Assembly (NCBI RefSeq): GCF_000003815.2 | Contig: NC_049993.1 | Coordinates: 3,010,570-3,074,569, forward strand | Direction of reading: 5' to 3' | From: Branchiostoma floridae | Lineage: Eukaryota > Chordata > Leptocardii > Amphioxiformes > Branchiostomatidae | DNA length: 64,000 nucleotides | Shown: positions 1 to 64,000 of the stretch, in pieces | How the letters are laid out: each line of letters opens with the position of its first letter | Numbering within the stretch: position 1 is the stretch's first letter | Made by a program: the position numbers and the translations under genes | Notes under the pieces: model-generated | Told to the model about the DNA's origin: nothing | What the model saw: the letters and a program-made list of their open reading frames with translations, nothing else | The model's database searches: none

Positions 1-169
1 AGTGGCAAGATTTACAGTCAAAACTGAAAATTATTGCGCTATCTGGTACAAAATGTTATGTTTATACCTCAGCAAAATACAAATACAATACAATACACAG
101 TCAAATACAATAATCTTCTGTGTTTTTTTAGCTATTCCGAAAGCATTTGACGTATTCAAACTTTCTGTG

Positions 170-3100
170 CGCAAGGTTTAATTCGAACAGGGGAGAACCT
201 CTCACGGTTAGCTTATATGCGCTCTTTTACGTCATATAAAATGTTGCGTATACCATGGTCAATATTGACCGAAGGATGCCATATATATAATTTATTTCGA
301 ACCGTCATTTACGCAAAGAAGGGAAGACCTCCCCCGTTAATATATTTGCCAAGACGTATATAAAATGTTGCGTATTTCTGTAAAACATACGACATGTTTA
401 ATCTTTAAATCCGTGCAGTTTAAGCGAACTAGGGGAAACCTCCCCCGTTTAGATTATATGCTGCCAAAACGTATATGAAATGTTGCGTATTTCTTTTGAA
501 CATACGACATGTTTAATCTTTGAATCCGCGCAGTTTAAGCGAACTAGGGGAGACCTCCCCCGTTTAGCTTATATGCTGCCAAAACGTATATGAAATGTTG
601 CGTATATCTGTAAAACATACAACAAGTTTAATCTTTGAATCCGCGCAGTAACTTGGGAGACCTCCCCCGTTTAGCTTATATATTGTCAAGACGTATATGA
701 AATGTTGCGTATTTCTGTAAAACATACAACAAGTTTAATCTTTGAATCCGCGCAGTTTAAGCGAACTAGGGGAGACCTCCCCCGTTTAGCTTATATGCTG
801 CCAAAGCGTATATGAAATGTTGCGTATTTCTGTTGAACATACGACATGTTTAATCTTTGAATCCGCGCATGTTTAAGCGAACTAGGGGAGACCTCCCCCG
901 TTTAGCTTATATGTTGCCAAAACGTATATGAAATGTTGCGTATTTCTGTTGAACATACGACATGTTTAATCTTTGAATCCGCGCAGTTTAAGCGAACTAG
1001 GGGAGACCTCCCCCGTTTAGCTTATATGCTGCCAAAACGTATATGAAATGTTGCGTATTTCTGTAAAACATACAACAAGTTTAATCTTTGAATCCGCGCA
1101 GTAACTTGGGAGACCTCCCCCGTTTAGCTTATATATTGTCAAGATGTATATGAAATGTTGCGTATTTCTGTAAAACATACAACAAGTTTAATCTTTGAAT
1201 CCGCGCAGTTTAAACGAACTAGGGGAGACCTCCCCCGTTTAGCTTATATGCTGCCAAAGCGTATATGAAATGTTGCGTATTTCTGTTGAACATACGACAT
1301 GTTTAATCTTTGAATCCGCGCAGTTTAAGCGAACTAGGGGAGACCTCCCCCGTTTATCTTATATGTTGCCAAAACTTATATGAAATGTTGCGTATTTCTG
1401 TTGAACATACGACATGTTTAATCTTTAAATCCGCGCAGTTTAAGCGAACTAGGGGAGACCTCCCCCGTTTAGCTTATATGCTGCCAAAACGTATATGAAA
1501 TGTTGCGTATTTCTGTAAAACATACAACAAGTTTAATCTTTGAATCCGCGCAGTAACTTGGGAGACCTCCCCCGTTTAGCTTATATATTGTCAAGACGTA
1601 TATGAAATGTTGCGTATTTCTGTAAAACATAAAACAAGTTTAATCTTTGAATCCGCGCAGTTTAAGCGAACTAGGGGAGACCTCCCCCGTTTAGCTTGTA
1701 TGTTGTCAAGACGTATATGAAATGTTGCGTATTTCTGTAAAACATAAAACAAGTTTAATCTTTGAATCCGCGCAGTTTAAGCGAACTAGGGGAGACCTCC
1801 CCCGTTTAGCTTATATGCTGCCAAAACGTATATGAAATGTTGCGTATTTCTGTAAAACATACAACAAGTTAAATCTTTGAATCCGCGCAGTAACTTGGGA
1901 GACCTCCCCCGTTTAGCTTATATATTGTCAAGATGTATATGAAATGTTGCGTATTTCTGTAAAACATACAACAAGTTTAATCTTTGAATCCGCGCAGTTT
2001 AAACGAACTAGGGGAGACCTCCCCCGTTTAGCTTATATGCTGCCAAAGCGTATATGAAATGTTGCGTATTTCTGTTGAACATACGACATGTTTAATCTTT
2101 GAATCCGCGCAGTTTAAGCGAACTAGGGGAGACCTCCCCCGTTTATCTTATATGTTGCCAAAACTTATATGAAATGTTGCGTATTTCTGTTGAACATACG
2201 ACATGTTTAATCTTTAAATCCGCGCAGTTTAAGCGAACTAGGGGAGACCTCCCCCGTTTAGCTTATATGCTGCCAAAACGTATATGAAATGTTGCGTATT
2301 TCTGTAAAACATACAACAAGTTTAATCTTTGAATCCGCGCAGTAACTTGGGAGACCTCCCCCGTTTAGCTTATATATTGTCAAGATGTATATGAAATGTT
2401 GCGTATTTCTGTAAAACATACAACAAGTTTAATCTTTGAATCCGCGCAGTTTAAACGAACTAGGGGAGACCTCCCCCGTTTAGCTTATATGCTGCCAAAA
2501 CGTATATGAAATGTTGCGTATTTCTGTTGAACATACGACATGTTTAATCTTTGAATCCGCGCAGATTAAGCGAACTAAGAGACCTACCCCGTTTAGCTTA
2601 TATGTTGCCAAAACGTATATGAAATGTTGCGTATTTCTGTAAAACATACGACATGTTTAATCTTTGAATCCGCGCAGTTTAAGCGAACTAGGGGAGACCT
2701 CCCTTGTTTAGCTTATATGTTGCCAAGACGTATATGAAATGTTGCGTATTTCTGTTGAACATACGACATGTTTAATTTTTGAATCCGCGCAGTTTAAGCG
2801 AACTAGGGGAGACCTCCCCCGTTTAGCTTGTATGTTGTCAAGACGTATATGAAATGTTGCGTATTTCTGTAAAACATAAAACAAGTTTAATCTTTGAATC
2901 CGCGCAGTTTAAGCGAACTAGGGGAGACCTCCCCCGTTTAGCTTATATGCTGCCAAAACGTATATGAAATGTTGCGTATTTCTGTAAAACATACAACAAG
3001 TTAAATCTTTGAATCCGCGCAGTAACTTGGGAGACCTCCCCCGTTTAGCTTATATATTGTCAAGATGTATATGAAATGTTGCGTATTTCTGTAAAACATA

Positions 3101-4970
3101 CAACAAGTTTAATCTTTGAATCCGCGCAGTTTAAACGAACTAGGGGAGACCTCCCCCGTTTAGCTTATATGCTGCCAAAGCGTATATGAAATGTTGCGTA
3201 TTTCTGTTGAACATACGACATGTTTAATCTTTGAATCCGCGCAGTTTAAGCGAACTAGGGGAGACCTCCCCCGTTTATCTTATATGTTGCCAAAACTTAT
3301 ATGAAATGTTGCGTATTTCTGTTGAACATACGACATGTTTAATCTTTAAATCCGCGCAGTTTAAGCGAACTAGGGGAGACCTCCCCCGTTTAGCTTATAT
3401 GCTGCCAAAACGTATTTGCCGCTGTTGCGTATTTCTGTAAAACATACAACAAGTTTAATCTTTGAATCCGCGCAGTTTAAGCGAACTAGGGGAGACCTCC
3501 CCCGTTTAACTTATATGCTGCCAAATCGTATATGAAATGTTGCGTATTTCTGTTGAACATACGACATGTTTAATCTTTGAATCCGCGCAGTTTAAGCGAA
3601 CTAGGGGAGACCTCCCCCGTTTATCTTATATGTTGCCAAAACTTATATGAAATGTTGCGTATTTCTGTTGAACATACGACACGTTTAATCTTTAAATCCG
3701 CGCAGTTTAAGCGAACTAGGGGAGACCTCCCCCGTTTAGCTTGTATGCTGCCAAAACGTATATGAAATGTTGCGTATTTCTGTAAAACATACAACAAGTT
3801 TAATCTTTGAATCCGCGCAGTAACTTGGGAGACCTCCCCCGTTTAGCTTATATATTGTCAAGATGTATATGAAATGTTGCGTATTTCTGTAAAACATACA
3901 ACAAGTTTAATCTTTGAATCCGCGCAGTTTAAACGAACTAGGGGAGACCTCCCCCGTTTAGCTTATATGCTGCCAAAACGTATATGAAATGTTGCGTATT
4001 TCTGTTGAACATACGACATGTTTAATCTTTGAATCCGCGCAGATTAAGCGAACTAAGAGACCTACCCCGTTTAGCTTATATGTTGCCAAAACGTATATGA
4101 AATGTTGCGTATTTCTGTAAAACATACGACATGTTTAATCTTTGAATCCGCGCAGTTTAAGCGAACTAGGGGAGACCTCCCTTGTTTAGCTTATATGTTG
4201 CCAAGACGTATATGAAATGTTGCGTATTTCTGTTGAACATACGACATGTTTAATCTTTGAATCCGCGCAGTTTAAGCGAACTAGGGGAGACCTCCCCCGT
4301 TTAGCTTGTATGTTGACAAGACGTATATGAAATGTTGCGTATTTCTGTAAAACATAAAACAAGTTTAATCTTTGAATCCGCGCAGTTTAAGCGAACTAGG
4401 GGAGACCTCCCCCGTTTAGCTTATATGCTGCCAAAACGTATATGAAATGTTGCGTATTTCTGTAAAACATACAACAAGTTTAATCTTTGAATCCGCGCAG
4501 TAACTTGGGAGACCTCCCCCGTTTAGCTTATATATTGTCAAGATGTATATGAAATGTTGCGTATTTCTGTAAAACATACAACAAGTTTAATCTTTGAATC
4601 CGCGCAGTTTAAACGAACTAGGGGAGACCTCCCCCGTTTAGCTTATATGCTGCCAAAACGTATATGAAATGTTGTGTATTTCTTTTGAACATACGACATG
4701 TTTAATCTTTGAATCCGCCCAATTTAAGCGAACTAGGGGAGACCTCCCCCGTTTAGCTTATATGTTGCCAAGACGTATATGAAATGTTGCGTATTTCTGT
4801 TGAACATACGACATGTTTAATCTTTGAATCCGCGTAGCTTAAGCAAACTTGGGGGCACTACCCCCGTTTTATCTATTAGCTAATACCGTCTAATAAAGGT
4901 TTTATGAAACGTTGCCTTTTTCTGCTGAACATACGGCATGTTTGAAGCGCAGTTTATGCGAACAGGAGGA
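170..4970. repeat. 115-bp satellite array with higher-order repeats
   Basis: About 42 tandem monomers of 115 bp (a common variant is 107 bp, lacking part of the segment before GGGAGACC). Each monomer holds a near-palindrome GGGGAGACCTCCCC and the words TGTTGCGTATTTCTG and TTTGAATCCGCGCAG. Higher-order structure is visible: blocks starting near 1310 and 2099 repeat at 789 bp (five 115-bp plus two 107-bp monomers), and the blocks at 2099 and 2561 recur at 3577 and 4039, both exactly 1478 bp later. The monomers at both ends (170-400 and 4830-4970) are the most degenerate, as expected for a satellite homogenised in its middle. Short open frames inside it cross two monomers and are not genes. Confidence 0.95.
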
Positions 4971-6109
4971 GACCCTTTCCTTTTTATTTTATACCGCATA
5001 TATGTTCTGAAATTCCAGGGTCTAAATCAGGGTGAGGCCGCCTGTTTTCTTTGTGGCAAGTTGACCCTCGCGCTAAGAGACGGTAGAAATCCCGACTACT
5101 GCTATGAATATCTCCGCGACTCAACCTCTGCTTGAAGAATAAGGATGTAGTAGGTATAGCGTTTTGTGCAGTGAGTTGTGTTTTCTCTATAAAACCGCAA
5201 GCAGTTCTTACTACAGGTAAATGTACGAAATATGTTTATTTCTTTATCTACAAGCAAGCATCGAGAAAGAACAGTTTGTGCACACAGGCGGTGTCTTCTC
5301 GTGTTCCTCGTGTTTATTTGGGTTATGGACAAAGATGTAAATTTGTTCAGCGTTATTTCGTACTCGCCATGGGGCGCACGCCTCCGTCCGTCCAAGGAGG
5401 TGGAACTTCCTTGGTCCGTCTGTGGCACAGCTGTGTCATGTGATAGGATGTATCCAATGGCAGAAAAGAGTGGGGGGTTCAAATTTACGGGCCATACGTA
5501 CGACAAGGAGCGGTTATTTTCCAGGCGTTCATTTTTGAAGAGAAGTATTGAAGAAAGTTTGGGCCTGTTCTAGCCCGCAAGTTGTGGGCGCGACACCGCT
5601 TTTACCGCCTATGACCCCCGGTGACGGAATTTGACTCAAAGATACGAGGTGGCTGTCATTCTGTACAAGCTGTTGTTGTTGGAAATCGACACGGAATGGG
5701 AAATCACGGCCCTTGTACCATCCGGATTAATAGAAGCCGACACTGCAAGCTGAACATGTTTCGCGTTCACAGAATGCAGGACCATCCAACAACACGAGTC
5801 ATATCGGCCACTACTCTAGATCTTACCGGATTCTTATTCCTGTGATGACCAGATCTAGATGGAACTGTGCATGTGTGCTCTTTGTAACTTACGCCGAGAC
5901 GCTTCGCCCGACACTGGAAATGGGACTGTGGACTGCTGCACGGAATTGCGCAACCGTTGTGATTGTTTCAACTGCCGACTACATCAGATTAAAAGGCCAC
6001 AAATACCTAGTAGGCAGTAGTTTTTTTTTACTCTTCCATGTAATATTTTCTCGTAATTCAATAAAATTTCAGTTTCATCCATTGTATTTTCTTGCTTTGA
6101 AATGTGCTA
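4971..6109. other. No gene recognised
   Basis: Several overlapping open frames of 60-134 codons occur on both strands, but none has recognisable domain content, convincing splice sites or a homologous copy elsewhere in the window. Nothing further can be supported here. Confidence 0.5.
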
Positions 6110-6830
6110 ATGATTATTCTAAAATGGCACTTATATCCACACCTTATAATCAACTTAATGCACACATATATGAGACGTACAGAGGGAACTTTAAACATGT
6201 CTTAAGGGTATTTTAGTACGTATTTATGACAACTTTAAGCTGCTTAAAAGAAAAATATAGACACATTAAATCCTCTTAATTCACACGTATATGAGACGTT
6301 AATAGGCTTTAGATCAAATAAACGTGAAGTTTAAACATGTCTTAAGGGCGTTTTAATAGGTATTTATGGCGAATTTAAGCTACTGAAAAGGCACCTAAAC
6401 ACGTTATAATCCACTTAATGCACACGTATATGAGACGTAATTAGGCTTTAGATCAAATAAACGTGAAGTTTAAACATGTCTTAAGGGCGTTTTAATAAGT
6501 ATTTATGGCAACTTTAAACTGCTGAAAAGGCACCTAAACACACGTTATAATCCTCTTAATGCACACGTATATGAGACGTAAAGAGGCTTTAGATCAAATA
6601 CACGTCAAGTTTAAACATGTCTTAAGGGCGTTTTAATAAGTATTTATGGCAACTTTAAGCTGCTGAAAAGGCACTAAAACACACGTTATAATCCACTTAA
6701 TGCAATTGTATATGAGACGTAAATAGGCTTTAGATCAAATAAACGTGAACTTTAAACAAGTTTTAAGGGGGTTTTAAAAATCATTTACGACATCTTTAAG
6801 CTGCTGAAAGACAACGGGAAAACCGGAAAA
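6110..6830. repeat. ~140-bp tandem repeat, five units
   Basis: The word TATATGAGACGT recurs with its last eight bases starting at 6171, 6292, 6431, 6572 and 6713, giving periods of 121, 139, 141 and 141 bp. Units share the segments TTTAGATCAAATAAACGTG, AAACATGTCTTAAGGGCG and AACTTTAAGCTGCTGAAAAG. The array is rich in TTTAAGC/GCTTAAA and ACGTAAA words, the same vocabulary seen at 19625-19950 and 22090-22320, so it may be the subterminal part of a related DNA element. No open frame of interest. Confidence 0.85.
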
Positions 6831-7539
6831 TAAGGACTAACACGGACCTACAGAAAGACTACTTAAAGGCAATATTTACGTACTCGTATAAGTGGTGTAT
6901 AGATCCGTAAAGAAGGAAAATACGTCAACATTACGCATGGTTTCAGCACACTTAAATACCGTTTTTCATGCCGTGATTCTTCGCAATGTATTAGCCAAAG
7001 CAATGATTTCATCATGTAGTTTAAATACGAAGTCATATTTTCTTTGTGAATACATGAAAAAAATAATTAATGTTTTGGTAGCAAATAAGCAGATGTTGGC
7101 ATCTGTCACGCAACAAAACGTCATTATTTAGCACTGGATACAAATTGATAGCGCGCGAAAGAGTCTTGGGTGGCATTTTAAACAGTCGTGGGCCGGGGTA
7201 TGTCATTTTTCGTGCTTTTTTGCAGGGGTATACGTAAAACTTTCTAGTGTATTGAAACGAGGAAATATTGGTTCAGAGTCTAACGCTCTGTTGTTCCACT
7301 CCAAATTGAGCAAATAAGCACAGTTTAGTAATATAGATATTAATGCATTATGACACGGTTAGTCTAAACATTATATTGTGATTATACAGATAAAGATTTT
7401 ATGAGGACAATAATATTTCTAAACTAAAAAAACACCCATAAAAAATTAGACATAATATCAACAGTGTGGAATAAAAAAAGGATGTTGTACCCATTTTGCT
7501 TGTGTCGATCTTGTGACTAGAAAAACAACATTATTTCCC

Positions 7540-7919
7540 TTTACCCAATTGTAAGTATCCAAGTCTTAGTGCAAAGAAGTACCCAAAATTGAATATTCAT
7601 ACACTGACGCTGATTCCTACACTGACGATAGTCTGTCAGTAACCGATGTTTCTGCCAAATCACGACTCCCCGAGCTTACTATGAATATTAATCTGAACAG
7701 AATTTATTTGTTTGCCATTGGCTCACTGATTTCGTATTGCGTCAGTTGTTGTGTCACCAAATAGTGTATGTAGACGTCAGGTTTTGCATTTTTCATAATA
7801 TTTTGGATTAGTCTGGTGTTTTTATAAGGCAACGCATCAAATACACTCTAGCATTTATTTTCCTTGCGGACAGAATTATTAAACGCTTTAGCTGTCGACA
7901 CGAAATCTACTGACTAAAG
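7540..7919 (+). promoter_or_regulatory. Core promoter and untranslated exon 1, receptor A
   Basis: A TATA box TTTATAAGG lies at 7821-7829. A predicted start site about 30 bp downstream gives an untranslated exon of roughly 7852-7919 ending in a donor (AAAG/GTATTTCTG). Equivalent sequences, including the upstream words AATCACGACTCC, ATCTGAACAG and TTGCGTCA, stand upstream of paralogues B (24780-25180) and C (41510-41822). Conservation in all three against diverged flanks is the reason for calling it functional. The start site itself is inferred from TATA spacing. Confidence 0.65.
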
Positions 7920-7942
7920 GTATTTCTGTTTAATTTTCTATC

Positions 7943-8619
7943 TTAAAGGCATACTACGTAGTTATTTGTGCTCAAATTTGAAATATTCTAGAGTTAAGAA
8001 ATCTAAGATTTACTACCACTTTTTGACACATTTGTGTCATTATTTCACATTTGCAACGAAAGAATTAGCATACAAAACATTCTGCTCAGGCTCGCTGTAA
8101 CATGTTGACCTCCCTAGTTAGACCCTCCTGTTTGAAAGCAACAACGGTAGGTCCCCCGGGGTGGGGTAATCAGTTACTGACTTGGCAGACTGGAGATAAA
8201 GGCTGCACAATGAAGATCTTCTTCTTTGGAAACACTCATATCTAATCACTCTAAAATAGCATATAAACATGAACGTATTAGGTCTATTTCGTAGGTTATC
8301 AACAAGCTGAGGTCATATTCCCTTCAAAACTGCAAGAAACCTTGTACAGAAAACTAATAAACTGTACTCAGAGGAAACTGTCAACTGCCCCCCCCCCACT
8401 AGGAAGCCAGGCTGATAGGGAACACCAGCTGTCTGTGCCCATCTGTTGGCTGGGAGATCACAATTTTTATACATCATGCTTATGTAGTGCAATGATGTCA
8501 CAGCATCATCCCTGAATATTGGTATGCAATGCTATAGGGTTGATTGAACTAACAATGTTAAGAAAAAGTAGGAAAAGCTACTTTATGTTTTGCTCAAAAA
8601 CTACGTAGTATACCTTTAA
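7943..8619. mobile_element. MITE with TTAA ends, 677 bp, in receptor A intron 1
   Basis: Terminal inverted repeats begin TTAA AGGYATACTACGTAGTT at 7943 and end with the reverse complement at 8619. The homologous place in copy B (near 25205) has no such sequence, which confirms an insertion. TTAA at both ends suggests a piggyBac-type target duplication, although the first bases AGG are not the usual CCC. No coding capacity. Contains a C run at 8390-8399. Confidence 0.8.
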
Positions 8620-9838
8620 GTACAACGCATCATATTTTTTTTTTATCTCCGATCGAATGCATTAGGGTAATCAGTATACCCAATATCTGCATGCAGAAAA
8701 AAAGGGAGGAACATTTTATTTTTAATAACAGTGTTCTTGCCCGCCCTATTTTGATTTGGCTATATCCCTCGTGTGCAAGACGAAAAAAAAAAAATGCCGG
8801 TGATGAAGATGATTAGCCCCTATTAACAGCATTGTAAATCTTCGTTGTGCTAATGTTTTACTAGGATTCATATATTTTTTCTATGGGACAAATTTATGCA
8901 CACGTGCATATCCCAGTTGGATATAAGGACGAAACTGGACGTAGAGCGATTAACACTGTCAATACAAGCTTTGTTGACACGGCAAAAAATACAATGACTT
9001 TCGTAAGGTCAATTATAAACTACAAAAAAGAATACCGAATAGATCTTAAAATTCTACTAATTAAACAAGATAGGAGAGTATAAAATTCTACTAATTTAAC
9101 AATATAGCATGAGAAAACCTTCATACAATCAGGTGGTGCTTAAGAAGGGTGTCACTATCTTTTCTAATTAAAAAGCTATTTTTAAATGTTTTTACTTATT
9201 AAGCACTGTATGGTAGCTTTTGGATCTAAAGATATAGTCAAATCTACTTCTGGTATCAAGTATCTTATAATCTGTAGTATCTAGACATAGAAATGTGAAT
9301 AACTTTGCATAACATATCATACATAGGGCACTTTATGACGCAGTGATGTTCAATTGGAGCTTAATTAGGTGACACTGCATGTAAATTGCCTTTCTTTTTG
9401 CGGATTGCAGGCCTAATAGATATTGTGTAGCCCTTTGGATATTACGTTTGCCGACGATAAAGCACCCTATCTTGTATATTACATCACTCTGCCCTTTTCT
9501 TGTCATGGCATCTTGTCATCTAAGTGTAATGTTTCAGATTTGTCATTGAACTAGCACTCAACTGAGTTCTAGCATTTTCAGTGTCATAATTTGTCTATCT
9601 CGGATAAATTTGAAGCATTCATCAACCAATCCAGAGAAGACGTTCCATACACTTCTAATAGCTTTTGTAATAAAAGTTCGTTTGGGTACATTTTGCCTAA
9701 CTCACTCATGCGTAAGACAGCAACAGATGCTTTGTTTTACATACTGCAAGACGTAATTAGTCTGGCTAGGTGCATATGTCTGGTCTCAGTTGCAAAACAA
9801 CCACTTACATATAGATAGAGAGTTTATCATTCATACTC

Positions 9839-9940
9839 TTAACCCTATTCAGACCAGGGGGGCTTTCCAAGACCGCGCCAACTATCATGTCGCATAACGG
9901 ATGAACAGCTTACGCTAGAGCCACTAAACTTTACTGCTAA
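9839..9940. mobile_element. MITE end remnant abutting receptor A coding exon
   Basis: TTAACCCTATTCAGACC at 9839 matches the terminal repeat of the complete element at 42183-43147, followed by the family's internal block (CGCATAACGG..ACGCTAGAGCCACTAAACTT). The element is cut off immediately before the splice acceptor of the receptor A exon and replaces the pyrimidine-rich acceptor region seen in paralogue B. Confidence 0.75.
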
Positions 9941-9947
9941 GAAGCAG

Positions 9948-10334
9948 ATATGGCAGACAAAGACCAACGGAAATCTGAGACATCTACCAGTGATGATACG
10001 GCTACTGTCTCCGATGGTGCCGCCTCTGGTGACCATCATGTTGCTGTCTCGGTCAGTCCTGACCCTCACACATATCTCGAGCTAAATAAAGATGGGGCTA
10101 CATTTCGTTCATACCTCCGTGTGGATGACGACGTGGTGGTCAGTCCTGATCCTCACACGTATTTGGAGCTTGGTGAAGATGGGGCGAGGTTTCGTTCGTA
10201 CCTCCGTGTGGAAGACCATGTGGTAGTCGTTCCTCCGGATAATCCTGAGTCTTGCTCTGTGAGCAACGACCAACCAGAGGATCCGTACGTATACAAGCAA
10301 CCAGAGGACGTCAGCTTTGGTCACAGGGCGAGGG
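9948..10334 (+). pseudogene. Receptor A cytoplasmic-tail exon, orphan
   Basis: Exon with ATG at 9950, 128 codons plus one base (phase 1), donor at 10335. It encodes a hydrophilic cytoplasmic tail starting MADKDQ, with two copies of the module YLELxxDGxxFRSYLRV (about residues 44-60 and 73-90), each carrying YxxL and YxxV motifs 13 residues apart. It is clearly paralogous to the exons at 31232 and 44327. The reading frame is open and well preserved, but no membrane, stalk or lectin exon follows: a LINE begins 80 bp after the donor and no matching exon was found before paralogue B starts. It is therefore a fragment, unless transcripts splice onward into B. Donor GGG/GTAGGC is weaker than in B and C. 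Confidence 0.7.
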
Positions 10335-10989
10335 GTAGGCAAATGTATAATTCAATAAGTATATAAATTTGGCTTATTTTTAGCTCACAGTTAGATGACG
10401 ATATCGATAATGAAACATTCGTAATGTTTTTCTTTCTTTCTGTCTTTCTTTCTTGTACTTTATTCCTCCCTTGGGAGAGCATTGCATAGCTGAAGTATTT
10501 ACAAAGGGGAAGTCGTGACATTAAACATGTGGTACATAGCAATCCTGTTAAAATAAAATAAATTATATCCTTATATTGTTGTAATTTCGTACTCATATTT
10601 ACAATCTCTCAGAGGGCAGGTGAACGAATCTGCCAGGGGCATCCCATGCCCCAAACGTCTAGTCTACTGATGACCATTGGGACATTAAAAAAATCACTCG
10701 ATCAGATCTATCATACCATAATAACTGTCTCTTCTCGTCTCTATTTCTGTGCATTGTACACATAACTCTCAAGAGTTCTCTAAAGTTCTTTAGAGTTCCA
10801 CTTTCAAGGTTCAGTGACCCTTTCCGTATCGTTCTCTACAACTCCTTGTGACTCTACACAGTTCAGTTCTCCACAGCTCGTATGTTTAACTCACAGTCTA
10901 GCTTCTGTCGAGGCTGTGTTGTAGCCTTTGTTGGGGTAGTTTAAGTCTAGCTCTTTTCAGCTCTTTCTTCTTCTCTCGTATGTACGTCC

Positions 10990-13296
10990 TCAGCTCTCGT
11001 GTGTTCTATTCTCCTTCCCCGTGCTGCAGTTTTGCCTCTCTTTCCAGGTGGCGTGCTTTAATGCCATGGCTGCCAGAGGGCGGATCAATCTGGCCGTTGT
11101 TGTGATGAAGGCGCTCCACACAGCTGGTTCTACAGCTTCTTCCACTATCTCGGCACCCAGCATGACCTCTGTGAATCTCTCATCTGGTTGCTCGTGCACT
11201 TTTGCCATGACTCTTACTCCCAGGGTGTTTGCTATTTCTTCCGCCAGGGTTTGTCGTAAGTGGTTAAAAGTGAAACATCTGGTGAATCGATGACCGACCA
11301 AGTCTTCTGTAGCGTTGTGGCAGGTTGGACATGCTTTTACGGTGTGTCTGGTTGGGATGGTACTGAGGAGGTTCTTAAGGTCTCTCTGATACTCTGGCTG
11401 TTGTCTTGCTAGTGTCCATAGCTTGTGGGGTTTGTTGTTTGTCTGGTGGACTCTGTAGAACCTGTGGCAGTTGGTTTCGGATGCAGTGCTTTCCCTCCAC
11501 CTCTCACTCTCTTGTGTCTGTATTGTCGTCTTTACTAGATGTTTCCATGCATCTACTGTAGGGAAGTCTGTTGTCAACCAGTATCCTTCCAGCCACTCCA
11601 CCAGGCCATATTCCTTAGCAACTTCAAAACACTCGTCCACAAATCCTCTTGTCTTACTGCCTGGCTTTGCTAGGATGTAGGAGTACAGCCTGATGAGGAA
11701 CACTCTCTTTGCAAGTACAGTGTTTTGCAGACTGACGAGCTTTCCGAAAAGGCAGAGTTTACATTTGTCCAGGATTGACTTCAGACTTGTCAGTCCTATT
11801 GCACTAAGACACGCCGTCGTCTCTGTCTGAAAGTGCATGCCTTGCATGTTTTTTGATCCCCTTCTGTGCACTCTCTCTAGTTTAAGTAGATCGCTGCTTG
11901 AAGGGTCCCAAAACTCGCACCCATGTAGCATGCTGGGAATGACCAATGTGTTGTACAAGGTCTTGTAGATTAGCGGGTTGGGGTGTTGTCCTTCAGAACC
12001 TGTTGTCAGAATCGCACTAATCTTTCCCTTCCCTTTTCTGCATGCCCCCTCAATGGGTTCTTTTGATAACATGTTGGCAGAGTGTTGTACCCCAACGTGC
12101 GTTACTGTAGCTGTCTCCGGTATAGAACTTGTTCCCATTTTCCACAAGGTTGTTTCACTGGCCACGTTATGGCTGTTAGTTGTCTGCCCAAAGATGATGC
12201 ATTTACTTTTTCCTGGTGCAAATTCAAATCTCCATCTTTTTCCATAACATTCCATCGTGTCGATCATTCTCTGCAGACCTGTCTGTGTGCTCGCCAGCAG
12301 ACATATGTCATCCGCTAAGGCAGGCGAAGCGCAACTGATCCCTCCTATGCTCACTCCTCCTGACTGTAGCTGTAGTTCGTCGTGTACATCATCTGTTGCT
12401 AGTAGATAGCAGGTAAGGGACAATACACCTCCTTGGTTCACACCTCTTGAAGTGCTGAATTCTCTGGAAAAACCTCCATTCAGCATGACAGAATATGTAC
12501 AACCGGTGTGCATGAGATTGGGGAGTCTCCATAGTCTGCCGTTTACTCCTTTCTTGTACATTTTAAACAACATCCCCTCCAGCCAGACTGTGTCGTAAGC
12601 TTTCTTTGTATCAAGGAAGCAGCCGTATACTAGGCTGCCTCTTTCAATGTAGTGGTTGATCACTTCTCTCACAATGAAGGCGGTAGTGATGTTGCTGCAT
12701 CCAACTTGCCCCCCATTCTGGAGTTGGTGAGGTATACTTCTATCATGTAGCCAAGGACTCCATCTATTAAACAATGTCCTCTCGCATACTTTAGAAATGA
12801 CGGGTAGCAGCGTCACACCCCGGTGCGAGTCCATGTCTGTTTTGTTTGTTTTGCCTTGCTTAAGGAGGGGTATCTTCAGTCCTTTCTTAAAGCCCTCTGG
12901 GATGTGTTCTTTCTCTCTTATTGCATTGAACAGCAATGTCAAACGAGCCCACAATGCCTCACCTCCATACTTGATATGTTCGTATACCAGGCCATCTCTG
13001 CCTCCACTCTTTCCATTCTTCAAACCCTTGCAAACAGAGGCTACCTCTTGTGGGGAGAAGGGTTCTTCCAGTATCCCTTCCAGGTTGTTGTAGCTTTCTT
13101 CTTCCATCTTGGCTACCTCTTCTGTGATTTGGTTCTTGTGTATTTCATCAAAGCGCATGGCTTCCTCTTCCTGTTCGTTGCCCAATGTCTCAAAGTGTCT
13201 TGCCCAAGTTTCTCTCACTTGACTGGGATTGTTGATGACTTGTTCCCCCACTTTTACTGCTTGCGGCCTGTTGGTTCTGCCCTTTCTCTGTCGGAT
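10990..13296 (-). CDS. LINE ORF2, reverse transcriptase part
   Basis: Reverse transcriptase of the LINE, which copies element RNA at a nicked target site. Visible motifs: motif A with FLDTKKAYDTVW, motif B with SRGVNQGGVLS, motif C with ALADDICLLA (LADD where YADD or FADD is usual). Near the C-terminus a zinc-finger-like CPTC..HRFTRC occurs, as in several LINE clades. The frame continues in phase from the endonuclease frame: 13296 follows directly after the TAG at 13297-13299, so this is the second part of one ORF2 of about 1190 residues broken by a single stop, not an independent gene. The next possible start (GTG at 13251) has no support as a real start. Confidence 0.85.
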   Translation of the reverse strand: MRQRKGRTNRPQAVKVGEQVINNPSQVRETWARHFETLGNEQEEEAMRFDEIHKNQITEEVAKMEEESYNNLEGILEEPFSPQEVASVCKGLKNGKSGGRDGLVYEHIKYGGEALWARLTLLFNAIREKEHIPEGFKKGLKIPLLKQGKTNKTDMDSHRGVTLLPVISKVCERTLFNRWSPWLHDRSIPHQLQNGGQVGCSNITTAFIVREVINHYIERGSLVYGCFLDTKKAYDTVWLEGMLFKMYKKGVNGRLWRLPNLMHTGCTYSVMLNGGFSREFSTSRGVNQGGVLSLTCYLLATDDVHDELQLQSGGVSIGGISCASPALADDICLLASTQTGLQRMIDTMECYGKRWRFEFAPGKSKCIIFGQTTNSHNVASETTLWKMGTSSIPETATVTHVGVQHSANMLSKEPIEGACRKGKGKISAILTTGSEGQHPNPLIYKTLYNTLVIPSMLHGCEFWDPSSSDLLKLERVHRRGSKNMQGMHFQTETTACLSAIGLTSLKSILDKCKLCLFGKLVSLQNTVLAKRVFLIRLYSYILAKPGSKTRGFVDECFEVAKEYGLVEWLEGYWLTTDFPTVDAWKHLVKTTIQTQESERWRESTASETNCHRFYRVHQTNNKPHKLWTLARQQPEYQRDLKNLLSTIPTRHTVKACPTCHNATEDLVGHRFTRCFTFNHLRQTLAEEIANTLGVRVMAKVHEQPDERFTEVMLGAEIVEEAVEPAVWSAFITTTARLIRPLAAMALKHATWKERQNCSTGKENRTHES

Positions 13297-14574
13297 CTAT
13301 TTCCAGAACTCTTTGTCGTTAGATGCTGCTAGGACTGCCAGCTCTTCATTCTGTTTGGCTTCTTGTAAGAGCTTTGCTTTCCTCAGTTCTGACCTGAACT
13401 GGTTCTTCCTCTCTTTATAAGCCTTGTACAGTTGGTTCTCTTTTTCTCTTGGTTTTCCCCCTTCTTTCCATTGTATCCAAGCGCTCACTTGTTGTTGGTG
13501 CGCTTCTGTCAGCATTGGTGACCAGTAGGGTTTCTGGTGTTTCTTGCACTTATTTGTGGGTATCACTTCTTCTCCTGTTGTTCTCAGTACTGTTATTATT
13601 GTATCAAGATCTTTCTCTATGGACTCTGCTGACCATGTGGCTGGAGCACTGTTTGCTTCTAGCCTCTCACTCACTCTTTTTTTGTAAGTCTCTTTGATTG
13701 TCTGGTCTCCATCTCTGTGCCAGTTGAGTTTTGGTCTGATCACTGCTTCTTCGAACTCATTTGGTTTGTTGACGAATGAGGCAACTATGGGGCTATGATC
13801 TGATAAGTTGAGGCTGCAATCACCAATCACTTTGCATGAGACTGCTTCTGTCGACAGAGAGTAAGGTATGAGGATGTGGTCTATCGTGGACAAGTGCTTG
13901 TCTCCATTAGCATGAAAGGTATGGAGTGGTCCCTTGCAGAGATGGCTCAAGTTCAGAGAAAACAAGTCCAGTTCATCTAGTGTGCCCCATAGTTCTTTGC
14001 CCAGTTTGGATGGCTGACCTCTGCCTCTTGGGCCTCCCTGTTTGCCGAGGTCTGCATTAAAGTCTCCGACAAAGATCACTTCACCTTCATTTTCATACTT
14101 TCTGCATAACTCTGTCATAATGTCCAAGTGCTCTCTGTAGTTGTCTATTGTCAAGCCACTATGTGGCATATAGGCTGCAAAGACAAAGATTTTCTGGCCG
14201 CTTTGGAGTCTTACTCTCAGTCCAATAATCCTGTCATTGCCATCTTCCAGTTTGTGTACTGCATAGTCAATACTCTCATTCCACAGTAAGGCAACTCCAC
14301 CTTGCCCTCTTCTCCAACTTGTGGTATGTTTGAATTCCTTTAGCCGGTTATCTGCTCTCCCCCACCCTCTGTGGCTCTTCATCACTTTGTCAAGTTCTGG
14401 TAGTGCATCTTGGTATAGCCAGTGTTCGGTAACTGCAAGGATGTCTATATGAGCCAGCTGTTTCCTTATGAATGGCAGTGCTGTCACTAGTCCTCTGGCA
14501 TTATAGCAGCCAACTGTTAGCTCTTTAGATGAATCTGCTGTAGTAGCTCGGGCTCTACTGTTGGTTTCTGTCAT
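13297..14574 (-). CDS. LINE ORF2, AP-like endonuclease part
   Basis: Apurinic-type endonuclease domain that nicks target DNA for target-primed reverse transcription. Motifs in order: TVGCYNARGL near the N-terminus, VTEHWLY with the catalytic glutamate, FVGDFNADLG, HLSTIDHIL, and SDHSPIV with the catalytic SDH triad. The ATG at 14574-14572 overlaps the end of ORF1 by 20 nt in the +1 frame, a coupling common in LINEs. The frame ends ..KEFWK followed by TAG (13299-13297), after which the same frame continues for the whole reverse transcriptase. Confidence 0.88.
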   Translation of the reverse strand: MTETNSRARATTADSSKELTVGCYNARGLVTALPFIRKQLAHIDILAVTEHWLYQDALPELDKVMKSHRGWGRADNRLKEFKHTTSWRRGQGGVALLWNESIDYAVHKLEDGNDRIIGLRVRLQSGQKIFVFAAYMPHSGLTIDNYREHLDIMTELCRKYENEGEVIFVGDFNADLGKQGGPRGRGQPSKLGKELWGTLDELDLFSLNLSHLCKGPLHTFHANGDKHLSTIDHILIPYSLSTEAVSCKVIGDCSLNLSDHSPIVASFVNKPNEFEEAVIRPKLNWHRDGDQTIKETYKKRVSERLEANSAPATWSAESIEKDLDTIITVLRTTGEEVIPTNKCKKHQKPYWSPMLTEAHQQQVSAWIQWKEGGKPREKENQLYKAYKERKNQFRSELRKAKLLQEAKQNEELAVLAASNDKEFWK

Positions 14575-17020
14575 AGTGGGTGTAGCCTTGTATCCTGTCT
14601 GCTCCTGACTCTGTCTCCTTACTCTTGTACACTCTCTCTGACACCCACTCTCTGCATCTTACTCCTCTTGGCCAAAAGTTTTCTTCTGTCACCCTGTGGG
14701 CTTGGTGCAATAACACATTTACTCTGGCAAAGGCCATGTCCTTTTGTTTGTTCATCATCACCCTTACAAAAGTTAGCTGTACTCCTTTGCTGTCAGCGTA
14801 TCTGTAGATTGTGTCTTGTAGCTTCTTGGTCTCAGTTCTCTTCATGTAGCCCAGAAAGAATCTCTTTCTCTTCAGTCTGTGTCTCTCAATTCCAACAAAG
14901 TCTGAGAACTCTGTGCTGTTCTCATTATTCTCCTCAATGCACCTCTGTTGTGTGTGGTTAGGGGAACCTGTGACTTTCCCTGCAAATGTTGTTCTCTCCA
15001 AGGGTTGTGCTCCACCCCCTATTGTGTCACAGTGCTGTGTGTCGTCAACACCTTCTCTGTGCGCTCCACGCCTGGGTACATCATATGACCATGCTCCTGT
15101 CGTGCTTACATGTTTGCTTGGTTGGTGTTTGTTTCCTCGTCTCTGTAGTCTATCTCCTCTCTCTACTGTTGTGACAGAACTTGCTACCCTGTCTCTCTCC
15201 CATGTGTGCAGTTGTGTTCTGTCTTTTCTGATAGAAGGGCTTTGAGGGTTTCTCTTCCTGTGTTCTTTCGTCCCTTCCGCCCCAACACTGAGTGTCATCT
15301 CTGCTGTCTCTAATGTGTTACTATAAGGGGGGTGTCTTTCCTGCACTTGTGTCACAGCTTCTTTGTAGGTCTTGACCTGTGTATTTTCTGGTTTCCTCCC
15401 CTCTTGTAACCTGTTTGTCTGTTTAGAAGGTCTTCTTTGCGCATTCGCTTTCTCTTCTTGGTTCTCGCCCTCTGGACTTCGACCACTGTCTCCTGGCCCT
15501 GTACTGCTTTGATCTGATCTGATCACAGCCCCCTGTTGTCTGGTCTTTTCTTTGTTTTGTACTGGTAACTGTTCAGGAACCCTGTGTGTTGTCGTCTGTC
15601 CTATTTCATCTCTCTTTTCTCTCCCGTTCCTGATTGGGCTGGGGTCCAGGTTGATAATACTGCCCTCGTCAGTCTGGTTTATGTTACAGTTCTCTTCTGT
15701 GCTTCCACTTCTGCTTATTTTTCCAGGCAGGCCTGTTTCTGCGTGTACCAGTTTTTGTTCGTGTCGCAGGTTGACCTGGTTTCTGTTTGTGTTGTCTGGG
15801 ATTTGTGGATTGTCTCGTGCTTCCTGTAGGTAGGTTGTTATTACATCTTCATCCTGAGCTTCGTTCAATGCTTCTTCTGCAGATTTTTCACGACTCCTGT
15901 TTCTCCTTGACTGGTTACTTTCAGTGGTACTCCCCATTTTCTGACTCTTTATCTGTCCTGTTGTTTCACATGTGAGGCAGCTTGTTGTGGAGCTCTTAGG
16001 TTCTAGGTAGTCCAACCTCTCTTTCATCTCTTTAATTCTCTCGTGTGTTGTAGACAGACCGTACTCTTGCTCTCTGATCCTTTCTTCCAGCGAGAAGGCC
16101 AGGCTCTGTACATATTTGGTAATATTTCCAAACTTAGCCTCTTTTTCTGTGTCAGACTTCTTGGCAGAGCCTTGCAGAGTGTGGATTTCTGTCTCTAGGG
16201 AAATGATCTTGTTGTTGCATGTTGAAACTGTGGTCTGTATTCTTACTTGAGTTGCTTCTAGTTTCTTCAGTTTCCCTTTCATACTTTCTATATCTTCTGA
16301 TAATACAAGTTGAGATCCCTTGTTGGTTGCTAACTCGTCCTGTATACTTTTGAGTTGCCTGTCACAGTGTTCGGTTACATCAACCCTCGCTTCTTCGTGG
16401 TGTTTCACCCTATTGCTCATGCTCATAAGCTTCTCATTCACTTCTCTCATTTCTGTCTTCAGCATCTCTCTCAGACTTGCATTTTCCGCCAGTATTTTTG
16501 CTACCACATCTTCATCCTCCCCCTCTTCTAGGATAGTGTTCAGCCCTCTACTCCTTGTGATAGCTGGACTCTGCCATGTGTTGTTCTGGGTACCATTGGG
16601 GAACATTTTCTTTATCTCTGCCAGGTTCCTCCCACCTTCTATAAACTGGAATAAGGCACAACAATCTTCTGCTAACCTGTTAGCGACTGGCTCAGTGTTA
16701 GCTCTGTATGTTCTTTTCTTTGGCTGCCCCTGTGGGCAATCCCTCCTCTGTTGTCTGGCTATTGCAAACAAGGCCTCTCTTGTGTGGTTCAGTATGTGTT
16801 CGTTGTAGCTACTGGCTGCAAGTACCTTCCTTTTGGCTGCATTCCTGTCAAGGCCTTCTATGTGGTTCCTCACCAGCTCCAGGATCTCTCTGGGTGTCTC
16901 TGCGTCATCTTTAAAGGAGATGTCTTCTATCCCTCTGAGCCACATCCCCGAGCCCTCCAGCTCCTCTTCTCCCGTGGCTGCATGTGTGCTCTCCTCCTCT
17001 CCTGTCGGCTCACCCTCCAT
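14555..17020 (-). CDS. LINE ORF1, coiled-coil nucleic-acid-binding protein
   Basis: 821 codons. N-terminal region acidic (MEGEPTGEEEST), then a long heptad-rich coiled coil at roughly residues 165-345 (for example LKKLEATQVRIQTTVS, LEERIREQE), a low-complexity hydrophilic middle rich in N, Q, R and E, and a conserved C-terminal block of about 80 residues (FFLGYMKRTETKKLQ, FARVNVL) that looks like the folded nucleic-acid-binding part. No zinc knuckle seen. Position just upstream of, and overlapping, the endonuclease identifies it as ORF1. A host coiled-coil gene was considered and rejected because of this arrangement. Confidence 0.8.
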   Translation of the reverse strand: MEGEPTGEEESTHAATGEEELEGSGMWLRGIEDISFKDDAETPREILELVRNHIEGLDRNAAKRKVLAASSYNEHILNHTREALFAIARQQRRDCPQGQPKKRTYRANTEPVANRLAEDCCALFQFIEGGRNLAEIKKMFPNGTQNNTWQSPAITRSRGLNTILEEGEDEDVVAKILAENASLREMLKTEMREVNEKLMSMSNRVKHHEEARVDVTEHCDRQLKSIQDELATNKGSQLVLSEDIESMKGKLKKLEATQVRIQTTVSTCNNKIISLETEIHTLQGSAKKSDTEKEAKFGNITKYVQSLAFSLEERIREQEYGLSTTHERIKEMKERLDYLEPKSSTTSCLTCETTGQIKSQKMGSTTESNQSRRNRSREKSAEEALNEAQDEDVITTYLQEARDNPQIPDNTNRNQVNLRHEQKLVHAETGLPGKISRSGSTEENCNINQTDEGSIINLDPSPIRNGREKRDEIGQTTTHRVPEQLPVQNKEKTRQQGAVIRSDQSSTGPGDSGRSPEGENQEEKANAQRRPSKQTNRLQEGRKPENTQVKTYKEAVTQVQERHPPYSNTLETAEMTLSVGAEGTKEHRKRNPQSPSIRKDRTQLHTWERDRVASSVTTVERGDRLQRRGNKHQPSKHVSTTGAWSYDVPRRGAHREGVDDTQHCDTIGGGAQPLERTTFAGKVTGSPNHTQQRCIEENNENSTEFSDFVGIERHRLKRKRFFLGYMKRTETKKLQDTIYRYADSKGVQLTFVRVMMNKQKDMAFARVNVLLHQAHRVTEENFWPRGVRCREWVSERVYKSKETESGADRIQGYTHYDRNQQ

Positions 17021-17470
17021 GCGTGGTGTTTACGTCTGTCGGTTGCTAGCCCCTTTCAGTCAAGGCCCCCTAAGGTGGCCCCGGAACGTCCTGTAAAGTA
17101 AAAAATGCTCGCCAGTATACAAATTCTCCAGCAATCAACGTGCACTGCTTGTTGGCAGCCCTTGATAAAGCTTCAGGACCAAGTACTGGCTACCCACCGG
17201 CATGGGCCCGTTTTTCAGGGCTCACTGATGTTACTGCGCCACGCCGGTGGGGAGGGGGGCGCCGTGAGTCTGTCGCTTCGGTCTGGTTTCTCAGCACCCG
17301 GTCTTCTCTCTAGGGTCAGACGTGTTCCCCGGTATTCTTCAGTTCCTTGTCCACGTCTACTGAAGATCAGGGTCCTCCAACGGCCTTTTAGTGCATCAAG
17401 CAACCGACTTTGTCGGAGAAAAAGTTGGACCCGAAAAAGAAGCAGCCGCCATCTTGGACGATACCATTCA

Positions 17471-17616
<146 letters not shown>

Positions 17617-20062
17617 CTATTAAATCTTCAAAACACGGTATCTCGGTCGTTCCTGGACTGAATGTCTTCGAATTTGGCAGAAGGGTAGAGTGGGCAGGGA
17701 AGAGTCCATTCTTGCATGGAATTCTTTAAAAATCCACTTTTGGACTTTGGTGATTATATCAAAGTGTTTTTAGATTGGTCTATTATACCTTTTCGTGCAC
17801 GGGGGACCTTTTTTTGCTAACTTCAATTCTGGATTCGGTTTCTTATTTAAAAGGCCATGATTTCAGTGGCAGTATTTCCGGACTGGTCTATTGTGCAAAT
17901 TCACAATTTCAAATTGAACGGGGGGAATTTGAAAGATTCATTTTTGGGTTAAACCGTCATTGGTAAAAATGATTTTTCAAATGCGTTATTTGTTGTTGCA
18001 TGTGGAGGGAGATGGCTGATATATGCTGTATTTGCTCTCAAGGAGACTAAGGAATAAATGTAATAACATGGCGCAGTATCTGAAGAAGCAATATTACCAC
18101 AATGAAATCAAAGACAAAGCTAAAGACAGTAAAGGTCTCTTGACGACGCTAAAAACCCTTTTGCCCGGCCAAACCAGACAACTACCACTGAAAATGTCTC
18201 TAAACAGAAAGAAGAAAACATTGCCAATAGATTTAATGCGTTTTTCACATTTATAGGTGCTAAACTAGCCGCAGCTTTCACAAGTGTATATACACCAATC
18301 GCAGGACCGCCACGGTTCTCCTTCAAGTTCACAAAGCACTGGGCTAGATGGGGTTAGCAGCCGACTCATTCGACATGCTGCACCTGCTATTGCTGGTCCC
18401 TTAACCTACATATACAATCTGTCTTTCTCTACTGGCGAAGTACCCAGGGAATGGGAAATAGCTAAAGTGATTCCATTGTTTAAAGGTGGCGATAAAGAAG
18501 ACTGTTGTGACTACCGACCCATTTCTGTACTCCAATCATTCATTAAGACATTCGAAAAAGCTGCCCATGCCGAGATATACACCTTTCTGAATGGGCATAA
18601 CATACTTAACAAATTTCAGTCACGTTTCAGACCAGCTCATTCTACTACAACAACATTGATCCATGTCAATGACACAATTCTCGACAACATGTAGAAGGGA
18701 CTTTTCACCGGTGCCGTCTTTCTTGATTTAAAGAAAGCTTTCGACACCGTATGTCACACTATCCTTCTCGACAAGTTAAGAATGAATGGGTTCCATGATA
18801 CTGAACTGACATGGTTCCGGTCCTACTTAGATGATAGAAAGCAAAATATTGTTGTAAATGGGGTGGCAAGTGAGTTCATGGTAATTTCTGTTGGGGTTCC
18901 TCAAGGTTACGTACTAGGGCCATTGTTGTTTATCCTCTACATTAATGACATGCCTGAAATATTGCAGCATGGGAAGGTATGTCTTTATGCAGACGGCACC
19001 GCACTGTTCTATGCATCGAATTCAATCAGTGACCTAAACGAAGCACTGAATGAAGATCTTCGTAACATAGACGTATGGCTACACTCAAACAAACTGACTT
19101 TAAATGTGAAATAGTGTAAGGCTATGTTATTTGGCACTAGGAACAAGCTGCATCTAGGTACTGGTAAAATGACAGTAACTCTTTTTGGTACATGTTTGGA
19201 GGCTGTTTCCAGCTTTAAATATATCGGTGTCTGGTTTGACTCGTGTATCGGCCAGACTAGGTGTGTTACGGCGTCTTACGCCAGTTTTGCCAAAACGTTT
19301 CCTTGAAATTATATTCAATTGTATGGTCCTTCCCAAACTGGATTACTGCGATGTTGTGTGGGGTAACAGTGGAAAATGTCTTTCAGATAAGCTACAAAAG
19401 CTGCACAACCGGGCTGCTAGAATTATACTTGGTCTTTCATATGTGTCCCACATCGGTAGTACTGAACTCTCTAGTCTGGAAAACTCTGGAAACTAGAAGA
19501 AATAAACAACTGTTGCACACAGGTTACAAGTCTGTTAACCACCTACTACCAGAATATCTCAACGTATTCCATATGGTATCTGAGACTCACAGTTACCCTA
19601 CTCGTCAAACACTGCATGAAAACCGCTCTTTAAGCTCTCTTAAAGTGTGCTTAAATAAGCCGTATTGGCATTCTTTAAGTTAAATTACGTAATGGTTACG
19701 CATTCGTAAATATTATGTTTAAGCCATAATTACGTGCGTCCGTAATGTGCACGTAGTGGCACACATTTAAGCAACATTTAAGCATCGTAAAATATACTTA
19801 ATTCGGAATGATTACGCTACCTTTAAGCTCTGTAAAGTTTCGTAAATGATGTGATTTAAGTTGTCTTAAAGTTTTCTTAAAGAGTAATTAATGGCACTCA
19901 TTTAAGATCTGTAAATTAGTTGTAAATATAAATGTTTAAGCTCGATATGATATCCTTTATTTTAATGATTTTGCATACAACGATCACATGTCAGTGAATG
20001 TATCTTTAATGTAATGTAGTGTAGTGTAATGTTATGTAATTCAAGTATACTTTCATCTTTTT

Positions 20063-20314
20063 TTATGACCAGCTGTTTTTGTGTTCCAATGTTTTTGCAT
20101 ATACTAGTGCGCAGTCAAATATGCCATGTCTGGCTCTGGCATCTATGGCGTGATGCATCCACTCCTGGGCCAGTAGAATATCTTGATTTCTGCATTCTTC
20201 GTCCAGCTTCATCCATTCAGATGTCTCGGGTCTCCAGGTCCGCTGGAAACGATCAACTTGCATGCCAGTTATACGAGGAGCTAGCTTGTACAGTCCCTGG
20301 TACCATCTGGCCAA
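20063..20314 (-). pseudogene. Unrecognised coding fragment inside DNA element
   Basis: An 84-codon open frame with protein-like composition (tryptophans, alternating charge; contains EWMHHAIDARARHGIFDCA). I do not recognise the family. Its position in the middle of an inserted DNA element makes a transposase remnant or a captured exon possible. No splice sites or homologous copy are seen in the window. Confidence 0.25.
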
Positions 20315-20382
20315 TCCAATTCTACCCTGGTTGCTAGAAAACCGCGCTCAGCGGCTACGAGTTTTTCCCGTAAATCAAATCA

Positions 20383-20752
20383 GCTACCCTTGTTATCACA
20401 GCGCTAGCCAGCGGGGCGGCGTAACTCCCTGGGCCGGCTACGGGGCATGTTGCTAGGGGCCCCGGGGAGTTACGCCCTTGGCCGGCTAGCGCTGTACTCT
20501 GATAACCAGGGTGATCCAATTCTTCTCCAGGACAGCAATAGTCGACCGGCCAGGCTACGAGTCTTTCCTGAGACAACAGCAACATGCCCCGTAAATCGAA
20601 TCAGCTACCCTGGTTATCAGAGTACAGTGCTAGCCGGCGCGGCGGCATAACTCCCCGGGCCGGCTACGGGGCAATTGTTGCTGGGAGCCCGGGGAGTTAC
20701 GCCGCCGCGCTCCCTTGCCCGGCTAGCGCTGCAGTCTGATAACCAGGATGAT
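20383..20752. repeat. Two tandem GC-rich fold-back hairpins
   Basis: Two long imperfect palindromes, 20383-20513 and 20602-20752, separated by about 90 bp. Each starts CAGCTACCC..GTTATCA and ends with the inverse TGATAACCAGG, with inner arms GCGCTAGCC/GGCTAGCGC and GTAACTCCC/GGGAGTTAC. The two hairpins are copies of each other at a step of about 220 bp, and the linkers (GACAGCAATAGTCGACCGGC) are repeated too. Confidence 0.85.
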
Positions 20753-22821
20753 CCAATTCTTGTCCAAGACAGCAATAGTCGACCGGCAAGCTCACGGCTT
20801 TGTTGTTCTTGGTGACCGTACTGTGTTCGTGTCCTGGAGCCATTATATTCCGCTTCCCTGAGTTATACGTTGGAGCTGCAGCAAGACCTTGGGTCCACAC
20901 ACAAGCAAGCTACGATCACTAAATGATGACAGACTAGATTTGAATTAGGAGCGCGAGTGTTGATTGGTCCAAATCGCGCGTTGTTTAAACTGCAACAATG
21001 ATTTGCATAGTCAGCAGACATGACGGTCTATGTTATGTGTATTGCTATTCAAACCTATTGTTATTCAGAGACTGGCTTGCTGACCATTTCACAATTGAAC
21101 AATAGAGTCTAAGTCAATAGCCCCAAGAAAGGTGTAAAATGTATCCAAGACTAAATGTACAAACAAGCTTGCCAATGCAGAAATCACGTCTAGAAATTGT
21201 ACATTTTACCACCGCCCAGAAAAGAATGAAAACGTTCAGTCAAATACAAACATACTTTCTTTCTATAGGTCAATCCAAGCCGGCGGGAAAAGTCAAATCA
21301 TGAAAATGAGCTCAGACAGCATGGCGGAAATCAAAAACATTTTAAAAAACGTAGTATAGAATGTGCTTGCAGAAATGGATTCTTATTAATATTTTGTGCC
21401 GAGGAAATTCAGCCCCCAGGTTGGGAGAAAATGGTGATAATATAATATACCGAAATACCATAAGAGAACTTTCTCGCAATAGAACTTAGAGGTCCCGAAC
21501 ATAGATGCCCAACTTTCACTTGGTCACCGCTTGGCATCTACGGTTCAGGTTTTTAACCTCCTTGCTAAAACCAAGTCTCGCGGGACTGTTTGTACCCTAG
21601 TTAGCCTTCTCCAAGACTTTCTATGAGGGGTGCGGATCGTAGAGGTTCGGCAAAAGGGAATTGACCAGGAGAGTAATATATTCTCCCCCAGAGACTGTGC
21701 GGGAAAATGAAACCTTCTGGTGGCCAAACTCCCCTGATAAACTATCTCCTTATACCCAGCATAGTTAGTCTGGTAGAGACCCCATCCCGCAAAGTTAATT
21801 TTACAGGCTCACTTCCAACGACGCTAAACACTGGCTACGTTTTCTGACAACAGCTTCCAGATTGAAATAAGTCGTTCTATGTAGTAGCAAGAGAAAATAT
21901 CCTCTGTCGGAAATTCCTTGTACAAATCCTTGGAGCGTGCTTTCTGACATTGACGGGCGGACAATGCTAAAACCGGGACCGTAGACGTACAGAGAATCAC
22001 ACGGTGGGTCGGTAACGGGTTATGTAGACAGCACTAACCATCGTCTTTCACATGACATTTTGGATTCCCCAAGACCCAGTCGCGACCCTTACAACATTTA
22101 AGCAACATAAAAGACCAAGTAAAGATGCGTGTATTTTAAGCGGGCTTTACTTTGTTCGTAAACCTGTCGTAAAGATTGAGTGTAAGTTGTGACATTTACG
22201 ACTGCTTAAAGATAGCTTAAACATTACTTAACTATGTTCAAATGTTTAAGCTTCATTTACGAAAGGCATTAAGCATGCTTAATTATCTGATTTCATGCAG
22301 TGATAGTTTAAGCCAATCAATGCAGCTGCGACAAGTTCACTTAGAATGTGGAAGGCGTAAGTTTAGCCACAGGGGCGTTTGTCAGTGGAATCACCTTCCA
22401 GTGACTTTAAAAACGACTCCTAACATTGCAGCATTTAAGCGTATGATGAAACTGAGAGCTGACCTCTGACCTCACGACCAGAACGATTATGGATAACGGT
22501 CTTTTGTGTACATTATTTGTATGTTATGTATTGTTGATATGACATGTACTTTGTGTAATTCAGGGCCCCACTGTAAAGCAGTGACTTACTTACACTAAGT
22601 TGGGTCACCCTGGCTAAAAAAAACAGAATAGAAAATAAATAAAAAATAAATGCTTACGGAAATGTTTATCAAATACTGAATAAAGAGACTGTATTTACAC
22701 AACCATTATTTCATTCTCACCGACGTATCGGTGACCTTCTGTCACCTTCTTCAGGGCAATTCTGACTGGTTCACATTGTACTCACAGTTCATTTGCGGGC
22801 ATAAAACGTATCATTTCACTG

Positions 22822-23709
22822 TTAACCCTCGAACCACCGTGTCTTTTTTGCGACGTAGATTACCGTAGGGGGTCAAAACTGACCCCATATCGTTTTGTAC
22901 AAATGCAGTTTTTTGTGTGACTCTTTTTTGTGATTTGTATAGTTTCATTAGTCTATTTTGGACAGTTTGACATGATTAGGTGAGAAAAAAAATCAAATTC
23001 ATTATCATAATTTATGCCAAATATCTTGAGGACCATATTTTGCACTAATGCTATTTAGACCGGGTAGGGGTTTTTATAAGCCCTCACAAACTTCTATGTT
23101 GCATAGCCCCTGAATGGCTTACACTAGTGCCACTGAATTTGATCTTTTACAGGAAATGTTTAACATTTAAATTGAATAAAGTAAGTTCATCATATTTCAT
23201 GTTGCCATGGCAACGGAATTCTGACAATAATATGTATTACGAAATTTTATAATTTTTGGCTTAAGCATTCAAGTTTTAAGATTTTCTTGGCAAACCACAC
23301 TGTCTTGTTCATGACATCTTATTAAATTCAACTTAAATTTCTTAATTCAATATTCATAATCTATGCTAATTCAATGACGTCATCAGTCAAAATCGATGAT
23401 GTCATGACTTCGTCATATAACGTGATAATGTCAAAAGGTGTTACCATAATTTTGTTCTACATGTACATGTGGGTCGCAAAAGTTTGTTTAAAACAATGCT
23501 CGGGTCAGTTTTGACCCCACAGGACCATGCATAAACTTTCTAGGATAACTTAATCAACAATAATCGGTAAAAACGTATGAGAAGTTATAAGGCAAATACA
23601 CAAGTAAACTCATGGGAGGATATTAGTTTTCGACTAGAAATACGATAATGGCACATATCAACATACGCCTGGGGTCAGTTTTGACCCCATACGGTGGTTT
23701 GAGCGTTAA
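22822..23709. mobile_element. MITE, TTAA-flanked, 888 bp (CCACCGT family)
   Basis: Ends TTAACCCTCGAACCACCGT (22822) and ACGGTGGTTTGAGCGTTAA (23709) form terminal inverted repeats with TTAA target duplications, as in piggyBac-derived MITEs. Both ends carry GGGGTCAAAACTGACCCC-like palindromes (22869, 23671). A perfect GTTGCCATGGCAAC lies at 23201-23214. Second family copy at 32658-33637. No coding capacity. Confidence 0.88.
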
Positions 23710-24221
23710 AGAAGACCTGGGTGCATTGGTTTGGTAATTAAAATGTTGGTAGCTTCATAAGATCTCAAAATGATCCAATAGCGACATGTTACGGTGATGA
23801 AAAAAAAAAAACTCTAAGCAGGCGGGATGTTATATGGTTCTTTCGAGATTTCATCAAGAACTGCACTCATACTCAGTATTCATACCGCTCATTCTGGCTC
23901 TTTCGAGCTACACACATGCTGTTCATTCGCATGCTTACATTCACACAAACGCTGCCGATAACACTACCTTCTTTTCGAAGGTAATAGCACGAATCGTTAC
24001 AATCAAGAAAGCTTATCCATTAACATACACGGCTCTGTTCTGTTTGAATCTAGACATTGTTGACCTACCAAGAATGTTGCCTCAGTTGTATTTGAAGTTA
24101 TCCGATGTTATCATAAGCACGAGTTACAGCATACCTCGCCGATTACTTCATGATTTTTATAGATCTATTATTTTCTAGATTATAGGCAACTGCCTTGACA
24201 GACATCTTAGTGCGCATGCTT

Positions 24222-25660
24222 TGCCAAGCATGTGCCAAAACAATGATTTCATCATGCAGTTTAAATACGAAGTCATATTTGTATCGATACAGGCAAAGAA
24301 AGAATAATTGATATTGGTATGAAATGTGCAGATATTGGCACCTATCACGCACAAAACACATGATTTTTCTACACTGAAGACAAATTAATAACCGAGAGTC
24401 TTGAGTCGCTATACTCAGCCGTCATGGGGTATGTCATTTTTCGTGCTTTTCCACACGGGTTTACGTAAATATTGTAGTGTGGTGAAACGCGGAAATATTG
24501 GTTCTAAGTCTAACTCTCTAACAGTTCTGTCACTCCAAAATGATTAAAGAATCACAGTTTAGCAATGCATAACGACATGGTTAGTCCTGACATTATATTG
24601 TGATTATACATATAGAGATTTTATGAGGGCGATAGTAGTTCTGAACTGAAAAAAAATATATGGTGTCTATTACACATTTTGACATCTACTATAAAAAATA
24701 GACATAATATCAACAGTGTGGGATACAAAACGGATGTTTGTTTGTGTCGATCTTGTGAATAGAATCACGCCGTTCTTTTCCTTCACCCAACGTAATTGCC
24801 TAACTCTTCGTGCAAAAAAGAACCCGGAAATGAATATTTATACACTGACGCTTGCGTGATAGTCTGTTGGTAACATTCTGTTCTTTTTTTCTACAAACCT
24901 GACAAATGACGATTCCCCTAGCTGATTATGGATGTTAATCTGAACAGTACTTACGTGTATGTCATAAGCTTACTGATTTCGCTTTGCGTCGTTTGTGGAA
25001 CCAAATAAAAACATGCAAATGTCAGGTTATGCATTTTTCATCACATTCGGAATAAGTCTGGTGTTTTTATAAGGCAGCGAATCAAATACATATGCATGTA
25101 GACACAGAAAAATATTTTTCTTGCGAACGGGTAGGACTCAACGCTTTTACAAGTGTCGACACGAGGGCTACTGACTGAAGGTATTTCTGTTTGCTTTTCT
25201 ATCGCAAATTCAACGCATCGTATTTCTTTATTTCCCAGGGATGCATATGGGAAAGCAGTATCTACGAGATGTGCATGCAGTCAAACAGGGAGGACCATTT
25301 AATTTTTCAACCTTTTTGTATCATTATGCGGACGACAATGGCTGAATCCCTCGTCTGCAAGACGAAAAATACCGTTGATGAAGATGATTATTATTACTAC
25401 TAACAGCAATGTGAATTTTCGTTATGTTAATGTTTTACTACCGATTCATATATTTTTCTATGGAACATATTTAGGCACACATTTTTTTTTACAGTGGAAT
25501 GTAATGACTAAACTGGGCGGAGAGAAATCAACACAACACAAGCGTTATTAATTGACATGACAAAAATACAGCAACATTTGTATCGTCAACTGTAAACTAC
25601 AATAAAAAGAATACAACATAGATTTTTAAATTTCATTATTAAACAATATAGGACTAGAAA
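24222..25660 (+). repeat. Segmental duplication, copy B, upstream part
   Basis: Homologous to 6985-9085, starting at CCAA(A/G)CA..CAATGATTTCATCATG. It contains the promoter and untranslated exon of paralogue B. The homology is broken at about 25660 by a 4.6-kb insertion and resumes at 30235. Confidence 0.85.
24780..25180 (+). promoter_or_regulatory. Core promoter and untranslated exon 1, receptor B
   Basis: TATA box TTTATAAGG at 25066-25074; inferred untranslated exon about 25098-25180 ending CTGAAG/GTATTTCTG. It matches the equivalent sequences of A and C, including TTGCGTC and ATCTGAACAG upstream of the TATA box. The first intron would then run from 25181 to 31231, across the antisense gag-like gene. 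Confidence 0.65.
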
Positions 25661-26130
25661 GGCCGGTATTTGCTTAGGAGCAAATTCAGCTATTTTTACT
25701 CCGCCCCTCCTTGCAAAAATGGACTGTTCCAAAATTGAATTTGAAAAAAAAGATCCAATTTGAGAATGACTCGGAATTACGGTTCAGTAATCACACTTTA
25801 TTTCTTGATTACAACACGCAGACAGCATACTAGTGATTCACACATTAACAAAGAAGACACCGTTGTTCTTAAAGAAAGAACATTTTATTTCAAAAACGGA
25901 TCGGTCGTATTTTCTCTACAGAATGAACACGTTATGAGACCCTAAACTTTGTTATTACATACCCACAGTAGACAATAGCGTCGTTTCCCTGCTTATGTAC
26001 ACAAGACAAGGGCAGTCACTGTACATATTCAAGATTGTCACAAGTATTATCAATCTTCATACAAACAGACCTCACTAAACAAACTTCTTTACCAGAATAT
26101 GCTTTTCAGCACTGTCCTACTCAGCCGTTT

Positions 26131-27216
26131 TCAGTGAAGTGTATGTTTATAAAATCCAATTGGATAGCATGGCTGAGCCCGTGGCGCGGCGGGAGGGTGG
26201 GATACACTCGCCTGGGCGCGGTAGGACCGCTCCCTGGTATTGTCTATTGTCTTTTTAGAACTAGACCACGAGATGGTGCCGTTCTCCATCGCATACAAAA
26301 CAGACGCGTGTGTCTCCCTAACAATGCCCCAATCATAGTACGCGGCATCAAACATCAAATCCGATAAATGTTCGAGCCTTATCCGGACAGATCTCTGGAA
26401 GTGTTTTGTCTCTAAGAGGTTCTTGACGAAACCGTGCACAAACATAGAGGTTGATAGATCGTCATATGTCACACACCCGTCGCCCCCCTTACCCTTGCCA
26501 GGGAAGTGAACGTGGTGATGGGGCCATTCGATTTTCACCCGGTTGGAAGAATCATTAATGGTCTTTGTGCGACCACTCTTCTTACCTCGGCGGCGGCGGC
26601 GTGGAGAAGATGAAGACCTTGAGCCCGAGCTGTGCCGTCGGCGGTGAGCGGACCGGTGTCGGCGTCTGTGGCCTTTGCGATCATTGCTGTGACGGCGTCG
26701 GGAACGGGAGCCGTCGTCTGGTGACCGTGACCGGGACGTGGAGGAGCTCGTTGTCGAGTCGGAGGAAGAACGCTTCCGTGACGAGACCGGTCGTTTCCCG
26801 AGGAGGTAGTCGACGTTTTTCAGGCGACGGCGAGAGCGGGCGGCGTCTGGAGACCGCGAGCGGGATGGGGACGGGCTTGTGTCCTTCCTGTCCTTCCGGC
26901 GAGAGGAGGTACGCTTCCTCGGTTTCTTGCCGAAGATTTCATCCAGGGTTTTATCGACCCTGTCAGCAAGGTCGTCGTCTTCCCGCAAGTCCCTCGCGGT
27001 GGGGACCCGTTCCTCTTCGCTGGCCTCCGACCAGAGTCCTTTGGCCAGCTCCTTGGCCTTGCTGTCTCTCTTCAGCTTTTTCAGGGACCGGCGGACCCTC
27101 TCCTCAATGCTGTCCGAGTTGTTGTTGAAGCCCGCCGTACACTTGCCACGACCGTGCGGCCCTCGATGACCCTTGACTGGCAGCGTGCAGACTGAACAAA
27201 CTTTGGGCTTCGCCAT
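26131..27216 (-). CDS. Gag-like, zinc-knuckle and RS-rich protein
   Basis: Single-exon frame of 361 residues from the ATG at 27216-27214, in good context (GCGATGG); the frame is open slightly further upstream without another ATG. Features: N-terminal CxxC..GHRGPHGRGKC zinc-binding-like motif; residues about 100-240 very rich in RS/SR and KR, suggesting RNA binding or nuclear location; C-terminal domain of about 100 residues with TYDDLSTSMFVHGFV, RLEHLSDLMFDAAYYDW and VRETHASVLYAMENG. This C-terminal pattern resembles Gag-like proteins of DIRS/Ngaro-type tyrosine-recombinase retroelements, from memory of that family. No RT, RNase H or recombinase frame follows, so it is either a truncated element or a retained single gene. 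GC content is much higher than in the surrounding introns. It lies antisense in intron 1 of receptor B. Confidence 0.6.
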   Translation of the reverse strand: MAKPKVCSVCTLPVKGHRGPHGRGKCTAGFNNNSDSIEERVRRSLKKLKRDSKAKELAKGLWSEASEEERVPTARDLREDDDLADRVDKTLDEIFGKKPRKRTSSRRKDRKDTSPSPSRSRSPDAARSRRRLKNVDYLLGKRPVSSRKRSSSDSTTSSSTSRSRSPDDGSRSRRRHSNDRKGHRRRHRSAHRRRHSSGSRSSSSPRRRRRGKKSGRTKTINDSSNRVKIEWPHHHVHFPGKGKGGDGCVTYDDLSTSMFVHGFVKNLLETKHFQRSVRIRLEHLSDLMFDAAYYDWGIVRETHASVLYAMENGTISWSSSKKTIDNTRERSYRAQASVSHPPAAPRAQPCYPIGFYKHTLH

Positions 27217-27859
27217 CGCGGAAAGGGGGAAATCCCTGACCAAAACTCGAAAACCGGGGAGCGAGTCTCGTGCGCCTCGCTTCCCGCGGACGAAAGACAG
27301 AATGAGAGCCCCGGTGTTGGTGGGCGGAAGTGTGAAGAGGCAAGGACGGACACGCGGTCACCACGTGGGAGGTCAGAGAAAGACCGGGGACTGGGTAGTC
27401 GTAAATTAATAAAAATGACATCACTGACACTTTTCCACCATTATCAGTACAAATACATATAAAGTCGTTCATTGTATTCAGACAAGAAGGATCGCATTCT
27501 GTTTTTATACTTATAATTAGCTTATACATTATACGTATTGATGAACAAAGCTAATTAGTCACTGTATATTTGCACCAAGTCTGTTTTGTATATCTTAATG
27601 TTTTGTATTCTTTTGTTTAAATGTAGTAATCATGTGTCTGTAATAACTTACGGTCTCATTTATTTTGCACATAAACTAATTAGTATATGATTGTTTGATT
27701 GTGCTGAGTAACAGTTTATAGTACAGTGCATTATCAAATTACACAGCATATACCATGTCGTGGTGTCTGAAAAGTCATAAAAATATATTCATGTCTGTCA
27801 TGAAATGCAATGTTTGACATCATGGTTGATATTGTATAATCACAGTTACAGTATTGTCC

Positions 27860-30235
27860 CAAATAGACTAATTATATTCAAAACTGGTGTTTCTGTCACA
27901 AATTATTGTAGCCAGTTGACTATTGTGCCCTCTGAAAGCCGCCGCATTAGGGCAGTCTTCTTGGTAACATTAGAGTTCCAGCATAAGGTAAATAATGGCA
28001 CTGTCAAACTGACAACTTCCATCAAGACATAAACCCACGTGTCTGCACAACGTTCTTGGTGTCTCCTCTTCATCTGCTACAAAATAGAATAGAATACAAT
28101 AATTATTGTTTCCTTTGTGTAATTTCATGTGCCACCCAGAGTATCCTTTTTGTTTGTTCACTAGAAAAAAGTCACACCTGATTACGTATACAACCAACAT
28201 GCATGGACAATTCCCAAGTTCAGTTCAGTTCATCCTCGGGGAGGTGACACCCGAAAATCTCTACTATATACTATGGAAGAGAACTACTCTACACTTTTCA
28301 CAGTATACAATACTGTCTCAATCACTGCACAGTGCAAAAATATTCCATATCGTGATTAAATAGCTGCACATGCATGCGTGCGCTCGTAAGCCCCCCTCCC
28401 ATCTAAATTTGCGCCATATCTATCACTACACCCAACACCCTAAACTCGCGTAAAAATAAAAAATAAACTACCGGTCCACAAACGACGACAAGCTTCCCGA
28501 ATCTGTTACAGCTTTTGTGTATTCTTGTCAATTGTAAGATAACAGTACAGTTTTTTTTTTACTTACTTTTGACGGAACAATATTCTTCGGCGCGCGGTCT
28601 GCACCCGTGGCACAGCATTATAACCTGCTAATTCGAAAGACCCTTCCTCATTGGCTGTAGCCGAGTTGCCGATATTATGCTGAATGTCGCGCGCCGTGTT
28701 ATTAGCTACAGTAATCCATTTAGCGACGACGTGCACGGCCGCCGCCAGCCGCCAGCTGGCCCTGCACATGTCAAGGTGATTACGTCATTTACTATATATG
28801 GTGACACGCTCAGAGGCGGCGAAGACGAAAACGGAGACGAAAAAAAAAACGCCAAATCGGCTTATAAATCATTTTTAGGTGATTTTGTGCCACAAATGAT
28901 AACGGGGTCTTTTTTAGTAAATATCATGCACTATCATACCAAATTTCGGGTCCCTTGGGCTTAATACCTGGGCACGGGAGGCACAATTATACAGTTTGTT
29001 CAGAACACCACCTAAAGACATCCAAAAAATCATTTTAAAGTATCTATCAAAAAACAGAAAAAACAGGTCTGGGTATCGGCCCACTCTACCTTTGTGCCAA
29101 ATTTCAGGTCATTCGGTGCAGGAACGATGGTATTTCTGTCATAATTTCATAATGTATGTGGGAACACTTCTTGCATTTGACTTTGCTATCCTCTTCTTGG
29201 TGTTTGTTGGTGCCACTTGTAGCCAGTTGACTATTGTACCCTCTTACAGGCCAAAGTTTCAGCACCCGGCCAATAATAAATTTAGCACTGTCAAATTGAC
29301 ACCTTCTTTCAAGGCACAATCCCATGTGTCTGCACAACTAGTGGTGTATCATCTTCATCCAGTAGAAAATAGAATACAATACAATAATTAGTATTTCCTT
29401 TGTGTAGTTTCATGTACCACCGCGCCATTCTGTACGCCCTGCTGTATCGCTAAACCCGACATTCTAAACTTGCGTTAATTAAACGTACAAAAATTACACA
29501 ATAACGACGACAAGCTACCCAAATTTGTTACTGTGTTTGTGCATTGTAGCCAATTGTAAGTTAAACAGTACGATTTTTTACTTACTTTTAACAAATTTCT
29601 TCCCCGACGACATGTTCTCCTGGTATGGTATTAAGCTGCTAATTTGAAAGTACACTTCCTCGCAGTGGCTGTACCAAATCAGGTCATCGCTTCCGCTAAG
29701 TGCCGCGCGTATTGGTGACGTGTTAATTATATTTACTAGTAGCCACAACTCACAGCTGCACCACATTACGTCACTCGCGAGAACGTGACCATATATGGTC
29801 ACACGCGCTAATCGCGTGAAACGAGTGAAAATACTCGTAGATACCCCGCCAAACCGGCTTATAAATCATTATGAAGTGATTTTTGCCCAAAAATGATAAC
29901 GTGGTACTTTTAATAACTATCTCACGCAGTATCATGCAAAATTTCAGGTCATTTGGACTGAGTAACTGGGCACGGGAGGCAAGAATATACAGTCATGGTC
30001 AGAAATTGACCTAAAAACATCCATAAAATCATTTTAAAGGTATCAATAAAAAAAATGAGAAAAAAGGCTGGGGGTATTGGCCCACTCTACCTTTGTGCCA
30101 AATTTCAGGTCATTCGGTGCAGGAACGACGGAGAGGAATCACTTTAACGATCGCGACAGGAGAAAGAAAGAAAGAAGAAACCGTATGAAAACAATATTTT
30201 TACTCCCGAGCGTACCTACGGTACGCGGAGTAAAA
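27860..30235. repeat. Diverged ~1.2-kb tandem duplication in receptor B intron 1
   Basis: 27905-29127 and 29215-30235 are diverged copies: TAGCCAGTTGACTATTGT (27911 and 29220), TTCCTTTGTGTA(A/G)TTTCATG, AACGACGACAAGCT and CAATTGTAAG recur in the same order. Each copy ends in a member of the repeat family that also stands at 57290 and 58085. No gene was recognised. Confidence 0.75.
28840..29127 (+). mobile_element. Hairpin-tail repeat family, truncated copy
   Basis: Contains the family's conserved blocks (GGCTTATAAATCATT, GGGCACGGGAGGC, ATCATTTTAAAG, TTTGTGCCAAATTTCAGGTC, TTCGGTGCAGGAACGA) but stops before the GACAGGAGAAAGAAA tail and terminal hairpin. Confidence 0.7.
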
Positions 30236-30238
30236 ATA
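29850..30238 (+). mobile_element. Hairpin-tail repeat family, longest copy
   Basis: Same blocks as at 28840, continuing into GACAGGAGAAAGAAAG and a terminal hairpin at 30195-30238 (arms TTTTTACTCC/GGAGTAAAAA and CGTACC/GGTACG). The end of this hairpin coincides with the point where homology to copy A resumes, so it marks the 3' edge of the insertion in receptor B intron 1. The unit may be a SINE-like or Helitron-like element; its class is not settled. Confidence 0.65.
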
Positions 30239-31690
30239 ATTATAAAATTCTAGTATTCAACACAATACTGTAACAAGAAAACCTCCATACAATCAGGTAG
30301 GGCTAAACATGGGTGTCGCTATCTTTTCAACTTTAGAAAAAAAAAACTTTATTTTATGTATTCACCTAATTATCTAAGCATCATGGTAGCTGTTGGATCT
30401 AAAGATTTAGTCAAATCTACATCTGGGATCTAGTATCTTAAAATCTGTAGTATCTAGACATAGAAATGTGGATAACGTCGCGTAGCATATAAAACATAGG
30501 GCACCCCATGTGGAAGTTAAACTGTAGTTTGATTATGTGACAACTGTATGTAGGTTGCCTTTCCTCTAACTTGCGGATTGCAGGCCTGATAGATATTGTG
30601 TAACCCCTCGGATACAACTTTTGCCAACGATAAAGCTACTTGTTTATTACATCTGTGTAGGTTATTTCTTGTCATGCCATCTTGCCATCCAAGTCTAATG
30701 TTTCAAATTTGTCATCGAACTAACACCCAACTGAGTTTTAGCATTTCTAGTGTCATGATTTCTTAAATTTGAGGTATTTATAAACCAACGCAGAGGAGAT
30801 GGTTTGTGCACTTCTAATAGCTTTCATTATGAAATTTTGCATGGGTACATTTTGCCTAACCCCCTCATGCGTAAGACAGCAAACTTTGTTGTTGTTGTTG
30901 TTACTTTACAAACTGCAAGAACTAATGAGGTTTGGTGCATCGGTTTGGTCTCAGCTGCCCGTTTTTTTTTTGTGTGTTGTTGTGGCAACCGGTTGTTAAC
31001 AGGTATTTTGACGAAAAATGCTGAAAAAAACAACACAAGTGCAAAAGCAAGTGACTGTCCCTTTTTACTACTTAAAAGCATACCTCCCCTTAAAAAAACC
31101 AGCTCTTTAAAAACACCTCGATGACATTATTAGTCAGTCAATGATTCTTAGGATTTGTTTTAATTTTTGTTCATAGAATATAAGATGACCTGGATTTGTA
31201 TTAAGAGTTGGTTTCTGTTGTAAAGGAGCAGAAATGGCAGACAAAGACCAAGGAAAACCTGAGTCCTCCACCAGTGACGAGATGGCAACTGTCCCTGATG
31301 GTGCTGCCTCTGGTAACCACAATGTCGCTGCCTCGGTCAGTTCTGGCCCTCACACGTATTTGGAGCTTGGTAAAGATGGGGTTACATTTCGTTCATACCT
31401 CCGTGTGGATGGTAACGTGGTGGTCGATCCTGATACTCACACGTACTTGGAGCTTGGTGAAGACGGTGCTAGGTTTCGTTCATACTTCCGTGTGAATGAT
31501 AACGTGGTGGTCGTTCCACCGGATACTGCGGAGCCATGCTCTGATGCTAACGACCAACCAGCGGATCCGTACGAACACAAACAACCCGAGGACGCCAGCT
31601 TTTGTCACAAGGCAAGAGGTACGTCAATACACTTTATTGAAATTTACACGTGGCTAATGCTTAGCTCACAGATGACAATGATGAAACATG
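30235..31690 (+). repeat. Segmental duplication, copy B, downstream part
   Basis: Homologous to 9085-9838 and 9943-10414 of copy A (for example CATACAATCAGGT, TTTGCCTAAC, GCGTAAGACAGCAA). It includes the coding exon at 31232-31618. A (TTG)n run stands at 30888-30901 and a T run at 30963-30971. Confidence 0.8.
31232..31618 (+). CDS. Receptor B exon 2: cytoplasmic tail
   Basis: Acceptor GGAGCAG/AA, ATG 31234, 128 codons, donor AAGAG/GTACGT, phase 1. Encodes MADKDQ.. and two modules: [19 protein letters not shown] (about 44-62) and [19 protein letters not shown] (about 74-92). In the second module the last tyrosine is phenylalanine, so three of the four tyrosine motifs remain. The C-terminal part is acidic and proline-containing. 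Confidence 0.85.
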
Positions 31691-34600
31691 AACTTAAAAA
31701 GTTAAGCTAGCTTTAACGTTATCTGTTTACTTTTTCTACTCCCAATGATGTCGTACATAATATGTGTTACACATGGATGTAAAAGGTGTTGCTAATATGT
31801 CTGGATTTGAGGTACTGAATGAATAGAAAGTACATATTTGATGTTATATATTGGTTGGGTGGCAACAAATTCAGGTTGCTGTTGATTTAGCCAAAGTTGT
31901 TTATGTGAAACATAAGAAAAGATGATAATGTTATGGCTGTTATTAACTATCATGTTTACGTTTTACAGACCTGTTGGTAGTTGCTCTATATAAGTAATGC
32001 CATTTCTATGGATGTGTAGTTATGACGGTACAGTTGACTGTTTTTATTTATTAAACAGAACGAAAAGACGGCAACCAGCTTTAAATTGATCAGTCATTAT
32101 GCTTCTTTCCATTGAATTTTTGTGATATATAAATTAATCATCACATTTCTATTCATTTTAGAACGTGCCACAGAAATGTGGACTAAGGCGAAATCCAGCA
32201 AAGTTTGTCAGCTCACACTGGTTTTCGGACTACTGGTGATTGTATCAACTGCAATATTGGTGCATTGTCTCTTACCTGGTCAAAAGGTGTGTCATTTAAT
32301 CTTCTTGACCTTAGAAAGAAGTCATTGCTTGAAATTGAATAATTAGAGAAATAATTTTATTAGTTTTTTTAGCGGTTACCTTCTTTGAAAGTTCTGTGTC
32401 TATCATATTTATAGGAGATGACATGGACGAAGCTGAATACATCAGGTTTTCTATGGCTGGGGGAAACACAATCATCAAATACGGTTGGAACAGCTGTTAC
32501 CTTGCCTCCCATCATTGTGACCTGGCAACCCACCATGACCTTGTCACTTACAAATGTGACCTTGATAGCGAATGCAACTGGCAAGTAAAGACCATGAAAA
32601 AACTAGTTGTGTGAATGAATGATTCTGAATGTTTTTAAAACGTTTTCATCTATTTGTTTAACCCTCAAACCACCGTAGCTTTTTTGCGACGTAGATTACC
32701 GTATGGGGTCAAAACTGCCCCCAAAACATTTTGTACAAATACAGTTTTTTGTGTGACACTTTTTGTGATTTTTATATATGTTTAGTTTCACTAATCTATG
32801 TGGAACAGTCTGACATGATTAGGTGAGAAGATTTCTAGCTCATTATCATAATTTATGCAAAAGATCATGATGACCACATTTTGCACCAATGCTATTCAGA
32901 CTGGGAAGGAGATTTTTGATGACAACGTCAATGCCGTATAACGTCTGAATGGCTCATGCTAGGGCCACCAAACTTGGTAACTTTTTAGAAAATGTTAAAA
33001 GCAAAAATTTTCAGTGAACAAAGTATGTTCATCATTTTTCATGTTGCCATGGCAACGAAATTCTGACAGACATATCTATTACTAATTATTATTATCATTA
33101 AGTTTTCTAATTTTGTATTAAACATTTAAGTTTAAAGGTTTTCTTAGCAGATATCAGTTGTTTATCACATCTTATGAAATTCAACGTAAATTTCATACCT
33201 CAATATTCATGATTTATGCTAATTTAATGACGTCATCAGGCAAAATCCAAGATGGCGGCCGAGATTACCTAAATGACGTCATAATGTCGTCATATAATAT
33301 GATATTGGCACAAAAGCTATTACAATAATTTTGTCTTACATGTACATCATTCTCTAAAAAATTCGTGATTCTAAGATAAGTAGTTTAGGTGAAGGTCGGA
33401 AAAGTTTGTTTAAAAAATGCTGGGGTCAGTTTTGACCCCACTGGACCATACATAAACTTTCTAAGATAACTTAATCAATAATGAGCCAATCTCGTTAAAA
33501 ACTTATAAGAAGTTATAGGACATATATACAAACAAAGTCATGGGAGGGAATTTGTTTTCGACCACAAATGCCATGATGGCACACATCGATATACGCCTGG
33601 GGTCAGTTTTGACCTCATACGGTGGTTTGAGGGTTACATATCCATATGATTGTTGCTCATTGAGATGATTTAGTTAAAGCAACATTTATCAAGCACCTAC
33701 TCGTATTCTCATTATGGTGGATACAAAATGTACCTGCCCGCTTGAATGGACCTTTTTGAGCTTTTCGAACTTGTTGTTAAAAATGTCTCTAGGTGCCCTA
33801 AACCTACACTACTTTTTTTTTCTTAGAACTACAACCACAGCATTTACTGAAAAGGGCGAACATTAAAAGCTGCACTGCAGTACTTGTGAAAGCCACCAGA
33901 AGACAAATTATCGACTTTGCCCTTTGTTTTACTACCCCTAACCACCTATCAAATATCTTGATGGTTCACCCGCATATTTCATGGCTATGCTTGTAACAGA
34001 CCGATGAATACGCCTTCTCACACTAGTTACCACGCACGCGCCGGCAATAGGAACTCTGGGTAGTATGTCAAAGTTGAAGGCCCCCAGAAAATCAACATTC
34101 CGCCATTTTGCAGGCGCCATTACGTCCCGGATATTGTTACACAAATGAAACAATGGTAGAGACGTCAGCGACTGTTGACGTCTGAGGGTCTTTAACTTTG
34201 ACATATTACCCAGAGTTCCTAACACCTGCGTCTACTTGGTAACTAGTGTGAGAAGGCTTATACACAAACTTTACAGTCAACTGTCGGGCGATAAAGATAT
34301 AAGTCATTAAAGCACAATCCCGTTATAGTGGACAGAGTGAACAAGACAGCTGATACATCAAACTCCTAGAGCAAGCTTGTATTTACATTTGGTGCATACA
34401 GCTCGTTATAGGTGCATGTTGTTGTTGCAGTCAAACGATGCGAAGGTGGCTGGGAGGAATACAGCGATTACTGCTACAAGTTTGTGAGAAGATCTGCCAC
34501 CTGGGCTATGGCAGAACTAAGTTGTCAACAACAAAGTGCAAGTTTGGCCTCTATAATGAACAGTCAGGAAAACGGCTTCATTTCACATCTCTTATCAAAT

Positions 34601-37600
34601 GGTAGGTAACTGTAAAAAAAAAAAATTATCATCATCATTTGGTTTGCCGAAAAAGGGAGTTTGCCGTGGCATAAGATAGCATCATTAGCTTGGGAAGGAA
34701 GGCGGAGGCTAATGAAACTCCTCACTAATACTATCTTATGCTACCGCAAGTTCTGCTTGGAGATAAGTTATATAGCTCAGATAGTAACCTCCTTGCTCAA
34801 TACATTACAACGTCCTTGACTCAATACTGCCAAACTGGGGTATGAAATGACGCGATTTTGGTCCAAAAATTTTTTCCAACGCACCAGAATAGAACAGAGA
34901 CCCAAATTGTGTGCTTTGAGAAGTAAAACATAATACGGGTTGCTATAGTTTGCATGAAATAGTGTATAAAACTGACCATGAGAACAACAAATCATTAGAG
35001 AATACTAGTACTACTTAGTATGCAATCTACAGCCATAATGATTCTGGCCTGTCGCCATGTTTGTTATCACTACTGATTAGAATGTTTGTTTAGGGCTGTC
35101 AGAGTAAAATTGCCCATGATGAAAAGAAATGCATGTTTAGTATACTTCGATGTGTAAACTTTTGTAGAAAAACGTGAAAAAAGTGACATTGGTCTCCTCC
35201 TTCTATATTTCCCCCAAGACAATTGTACAAAAGTTGTGTTATTTGGAGGTTGGTCCAGACAGACAACCATACATATGATCTAGGCCGACAAAGGAAAATA
35301 ACCACACTAATTCAACAATTCGTATGTTCTTTTTCTTTTTATAGCTAGAATCCTGTGCTTCCCTTATCAGAAACGCCCATGTTGGTGAAGGGCCCTTTCC
35401 CCGGCCGTTATATTGTGCAAAAAAGTCTGGTCATTTAGGGCAAGGAGTTTATATAGAAATATATGGGGTGTCTTCTATTTAATGTGTTTATGCTGTGCTG
35501 TGCTCTTTTGCAGTTTACTTGAAGCACTTCAAGTATGATGCATAACATTTTTGATAAATGTTTTTAGAGCAGCGGGAGTGGTTAAAACTTTCAGAAGCAT
35601 GTCAAATACTTCAAACATCTATCTGAGTATGAGACTGTGATTTTTCCCCATCTTTTGTATGGGTTAGATTGTAGTTCTCCCTGGTTGTGAAGAAGGTACT
35701 TTTTGTTTGTCGTTCACACCCGGGCAGAGACAAAAGACCAGACTACACATAGTGATACGCCGTGGCAAATACAACTTTTACAATGGCTGCCCTGCTGAAA
35801 TTTAGGATTGAACAAAGGAGCTTCCATTTTGCTCAGCTTTGATTAACAAACTCAAAAGTGTCACATCTAAGTGTCAAATTTATGGTTAAAGAAAATGAAT
35901 CAATAAGAATAAAGAAATGACGATTAGAAAATAGATTGAAAGTTAATCCAAGCGCGTGCATTCCCATATCCCCATTCAGCGTGTCACAGATGTGTATTGT
36001 TTCTTGTTTCGCCGAAATCATTAGTGGCCATGAACCAGTATTCTGTATGAATAAAACACACGACTGTCTTGTCCTTCCCTTTGCACTTCCTCAGATTTTA
36101 GAAATTGAGTGCGAGCAATTACCTCACCAGGACGGATTAGCGCCTGATTGGGATGCAAGGTGAAGGCGGGACACTGGGCGGCAATTATCACTCAAACTAC
36201 TGCATATTTACAAGCTATATACTGGCACTTGGCTCATTTCAATATCCAAGTACCTAATAATCATATTTAAATGAGATATCTGGCAAGGCAAGCCTGGGCA
36301 ATCTTAAGTGAATGGAGCATTAATACGTGTCTCAGTAAGCTAAGATGCATCCTGTTGACAGCTTGAAACATCTGGATGTCTAGAATAACAGTCTTATTCA
36401 TGAGTCAACCCTATCCTGATGATGGGGCGTCAGTTCGTTTCTTACGCAGCAGCTCTCCAGCACATCGGCATTGAGCGCCTTCCAAGACAGAACCTCTATA
36501 CTGACTTTTACGTGAGAGTTGAATGGTTTCTTCGTTTCTCACATGGCTCCCCCCTACCCATGGACAACAGCATGTCAGGCAACTCCGCAACTCTGCGCAA
36601 TACCAACAAGACTGGCAATAAAAATGTATTATTGCCATGACGACGATTGAGGGTACAACAACACAGCTCAAATCAGAAATAGACTGGAACTTCCCTATTG
36701 CACTATCCCTGGCACAATACTAGCCCACTTGTAACATAAACCTACAGCCAGCAGAAATGTACTATCCCAGGTACAGCACAATGGTCTGCCAGTGACCTTA
36801 ACCTACAGCTGAGCACTACAGATTGAAGTATTTACTGTCTGCCTGTGGCGTATGGCTTGAACAAGCTCTAGAAAAGAAAATGTATCATTCATAACATAAC
36901 ATAACATAACAACCAAGACAACGTGATCCATTGTGCAGAGTTCCCTGTCTAGTTTCGAAGGACAAATTCCTCCAGGGAGCAAGTGTGACCTACATTCCAC
37001 CATTGCATACCAGAGATACATCTGGAACAGATTTGGGGGGAGGGCTTGCATACCCAGCATACTGCATTCCTGTGGAAATGCCTTTGCAATTCCTAGAATT
37101 TTTGCAGACTGAATGCAATATATAGCACTTGACGACTCCCATGAGGCGTCGTCAAAAAGCTACTGGGACTAAATGCTACCTAACCAGCGCTATTCCAGCA
37201 ATGATCAAATCATTGAACGAAGTATACGTATATACTCCACCAAGACAATCTGTTTTTAGCTAATGTTGTAGGACAAGTCAATAAGTTTTAGCATGATCAG
37301 ACTTTTAATGTGTATAGTTTTAATCCTAATCGAATTTTCCTTTTAGACATTGTACTTGTATCTACAATATTTCTTCATTAATGTAATATTCATGCAACAC
37401 GTCGTATTTTATTGTTTATGTTACAATGTTCTTGTGAGCAGAAATAAGGTAGCTGTACATAATGTAAACGAGCCTGATAATTCGGATTTCGAACCGCAAG
37501 TTGGCTGTGAGACAAATAAATCATCTCTCTCTCTCTATCTATCTCTCTCTCTCTAGAGGGGGGGGGGTAGGGGTCAGCGCCAACTTTGACGCCGTATAAC

Positions 37601-38439
37601 CATAAAACTGCCAAACTTGGTGACTTTTCCTTGTTCCCCGGGCCCCAGGAATCCCCCCCCCCCCAAAAGAAAAAAGCCCGGTCCCGAAAGGGTTAAATTA
37701 GTATTAGTCGCCCATGACGTTGGATGACGGTATCCGTCTTTTTATCCCCTACATGTAGGTTTACGTATACGATTGGATAAGTGTCCTAATCTAATATCAA
37801 TCACTACCCTGTAGGTGCTAAAAGGGCGTGGATTGGACTTAACAGAATTGAACAATCTTGGAAGTGGATTGGAGGGTCACCAGTCACCTATACAAACTGG
37901 GCCCCTGGTCAGCCTACATATAAGTCGCGGGGGCGTATGGAGCGTTGCGTTAGTATTTACCTCAAGGTGGGTGTTCTGTTTTTTTTCTATTACAGAGCAG
38001 TCTTGGAATTTTGTTTGCAATGCCTGGGTAACAATCAATCAAGGCAATGTCGGATTATGCTGGTCATCCAGTAACATAGTTTACGACAAATAAACCAATG
38101 TAGAATGACGTTACAGTTACGTTATAATACTAAAATTACAGAAAATAGTGTACTCTACGAGTACATCATTCTCAGTAAATTTGTTGGTCGCAATCCAAAT
38201 CGTTTTGAAAGTACGGAAGAATTAACAAAAGCTTGGTCTAGATAGGGGGTGTATTTCTTTTTCCTTTTAATCAAGTATCCTAAAGGATCTAGGTACTTAG
38301 ATTAAACAGTTTTTTTTTACCTTCCCTACAGACAACTAGGTTTGGTGGACCCTTGAAGCCCTTTAGGAGAAGAGGAGCGTGGAATGACAATGAGTGCCGC
38401 TTAAAATTTTCTTACATTTGTAAGAAACTGAAAATCTGA
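31232..38439 (+). CDS. Receptor B: type II membrane C-type lectin, 368 aa
   Basis: Joined exons 31232-31618, 32162-32286, 32415-32580, 34431-34601, 37815-37966 and 38332-38439 give one frame from ATG 31234 to TGA 38437-38439, with all intron phases matching (1, 0, 1, 1, 0). Order: cytoplasmic tail 1-145 with two YxxL/YxxV modules, membrane segment about 146-162, stalk to about 225 with N-glycosylation sites, and a C-type lectin domain 226-368. There is no cleavable signal, so the lectin domain should face outside as in type II lectins. It keeps WIGL and WND; the EPN position reads QPT. One intron (32581) has a GC donor. It probably binds a ligand and signals through tail tyrosines; the signalling role is inferred. 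No AATAAA was noticed close after the stop. Confidence 0.8.
32162..32286 (+). CDS. Receptor B exon 3: membrane anchor
   Basis: Acceptor CATTTTAG, donor CAAAAG/GTGTGT, phase 1 to 0. Basic juxtamembrane segment (WTKAKSSKVCQ) followed by a hydrophobic stretch LTLVFGLLVIVSTAILV. Positive charges on the N-terminal side support a type II orientation. Paralogous to 45732-45853. Confidence 0.85.
32415..32580 (+). CDS. Receptor B exon 4: short stalk, GC donor
   Basis: Acceptor ATTTATAG. Encodes about 55 Thr/Ser-rich residues with sequons NTS, NVT and NAT, and remnants of the TMTL repeat that is expanded in receptor C. Read through, the frame would stop at TAA 32586. Splicing at TG/GCAAGT (32581) gives the phase 1 that the lectin exon at 34431 requires. 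This exon diverges most from its paralogue. Confidence 0.65.
32658..33637. mobile_element. MITE of the CCACCGT family, 980 bp, in receptor B intron 4
   Basis: Left end TTAACCCTCAAACCACCGTA, right end TACGGTGGTTTGAGGGTTAC (the last TTAA mutated to TTAC). Internal order matches the copy at 22822-23709, including a perfect GTTGCCATGGCAAC at 33043-33056 and the GGGGTCAGTTTTGACCCC palindrome near 33422. Confidence 0.87.
34012..34257. mobile_element. Short MITE with long inverted repeats, 246 bp
   Basis: Left GCCTTCTCACACTAGTTACC and right GGTAACTAGTGTGAGAAGGC are perfect 20-bp inverted repeats. Imperfect pairing continues inward (GGAACTCTGGGTA with TACCCAGAGTTCC; TGTCAAAGTTGAAG with CTTTAACTTTGACA), so most of the element folds back on itself. 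It lies 170 bp before the lectin exon of receptor B. Superfamily not determined. Confidence 0.85.
34431..34601 (+). CDS. Receptor B exon 5: lectin domain, first third
   Basis: Acceptor GTTGTTGCAG, donor G/GTAGGT, phase 1 to 1. Encodes VKRCEGGWEEYSDYCYKFV.., then a tryptophan-led helix, a cysteine, LASI and NSQENGF, the normal opening of a long-form C-type lectin domain. Paralogous to 53014-53193. Confidence 0.87.
34640..36318. repeat. 1.68-kb duplicated intron block, copy in receptor B
   Basis: Nearly identical (roughly 96-97% by eye) to 51281-52953 in receptor C. It begins TGGTTTGCCG and ends AATGGAGC. Near its start is an inverted repeat GGCATAAGATAG..CTATCTTATGC enclosing CATTAGC..GCTAATG. 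No terminal inverted repeats or target duplications. Here it starts 38 bp after lectin exon 1; in C it ends 60 bp before lectin exon 1. Confidence 0.9.
36319..37814. other. Rest of receptor B intron 5, no gene seen
   Basis: Contains a (CT)n run at 37524-37554, a G run at 37558-37567 and the MITE end at 37560-37696. A few short open frames have no recognisable content. Confidence 0.5.
37560..37696. mobile_element. Solo MITE end (CCCTATTCAGACC family)
   Basis: The right end reads GCCCGGTCCCGAAAGGGTTAA, matching in reverse the end TTAACCCTATTCAGACCGGGC of the element at 42183, with the internal ATAAC..CCAAACTTGGTGAC block beside it. The other end is missing. Confidence 0.65.
37815..37966 (+). 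CDS. Receptor B exon 6: lectin sugar-site exon
   Basis: Acceptor CCCTGTAG, donor CTCAAG/GTGGGT, phase 1 to 0. Encodes GAKRAWIGLNRIEQSWKW.., then GGSPVTYTNWAPGQPTYKS. WIGL and the NW core are intact; QPT stands where receptor C has EPN, so the principal calcium and sugar site is altered. The residue set is neither the mannose-type EPN nor the galactose-type QPD. Confidence 0.87.
38332..38439 (+). CDS. Receptor B exon 7: lectin domain end and stop
   Basis: Acceptor CCCTACAG, 35 codons then TGA. Encodes ..RGAWNDNECRLKFSYICKKLKI, with the WND calcium-site motif, the cysteine pair and the usual YICK ending. Paralogous to 54009-54116. Confidence 0.87.
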   Translation, partial: TTRFGGPLKPFRRRGAWNDNECRLKFSYICKKLKI

Positions 38440-40234
38440 TCCTAGAAGATTTTTGAGGTATCTTGGTTCATAACCGGGAAGTATGAGCTTAAGGCCTTAA
38501 AGAGTGGTGGTTGAAGTGTTTTAGGGGTGTTTTTGATGTTATAGAATTACCATTTAATAAGGCATGGGCCTTGATTTTCTCTAAGCATTACCTTATGTCA
38601 TAAATGTAATTTTTGCAAGTAGTATGGCGTCATGATGACGTCATTGAGAATTATAAGGCCATGCATATTTAGATGAAAAAGCTATAAAAGTGTAGCCTGG
38701 CATGTAATTCGACGATTGTTATTAATACTTTACAGAAATGTGGATAAAAGATTTAGCGATTTAAAAAGGCCTCTGCGTGGATTTTATCATATCTTGTAAT
38801 GTTGATTTTTTGTGTGAATTTTTTTCATTGAATTTTCGTTACCCCTTACACTACCAACAATCGGGAGCACTTAATAGCACCCTTTTGAGGTGGCTGAACC
38901 AGAAATTATACCTTACAGGGTTAATATTAAAATAAGATCCATTTGGCTGGTTTCGATTAACTTTTTTTCTGGGATATCGCTCTGAAAATCATATTATTGT
39001 CACAATAGTCAGGCAATCCACTTTTATGGGACGTAATAAGACCGAAAATGATATTTTTGAGGTCAGATTTGTATTCGGTGTGTGCCAAAACCTCTGTGTA
39101 CAAGTTTTTTTTTGTACTTTCAAGGATAGGAAACCTATAGGCTCGTTTCCATTTACAAGTCGAAATGCTGTCGCCTGACTTTACGCCTTAGTATGGAGCA
39201 GATCATAGACAACATCACAGGTTCCTTCATTTTTCCACAACCCCTGTAATGTTTTACACAAGATGCACAGTAACATTCGTATTGGTTAATGGCTTAGAAG
39301 ATTACTATCGCCACGGGTGGGATTTGAAACCCTAAAAAATGGCTGTCGCCTGGGAAGAAACGAAGAATTCAAATAGTAGGCAAAAATGTAACAATTAAAT
39401 TCCCAGACTGATTGTTCGATAGGTGAAACCAGCTGACCAGGCCCTTTGACCGATCACGTCAGATCACTACTGTCACTTCTCTTGGAGGCTGTGTAAGGTT
39501 GTTTATGCCTGTCGCCAGATCCGGTAACGAACGTTATCTCCATGAGTACGATTACTACCACGATTATGTTATCCACGTATAAGACTAGAAATGGCCGCTT
39601 TTGTGACGCTATACAGTTTTTCTGACGTTCTAAAGAAACAAGAAAGGGTTGTTGACTGTCATTTGTATCCCACCTTGCTTAACATAGTGTTGTACAGAAA
39701 TGACTGTAACAAAAGTTACCATTGTTCTATGCTGTTAAAGCATTCTATTTCACCTGTTGTAAAAAAGCTGCCCACTTTTTAAATGCTCCTAGGGGCTTCT
39801 AGTTATACCTAAATGATGTATTCAATAAGGTGAGTCCTTTCTAAGAAAACATGATAAAGTCTATTGTTGTAACAAACGTTATCGGTAACGTTTGTCACGT
39901 GCCCTGTAATGCATTACCAATGGGACAGAAAATAATAAGTTGCCCTTTTCTGGCTATGGTCAAAAGAGTAATTTTTCCAAACAACCAGGTAGTTTTCACT
40001 GAAAATAAAGCCGATTTATTTTTTGACCAAAAAAATGCAATTTTCGACATTTCAATGAGAACGAGTGTATAGTGTTTTTGTTGCATATTCAATTAGCCGA
40101 CTTTGATTTTATTACCCCAGGAAGTCAGTTATTATCAATCAATAATCAATTATAACTCAGAAATTTAAGGATCAATGTGAAAATATCTTTTTGCATAGAA
40201 TTTTTTTTCTTAATTTCGGAAGTGAAGAAGTAAA
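38440..40234. other. Intergenic, no gene seen
   Basis: AT-rich sequence between receptor B and the LINE remnant. No conserved exon, repeat or RNA gene was recognised; short open frames appear random. Confidence 0.5.
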
Positions 40235-40930
40235 TATCGCTTCCTCCGGTTGGAAAACGAATCAGCAAAAGTTGGTCTGCACCTTAATGCCAAGAAAGTA
40301 AAACTGATGGCATACAATCAGGTACTTTCCATTGTAATCAGAACTAAGAGTGGAGACCTAGTGAAAGTGGTCAATAACTTTAAGTACCTAGGCTCCAACA
40401 TGGAGAGCACAGAAAAAGGACTTTGAAGTAAGGAAGCCTGGATCAGCTGTCATAACCTAAGGGAAATCTGGATGTCTGTGCTGTCACGAAAAATCAAGCT
40501 GAAACTCTTCATTGCAACTGTAGAATCCATCATATCATACGGTAGAGAAACATTGACACTTACCAAATCTACGACGAAAAGTAAAGTTGATGCTACACAA
40601 ACATGCTCCGAATGTGCCTGAATATCATCTGGGAGCAGAAACTTACTAATGAGAAACTATATCAAGACTTGCCATTAGTCACTGAGAAATTAAGGATAAG
40701 AAGAATTAAATTGGCAGCTCATTGCGTCAGGTATCCAGACATCGTTGCCTCTAAGTTTGTACTCCAACAAAGGGGAAAAGAAGCCGAGGAAGACCAAAGC
40801 TGACCTTCATAGACAAACTGAAACAAGACACCAACCTTACCGATGTGAAGGAAATTAAGCCCCTGAGGGAGAGTTGGAGAGCACTTTCAAGCCTGGTTCG
40901 AGCTGTAGCTCGGCCAAAGTAAATGATTAA
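40235..40930 (+). pseudogene. 3' fragment of a second LINE type
   Basis: Conceptual translation in shifting frames gives VNNFKYLGSNME, then LTNEKLYQDLPLVTEKLRIRRIKLAAHCVRYP and, at the end, ESWRALSSLVRAVARPK with a stop near 40920. This is the post-RT C-terminal region of a non-LTR element (KYLG motif, RR..LAGH-type motif). A TAAG-type tail follows (GTAAATGATTAAAGTAAG). 5'-truncated and frameshifted. Confidence 0.7.
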
Positions 40931-41509
40931 AGTAAGTAAGATGTAAAATCTCTCAATATTTCCTTGCGAATGAATTCAATAATACGTCTTGTTTTTTGGT
41001 CATCTTTAAGAATTACATTTCAAGAATAATGTTACTTCAGAAAATGATGTAAGAAACAACTCATTAAGAAAAGCATTGTTATCTCGTATAATTTTTTTTC
41101 TGAAATTAAGACTGATATTTCATCTTGTCTAACATTATTCTGGGTATAAGAAGAAATATTTCTTGTACTGTAGATCCAAATCCATGTGCAGTGCCAAACA
41201 CGGTAAACAGTTCAAGTAACACATAGAATAGCATGCTCGGTTTTATTAGTTAACAATTGTATGTTGCTAGTTGCCATTCTAATTACTGATTGGATGCGGA
41301 TCTCGACGGGGTGGGGTGGATGTTGTTGAGCCCTTTTGGATACTGCCCTTTCCCCAAAATTAGGATATATTTTAACTCAACGCTATATTATAGCATTTCG
41401 AGTGTCATAAATGTTCCAACATACTACTAATTGCATTTAAGTTATCAGGGATTTAATTTCACGGTAGCAGGAAAAACCAGAATTGACCCCATAAATTAAT
41501 GCGCATGTG

Positions 41510-41822
41510 CCTGACTCGTATGTGAAGGTCTCAAAACATTTCTTTGCTACCTAAGATGTAAATCACGACTCCTAAAGCTTTATATAAATAACAATATGAA
41601 TCTAAACAACATTTACTTGGAACGAGTATGTAATTGGCTGAATCATTTTGCATTGCGTCACTTTAGTCAACAAATAAATGTAGTTTTACTGCAGTCTTTG
41701 TACTTTGTAATCTGAGTTTTGGAATTGGTCTGGTATTTATAAGGCAAGAAATGCCCACTTTTACTTGTGGAGAGCCATGGCTCAACACGCTGACTGTGGA
41801 CACGAGAGCATGCTGAATGAAG
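41510..41822 (+). promoter_or_regulatory. Core promoter and untranslated exon 1, receptor C
   Basis: TATA box TTTATAAGG at 41736-41744; inferred exon about 41768-41822 ending ATGAAG/GTAGAG. It shares AATCACGACTCC and TTGCGTCA with A and B. An ATG in strong context (GCCATGG, 41777) opens a short upstream frame that overlaps the main ATG in another frame after splicing; A and B lack it, so it may reduce translation of C. Confidence 0.62.
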
Positions 41823-41928
41823 GTAGAGTTCTCTTTATTCTCCCGGAGCACAACGCATCGTGTTTTTTTTTTAAATCTAAAAGTGGCAAATGTAGTGCTA
41901 GCTAAGTGGTATCCCCGAAAGAAGCATG

Positions 41929-42010
41929 CGTAGTCCAGTGGTTAGCGGCCCAGACTCTAGAACTAGAAGCCGTGAGTTCGATTTCGGCTGTTTCGCTCAC
42001 TCGACATACC
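41929..42010 (+). mobile_element. tRNA-derived SINE head
   Basis: GTAGTCCAGTGGTTAGCG looks like a pol III A box and GAGTTCGATTTC like a B box, at the normal tRNA spacing. The anticodon arm (GACTCTAGAACTAGAAG) resembles tRNA-Arg but is degenerate and the acceptor stem does not pair, so it is a SINE or tRNA pseudogene rather than a tRNA. It lies in receptor C intron 1. Confidence 0.6.
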
Positions 42011-42182
42011 CGCTACTGGAAAGAAACCGATGCAGCCCTCAGGAAGTTACGCTGTGGTGTGCCGTTCAAATTATTGTACTTGTAAAAACAGCTAGGGGAA
42101 CTTTCCCGGTACAGCGAACTTGTAACTAATGTATTTAGCGCATGTCCTTTGTCTCACGACGAGATACGCCTCTTCTGTGAGC

Positions 42183-43147
42183 TTAACCCTATTCAGACCG
42201 GGCTTTTTTGGTCATCCCTGGACCGGGGGGGGGGGGGGGCTTTTGAGGCCCTCCACTTTGAAGTCCTATAACTCTAAAACGACGTGCCGTAGGGCCACTA
42301 AATTTTTATGACATGATATCGACATAATATCTGACAAGTGTTTGACGTTTGACGTTACGTTGACGTAAGATGACGTAATGATGACGTCATCAATTTGATT
42401 ATATTGGCCGGACCCATGAAAAAAGGGTATTCTCAGAAAACTTCAATTTTTTTTACAAAAATGTAACAACAAGTGCAGATAACAGAATAATAATGTTTAT
42501 TACGACTTGCGTTGCCAAAAGCAACATCAATGACGTCAATATGAGGTCATAAAATGACGTCATACACATCTAAGATACCAGTTGGACTCCGCCATATTAT
42601 ATCCATCACCTTGAATTTTTAAAAATACTTTTTTTGCAACAAATAATCACAAAGGGCAATGGAAATAGACTAAATACATTCATTTTGATGGTTTTTGATG
42701 AAAAAATACCAGGTAGTTATAAATTTTAAGGGATAATTAGCTCGTTATTCTTGATCTGGCCATACGGTCCACCATCTTGGATTTTGGGCTGATGACGTCA
42801 TCAAATTAGCATAATTTATGCATATATAATTATGAAAGATATGCTAGATAATATAAGATTTTATTTATGTAACAAAATAGCAGTAATATAGCAAATAAAT
42901 GTGAAAAATACATTGTTAGAACCAAAAATAGTGATTTTTGGCAAAACAGCCTGTCAACAAACGGTCGCCATGGCAACACGAAAATATGGAAAATTTGTCA
43001 AACTTCCTAAAATTGTTGCCAACAATATTTTAGGAAAACTCACCAAATTTGGTGGCCCTAGCGTAAGCCGTTCTGGTGTTATAGGACATCAAAGTAGGCG
43101 CGGGCCTCAAAAGCCCCCCCCCCCCCCCCCGGTCTGAATAGGGTTAA
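42183..43147. mobile_element. MITE, TTAA-flanked, 965 bp (CCCTATTCAGACC family)
   Basis: Left TTAACCCTATTCAGACCGGG and right CCGGTCTGAATAGGGTTAA are inverted repeats with TTAA at both outer edges, followed inward by G and C runs (42227-42239, 43116-43130) and GGCCCT/CAAAAGCC words. Non-coding. It contains GTCGCCATGGCAAC at 42964 and the ATAAC..TAGGGCCACTAAATT block near both ends. It lies in receptor C intron 1. It looks piggyBac-derived. Confidence 0.9.
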
Positions 43148-43432
43148 ACTGCATTGAGATCGGTTTTCCATTTTCTCGGTTTTCCATCTACTTGCACTAA
43201 AACATTTCTGTTGCAACATTTGCGTCATCCATCAGGTGACACTATAAAGGTCCTCCAGACGACTCTATTGCTAATGACAGACAGGAGGTCTCCATCTCGG
43301 AGGCCAACATCCTCAAGTGACACTTACACGGCAAACATTTTTGACTGCATCTCTAAATGTTGTATGAGTATTCAGCCCTATGGGTACTGCCTCTCTCCTA
43401 TAAGAAGGAATAAAACGTTTGAAATGTCTTAT

Positions 43433-44180
43433 TTAACCCTATTGAGGTCGCATAACGCCTTAAAGTGTAACTTAGAGCCCTCAAATTGTAAATAATTTTC
43501 TATACTGGGGCAGAAACAGGTTTGGAAAGTTTTCCTTTTTCCTGCTGCCATGGCAACCGGTTGTTAAGGTATTAGTGACTAAAATTGATCCCTGATTTTG
43601 GTTCTAACAATGTATCTTAAATATTTTATTGCTATCTTACTGCAATTTTATCAAGCGAATAAATCGAATGGAATTAAGCATATATTTCAATAGGCATGGT
43701 TAATGCTAATGCAGTGATGTCATATGCCAAAATTCACGATAGCAAACCATTTCATCAGATCAAGTATAACTAGCTTACTAGTATAACTACCAGTTGTTGC
43801 ATCATCATAAAAGTTCAAATGTATTTTGTGACTGTTTGCTAACAAAATAGGTTTTTAGAAATTCATTTTGGAAGACGCCAACTGTTATCTTGAATATGTA
43901 CAATGTCATTTTCGGACGTCATTGGAACGTCATTGCTTTTAAAACTGACATTAGACATTAATATTCTGTAATCTAAATTTTGTTCCGAGCGTGCTACATG
44001 CCTTGAAGTTTTGTGGGAATACCTTTTTGCATGATTCCAATCACAAATATGTCTAAATGACGTCATATTTCGTAACAATGCCGTCCAATTTTTTACAACA
44101 ATTTATTTTTTCTTTCTATTCACTTGATTTTCGTAAAATTTGGTGTACATATGATAAGCAGTTATTGGAGTTCCTTTGTA
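43433..44180. mobile_element. Diverged MITE copy of the same family, inverted
   Basis: Starts TTAACCCTATTGAGGTCGCATAACGCC. Its interior matches the reverse complement of 42700-43060 (GCCATGGCAAC at 43547, TTTTGGTTCTAACAATGTAT, ATTTTATTGCTAT). The far end is eroded. Confidence 0.7.
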
Positions 44181-44326
44181 GTGCCTCAACCCTTGATGAC
44201 ACCCCACCCGCCCAACATTGACCAAAAAGCCAGTCTGAAGAGAGTTACGCGTTCTTGAAATAACGTTTTGATGATTTTATTAGCCGTTAACTTAAATTGA
44301 AACTTTGTTTCGATTGGAAGGTACAG

Positions 44327-44635
44327 AAATGGAGGAAAAGGACAAACGAAAATCTGGGACACCTCCAAGTGACGAGACGGCAACTGTCGCCGATGGTACC
44401 GCCTCTGGTGACCACAATGCCGCTGCATCGGCCAGTCCTGACCCTCAAACGTATCTGGAACTTGGTGAAGATGGACCTACGTTCCGTTCATACCTCCGTG
44501 TGGATGACCACGTGGTGGTCTTTCCACCGCTTCAAGCGGAGCCAAGCTCTGAAAACAGCGACAACAACGACCAACCAGAGGATCCATATAAACCCAAGCA
44601 ACCAAAAGACGTCAGCTTTGGTCACAGGGCAAGAG
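44327..44635 (+). CDS. Receptor C exon 2: cytoplasmic tail
   Basis: Acceptor GGTACAG/AA, ATG 44329, 102 codons, donor AAGAG/GTATGT, phase 1. Begins [10 protein letters not shown]. It has a single module, [19 protein letters not shown] (about residues 41-59), where A and B have two in tandem. Ends [10 protein letters not shown] as in A. Confidence 0.86.
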
Positions 44636-47600
44636 GTATGTCAATGTACTTCATTTAATGAGAGCTCTATCTCATTTTACAGTTGATATATGTTTAGGAA
44701 ACACTTAGATGACGCTGATAAAAAAATGAGAAAATTTAAAATTATATAAAATTCCGATCCCAAGTAGAAAAATTTATTGAGTCAGCTTACCTTTGCTACT
44801 ACTAGCCCTAAATTCAGGCGTGCACATTAGTTGGGCATAAATCTGTAGCTGTCGCTAATATGTCTGGATTTCAGGGTACAAACAGAAAGAAAGAAAACTG
44901 GGTGGCTTTTGAGGCCCGAACCTTATTCATGTCGCATACCACCTAAACGCTTACAACCAAACTTCGTTAATCTGCATAAATATAAACTGGCCACTACACT
45001 ATAATAGTTAGGAAAGTTCATAATTTTTCCGGTTTCTGACAGGCATATCTAAAAAAATGGCTAATTTCGGTTTTAGAAATGTAGTTTTTAGGTTCACTTG
45101 GTAAATGACTTGGTATATCATTCGATGTTACTCGCGATTTCTTATATAAACCAATTGAATTTTCATAATTTATGCTATTTTTGTGACTTCCTTGGTCAAA
45201 AGACCCAATATGGCGGACCATTTCTTCAGCTCAAGTGTAATCAAGTGCACCTGAAATTAGTCAATAGCGTCTAGTTGTACGGATCCCATCTAGTAGCTTA
45301 GATGTACATGACGTGGTTTGGGGATACATTCGTATTCTGCTATTTCTTTCTGATAAATTTTCAGAACAACCTTGAATTAGTTTTCCTGGAATTTGTATGG
45401 TCCCAGTCAATAAAATCATATCAATGACATCAAATTTGTTCCAAGTATCTAGTCTATGTGTACATTATTCTTCGAAAAGGTAGTGGTAATACGTTAAGTA
45501 GTTTAGGAGTTACTGGGAGCTGGCCTTATTATAACACCCTTCCTCTCTTGCCATGATACCCCAAAAAGGCAAATCTTAATAGGGCTAAGATGATTATTAA
45601 TCAGTTGTTGGTTAGTTTTAACGCATATAATGCAAGACTGGTAGCAAGTTCTAAATTCTATTTGCATCAATTGAAATAAGTAGGATGTAAATCAATAATA
45701 ACGTTCTTATCAATTTCAAAACCCGCCACAGAAAAGTGGACTCAGGCAAAATCCAGTAAAATCTGCCGTCTTGCACTGGGTTTCGGAATCCTGGCTATTA
45801 CGGCAGCTGTTGTACTACCAATACTGATACCTCGTCTCGTACCTGGGTGGAAGGTGTGTCATTTAATGGATCTTGATAACTGAATTATGACTTTCGCTTT
45901 GATGCTATGCTTCTGTATATATGCTATGCCAAGTTAGTCATTTATATGGTATAGTTAATGAATTATTTCATTATCTGTGCTTTACCATTTTGCTACAGCT
46001 GTATTCTGGGCAACCTTAGAAACCGACAAATTTGGCTGAAGCGGCGACCCTGGTCTTTTTAAGATTGAATAAGTGAATGAATCTCCATGAACTTCGAAAA
46101 AAATCTCAGAGTCATTCCTCAGAGTCAAGTGTTGAATAATAAATAGTGTTCAGGTATCTGCTGCCTTCATGAATTCAATAAATGTTGTCTGTTCTTTTCG
46201 AAGGAGTTTCATGGACCAGAGAATCAGACCCTCATGGTTGTAAAGGCAAACCTAAATACATCAGGTATTCCATTGTTAACTACATCCTTTGGAGTACACA
46301 AGTCCACATTCCCATCTTCTTCATCGGGACCAATGGCAAAGCAATCCCCAACTACCATTGAAACCGCAATTAAAACCACTATGACTTTGCCACCCAACAC
46401 TATGACCTTGCCACCCAACACTATGACCTTGCCACCCAACACTATGACCTTGTCACCCAACACTATGACCTTGCCAGCCACCACTATGACCTTGCCAGCC
46501 ACCACTATGACCTTGCCACCCACCACAGTGACCTTGCCACCCACCACTATGACCTTGCCACCTACCGATGTGACCTTGTCACCCACCATTATGATCTTGC
46601 CACCCACCGATGTGACTTTGCCACCCACTGCCGTGACCTTGACAACCACTGCAATGACCTTTCCAATCAAATATGGTGGATTTAATTTCACCTTTGTACC
46701 TGGATGTTCTGGAGAGAACTGTCAGAAAGGTGAGTTAATTAAAAAACATTATCAAAATAAAAAAGGTTTTTGCGTTGTCTTTTTTCTTTTCTGCAGTCTT
46801 TTTGCGTGTTTGCAGGAGTATTTCGTAGACATTTTGTAATAAACTTCCCATTGGCAATTGGCACGGATAAAATCCATCATGTTGCATACTTGTATCTAAG
46901 GTCAATTATCACTAAGCTCCACATCCTAAAATGCTGTACAGAACTTTAATGTAATTATATAGTCACCACATATTCTAACTTTACATACATTGTGACCAAC
47001 CCTGTTTCCTGCTTAGTCTTATAAAACATGACGACCTATTCGCCAGAGGATCTACTGAGAATAACAGTGATAACTTCTTCCTCTTTTAGAAGGTAAAAGC
47101 TGTGGGTACACCAGCCTGGGTTGCTGGAAGGACAAGTATCGCCGCGCCATTCCCCGACTCGAGAGGACAGATACTCGCCTCGATGGCATTTACTACAAGC
47201 GAAGCAGCCCCATACCAAAGTGCCACCAGGTAGCACTCAGTCGTGGTTTTACAGTATTTGCCATTCAAAATGGTGGGGAGTGTTTCGGGTCTGCTGATGG
47301 CCTCAAGACCTACAAGAAGTACGGACCTTCAACAGACTGTGCAGCGGACGGAGAAGGCGGGTCGTATGCATCTCAAGTGTATAGGATAACAGGTCAGGAT
47401 AAAGTAAATGTATTGAACTGTCCTTGTAATAATAATTTAAATGCTTCAACTATGACATGTCTCACGTATTTCCATGCTCATGCACTTTTTTTAACGCTTC
47501 AACACGTTTTGGTGTGTCTATAGAATATCCTTTCTGAAATTAAATTATCGTGATATGAGCTTCGGACCTATAGTATACCAAATGTTGAATTGTCATTTTA

Positions 47601-50600
47601 ACACAAAGATACCAGAAACCCATGCCAACATGGACTTTGTGCGAACAAAGATGGAGGCTATGTGTGTACTTGCTCGCCTGGATGGACTGGACAGAGCTGT
47701 CAGCATGGTGAGATCTTTTCCTGAAATGTTGATATATTTATGGCTTCAAGAAAAACACAGGGGATCTGATACCGTGTGTTCTTTTCTAAAAAAAATCTCC
47801 TATGAAAACAGACTGGGGAAAACTGACTCAACGAAGGTAAAGAGCGATATGATATAAATCATACAACGTATCAAGATATTATCATGTGATGATTCTATAT
47901 CTACTCAGGAGGCTGATATGGTCCAAAACGAGACAATGTCATATTCTGCTGAAATAGCATAATGTTTCAGAGTACGAGTATAAGCAGTCAAGAAGTAATT
48001 AGTTAGTTTGTCTTTATTTTTATTAAAGAATATAATTGAAACAGTTGAGATCGATGTGCATGTACAGGTTGCCGCACATTGTTATGACTTACGGTCGTTT
48101 AATTCAGCATCATTTATTATTAATAGGAGAACCATCAGATTGGATCCATGTAGCTCGAGACATGTATCAGTAACAGATCAGTGAAATCTGAAAATACTAG
48201 TATACCAGACGGACAAAAGGGGCTAACTTTTATGAGGCAGTAAACTAATTCTACCATTTGGCAAGGTTGCCCATTTTTGTAGATATTTCTAAAAGTCATA
48301 AAATCCTTTGTTTGAAAAGTATTGTAAATAAAGAGATTTCTGTGTGATCTCTTTTAAAATGTTTCCAAAGTATTCAAAGAAATTCCATATTAATATTTTT
48401 GAAAAAATTATAACTGTTGTGGCTAAGGTATTCTTTTATTCAAAGTAATTCCAACTTATTACAATTATTGTCCAAAACCCTTGTGGTATCTCGGAATGGA
48501 CTCTAGAGCCTCCAAATTGCACAATTTTTTGTAACACAATTACAATGACTCAAATCAAGGTGATGAAGCTGATTTCTGTAATTGACAATGTTAAGTTATG
48601 AAATTGCATTCTTTATAACACAGATATCAATGAATGCAACAAACGCCCATGTCAACACGGAAGCTGTGTAAACAAAGATGGCGGATACAAATGCCTGTGC
48701 TCGCAAGGATGGACTGGAAAGAACTGTCACCAAGGTGATTTCCTTTCTCTCTAAAAGTCAAATACTACTTGCATTCCTTCTTCTTGCAAACTGATCTACA
48801 TTTTTAACACTGCAATGAACGTTGACCCTCAGCGAATAGAAATAACAGCATATTCGACATTCTTTCTCGAAAAAAAATTATTAAAATAAAGAACTGGTGA
48901 GAAAACCTGAATAAATTAAGCTATAGACTTTTCTCTATTGGTCTGTTTACACATTTGTCTCTCAGTTAAGCATCGCGATTTCTTTAAAACGTGTGAATCA
49001 ACAAATTGAATCGATGTCATGTATCAGCAGTGACAGTATTTTTAGGCACAGATATATTATTCAACATCGCATTTTTTAATTCATTCCTACACTTATGTCT
49101 CAGCTCCAAATGATAAAATTTGAGCTAATAATTTTTAAGTTATAAAATTTCTTTCTGTATAACACAGACATCAACGAATGTATCAAACGTCCTTGTCAAC
49201 ATGGCGGCTGTAAAAACAAAGCTGGCGGCTACAGATGTCTCTGCTCGCAAGGATGGACTGGAAAGAACTGTCGCCAAGGTGAGTTTCTTGTAAACGTAGA
49301 CATTGCCAATTTTTGTGGCCATATTTTAAAAGTCGTAATTGACTTTCGATTCGTTCCTGTTTAAATAATTTCGCTTATACAACTTTCATTCCCTTGTTGC
49401 GAAATGATCTAGATTTTATTTTACACTTTAATAGACTTAAACATTCAGCTACGTAAAACTTTGACATATATCAAAAAGAAGAAACGAGAAATGAGTAGAA
49501 GAAACTGAATAAACAAAGCTACAACCTCTACCCTATGGATCCGTTTGATATCGATCTTTCAGATCAACATTGTTTCTTTAATTATGATAACCAGCAGATT
49601 TAAGTGATGTAGTGTGATATGATATAATATGTTAAATGACAAATTACTATTGCACAGATGTAAATGAGTGCAGGAAGAACCCTTGCCAACATGGACAATG
49701 TGTGAACAAAGATGGCGGATACATCTGCGAGTGTCAGACGGGGTGGCGTCGACAAAACTGTGATCAGAAGGGTGAGTGTTTTCAATTGTCCGCAATTCTT
49801 TCATTTGGTAAGAAATAACATTTCTAAGGCTAGGCGATTATTTATGGTGTAAACATTGAATTACATATTATACGTCTACGATGCTGCAAATTTATTATTA
49901 AAAATAGTTAACGACAATGTCGCATTGATACTGACCAAACTTACCTTTAGACTACATTACATTTATGACGACAAAATACTATATAGTAATAGTAACTAAC
50001 CTGTCTAACTACCAAACATCATGAGAATCTACCAACCCCTCCTTAATGAGGTATTATCTTCAAACAAAACAAGTATAAACGAAATAGACCATCTAATTCT
50101 ACTAATGCTTCCATGGGGCCGAATCCACTCGGCCTTTGTACGGGGATACAGATTGGAGAAATTGCGACATTTTGCTTGGACATCCCTCTGTTGACTTAAG
50201 ATGGCCCAGGGCATATGAGCGCTACTTTCAAAGTCCTGTAGGAAAATTGTCATAACTCCGTCATAGAAGCTTGAAAATGCCTCAAATCTGGTGTATACGA
50301 AAAACACAACTATAAGAATGCAAACATGAGTCATTTATGAAGTTACATACTCTGAATTTTGAGATATTACAATTTATTATGATGTATAATTTTTCCAACA
50401 AAATGTAGTCTAGAAAACCATTCCCAACGCGCAAATTACATGAAATTTTTTTAGTACATACTGACATATGTTCCCTTTCAGAACTAGTGAGATTTATTGA
50501 GAAACATGTTCCTGCTCTGCGAAAAATATTGATTTTTTCACATTTATGCATATAATTTTAGGGTACCTTTTTCTATAATCACCTTATAACTCAAAACAAA

Positions 50601-53600
50601 GACCATGTACAATATATTCAACTACACCTGAGTGTAGAACAGGACATTTCCAACGATTTAATTTCCTTTTCAATCATTCTAAGTCATTGCTACCGTTTTC
50701 TACAAAGGTTTGAAGTTTGTACCATCAATTTTTACCCTGTAAGCCATGTTTTAGTAAATCTGCCCATCACTCAACGTGACAGGTCGTAATTAGCACCTCC
50801 ATGGGAAGGAATTAGCTGTAATTTGCACTTGTGCCATGACAAAAGAACCAAGGTTTATTGTTATGCGTAGACTAGTCTGTTGGTATAAACAGTTGTTTTG
50901 TAGCAAGATTGTTATTATGCTCATAGAACGAGAAAAGTTTTAGGCAGTCTTAGAGAATCAGTCTCTCTATTTACGTTGAAGATGGATTCTACAAGATGCA
51001 CATCCAGAAAGCCGTACAAAATGTAAAAGTAGGGTTCAAGCGCCACCAACTGGGCCGGGCATTTTGGCCCCGCAGCGCGGCTTTGAATCCCTGGTGTCAA
51101 GAGACTGTACTATTCGGCAAAAACTCAGCAAAATTCGCTCAAAACAAGTCCGACTTTGCCTCTGTTGCAGTCTTCGAACGGGGCAGGTTTTTATTGGGGA
51201 TGGGGGGGGGGGTTGGTTCGCGATTTTCAACTTTTAGCTACGTTTTCATGCGCCGGGAAAGGGGTTCTGCCCAAGGAGCTTGGTTTGCCGAGGAAGGGAG
51301 TTTGCCGTGGCATAAGATAGCATCATTAGCTTGGGAAGGAAGGCGGAGGCTAATGAAACTCCTCACTAATACTATCTTATGCTACCGCAAGTTCTGCTTG
51401 GAGATAAGTTATATAGCTCAGATATTAACCCCCTTGCTCAATACATTACAACCTCCTTGACTCAATACTGCCAAACTGGGGTATGAAATGACGCGATTTT
51501 GGTCCAACAATTTTTTCGAACGCTCCAGAATAGAACAGAGAGCCAAATTGTGTGCTTTGAGAAGTAAGACATAATACGGGTTGCTATAGTTTGCATGAAA
51601 TAGTGTATAAAACTGACCATGAGAACAACAAATCATTAGAGAATACATGTACTATGCAATCTACAGCCATAATGATTCTGGCCTGTCGCCATGTTTGTTA
51701 TCATTACTGATTAGAATGTTTGTTTAGGGCTGTCAGAGTAAAATTGCCCATGATGAAAAGAATTTGAAATCCACCCAAATGCATGTACAGTATACTTCGA
51801 TGTGTAAACTTTTGTAGAAAAACGTGAAAAAAGTGACATTGGTCTCCTCCTTCTATATTTCCCCCAAGACAATTGTACATAAGTTGTGTTATTTGGAGGT
51901 TGGTCCAGGCAGACAACCATATATATGACCTAGGCCGACAAAGGAAAATAGCCACACTAATTCAACTCGTCTGTTCTTTTCTTTTTATAGCTAGAATCCT
52001 GTGCTTCCCTTATCAGAAACGCCCATGTTGGTGAAATGCCCTTTCCCCGACTGTTATATTGGGCAAAAAAGTCTGGTCATTTAGGGTAAGGAGTTTATAT
52101 AGAAATACATAGGGTGTCTTCTATTTAATGTGTTTATGTTGTGCTGTGCTCTTTTGCAGTTTACCTGAAGCACTTCAAGTATGATGCATAACATTTTTGA
52201 TAAATGTTTATAGAGCGGCGGGAGTGGTTAAAACTTTCAGAAGCATGTCAAATACTTCAAACATCTATCTGAGTATGAGACTGTGATTTTTTCCCCATCT
52301 TTTGTATGGGTTAGATTGTAGCTCTCCCTGGTTGTGAAGAAGGTACTTTTTGTTTGTCGTTCACACCCGGACAGAGACAAAAGACCAGACTACACATACG
52401 CCGTGGCAAATACAACTTTTACAATGGCTGCCCTGCTGAAATTTAGGATTGAACAAAGAAGCTTCCATGTTTCCTGTGATTGACAAACTCAAAAGTGTCA
52501 TATTCAAGTGTCAAATTTATGGTTAAAGAAAATGAATCAATAAGAAAAAAGAAATGACGATTAGAAAATAGATTGAAAGTTAATCAAAGCGCGTGCATTC
52601 CCATATCCCCATTCAGCGTTTCACAGATGTGTATTGTTTCTTGTTTTGTCAAAATCATTAGTGGCCATGAACCAGTATTCTGTATGTATAAACACACGAC
52701 TTCTTGTCCTTTCCTTTGCACTTCCTCAGATTTTAGATATTGAATGCGAGCAATTACCTCACCAGGACAGATTAGCGCCTGATTGGGATGCAAAGTGAAG
52801 GCGGGACACTGGGCGGCAATTATCACTCAAACTACTGCATATTTACAAGCTATATGCTGGCACTTGGCTCATTTCAATATTCAAGTACCTAATAATCATA
52901 TTTAAATGAGATATCTGGCAAGGCAGGCCTGGGCAATCTTAAGTGAATGGAGCCATCCACGCAAGGCTGATTTTCCTCACAAGCTCTTTATACCTACGTG
53001 TTGTTTGTTACAGCTACATGCCAAAAGGGTTGGGTGGAAAACAACGACTACTGCTACAAGTTCGTAACAAGCACTGCCGCCTGGTTTACGGCAAACTTAA
53101 AGTGTAGAGAGCAAGGTGCAGTTCTGGCCTCCATCGGGAGCAGTCAAGAGAACGGCTTCTTTAAAGATTTCTTCAAGTATGCTGGTATTTATGGTAGGTA
53201 ATAAACAACTAAATTCCGTGATTCATAATTTAAAAAATATATAAACTTAAAGTGACCAGAATCTTACCAAGGGTAAGAACAATAAGGAAGTACTACCATT
53301 GTGACTTGTCCGGCAGTTTGAATGGTGGATGGACCCCCATAAACACATAAACTCATAAACATCACAGACTGTCTACCCGCCAGAAAGAAAGGCCAGGGAC
53401 AGATTAGCAAAAAACTGGTCATAAGATTCAATTATCCTGTGCTGGTCTTTGTAGGATATCATAGGAACATTATCAAACCAAACAGAATGACCGAAAGGAA
53501 ATAACAAAGTTAGATAATCCTAGACAGTTTTAATCAGATAATATCCAATATAAAACAATACTATCTGCAGGTCCAAAACGTGTGTGGATCGGACTACGTA

Positions 53601-54116
53601 GAGAGCGTGGAGCCTGGAAGTGGCATGACGGGTCACCAATCACATATACCAACTGGGCCCCGAATGAGCCCAACAACAACGGAAGAGAGAACTGCGGTAT
53701 CATATACGCTAAGGTTGGTGTTCCCTGTTGTCTATTACAGAACCGTAGTGTAAAAATAAACTGTGATTTATAGAAAATAATGGAGATTCAGCACTCAAAT
53801 ATCATTATTAAGGGGCGTTTAAACCAGTTAGAGATTCCTATTTCAAACCAATAACAATACATGCATACAGTGTAGCGCAACTCGTCCAGGACATTTTTTT
53901 TAAATAATTGATAATATGACATGGTTTCCTCTAAGACAACGGAGACTATAAATGACAATGCGCTTTGAAGAAAATTAACAATCTTTTTGCATGCAACAAT
54001 TCTTACAGAGCAAACCAGGAGCTCTCTTTATATTGTCCAGGAGGATAAGAGGAAAATGGAATGACATAAACTGTATGTCGGAATATCCTTACATTTGTAA
54101 GAAGCAAATAAAGTAG
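44327..54116 (+). CDS. Receptor C: type II membrane EGF / C-type lectin, 707 aa
   Basis: Joined exons 44327-44635, 45732-45853, 46204-46729, 47090-47392, 47609-47707, 48624-48734, 49168-49278, 49658-49771, 53014-53193, 53571-53713 and 54009-54116 keep one frame from ATG 44329 to TAG 54114-54116. Order: cytoplasmic tail 1-115 with one YxxL/YxxV module, membrane segment about 116-136, Thr/Pro stalk to 318 with 14 TMTLPPN-like repeats, cysteine-rich domain 319-419, four EGF domains 420-564 and a C-type lectin domain 565-707 with WIGL, EPN and WND. EPN predicts calcium-dependent mannose-type binding. EGF 1 lacks its first cysteine. AATAAA at 54339-54344 is a candidate polyadenylation signal. Same family as B but much longer outside the cell. 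Confidence 0.83.
44895..45590. mobile_element. Degenerate MITE relic in receptor C intron 2
   Basis: Contains CATGTCGCATACCACC..CGCTTAC..CCAAACTTCGTTAA, CATAATTTATGCTA and a right-end relic AATAGGGCTAA, the vocabulary of the TTAA MITEs elsewhere in the window, but the ends are eroded. Confidence 0.45.
45732..45853 (+). CDS. Receptor C exon 3: membrane anchor, shifted acceptor
   Basis: The paralogous acceptor TTTTAG of B is TTTCAA here. The next AG, 12 bases on (GCCACAG/AAAAGTGG), keeps phase 1 and removes four residues. Encodes [11 protein letters not shown] then [21 protein letters not shown]; donor TGGAAG/GTGTGT. Confidence 0.78.
46204..46729 (+). CDS. Receptor C exon 4: mucin-like stalk
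   Basis: Phase 0 to 1, donor CAGAAAG/GTGAGT. After an NQT and an NTS sequon, 14 direct repeats of 21 bp (46378-46671) encode TMTLPPN-like heptads, with P-to-A and N-to-T changes in the later ones. This should form an extended, probably O-glycosylated spacer. The exon ends with GCSGENCQK. The homologous exon of B has only two or three decayed units. Confidence 0.83.
46378..46671 (+). repeat. Coding minisatellite, 14 x 21 bp
   Basis: Unit ACTATGACCTTGCCACCCAAC. The first three units are almost identical and later ones diverge progressively (ACAGTG.., GATGTG.., GCCGTG..), so the 5' end of the array expanded most recently. Unit length is a multiple of three, so copy-number change stays in frame. 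Confidence 0.95.
47090..47392 (+). CDS. Receptor C exon 5: cysteine-rich domain
   Basis: Acceptor CTCTTTTAG, donor AACAG/GTCAGG, phase 1 to 1; a one-exon, one-domain unit. Encodes about 100 residues: [14 protein letters not shown].., [59 protein letters not shown]. From memory it resembles a GC(W/F)xD domain found in many cnidarian and lancelet extracellular proteins, distantly like WSC domains. I cannot name it more exactly. Confidence 0.75.
47609..47707 (+). CDS. Receptor C exon 6: EGF 1, five cysteines
   Basis: Acceptor ACACAAAG, donor [28 protein letters not shown].. then [12 protein letters not shown]. Compared with the next three EGF exons it lacks the NEC.. segment, so cysteine 1 is absent and the calcium-binding start (DINEC) is lost. 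Confidence 0.75.
48624..48734 (+). CDS. Receptor C exon 7: EGF 2
   Basis: Acceptor TAACACAG, donor [31 protein letters not shown].., six cysteines, DxNEC start and GGY as in calcium-binding EGF domains. 37 residues, phase 1 to 1. Confidence 0.88.
49168..49278 (+). CDS. Receptor C exon 8: EGF 3
   Basis: Acceptor TAACACAG, donor [31 protein letters not shown].., with the ending SQGWTGKNC identical to EGF 2; the two exons are recent duplicates. Calcium-binding type. Confidence 0.88.
49658..49771 (+). CDS. Receptor C exon 9: EGF 4
   Basis: Acceptor TTGCACAG, donor [32 protein letters not shown].., then [15 protein letters not shown]. Six cysteines, one residue longer than EGF 2 and 3. Confidence 0.87.
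49772..51280. other. Receptor C intron, first part: no exon seen
   Basis: No EGF- or lectin-like exon was found although the intron is 3.2 kb. 50996-51280 includes GC-rich sequence unlike its surroundings (GCGCCACCAACTGGGCCGGG, a G run at 51200-51210), possibly part of the element that carries the duplicated block at 51281. Confidence 0.5.
51281..52953. repeat. 1.67-kb duplicated intron block, copy in receptor C
   Basis: Partner of 34640-36318. Differences are scattered single changes plus small indels (for example 15 extra bases near 51762 here). High identity suggests recent duplication or gene conversion between the two receptor genes. Confidence 0.9.
53014..53193 (+). CDS. Receptor C exon 10: lectin domain, first third
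   Basis: Acceptor TTTGTTACAG, donor ATG/GTAGGT, phase 1 to 1. [18 protein letters not shown].., tryptophan-led helix, [20 protein letters not shown]. The exon is nine bases longer than its paralogue in B. Confidence 0.88.
53571..53713 (+). CDS. Receptor C exon 11: lectin sugar-site exon with EPN
   Basis: Acceptor TATCTGCAG, donor GCTAAG/GTTGGT, phase 1 to 0. [20 protein letters not shown].., [15 protein letters not shown]. The EPN triplet after NWAPN is the canonical mannose/GlcNAc-type calcium and sugar site. Confidence 0.9.
54009..54116 (+). CDS. Receptor C exon 12: lectin domain end and stop
   Basis: Acceptor TTCTTACAG; ..[21 protein letters not shown] then TAG at 54114. Contains the WND calcium-site motif and the closing cysteines. 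Confidence 0.9.
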   Translation, partial: SKPGALFILSRRIRGKWNDINCMSEYPYICKKQIK

Positions 54117-54338
54117 ATCCGACTTGATGCTTTTGGTGGACTGGGTAGTAAGCGAGGTGTAAGAGCTTCTAACTAATTGTAAGATGCTGGTATGGGAGCC
54201 GCATGAAAAACTATCTAGGATGGCACCCAACGATATGTAAGATACTTTGAAATGCAACCTCGCTTTTGGTACATGAAAATTTGAACAACCTGATCAGTCA
54301 AAACTTAAATTTGAAGAGAATTAACCCCCCTGGGCAAT

Positions 54339-54344
54339 AATAAA
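54339..54344 (+). terminator. Candidate poly(A) signal of receptor C
   Basis: AATAAA, 223 nt after the stop codon and the first such hexamer noticed downstream. Cleavage site not determinable. Confidence 0.5.
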
Positions 54345-55370
54345 TTTTTCCAGTGACGATTTCATGCAAAATGGACCAGGATAAAACTGTTAAAAAGACT
54401 TGCATAATCGGTCCGGTTCAAAATTGAATTAGAAAATCCTCCCGGAACAATTCATTGAGTGCCCAGTGAACAAGTCCAAAAGCACATCCACTAAAAAAAC
54501 TGGTCTTTGCGTATACTGCATAAAATTTTTAAGTTGGTACATTTGCATATTCATATATTAGCACGGAAACACATAGAACACTAGAAAGGCCGACATTTGC
54601 TTGAGAGCAAATACAGCATATTTCAGCCATACCCGTTCCCATGCAAAATTGAACTGTTCCAAATCACTCCTGCGCAAAAATAGAACATTCTAACAGTAAC
54701 TTCTCGAAATGAACTACTACCAAGGCCGACATCTACTTATGAGCAAATGCACCATTTTCAATCCACCCCTCTGCCCATGCAACAATGCTATTCCACAATC
54801 ACATAAATTGAAAAAAAAAATCAAACATTCCATAATGGAGATTTCTGTGGTCTCGTATTACAACAGAATAACATGGAATTTGCTATAAGGGTGCTCTCGA
54901 CATATAAAAGGTAGAACTTTAACATTTTTGGCATATATCACTTCAAGAGGATGAATCTATGACCATTTTTATTATCATGTTTGGTCCCTCTGTATTGCCA
55001 TGGTATTGGAACAAAATTTTGTATGGAAATGCCTGTGATATATACCTCCAGGGCCTTTGCAATTTTGGTATACACGTCTTGACAACGATGAAGTCTCTGG
55101 TCTTCTTGTATAAAACAAATGGTGATGGCATGTTGGATAGCAAGTGAGATGAAGTTCAGAATGATTACAATGAAAAAAAACTTTCAGTCTTTACAGTTTT
55201 ACTTTCACAAAATGGCAATTTTACACTTGTCTGCTCTCACAACCTGATTGTCTTAATGTTAATACATGTAATTTGAGGTAAAGTTTTTACATTGTTATAA
55301 GTTGATCTGCAGTATCGCAGAAAATTTACAATTCCGTCAAAATATATTTTTTATACATCTTTTCAGAATC
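54345..55370. other. Intergenic, weak repeats only
   Basis: Two similar short segments near 54585 and 54725 (AAGGCCGACATCTRCTT and AGCAAAT with a following CCATGCAA word) also resemble 25660-25720. No gene seen. Confidence 0.45.
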
Positions 55371-55379
55371 GGTTGCAAT

Positions 55380-55676
55380 CTATATCTGCGTGTCCTTTTC
55401 TGGCTGGTTGGGATCAAGTCTGTCTGCTTCTTCCACATACAGTTTGTCATGGACCAAGCTCTGCTTCTCTTCTGTAGAGGGGTATGGAGGACAGAAACAG
55501 GGAAGTTAGAATATCAATGCAAAGCAGAGACATCAAACTATAGGCAGATTTGGAAACAGTACACATTTCCACAATTACTTACAATCTGCCATCAATCTGT
55601 TGCTGCTTGGGACAAGATCTGTGTGCCTCCTCCTACGTACAGCTTCTCATGGACCAATTGTTTTCTTCTCTAGAGG
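55380..55676 (-). pseudogene. Two kelch-like exon relics
   Basis: On the minus strand, 55472-55380 reads ..KQSLVHDKLYVEEADRLD and 55676-55601 reads ..RKQLVHEKLYVGGGTQILSQ. LVHxKLYVGG is the core of a kelch beta-strand. Both are short, preceded by acceptor-like CTCTACAG or CTCTAG, and end in stops. The surrounding 170 bp are also duplicated. A decayed kelch gene is possible; chance is not excluded. Confidence 0.3.
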
Positions 55677-56257
55677 TCCCATCTGAATGATACAAACAGG
55701 AGAGTGAGATTTGGCATTTCAAGGCAGACATCAATCAAATATTTGGATAATTATACCATTGATTTGGAAAGAATACATATTGTTGTCAGAAGATAACAAT
55801 GTGTTTGTGTTACACATAATCTTCTCGTCGATCCCAATGCTGCACCTGTCTCTACAGTCTACTCCTACATGTACATGCAAGTCTAGCGACAAAAGACAAC
55901 AGGCCCTACCTGCTGTGTGTCATGAGCACAATCTTCTTACTGCTGAAAAAACAAACATAGAGACATGTCAATCATTGTTTTACACATTTGTGGACACCTC
56001 AAAATGTTAATGCACAATGCTTTTAAATGATAAAGGAATATGGCAACAGAGGTACAATAAATACATATACAGAAGCTGTACTTGCAAATGAAAAAGTACA
56101 ACTGACAGGATCAAACAGGATTGACATGAATGAAATTAAAGCCATCATATAGAAGTCAAACGAGTGACATTTGGTATAAACTCTACAGAAATCACAGTCC
56201 AAAGGATGAATTAATATTAATATTAAAAAATTATAAATTAAAAAACAGAAAGAAACA

Positions 56258-56330
56258 AACATGCCGATACCGGGGATCGACACCGGGTCGGCGGATTACA
56301 AATCCAACGTGCAAACCACAACACCAAAAG
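56258..56330 (-). mobile_element. tRNA-like (Thr-type, TGT) sequence, pseudo
   Basis: Minus strand: TGGTGTTGTGG (A-box-like), a 7-base loop TTTGTAA with a TGT triplet in the anticodon position, GGTGTCGATCC (B-box-like) and an ending TATCGGCA. The matching 5' acceptor strand (GCCGATA) is absent, so it is probably a tRNA-derived SINE or pseudogene. Confidence 0.45.
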
Positions 56331-56344
56331 CTCTAGAGCAACTG

Positions 56345-57239
56345 GCGTGGTCAGTTTGGCAGCGCTTAAACCCCACTGTTACACAATAAGCAGCATAATA
56401 TATTTGACCCCTCCCCACAGAAAAATACTAGTATGTGGACGTCGTCACGATCAAAATAAAGATAACTAGTTACCGTCAAAAAACAGAAATGATGTAGAAA
56501 ACACCATGACATCTCGTGTGGAAGTATCTTTAGCCCTTTCCTAAGGAAAACTGATTTCGACTACTAACGTTATCAGTTCATGCATGTTTTTGACAACAAA
56601 CGGAGATACACAACGACGGCAGTGGCTTGTCAGCACTTGCCTGCGGTACCAGCGTTCCACAGTTCTCATATAACGTTGTTTTGACGAATTTCACAAACGA
56701 AAACACCTTTCAATGTACATTAACAACGGAGTGAACAATGTAAGGATAGCCATTTCTTACCTAAAGATGTTCTGCTACCGATGACAACCGAAACTGGGTA
56801 GAAGCTGACGTAAAATGCGCAGAAAACTGCAGACTTGGGCGCACAGTTGCAGTTGCTGCGGGAGTCTGTGACCTAATGTAAAATTAAAAAATGGACGAGT
56901 CCGGTGGAATCTTCAAGAAGGTCCGCATAAAAATCTCAAACCTAAAAGTTTCTTTCCGTATATATATTTTGTGTATATTTATAATTGCTGTTTTCACAAT
57001 AATGCTCACATATTATATTCCTATTTTCTTTGCAGTAACCTTTTATGGAGTAACATAAATTACAAAATCCTCTCAAATATGAATGGTTCCGTCTACATAT
57101 AAACATGACAATCAAATGTTGCGTCATTGCCGACGAAGTGTTCCTTTCTCTTCGCTGATTGGCTGGCGGCACAATTCAATTAATTAGCAGACTGACACCT
57201 GTCACCTGTCGCCCAGGGCGGGAGTTATTGATTCGTTTG
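56345..57239. other. No gene seen
   Basis: Mixed-composition sequence without a recognisable exon. The segment 57150-57290 precedes the hairpin-tail repeat and may be its 5' flank. Confidence 0.4.
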
Positions 57240-57289
57240 CCATATATGGAACGCACTAAACGTCGAGAATGGCCAAAACACGTCCCGTA

Positions 57290-57505
57290 AAACCCCGAAA
57301 TGGGTCATTTTGAAGTGATATACGCCAAAAATGAAAATTGGGTTCTTTAAATAAATACTCCATGCACGCCTGTACCAAACTTTTAGGTATTGGTCCACTC
57401 TACCATATGCATTGTGCCAAATTTCAGGTCATTCGGTCCAGGAACGACGGAGATGATTCGCTTTGAAAATTTGACAGGAGAAAGAAAGAAAGAAAAAGAA
57501 ACACA
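57290..57505 (+). mobile_element. Hairpin-tail repeat family, short copy
   Basis: Shows CCGAAATGGGTCATTTTGAAG, GTGCCAAATTTCAGGTC, TTCGGTCCAGGAACGACGG and GACAGGAGAAAGAAAG, then passes into unrelated sequence without a clear hairpin. Confidence 0.6.
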
Positions 57506-57819
57506 AGTTAGGAATGTCTGTAAGCATAAGTCCGTGAGATTTCTGAAACAACAGCAGTTCCGTGATAAACGGAACCTTCTAAAAACGTACGGAGCTAACA
57601 GTGCAGCGAAAATACCATCGATAGCGATTCAACTTCGGATGGCAAACCGGACAAAAGTTATAAGTACCGTGAAGTCATTAACGTTAACGTTAAAGTTTTT
57701 TAGTTGCCTTTGACGGTTTGACCTGAAATACTGTTACGCTAAACGCCTGAAGAGAAGTTAAGTGACTGCTGTGATTATTACAGAAATGCCCCTAAAAACT
57801 GATACAATAAGCCTTCTGA

Positions 57820-58070
57820 ATAGCCTAAAGTGCAAGGGTTTCAGGCGGGCTTCGCCCATCTGGGACCCCAACGGGGCTCTGCCCCTGGACCCTGCCGGGC
57901 CGGGGCCTTCGGTGTTCTTCGGCGGCCCCCGAAAAAAATTCTGGCGGGAACACTGCAGTATATACGGAATCGTGGGGCCCCGCTTATGAATATTAATTAG
58001 CCTTCGCCCTCTTGGCGCACAGGTGTGGGCTCTGTGCGGGGTCACGGAAGGTCACGCCAGGAGGCCAAAA
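57820..58070. other. GC-rich hairpin-prone segment
   Basis: Contains small palindromes such as GGGCTTCGCCC and GGGGCTCTGCCCC and the words GGCCGGGGCC and CGGCGGCCCCCG. It has no coding signature and differs sharply from the AT-rich surroundings. Confidence 0.5.
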
Positions 58071-58084
58071 GAAAACAAATTACC

Positions 58085-58457
58085 CCTCAGAAAAGTGCCA
58101 AAATTGATTATTTTAAAGTAGTTTATGTCAAAACTTTTACTTGGATCATTTTACCAACTATCTAATGCCTATCTACACCAAATTTCAGGCCATTCCATTG
58201 TAAGACCAGGGTACAGGGGGGCAATATATTTTATTTTGGTCAAAACATGACCTTTAAACCTCAATAAAATCATTTTAGAGGCAGATATGAAAAAAATGAG
58301 AAAAGATCATCAAGGTATTCGCCCATTCTACCCCTGTGCCAAATTGCAGGTCATTCGGTTCAGGAACGGCGGAGATGAATCACTTTGAAGATTTGACAGG
58401 AGAAAGAAACATTACGAATACAATATATTTCACCATACTATGTATGGCTGAAATATA
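58085..58457 (+). mobile_element. Hairpin-tail repeat family, complete 3' end
   Basis: Same internal blocks as 29850-30238, ending GACAGGAGAAAGAAAC, ATTACGAATAC and a terminal hairpin at 58423-58457 (arms ATATTTCaCCATAC/GTATGGctGAAATAT). The hairpin differs completely in sequence from the one at 30195 but stands in the same place. Confidence 0.65.
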
Positions 58458-58481
58458 ATTACAAAATCACAATGTACAATA

Positions 58482-58944
58482 GGGGTGGGTACCGGTACGG
58501 TGTACCGGTACAAAACCGGTTTTTCTTATTGGACCGGTCCAGAAAAACCGGACCTGAAAAAATTCGGTAGACCGGATATTGGACAGATTGGAAAATGAAC
58601 AGATTATATGATCAGGCATTCAGACGTTTTGGGGCCTACTGGTCGAGGAAAATAGCAAGAGCAAAATAGAGTAGAGTCTATAGTAATTTCTGCCAACTTT
58701 TACAGTCAATCGTACAGAGGCAGTTAGCTTTGTAGGATTGTGTGGAGTAGCCAGTGGGAGTGGAATACTACACAAAACAGATTTCTTTGTAGCAAATGGA
58801 CCATTGATTTGAGTATTATCCATTCACAAGTTTTCACATACTGAATTAGGTCCAGGTTCAGGTCCGGACCTGGACCTGATCCTCTGGACCTGAACCAGAC
58901 CTCGACCTGATTTTTTTGTACCGGTACCCAGCCCTAATGTAGAA
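58482..58944. mobile_element. hAT-like MITE with 8-bp target duplication
   Basis: Element 58490-58936 (447 bp), ends TAGGGGTGGGTACCGGTAC and GTACCGGTACCCAGCCCTA. Flanking 8-mers ATGTACAA (58482-58489) and ATGTAGAA (58937-58944) match at 7 of 8 positions, the hAT duplication size. The interior is rich in ACCGGTCC and CAGGTCC words. No open frame. Confidence 0.85.
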
Positions 58945-61900
58945 CAATTACCATGCGTCCTTGAGCAGGTAACTGTTTACTTTTAGTTTACGTTTTATTG
59001 TTGCCCAAGAAACTCAATAAAAACCGCTAAAATCGTTAAATTTGCGGGAAAAAAGCGGATCAGCAGGTTTTTGTATTTATTTGTAATTACGGCATCAAAA
59101 GAATTTCTGCACATAGTATACCTTAAATACATTGAAGTATTAACTCTGAAAGCAGTAACTATTTGAAAAAAATGTAAATCCTTAACGACAAAAACTTAAA
59201 TTTTTTACTAATAATGAGTACATTACTATATAAGAGTAATGAAAAAATAATAATGATGAAAAAACAACATTAAGCTGTAAAATGACTTATAATGTTTACT
59301 CTTACAAAGGAGTTACTAAGGACATGAGGTTTTCACTACAGATTAAGAATGGTATTAAATGATATAGTTGCTGTTTTTGCATATTGAATGCCATAAAAGT
59401 AGTGCTATTGTTATGATATGATATCAATAATATTAAATAGTAGAAGTAATTTGATTCATTGCAAACAGTTAAATGTTAATAGCAAATATGTTTATTCAGG
59501 AAATTTTGTTGTCCACAAAAAGAGTGTGTTATAAAAGGTAACGTTTGTGAGCAAATGCAATATATTTCACACACCTCCGCCATCCAAAAAATTTACTGTT
59601 GCAAAGTCACGACTTGGCAACATCAACGTATTTCAGGTAATTCATGTAAAAAAATGTTGTATCGAATGGTTACATTACAATATATCATATATCTTTCCCA
59701 ATTCAACCCCATCACAAAAATGGACCCTTCCACATATGCAATCCATACATAAAGATTACTTTTGCAATGTCCTATTGCTAAAGAATTGCTTGCAAAAGTC
59801 CAGACACACCAAATATATTAATTGTTGTGGCCTAAGCATTTTGTAAGTAATAGTATTAATGTATAACGTTTAAGAACTCATGTTGTGTTCAAAAAGAGAA
59901 AAGTTGTAAAGCAATGAAAAAATACAAACTCACATATTTGTAGTCCGTTACAGAGTTTTGCTTTTGAAAATGTACGGAAGAGCTAAAATTGATGCAAATT
60001 GCTGAATGTTAAATGTTAATGGACTTGTAACTGAAAAAAATAGTATTGTTTACATTTAGAAAACATAGTACATTTAAGCATTGCATGGTCCTAGTAAAAA
60101 TTGTTGCGTTTCCAGTTATCCGATACATTAGCAACACCTTCCAACCTTTGCTTGGAATTTGATATGAAATTTTCCATCCGACGTCTGAGTGATTAGATTT
60201 AAAGCAGACTGTATTTTACGCGTAGTAGACGAGTCGTTTGAACAGTTCATAGAGGAAAGTGTAGTAAACATTTCACTACTTTGTACAGTTTATCAACACA
60301 TTTTTGCTTGTACAATGCATATCTGTATGATTACAATTTGATGCTCAAAAATACTGTATCTGATACATATCTCTGCTGGATCACTTCGGCCTAAAAGAGA
60401 AGAAAATCTTACCTCCTGATCCGAATTTTTAGGGACAAAACCGGTGACACAACATTTTCCCCTTAGACCTTATTGTTATTTATTCAAAACATAATTATCG
60501 TTATTCAATCAAAACACATAAGCAACTGTTCATTAGTGACGTCTTGAAATATGTCTATCATTTTTTGGGTTTGACCTTGGAGTTTTATGACATATGTATT
60601 TGACTTCTATTTTTTGCAAGCATTTGCTTATTTTCCAGCTGCTTTGTACGATTTACATTATGATTAAAAAACGCTTTTTCTACACGGCCAAATGTTGGGG
60701 TGCGAATGTCATTCATATAATCTAATCGACATGGCATACGTTTAATTTGAATTTAATTAATTTCTGTACAGAGTTTCATAATGAATTCCTATGTTTTCGA
60801 AATTTCTTCTCTGAATTTTTAAAAAAGGATGCAGCAAGAGGTCAACATGAAAATATTTGGATGCGAAAATGGAGCTCACAATATGAAGTTTCTAAAACTG
60901 TGTGAACCAAAACAAAACTGTTTTTAATGTTGATTAGGCAGTTCATAACCATATTTAGTTTAGTTCAGAGCAAACAACTTGAATTGGTGTCGCCTCAGTG
61001 AACATGCTGAAAAATTTTATGATGACGTAGACACTCAAGACTTTTAATACATTGAATATACATGGCAATGTTGTTTCTGTGTTCCATGCCGTTTTCATTT
61101 CATTTGAAATGACGAAATAGTCTAGTATATTAAGAGGATTTGTAGTAATTTAGCTATCAAGATGTTCTAAGTATTGCTTTGTTCGTGTGAATGTGTGTCT
61201 GTGTGTGCGTGCGTTAGTGATACCCAACAAAGGATATTTGATACCACAATTTCCACCGCTTTATTTTATTCATTAAACTTAACCCAAGCATGAAATTGTC
61301 AATGACTGCTGATGATATATACTACCGGTATACAGCGACCAAAGTCCAAGAATAACACATGTAATACTATATGCCCTTGCGTAATTATGTGTACTTTGAC
61401 AGTTTAACTAAATTTATTGAACATTCCTGCAAGGCAGATATAGTAGTAGGTTGCCTTCCAGTACCTCTACAAGACCCCACGGATTGCAAACAATATCGCA
61501 AAATAGACTCTAAAATAAAACACCAGAGGAGTTAGCTGACCTGAGAGAACAGCTCAACAAGTATAGGGAGCCAGTTGCAAACTGAACCCCCACGACAGCT
61601 TACTCCTTCGGCATTTTAGTAGTCTCCCTCGCTACTTCCATGCAAACTGTACTCTCTGACCCGCTACCTCTTTTAGCATGTTGCCTATCTGTTTGGTCAA
61701 TTTCTTTTTTCCAGTGACCGGTATTATCTGATAGAGGCAACTGCATATATAACAGGCTATTTTACTAATAAGATACTTCATTCGCCAGTAATGTATACAA
61801 GTAAGTAAAAAAAATTATAAGAGACCCTCTTTTAATGAAGCATGCGAGGGGATGGTACATGTCTATTTGGCTAGTTTTTTTATGATGTCTATTTCCAGGG

Positions 61901-62120
61901 AGCTGTGGAGCCTAGTCAAAGCTAAGGTTTAACAGGCTGCTTTGCTATTAATGAGATACGTATACAACATTCACCACGTGCTAGTAACAGATACGTGCAA
62001 GATACAAATTATGATAGACCCCTCAATATAAAAGTAAACAAGTTATCGTTTTTATCCACCAACAACACTTGTAACAAATTATAATCTTATGATGGTTTTG
62101 TAAATCAACAAAAGCTCATC
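58945..62120. other. AT-rich intergenic, no gene seen
   Basis: More than 3 kb with only short random open frames. A GT-rich stretch stands at 61192-61215. Nothing else could be supported. Confidence 0.5.
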
Positions 62121-62191
62121 TTAGCCGTCTTTGGGTTTCACGTCGTCTTTTGTAGGCTCACATCCACCGGGACTCAGCCACACGTGATCAT
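62121..62191 (-). CDS. PLAT gene last exon
   Basis: Acceptor TATCAACAG; encodes NDHVWLSPGGCEPTKDDVKP.. and a stop. Short acidic/basic tail after the PLAT fold. Confidence 0.75.
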
Positions 62192-63506
62192 CTGTTGATA
62201 AACATGAGAAACAGTTAGTAAGTTTGTCAACACACATTAGAACATACAGTAGATACTAAAACACGCGATTACATTCTTACTTATGTTAATAGGCGATGAA
62301 TCAAAGCATTACACATACCCATACATATATACATAGATAACAAAACAACAACAGCAATCAACGTCTTATACACACACACAAGAACATACATCTATACATA
62401 TCTGTATACAGATATAGGCAATATAAGTTGTATGTAAGGTAAAGCATAGGTAGCATGTGTGTAATATACTAATGTAGGAACACATCTCTGCACCTTCATC
62501 GATCTACTGCGGTTTTAGCGAGACAGGGACATATGCATGTTTATCAATCCAAATATACTCACTTTGCCTGATCCAACGGTTCACAGGGAAGTCGTATGTA
62601 GGTCCGCTGTTGTCCGGGTTGAGTTGGACAGAGACGGACTCACAGTACCAGTCGTCATCAGGGTGGCATCCGTCCCGAAACAGTTCTATCTTTTCAATCG
62701 GGGCAGCCACTTTTACATCCTTCAGTTTGTACCTGTAGTCACATTGGCAGAAACAAGATGTTGTATTTAGCAGATTATCGAAACAAAAACGCCCCTGCAG
62801 TAAGAGAACGAATTGCTAGGCAGAGGAGGCCTGGCATATACGACTTCTGTCTGACATCAATACCTATCTGCAACCAAAACATCAAGACAATAGTACGACA
62901 AGGACAATAGATACAACAACTAAATGTTCTTCTGCAGTTTGAAGGTCACATATCGGGGAAAATCGACCATCAAGGGTAAGGTCAAATAAAGGTCGAAAAA
63001 AGTCTTCGCAAACACTATCCATACGCCAAATACCATTACAATCTATTCAGTGGTTAACGATTTGACCAAAAACATCCGAAAAACAAACATACTGACAAAC
63101 AATGCCAACGTTTTGCACGGAGGTCATGGAAAGAACAGCATTATCATAGCAAACATAATAATCAACAAAATTCGTAAATCATAGCAAAATTAGGCGATTC
63201 TCTATATACGAAATATGAAATATAGGGAGACAGATAAAGAGAGGGGAGAGAGAGAAAGTGTCACTACCAGTCTTATACTTTTCAAGCTTGTAATAAAACT
63301 TCTTAAGCTTGTAAGAAATCTACTTACTGTCCTTCCTGTCCTTTTTCAAAGTCGTTTTTCCACCACACATCCAACTGCAGCTCACGGGACTGGTGGCCTT
63401 TGTCGTCAAAGAGGCGGATGTAGACGTTAGAGTTTGTTCCAGAGCCACTGTACTTCCCGGTCTTCGTTTTGACGAGTACGTCAATGTCACCAACATAATC
63501 TACTTC
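62121..63506 (-). CDS. PLAT-domain protein, 3' end (partial)
   Basis: Three minus-strand exons in phase: 63506-63328, 62732-62563 and 62191-62121 (stop TAA at 62123-62121). Joined they give one PLAT (lipoxygenase homology, LH2) beta-sandwich: DIDVLVKTKTGKYSGSGTNS, NVYIRLFDDKGHQ, NDFEKGQ, then KIELFRDG, DDDWYCESVSVQ and YDFPVNRWIR. A short hydrophilic tail ends the protein. PLAT domains bind membranes or partner proteins, and in lipoxygenases and polycystins they target the enzyme or channel to membranes. Here the PLAT domain is C-terminal and the rest of the gene lies beyond 64000, so the full architecture, and whether it is a multi-PLAT protein, cannot be told. Confidence 0.82.
62563..62732 (-). 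CDS. PLAT gene, penultimate exon
   Basis: Acceptor GACTACAG, donor GGCAAA/GTGAGT. Encodes YKLKDVKVAAPIEKIELFRD.., then HPDDDWYCESVSVQ and FPVNRWIRQ, the second half of a PLAT domain. Confidence 0.85.
63328..63506 (-). CDS. PLAT gene, antepenultimate exon
   Basis: Acceptor TTTTCCAG, donor GGACA/GTAAGT (phase 2, restored by the next exon). Encodes VDYVGDIDVLVKTKTGKYSG.., NVYIRLFDDKG, LDVWWKNDFEKGQEGQ, the first half of a PLAT domain. Confidence 0.85.
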
Positions 63507-63657
63507 CTGGAAAATACAAGATTTGAAGTAATACCGTTAACTTAAATAGTTTTAGCCAAAAGTTTAGCTGCTGAGTGTTTCAATGCTGCTACACACTCCA
63601 TAGGTATGACTACAGTCCTGCATGCTTAATATTATCATTGATGTTTGTGTTCATAAT

Positions 63658-64000
63658 GCGTAGAGCTGCTCGTTCAGCCCTACCCACTCAGTTTGTTTAT
63701 GATTGTCCTTTTCGAGAGCACCTCATAGAAATAACAATTTCTTGAAAGTGACGAGAACCATGTGTTTGTATTTATAGTGCGTAGAGCTGCTCGTTCAGCC
63801 CTACCCGCTCGGTATGTTTATGTTTTTTTTTTTTCTTTAAGACAGCCCCTCACAGAGCTAGCAATTTCTTGAATGTGACGAGAACCATGTTTGTATTTCT
63901 ATTGCGTAGAGCTGCTCGTTCAGCCCTACCCGCAGTATATTTATCATTTACGCGACCTATCATGGAGCTCTAACAATTTTTATAATGTGACGAGAACAAG
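63658..64000. repeat. Minisatellite, ~123-bp unit, three copies, open to the right
   Basis: GCGTAGAGCTGCTCGTTCAG starts at 63658, 63779 and 63904 (periods 121 and 125), each unit ending GTGACGAGAAC. It probably lies in an intron of the PLAT gene and continues past the window. Confidence 0.9.

Follow-up and report, generated by a model that had tools for sequence, protein, structure and literature searches.

The locus examined here raises the question of what is done by the cytoplasmic tails of a group of predicted lectin receptor genes, in which tyrosine motifs recur in pairs, and whether a third such tail exon is still in use. Within the window (the whole stretch of DNA that was analyzed, 64,000 nucleotides), three paralogous exons on the plus strand encode N-terminal tails that start with MADKD (A and B) or MEEKD (C): tail exon A (9950–10334, 128 codons, with a phase-1 donor gtaggc), exon 1 of gene B (31234–31618) and exon 1 of gene C (44329–44635). 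An earlier note on this DNA had placed these exons at 9948, 31232 and 44327, and the ATG codons sit 2 nt further in each case. The tails are built around a 29-residue module with the consensus (D/G)(P/T)(H/Q)TYLEL..DG..FRSY(L/F)RV...VVV.P, which is present in two copies in A and B and in one copy in C, in agreement with the note apart from the alternative Leu or Phe in YLELxxDGxxFRSY(L/F)RV, which had been given as YLELxxDGxxFRSYLRV. The spacing described there was also recovered, with the two tyrosines of a module 13 residues apart and nine residues separating YxxL from YxxV. Another conserved block, NDQPxDPYxxKQPxDxSF, contains an additional tyrosine that is invariant in all three tails, and the end of the tail exon is of phase 1 in the spliced models. 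A scan of viral contigs with the tail returned nine pattern matches and no relatives, and phage records gave no match. The strings FRSYLRV and YLELGEDG were absent from the open-access literature searched, and no description of a lectin family with this tail module was noticed among the open-access papers listed, which does not in itself prove its absence.

Gene models were built for B and C with splice sites picked by consensus, B–C homology and reading phase. Since phase was used in choosing the sites, the agreement in phase is partly built in; the existence of suitable splice sites at every junction is not. Gene B has six exons on the plus strand and encodes 368 residues without internal stops in the spliced model, arranged as a tail with two modules, a membrane anchor, a short stalk and a C-type lectin domain. 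Exon 2 (32162–32286) supplies the anchor, with a best 19-residue hydropathy of 2.66, and exon 3 (32415–32580) supplies a short Ser/Thr-rich stalk. The latter requires a GC donor (gcaagt), as the frame otherwise runs straight into a stop, and this junction is doubtful. The lectin domain is divided among exons 4 (34431–34601), 5 (37815–37966) and 6 (38332–38439, with the stop codon), and it is the only one in the model that is recognized by Pfam (PF00059, E = 1.3e-21, above the cut-off). The best 60 of 229 matches of this domain to solved structures include the secretory phospholipase A2 receptor, lymphocyte antigen 75, a yolk sac IgY receptor and mannose receptors.

Gene C has 11 exons, also on the plus strand, and encodes 707 residues without internal stops in the spliced model; in addition to the layout of B, it contains a repeat, a WSC-like domain and four EGF domains. 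The single-module tail is followed by the membrane anchor in exon 2 (45732–45853, best hydropathy 2.55), a stalk with a 21-nt repeat in exon 3 (46204–46729), the WSC-like domain in exon 4 (47090–47392), EGF-like domains 1–4 in exons 5 (47609–47707), 6 (48624–48734), 7 (49168–49278) and 8 (49658–49771), and the lectin domain in exons 9 (53014–53193), 10 (53571–53713) and 11 (54009–54116, with the stop codon). The last position of the cluster, which had been put at 54116, is the end of the stop codon in the model of gene C. Two junctions are doubtful: at the exon 2 acceptor, AA stands at the position of the AG of B and the model takes an AG that is located 12 nt downstream and keeps the phase, and exon 4 has two candidate donors, from which the phase-keeping one was selected. 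The exons for the WSC-like and the four EGF domains and the first exon of the lectin domain are all of phase 1-1, the pattern of exon shuffling. Pfam places one C-type lectin domain above the cut-off (PF00059, E = 8.5e-20) along with four EGF stretches, while exon 4 matches WSC below it (PF01822, E = 7.6e-05, 23.3 bits against a curated cut-off of 27.8) and its structure prediction is of very low confidence (mean pLDDT 33.6). The best 60 of 251 matches of gene C to solved structures are of the same kinds as for B, together with EGF chains of Delta-like 1 and Notch. EPN and WND are both present in the C lectin domain (exons 10 and 11), whereas in B QPT replaces EPN (exon 5) and WND is kept (exon 6), which points to mannose-type binding for C only; thus, the lectin of gene C may bind mannose-type sugars and that of gene B, having lost EPN, probably has another ligand. 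Each model contains one strong hydrophobic segment, and in both the tail lies upstream of a membrane-anchor exon and a three-exon lectin domain, in the order that the earlier note had given. The order of N-terminal tail, single anchor and one lectin domain is that of type II C-type lectin receptors, with an orientation that is predicted. B and C therefore look like real genes for type II (tail-inside) membrane C-type lectin receptors, although they are predictions from genomic sequence.

The tyrosine pair had been described as close to an ITAM. An ITAM consists of YxxL/I, 6–8 intervening residues and a second YxxL/I, and a YxxPhi sorting signal consists of a tyrosine, two residues and a bulky hydrophobic residue. 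The pair is ITAM-like in appearance, but the resemblance does not extend to the pattern: the strict form Y..[LI]x6-8Y..[LI] has no match in the tails, with all six of its six-frame matches located elsewhere in the window, and the same is true of the wider form Y..[LI]x6-12Y..[LI] (none in the tails, all 19 elsewhere). When V is permitted, seven of 36 matches fall in the tails. By the ITIM pattern I/V/LxYxxL/V, taken from excerpts of PMC8211107, the residue at −2 is missing at all ten module tyrosines, being H or Q at the first tyrosine and R at the second. The tri-acidic DEDG that precedes a hemITAM of the Dectin-1 type, according to excerpts of PMC11624271, is likewise missing, as YLEL is preceded by GPHT, DPHT, DTHT or DPQT and the second tyrosine by TFRS or RFRS. 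These pattern tests rule out the module as an ITAM, ITIM or hemITAM by definition. The YxxPhi pattern, on the other hand, is present at ten of ten module tyrosines, and this is compatible with phosphotyrosine docking as well as with uptake through AP-2. Loosely defined YxxPhi pairs are frequent, with 73 six-frame matches in the window, seven of them in the tails. Shuffles that preserved composition equaled the four YxxPhi sites of B in 84 of 20,000 cases, the four of A in 271 of 20,000 and the two of C in 910 of 20,000, in which the sites counted are not independent owing to the internal duplication of the module. A chance run of YxxPhi sites was ruled out by homology, shuffles and selection taken together.

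Our main reading, to which we assign a probability of roughly 45%, is that the tail works by tyrosine phosphorylation together with YxxPhi-dependent uptake. Clustering by ligand would lead a Src-family kinase to phosphorylate YLEL and YLRV, and the phosphorylated motifs would dock SH2 proteins, either a Syk-like kinase or SHP/SHIP phosphatases, whereas the same YxxPhi sites, while not phosphorylated, would drive uptake of the bound particle. The motif pair would then act in the fashion of an ITAM or ITIM without conforming to either definition. In favor of this combination are the stop-free models of B and C, their lectin domains, the one hydrophobic segment in each, the EGF families in C, the purifying selection on the tails described below, the conserved module with its ten YxxPhi tyrosines, and precedents from a lancelet receptor (BbLcLRR) and from hemITAM–Syk lectins of oyster. 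The mismatch to strict ITAM, ITIM and hemITAM patterns counts against it. The same mismatch bears on a rival account, in which the proteins are endocytic receptors only, with YLEL and YLRV bound by AP-2 in the unphosphorylated state, the repeats raising uptake and no kinase signaling taking place. This account would explain why every module tyrosine is a YxxPhi site when no tail pair is a strict ITAM, yet YxxPhi is short and common, and a sorting signal would require neither a constant spacing of 13 residues nor so long an invariant context (17 of 29 positions); we consider this account unlikely.

Conservation provides stronger evidence against chance than do the YxxPhi counts. Pairwise dN/dS values for the tails are 0.30 (A–B), 0.27 (A–C) and 0.44 (B–C), and by this codon-based measure the tails overall are under purifying selection. 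TYLEL is identical in all five modules despite synonymous variation at every one of its five codons; in the second motif, Y and V are likewise identical in five of five, with codons that are invariant too. Across the modules, codons 16–21 (RSYLRV) differ by just one synonymous change, which may reflect gene conversion or a splicing signal. The 17 invariant positions include DG, FRS and VVV, which are as invariant as the tyrosines, so that the tyrosines are not singled out. This is a further point against the combination of signaling and uptake, as are three others. Firstly, A–B dN/dS is 0.70 in module 1, compared with 0.12 in module 2 and 0.29 for the two combined (few sites). Secondly, B–C dN/dS is much the same in the tail, the membrane exon (0.45) and the lectin domain (0.43), and thus the tail is not specially constrained. 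Thirdly, changes in the B lineage do not clearly depart from neutrality. For this count, C served as the outgroup, codons alignable to C were used (99 in the A–C alignment) and the neutral share was 0.77: the B lineage has ten synonymous and 17 amino-acid changes (p = 0.07) and the A lineage 14 and nine (p = 1.1e-4), with four ambiguous changes. Exon A accordingly seems to have been constrained since the A–B split, more clearly than B. B–C dS rises from the tail (0.44) through the membrane exon (0.73) to the lectin domain (0.98; few sites), and the lower value in the tail is consistent with conversion or with a younger tail exon.

Invariance of the module beyond its tyrosines leaves room for another function, in which it is a small folded β unit that would bind a cytoplasmic partner, with TYLEL as a strand, DG as a turn, FRSYLRV and VVV as further strands and the tyrosines in structural roles. 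Invariance at 17 of 29 positions in five of five modules, DG and VVV included, would suit such a unit, and so would the strands at residues 40–45, 52–58 and 61–63, and then at 70–75, 78–87 and 90–93, in a low-confidence model. That tail model is, however, of very low confidence (mean pLDDT 40.6, pTM 0.19, three sequences), and Pfam assigns neither the A tail nor the C tail to a family and gives a single chance-level match for B (E = 0.086, under the cut-off of the family concerned). A folded unit with structural tyrosines thus appears rather improbable to us.

Tail exon A presents a separate question. Its surroundings are collinear with those of B over 6976–7967 and 24216–25229, 8618–9075 and 25206–25653, 9079–9793 and 30241–30958, 9939–10414 and 31223–31692, and 22802–23708 and 32636–33636, a pattern suggesting that the A unit originated by tandem copying of the 5′ portion of B, with its end inside intron 3 of B. 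Portions of the last pair also match 42.8–43.1 kb, and this block is possibly part repeat. In the interval between A and B, a tblastn search with 13 exon peptides gave, besides the tails, only short weak matches, the best with E = 0.012 (tail query) and E = 0.019 (lectin exon 3 query). Low-stringency blastn of the same interval gave best E values of 0.059 for the B membrane exon and 0.56 for the stalk exon, and three fragments from a motif scan were judged to be chance. The idea of A as a complete third receptor gene was thus rejected, since neither a convincing membrane or lectin exon in the window nor a convincing stalk exon between A and B was identified for it.

It is a serious possibility, although one that we place somewhat below even odds, that exon A is a decaying relic of this partial tandem duplication, with no product. 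The lack of a convincing downstream membrane or lectin exon in the window, collinearity that reaches just intron 3 of B and the LINE-type ORFs (with reverse transcriptase and endonuclease domains) that intervene between A and B, three of the seven ORFs given, all agree with decay. The open frame of A weighs little against it: in neutral simulations the frame stayed stop-free in 43% of cases at 33 changes and in 19% at 66, which makes an uninterrupted frame, by itself, weak evidence of use. More difficult to reconcile with a relic are the 14 synonymous against nine amino-acid changes in its lineage, the GT donor directly after the exon and the 31 residues at which A and B differ, a figure that also includes constraint on B and that equals the minimum of 4,000 neutral simulations with 66 changes (mean 43.8). 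The excess of synonymous changes makes a role as a first exon for B possible, and exon A may be spliced onto B as an alternative to its first exon, which would be the simplest use of exon A because both donors are of phase 1. The full combination, in which the 29-residue repeat is a signaling module outside the ITAM, ITIM and hemITAM definitions that is carried on a swappable phase-1 first exon, with A as the alternative for B, we regard as doubtful; if it were true, one lectin gene could be expressed with different tyrosine tails.

If signaling and uptake by these tails were confirmed, the lectin receptors reported outside vertebrates would gain a branch whose tyrosine motifs are paired and in tandem, and the case would show how tail exons are duplicated and held separate from the lectin domain. 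An ITAM look-alike that lies outside the definition would also offer a clean test of how strict spacing and the +3 residue are for SH2 signaling outside vertebrates. The earlier note had envisaged an invertebrate tyrosine-signaling lectin family; the gene models and the selection on the tails uphold a lectin family with conserved tail tyrosine motifs, but not its newness, as tyrosine-signaling C-type lectins of invertebrates have already been reported as a kind from oyster. According to excerpts of the papers concerned, the hemITAM lectins CgCLec-TM1 and CgCLec-HTM act via Syk (PMC13027682; CgCLec-HTM also in PMC12842671). As in the proteins predicted here, a C-type domain and a tail tyrosine motif are combined in a membrane lectin of an invertebrate. 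In the oyster proteins, however, the motif is described as a hemITAM and the membrane segment of CgCLec-HTM is C-terminal, whereas here the tail is N-terminal, the motifs are paired within each 29-residue module and gene C adds a stalk repeat, WSC-like and EGF domains.

Among chordates, the vertebrate Dectin-1 cluster, as described in excerpts of PMC11624271, has the same layout, in which a tail, a membrane anchor and a stalk are followed by a single C-type lectin domain. Its tails carry a hemITAM or ITIM, whereas those described here have two or four YxxPhi sites with neither an acidic DEDG lead nor an ITIM context, and C has EGF and WSC-like domains. CD94-like lectin receptors of the tunicates Botryllus and Ciona (PMC5465252) are comparable by description rather than by sequence, their tail motif not being given in the excerpt. 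Lancelet C-type lectins appear in an expression study whose excerpted text does not use the word ITAM (PMC5752451). Tyrosine activation motifs also occur in invertebrate receptors for uptake or aggregation, among them an ascidian (Halocynthia) hemocyte glycoprotein with two ITAMs (PMC5465252) and, as a further ITAM-receptor precedent, fly Draper (PMC5138034); the motifs are called ITAMs in the excerpts, and the likeness to the present tails is again one of description and not of sequence. A parallel in the tail tyrosines comes from lancelet BbLcLRR (PMC8211107), in which tyrosines at ITIM or ITIM-like sites are reported to be phosphorylated by Lck and a triple Y-to-F mutant abolished inhibition. 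Its DDYATV and HDYSEV sites also lack the ITIM −2 residue and thus resemble the YxxV tyrosines of the present tails, although BbLcLRR is a leucine-rich-repeat receptor rather than a lectin and its function was tested in Jurkat cells.

The tails of A and B, two of the three paralogous tail exons, each carry an internal duplication of the 29-residue tyrosine module, at window positions 10061–10234 in A (copies A1 and A2) and 31345–31518 in B (copies B1 and B2). Over 87 nt, modules at the same position share 74 (A1–B1) and 73 (A2–B2) identities, those within a tail share 69 (A1–A2) and 72 (B1–B2), and cross-position pairs share 72 (A2–B1) and 66 (A1–B2), while the A and B modules share 71–72 identities over 87 nt with the single module of C. 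The modules are thus only slightly nearer to their counterparts in the other tail, and the age of the internal duplication is poorly resolved by these identities. Across the five modules of A, B and C, the RSYLRV segment (module codons 16–21) contains a single synonymous change, in contrast to the synonymous variation of TYLEL, the block containing the first tyrosine. This near-absence of synonymous change could possibly reflect gene conversion or an overlapping splicing signal. Beyond the module, the tyrosine of DPY(V/E/K)xKQP (A 10286, B 31570 and C 44587) is invariant in all three tails and does not fit the YxxPhi pattern (tyrosine, two residues, bulky hydrophobic).

The membrane-exon acceptor AG of gene B is AA in gene C (45714–45735), where a frame-preserving AG is located 12 nt 3′ of the AA. 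A 21-nt tandem repeat (46312–46707) encodes the stalk of C; its counterpart in B is only a short related stretch.

A tandem satellite extends from position 251 to past 3900, with spacings of chiefly 115 and 107 nt; its largest reported family comprises 40 copies of 300 nt, which overlap one another. Between tail exons A and B, ORFs are located at 10990–14658 (minus strand) and 18695–19114 (plus strand); reverse transcriptase (PF00078) is found in two ORFs and endonuclease (PF03372) is also present. A repeat of ∼1.7 kb is common to introns of B (34639–36318) and C (51280–52953), with 94% identity over 1,697 aligned columns. Since its copies are far more alike than the B and C exons, the repeat is probably a mobile element or a recent copy.
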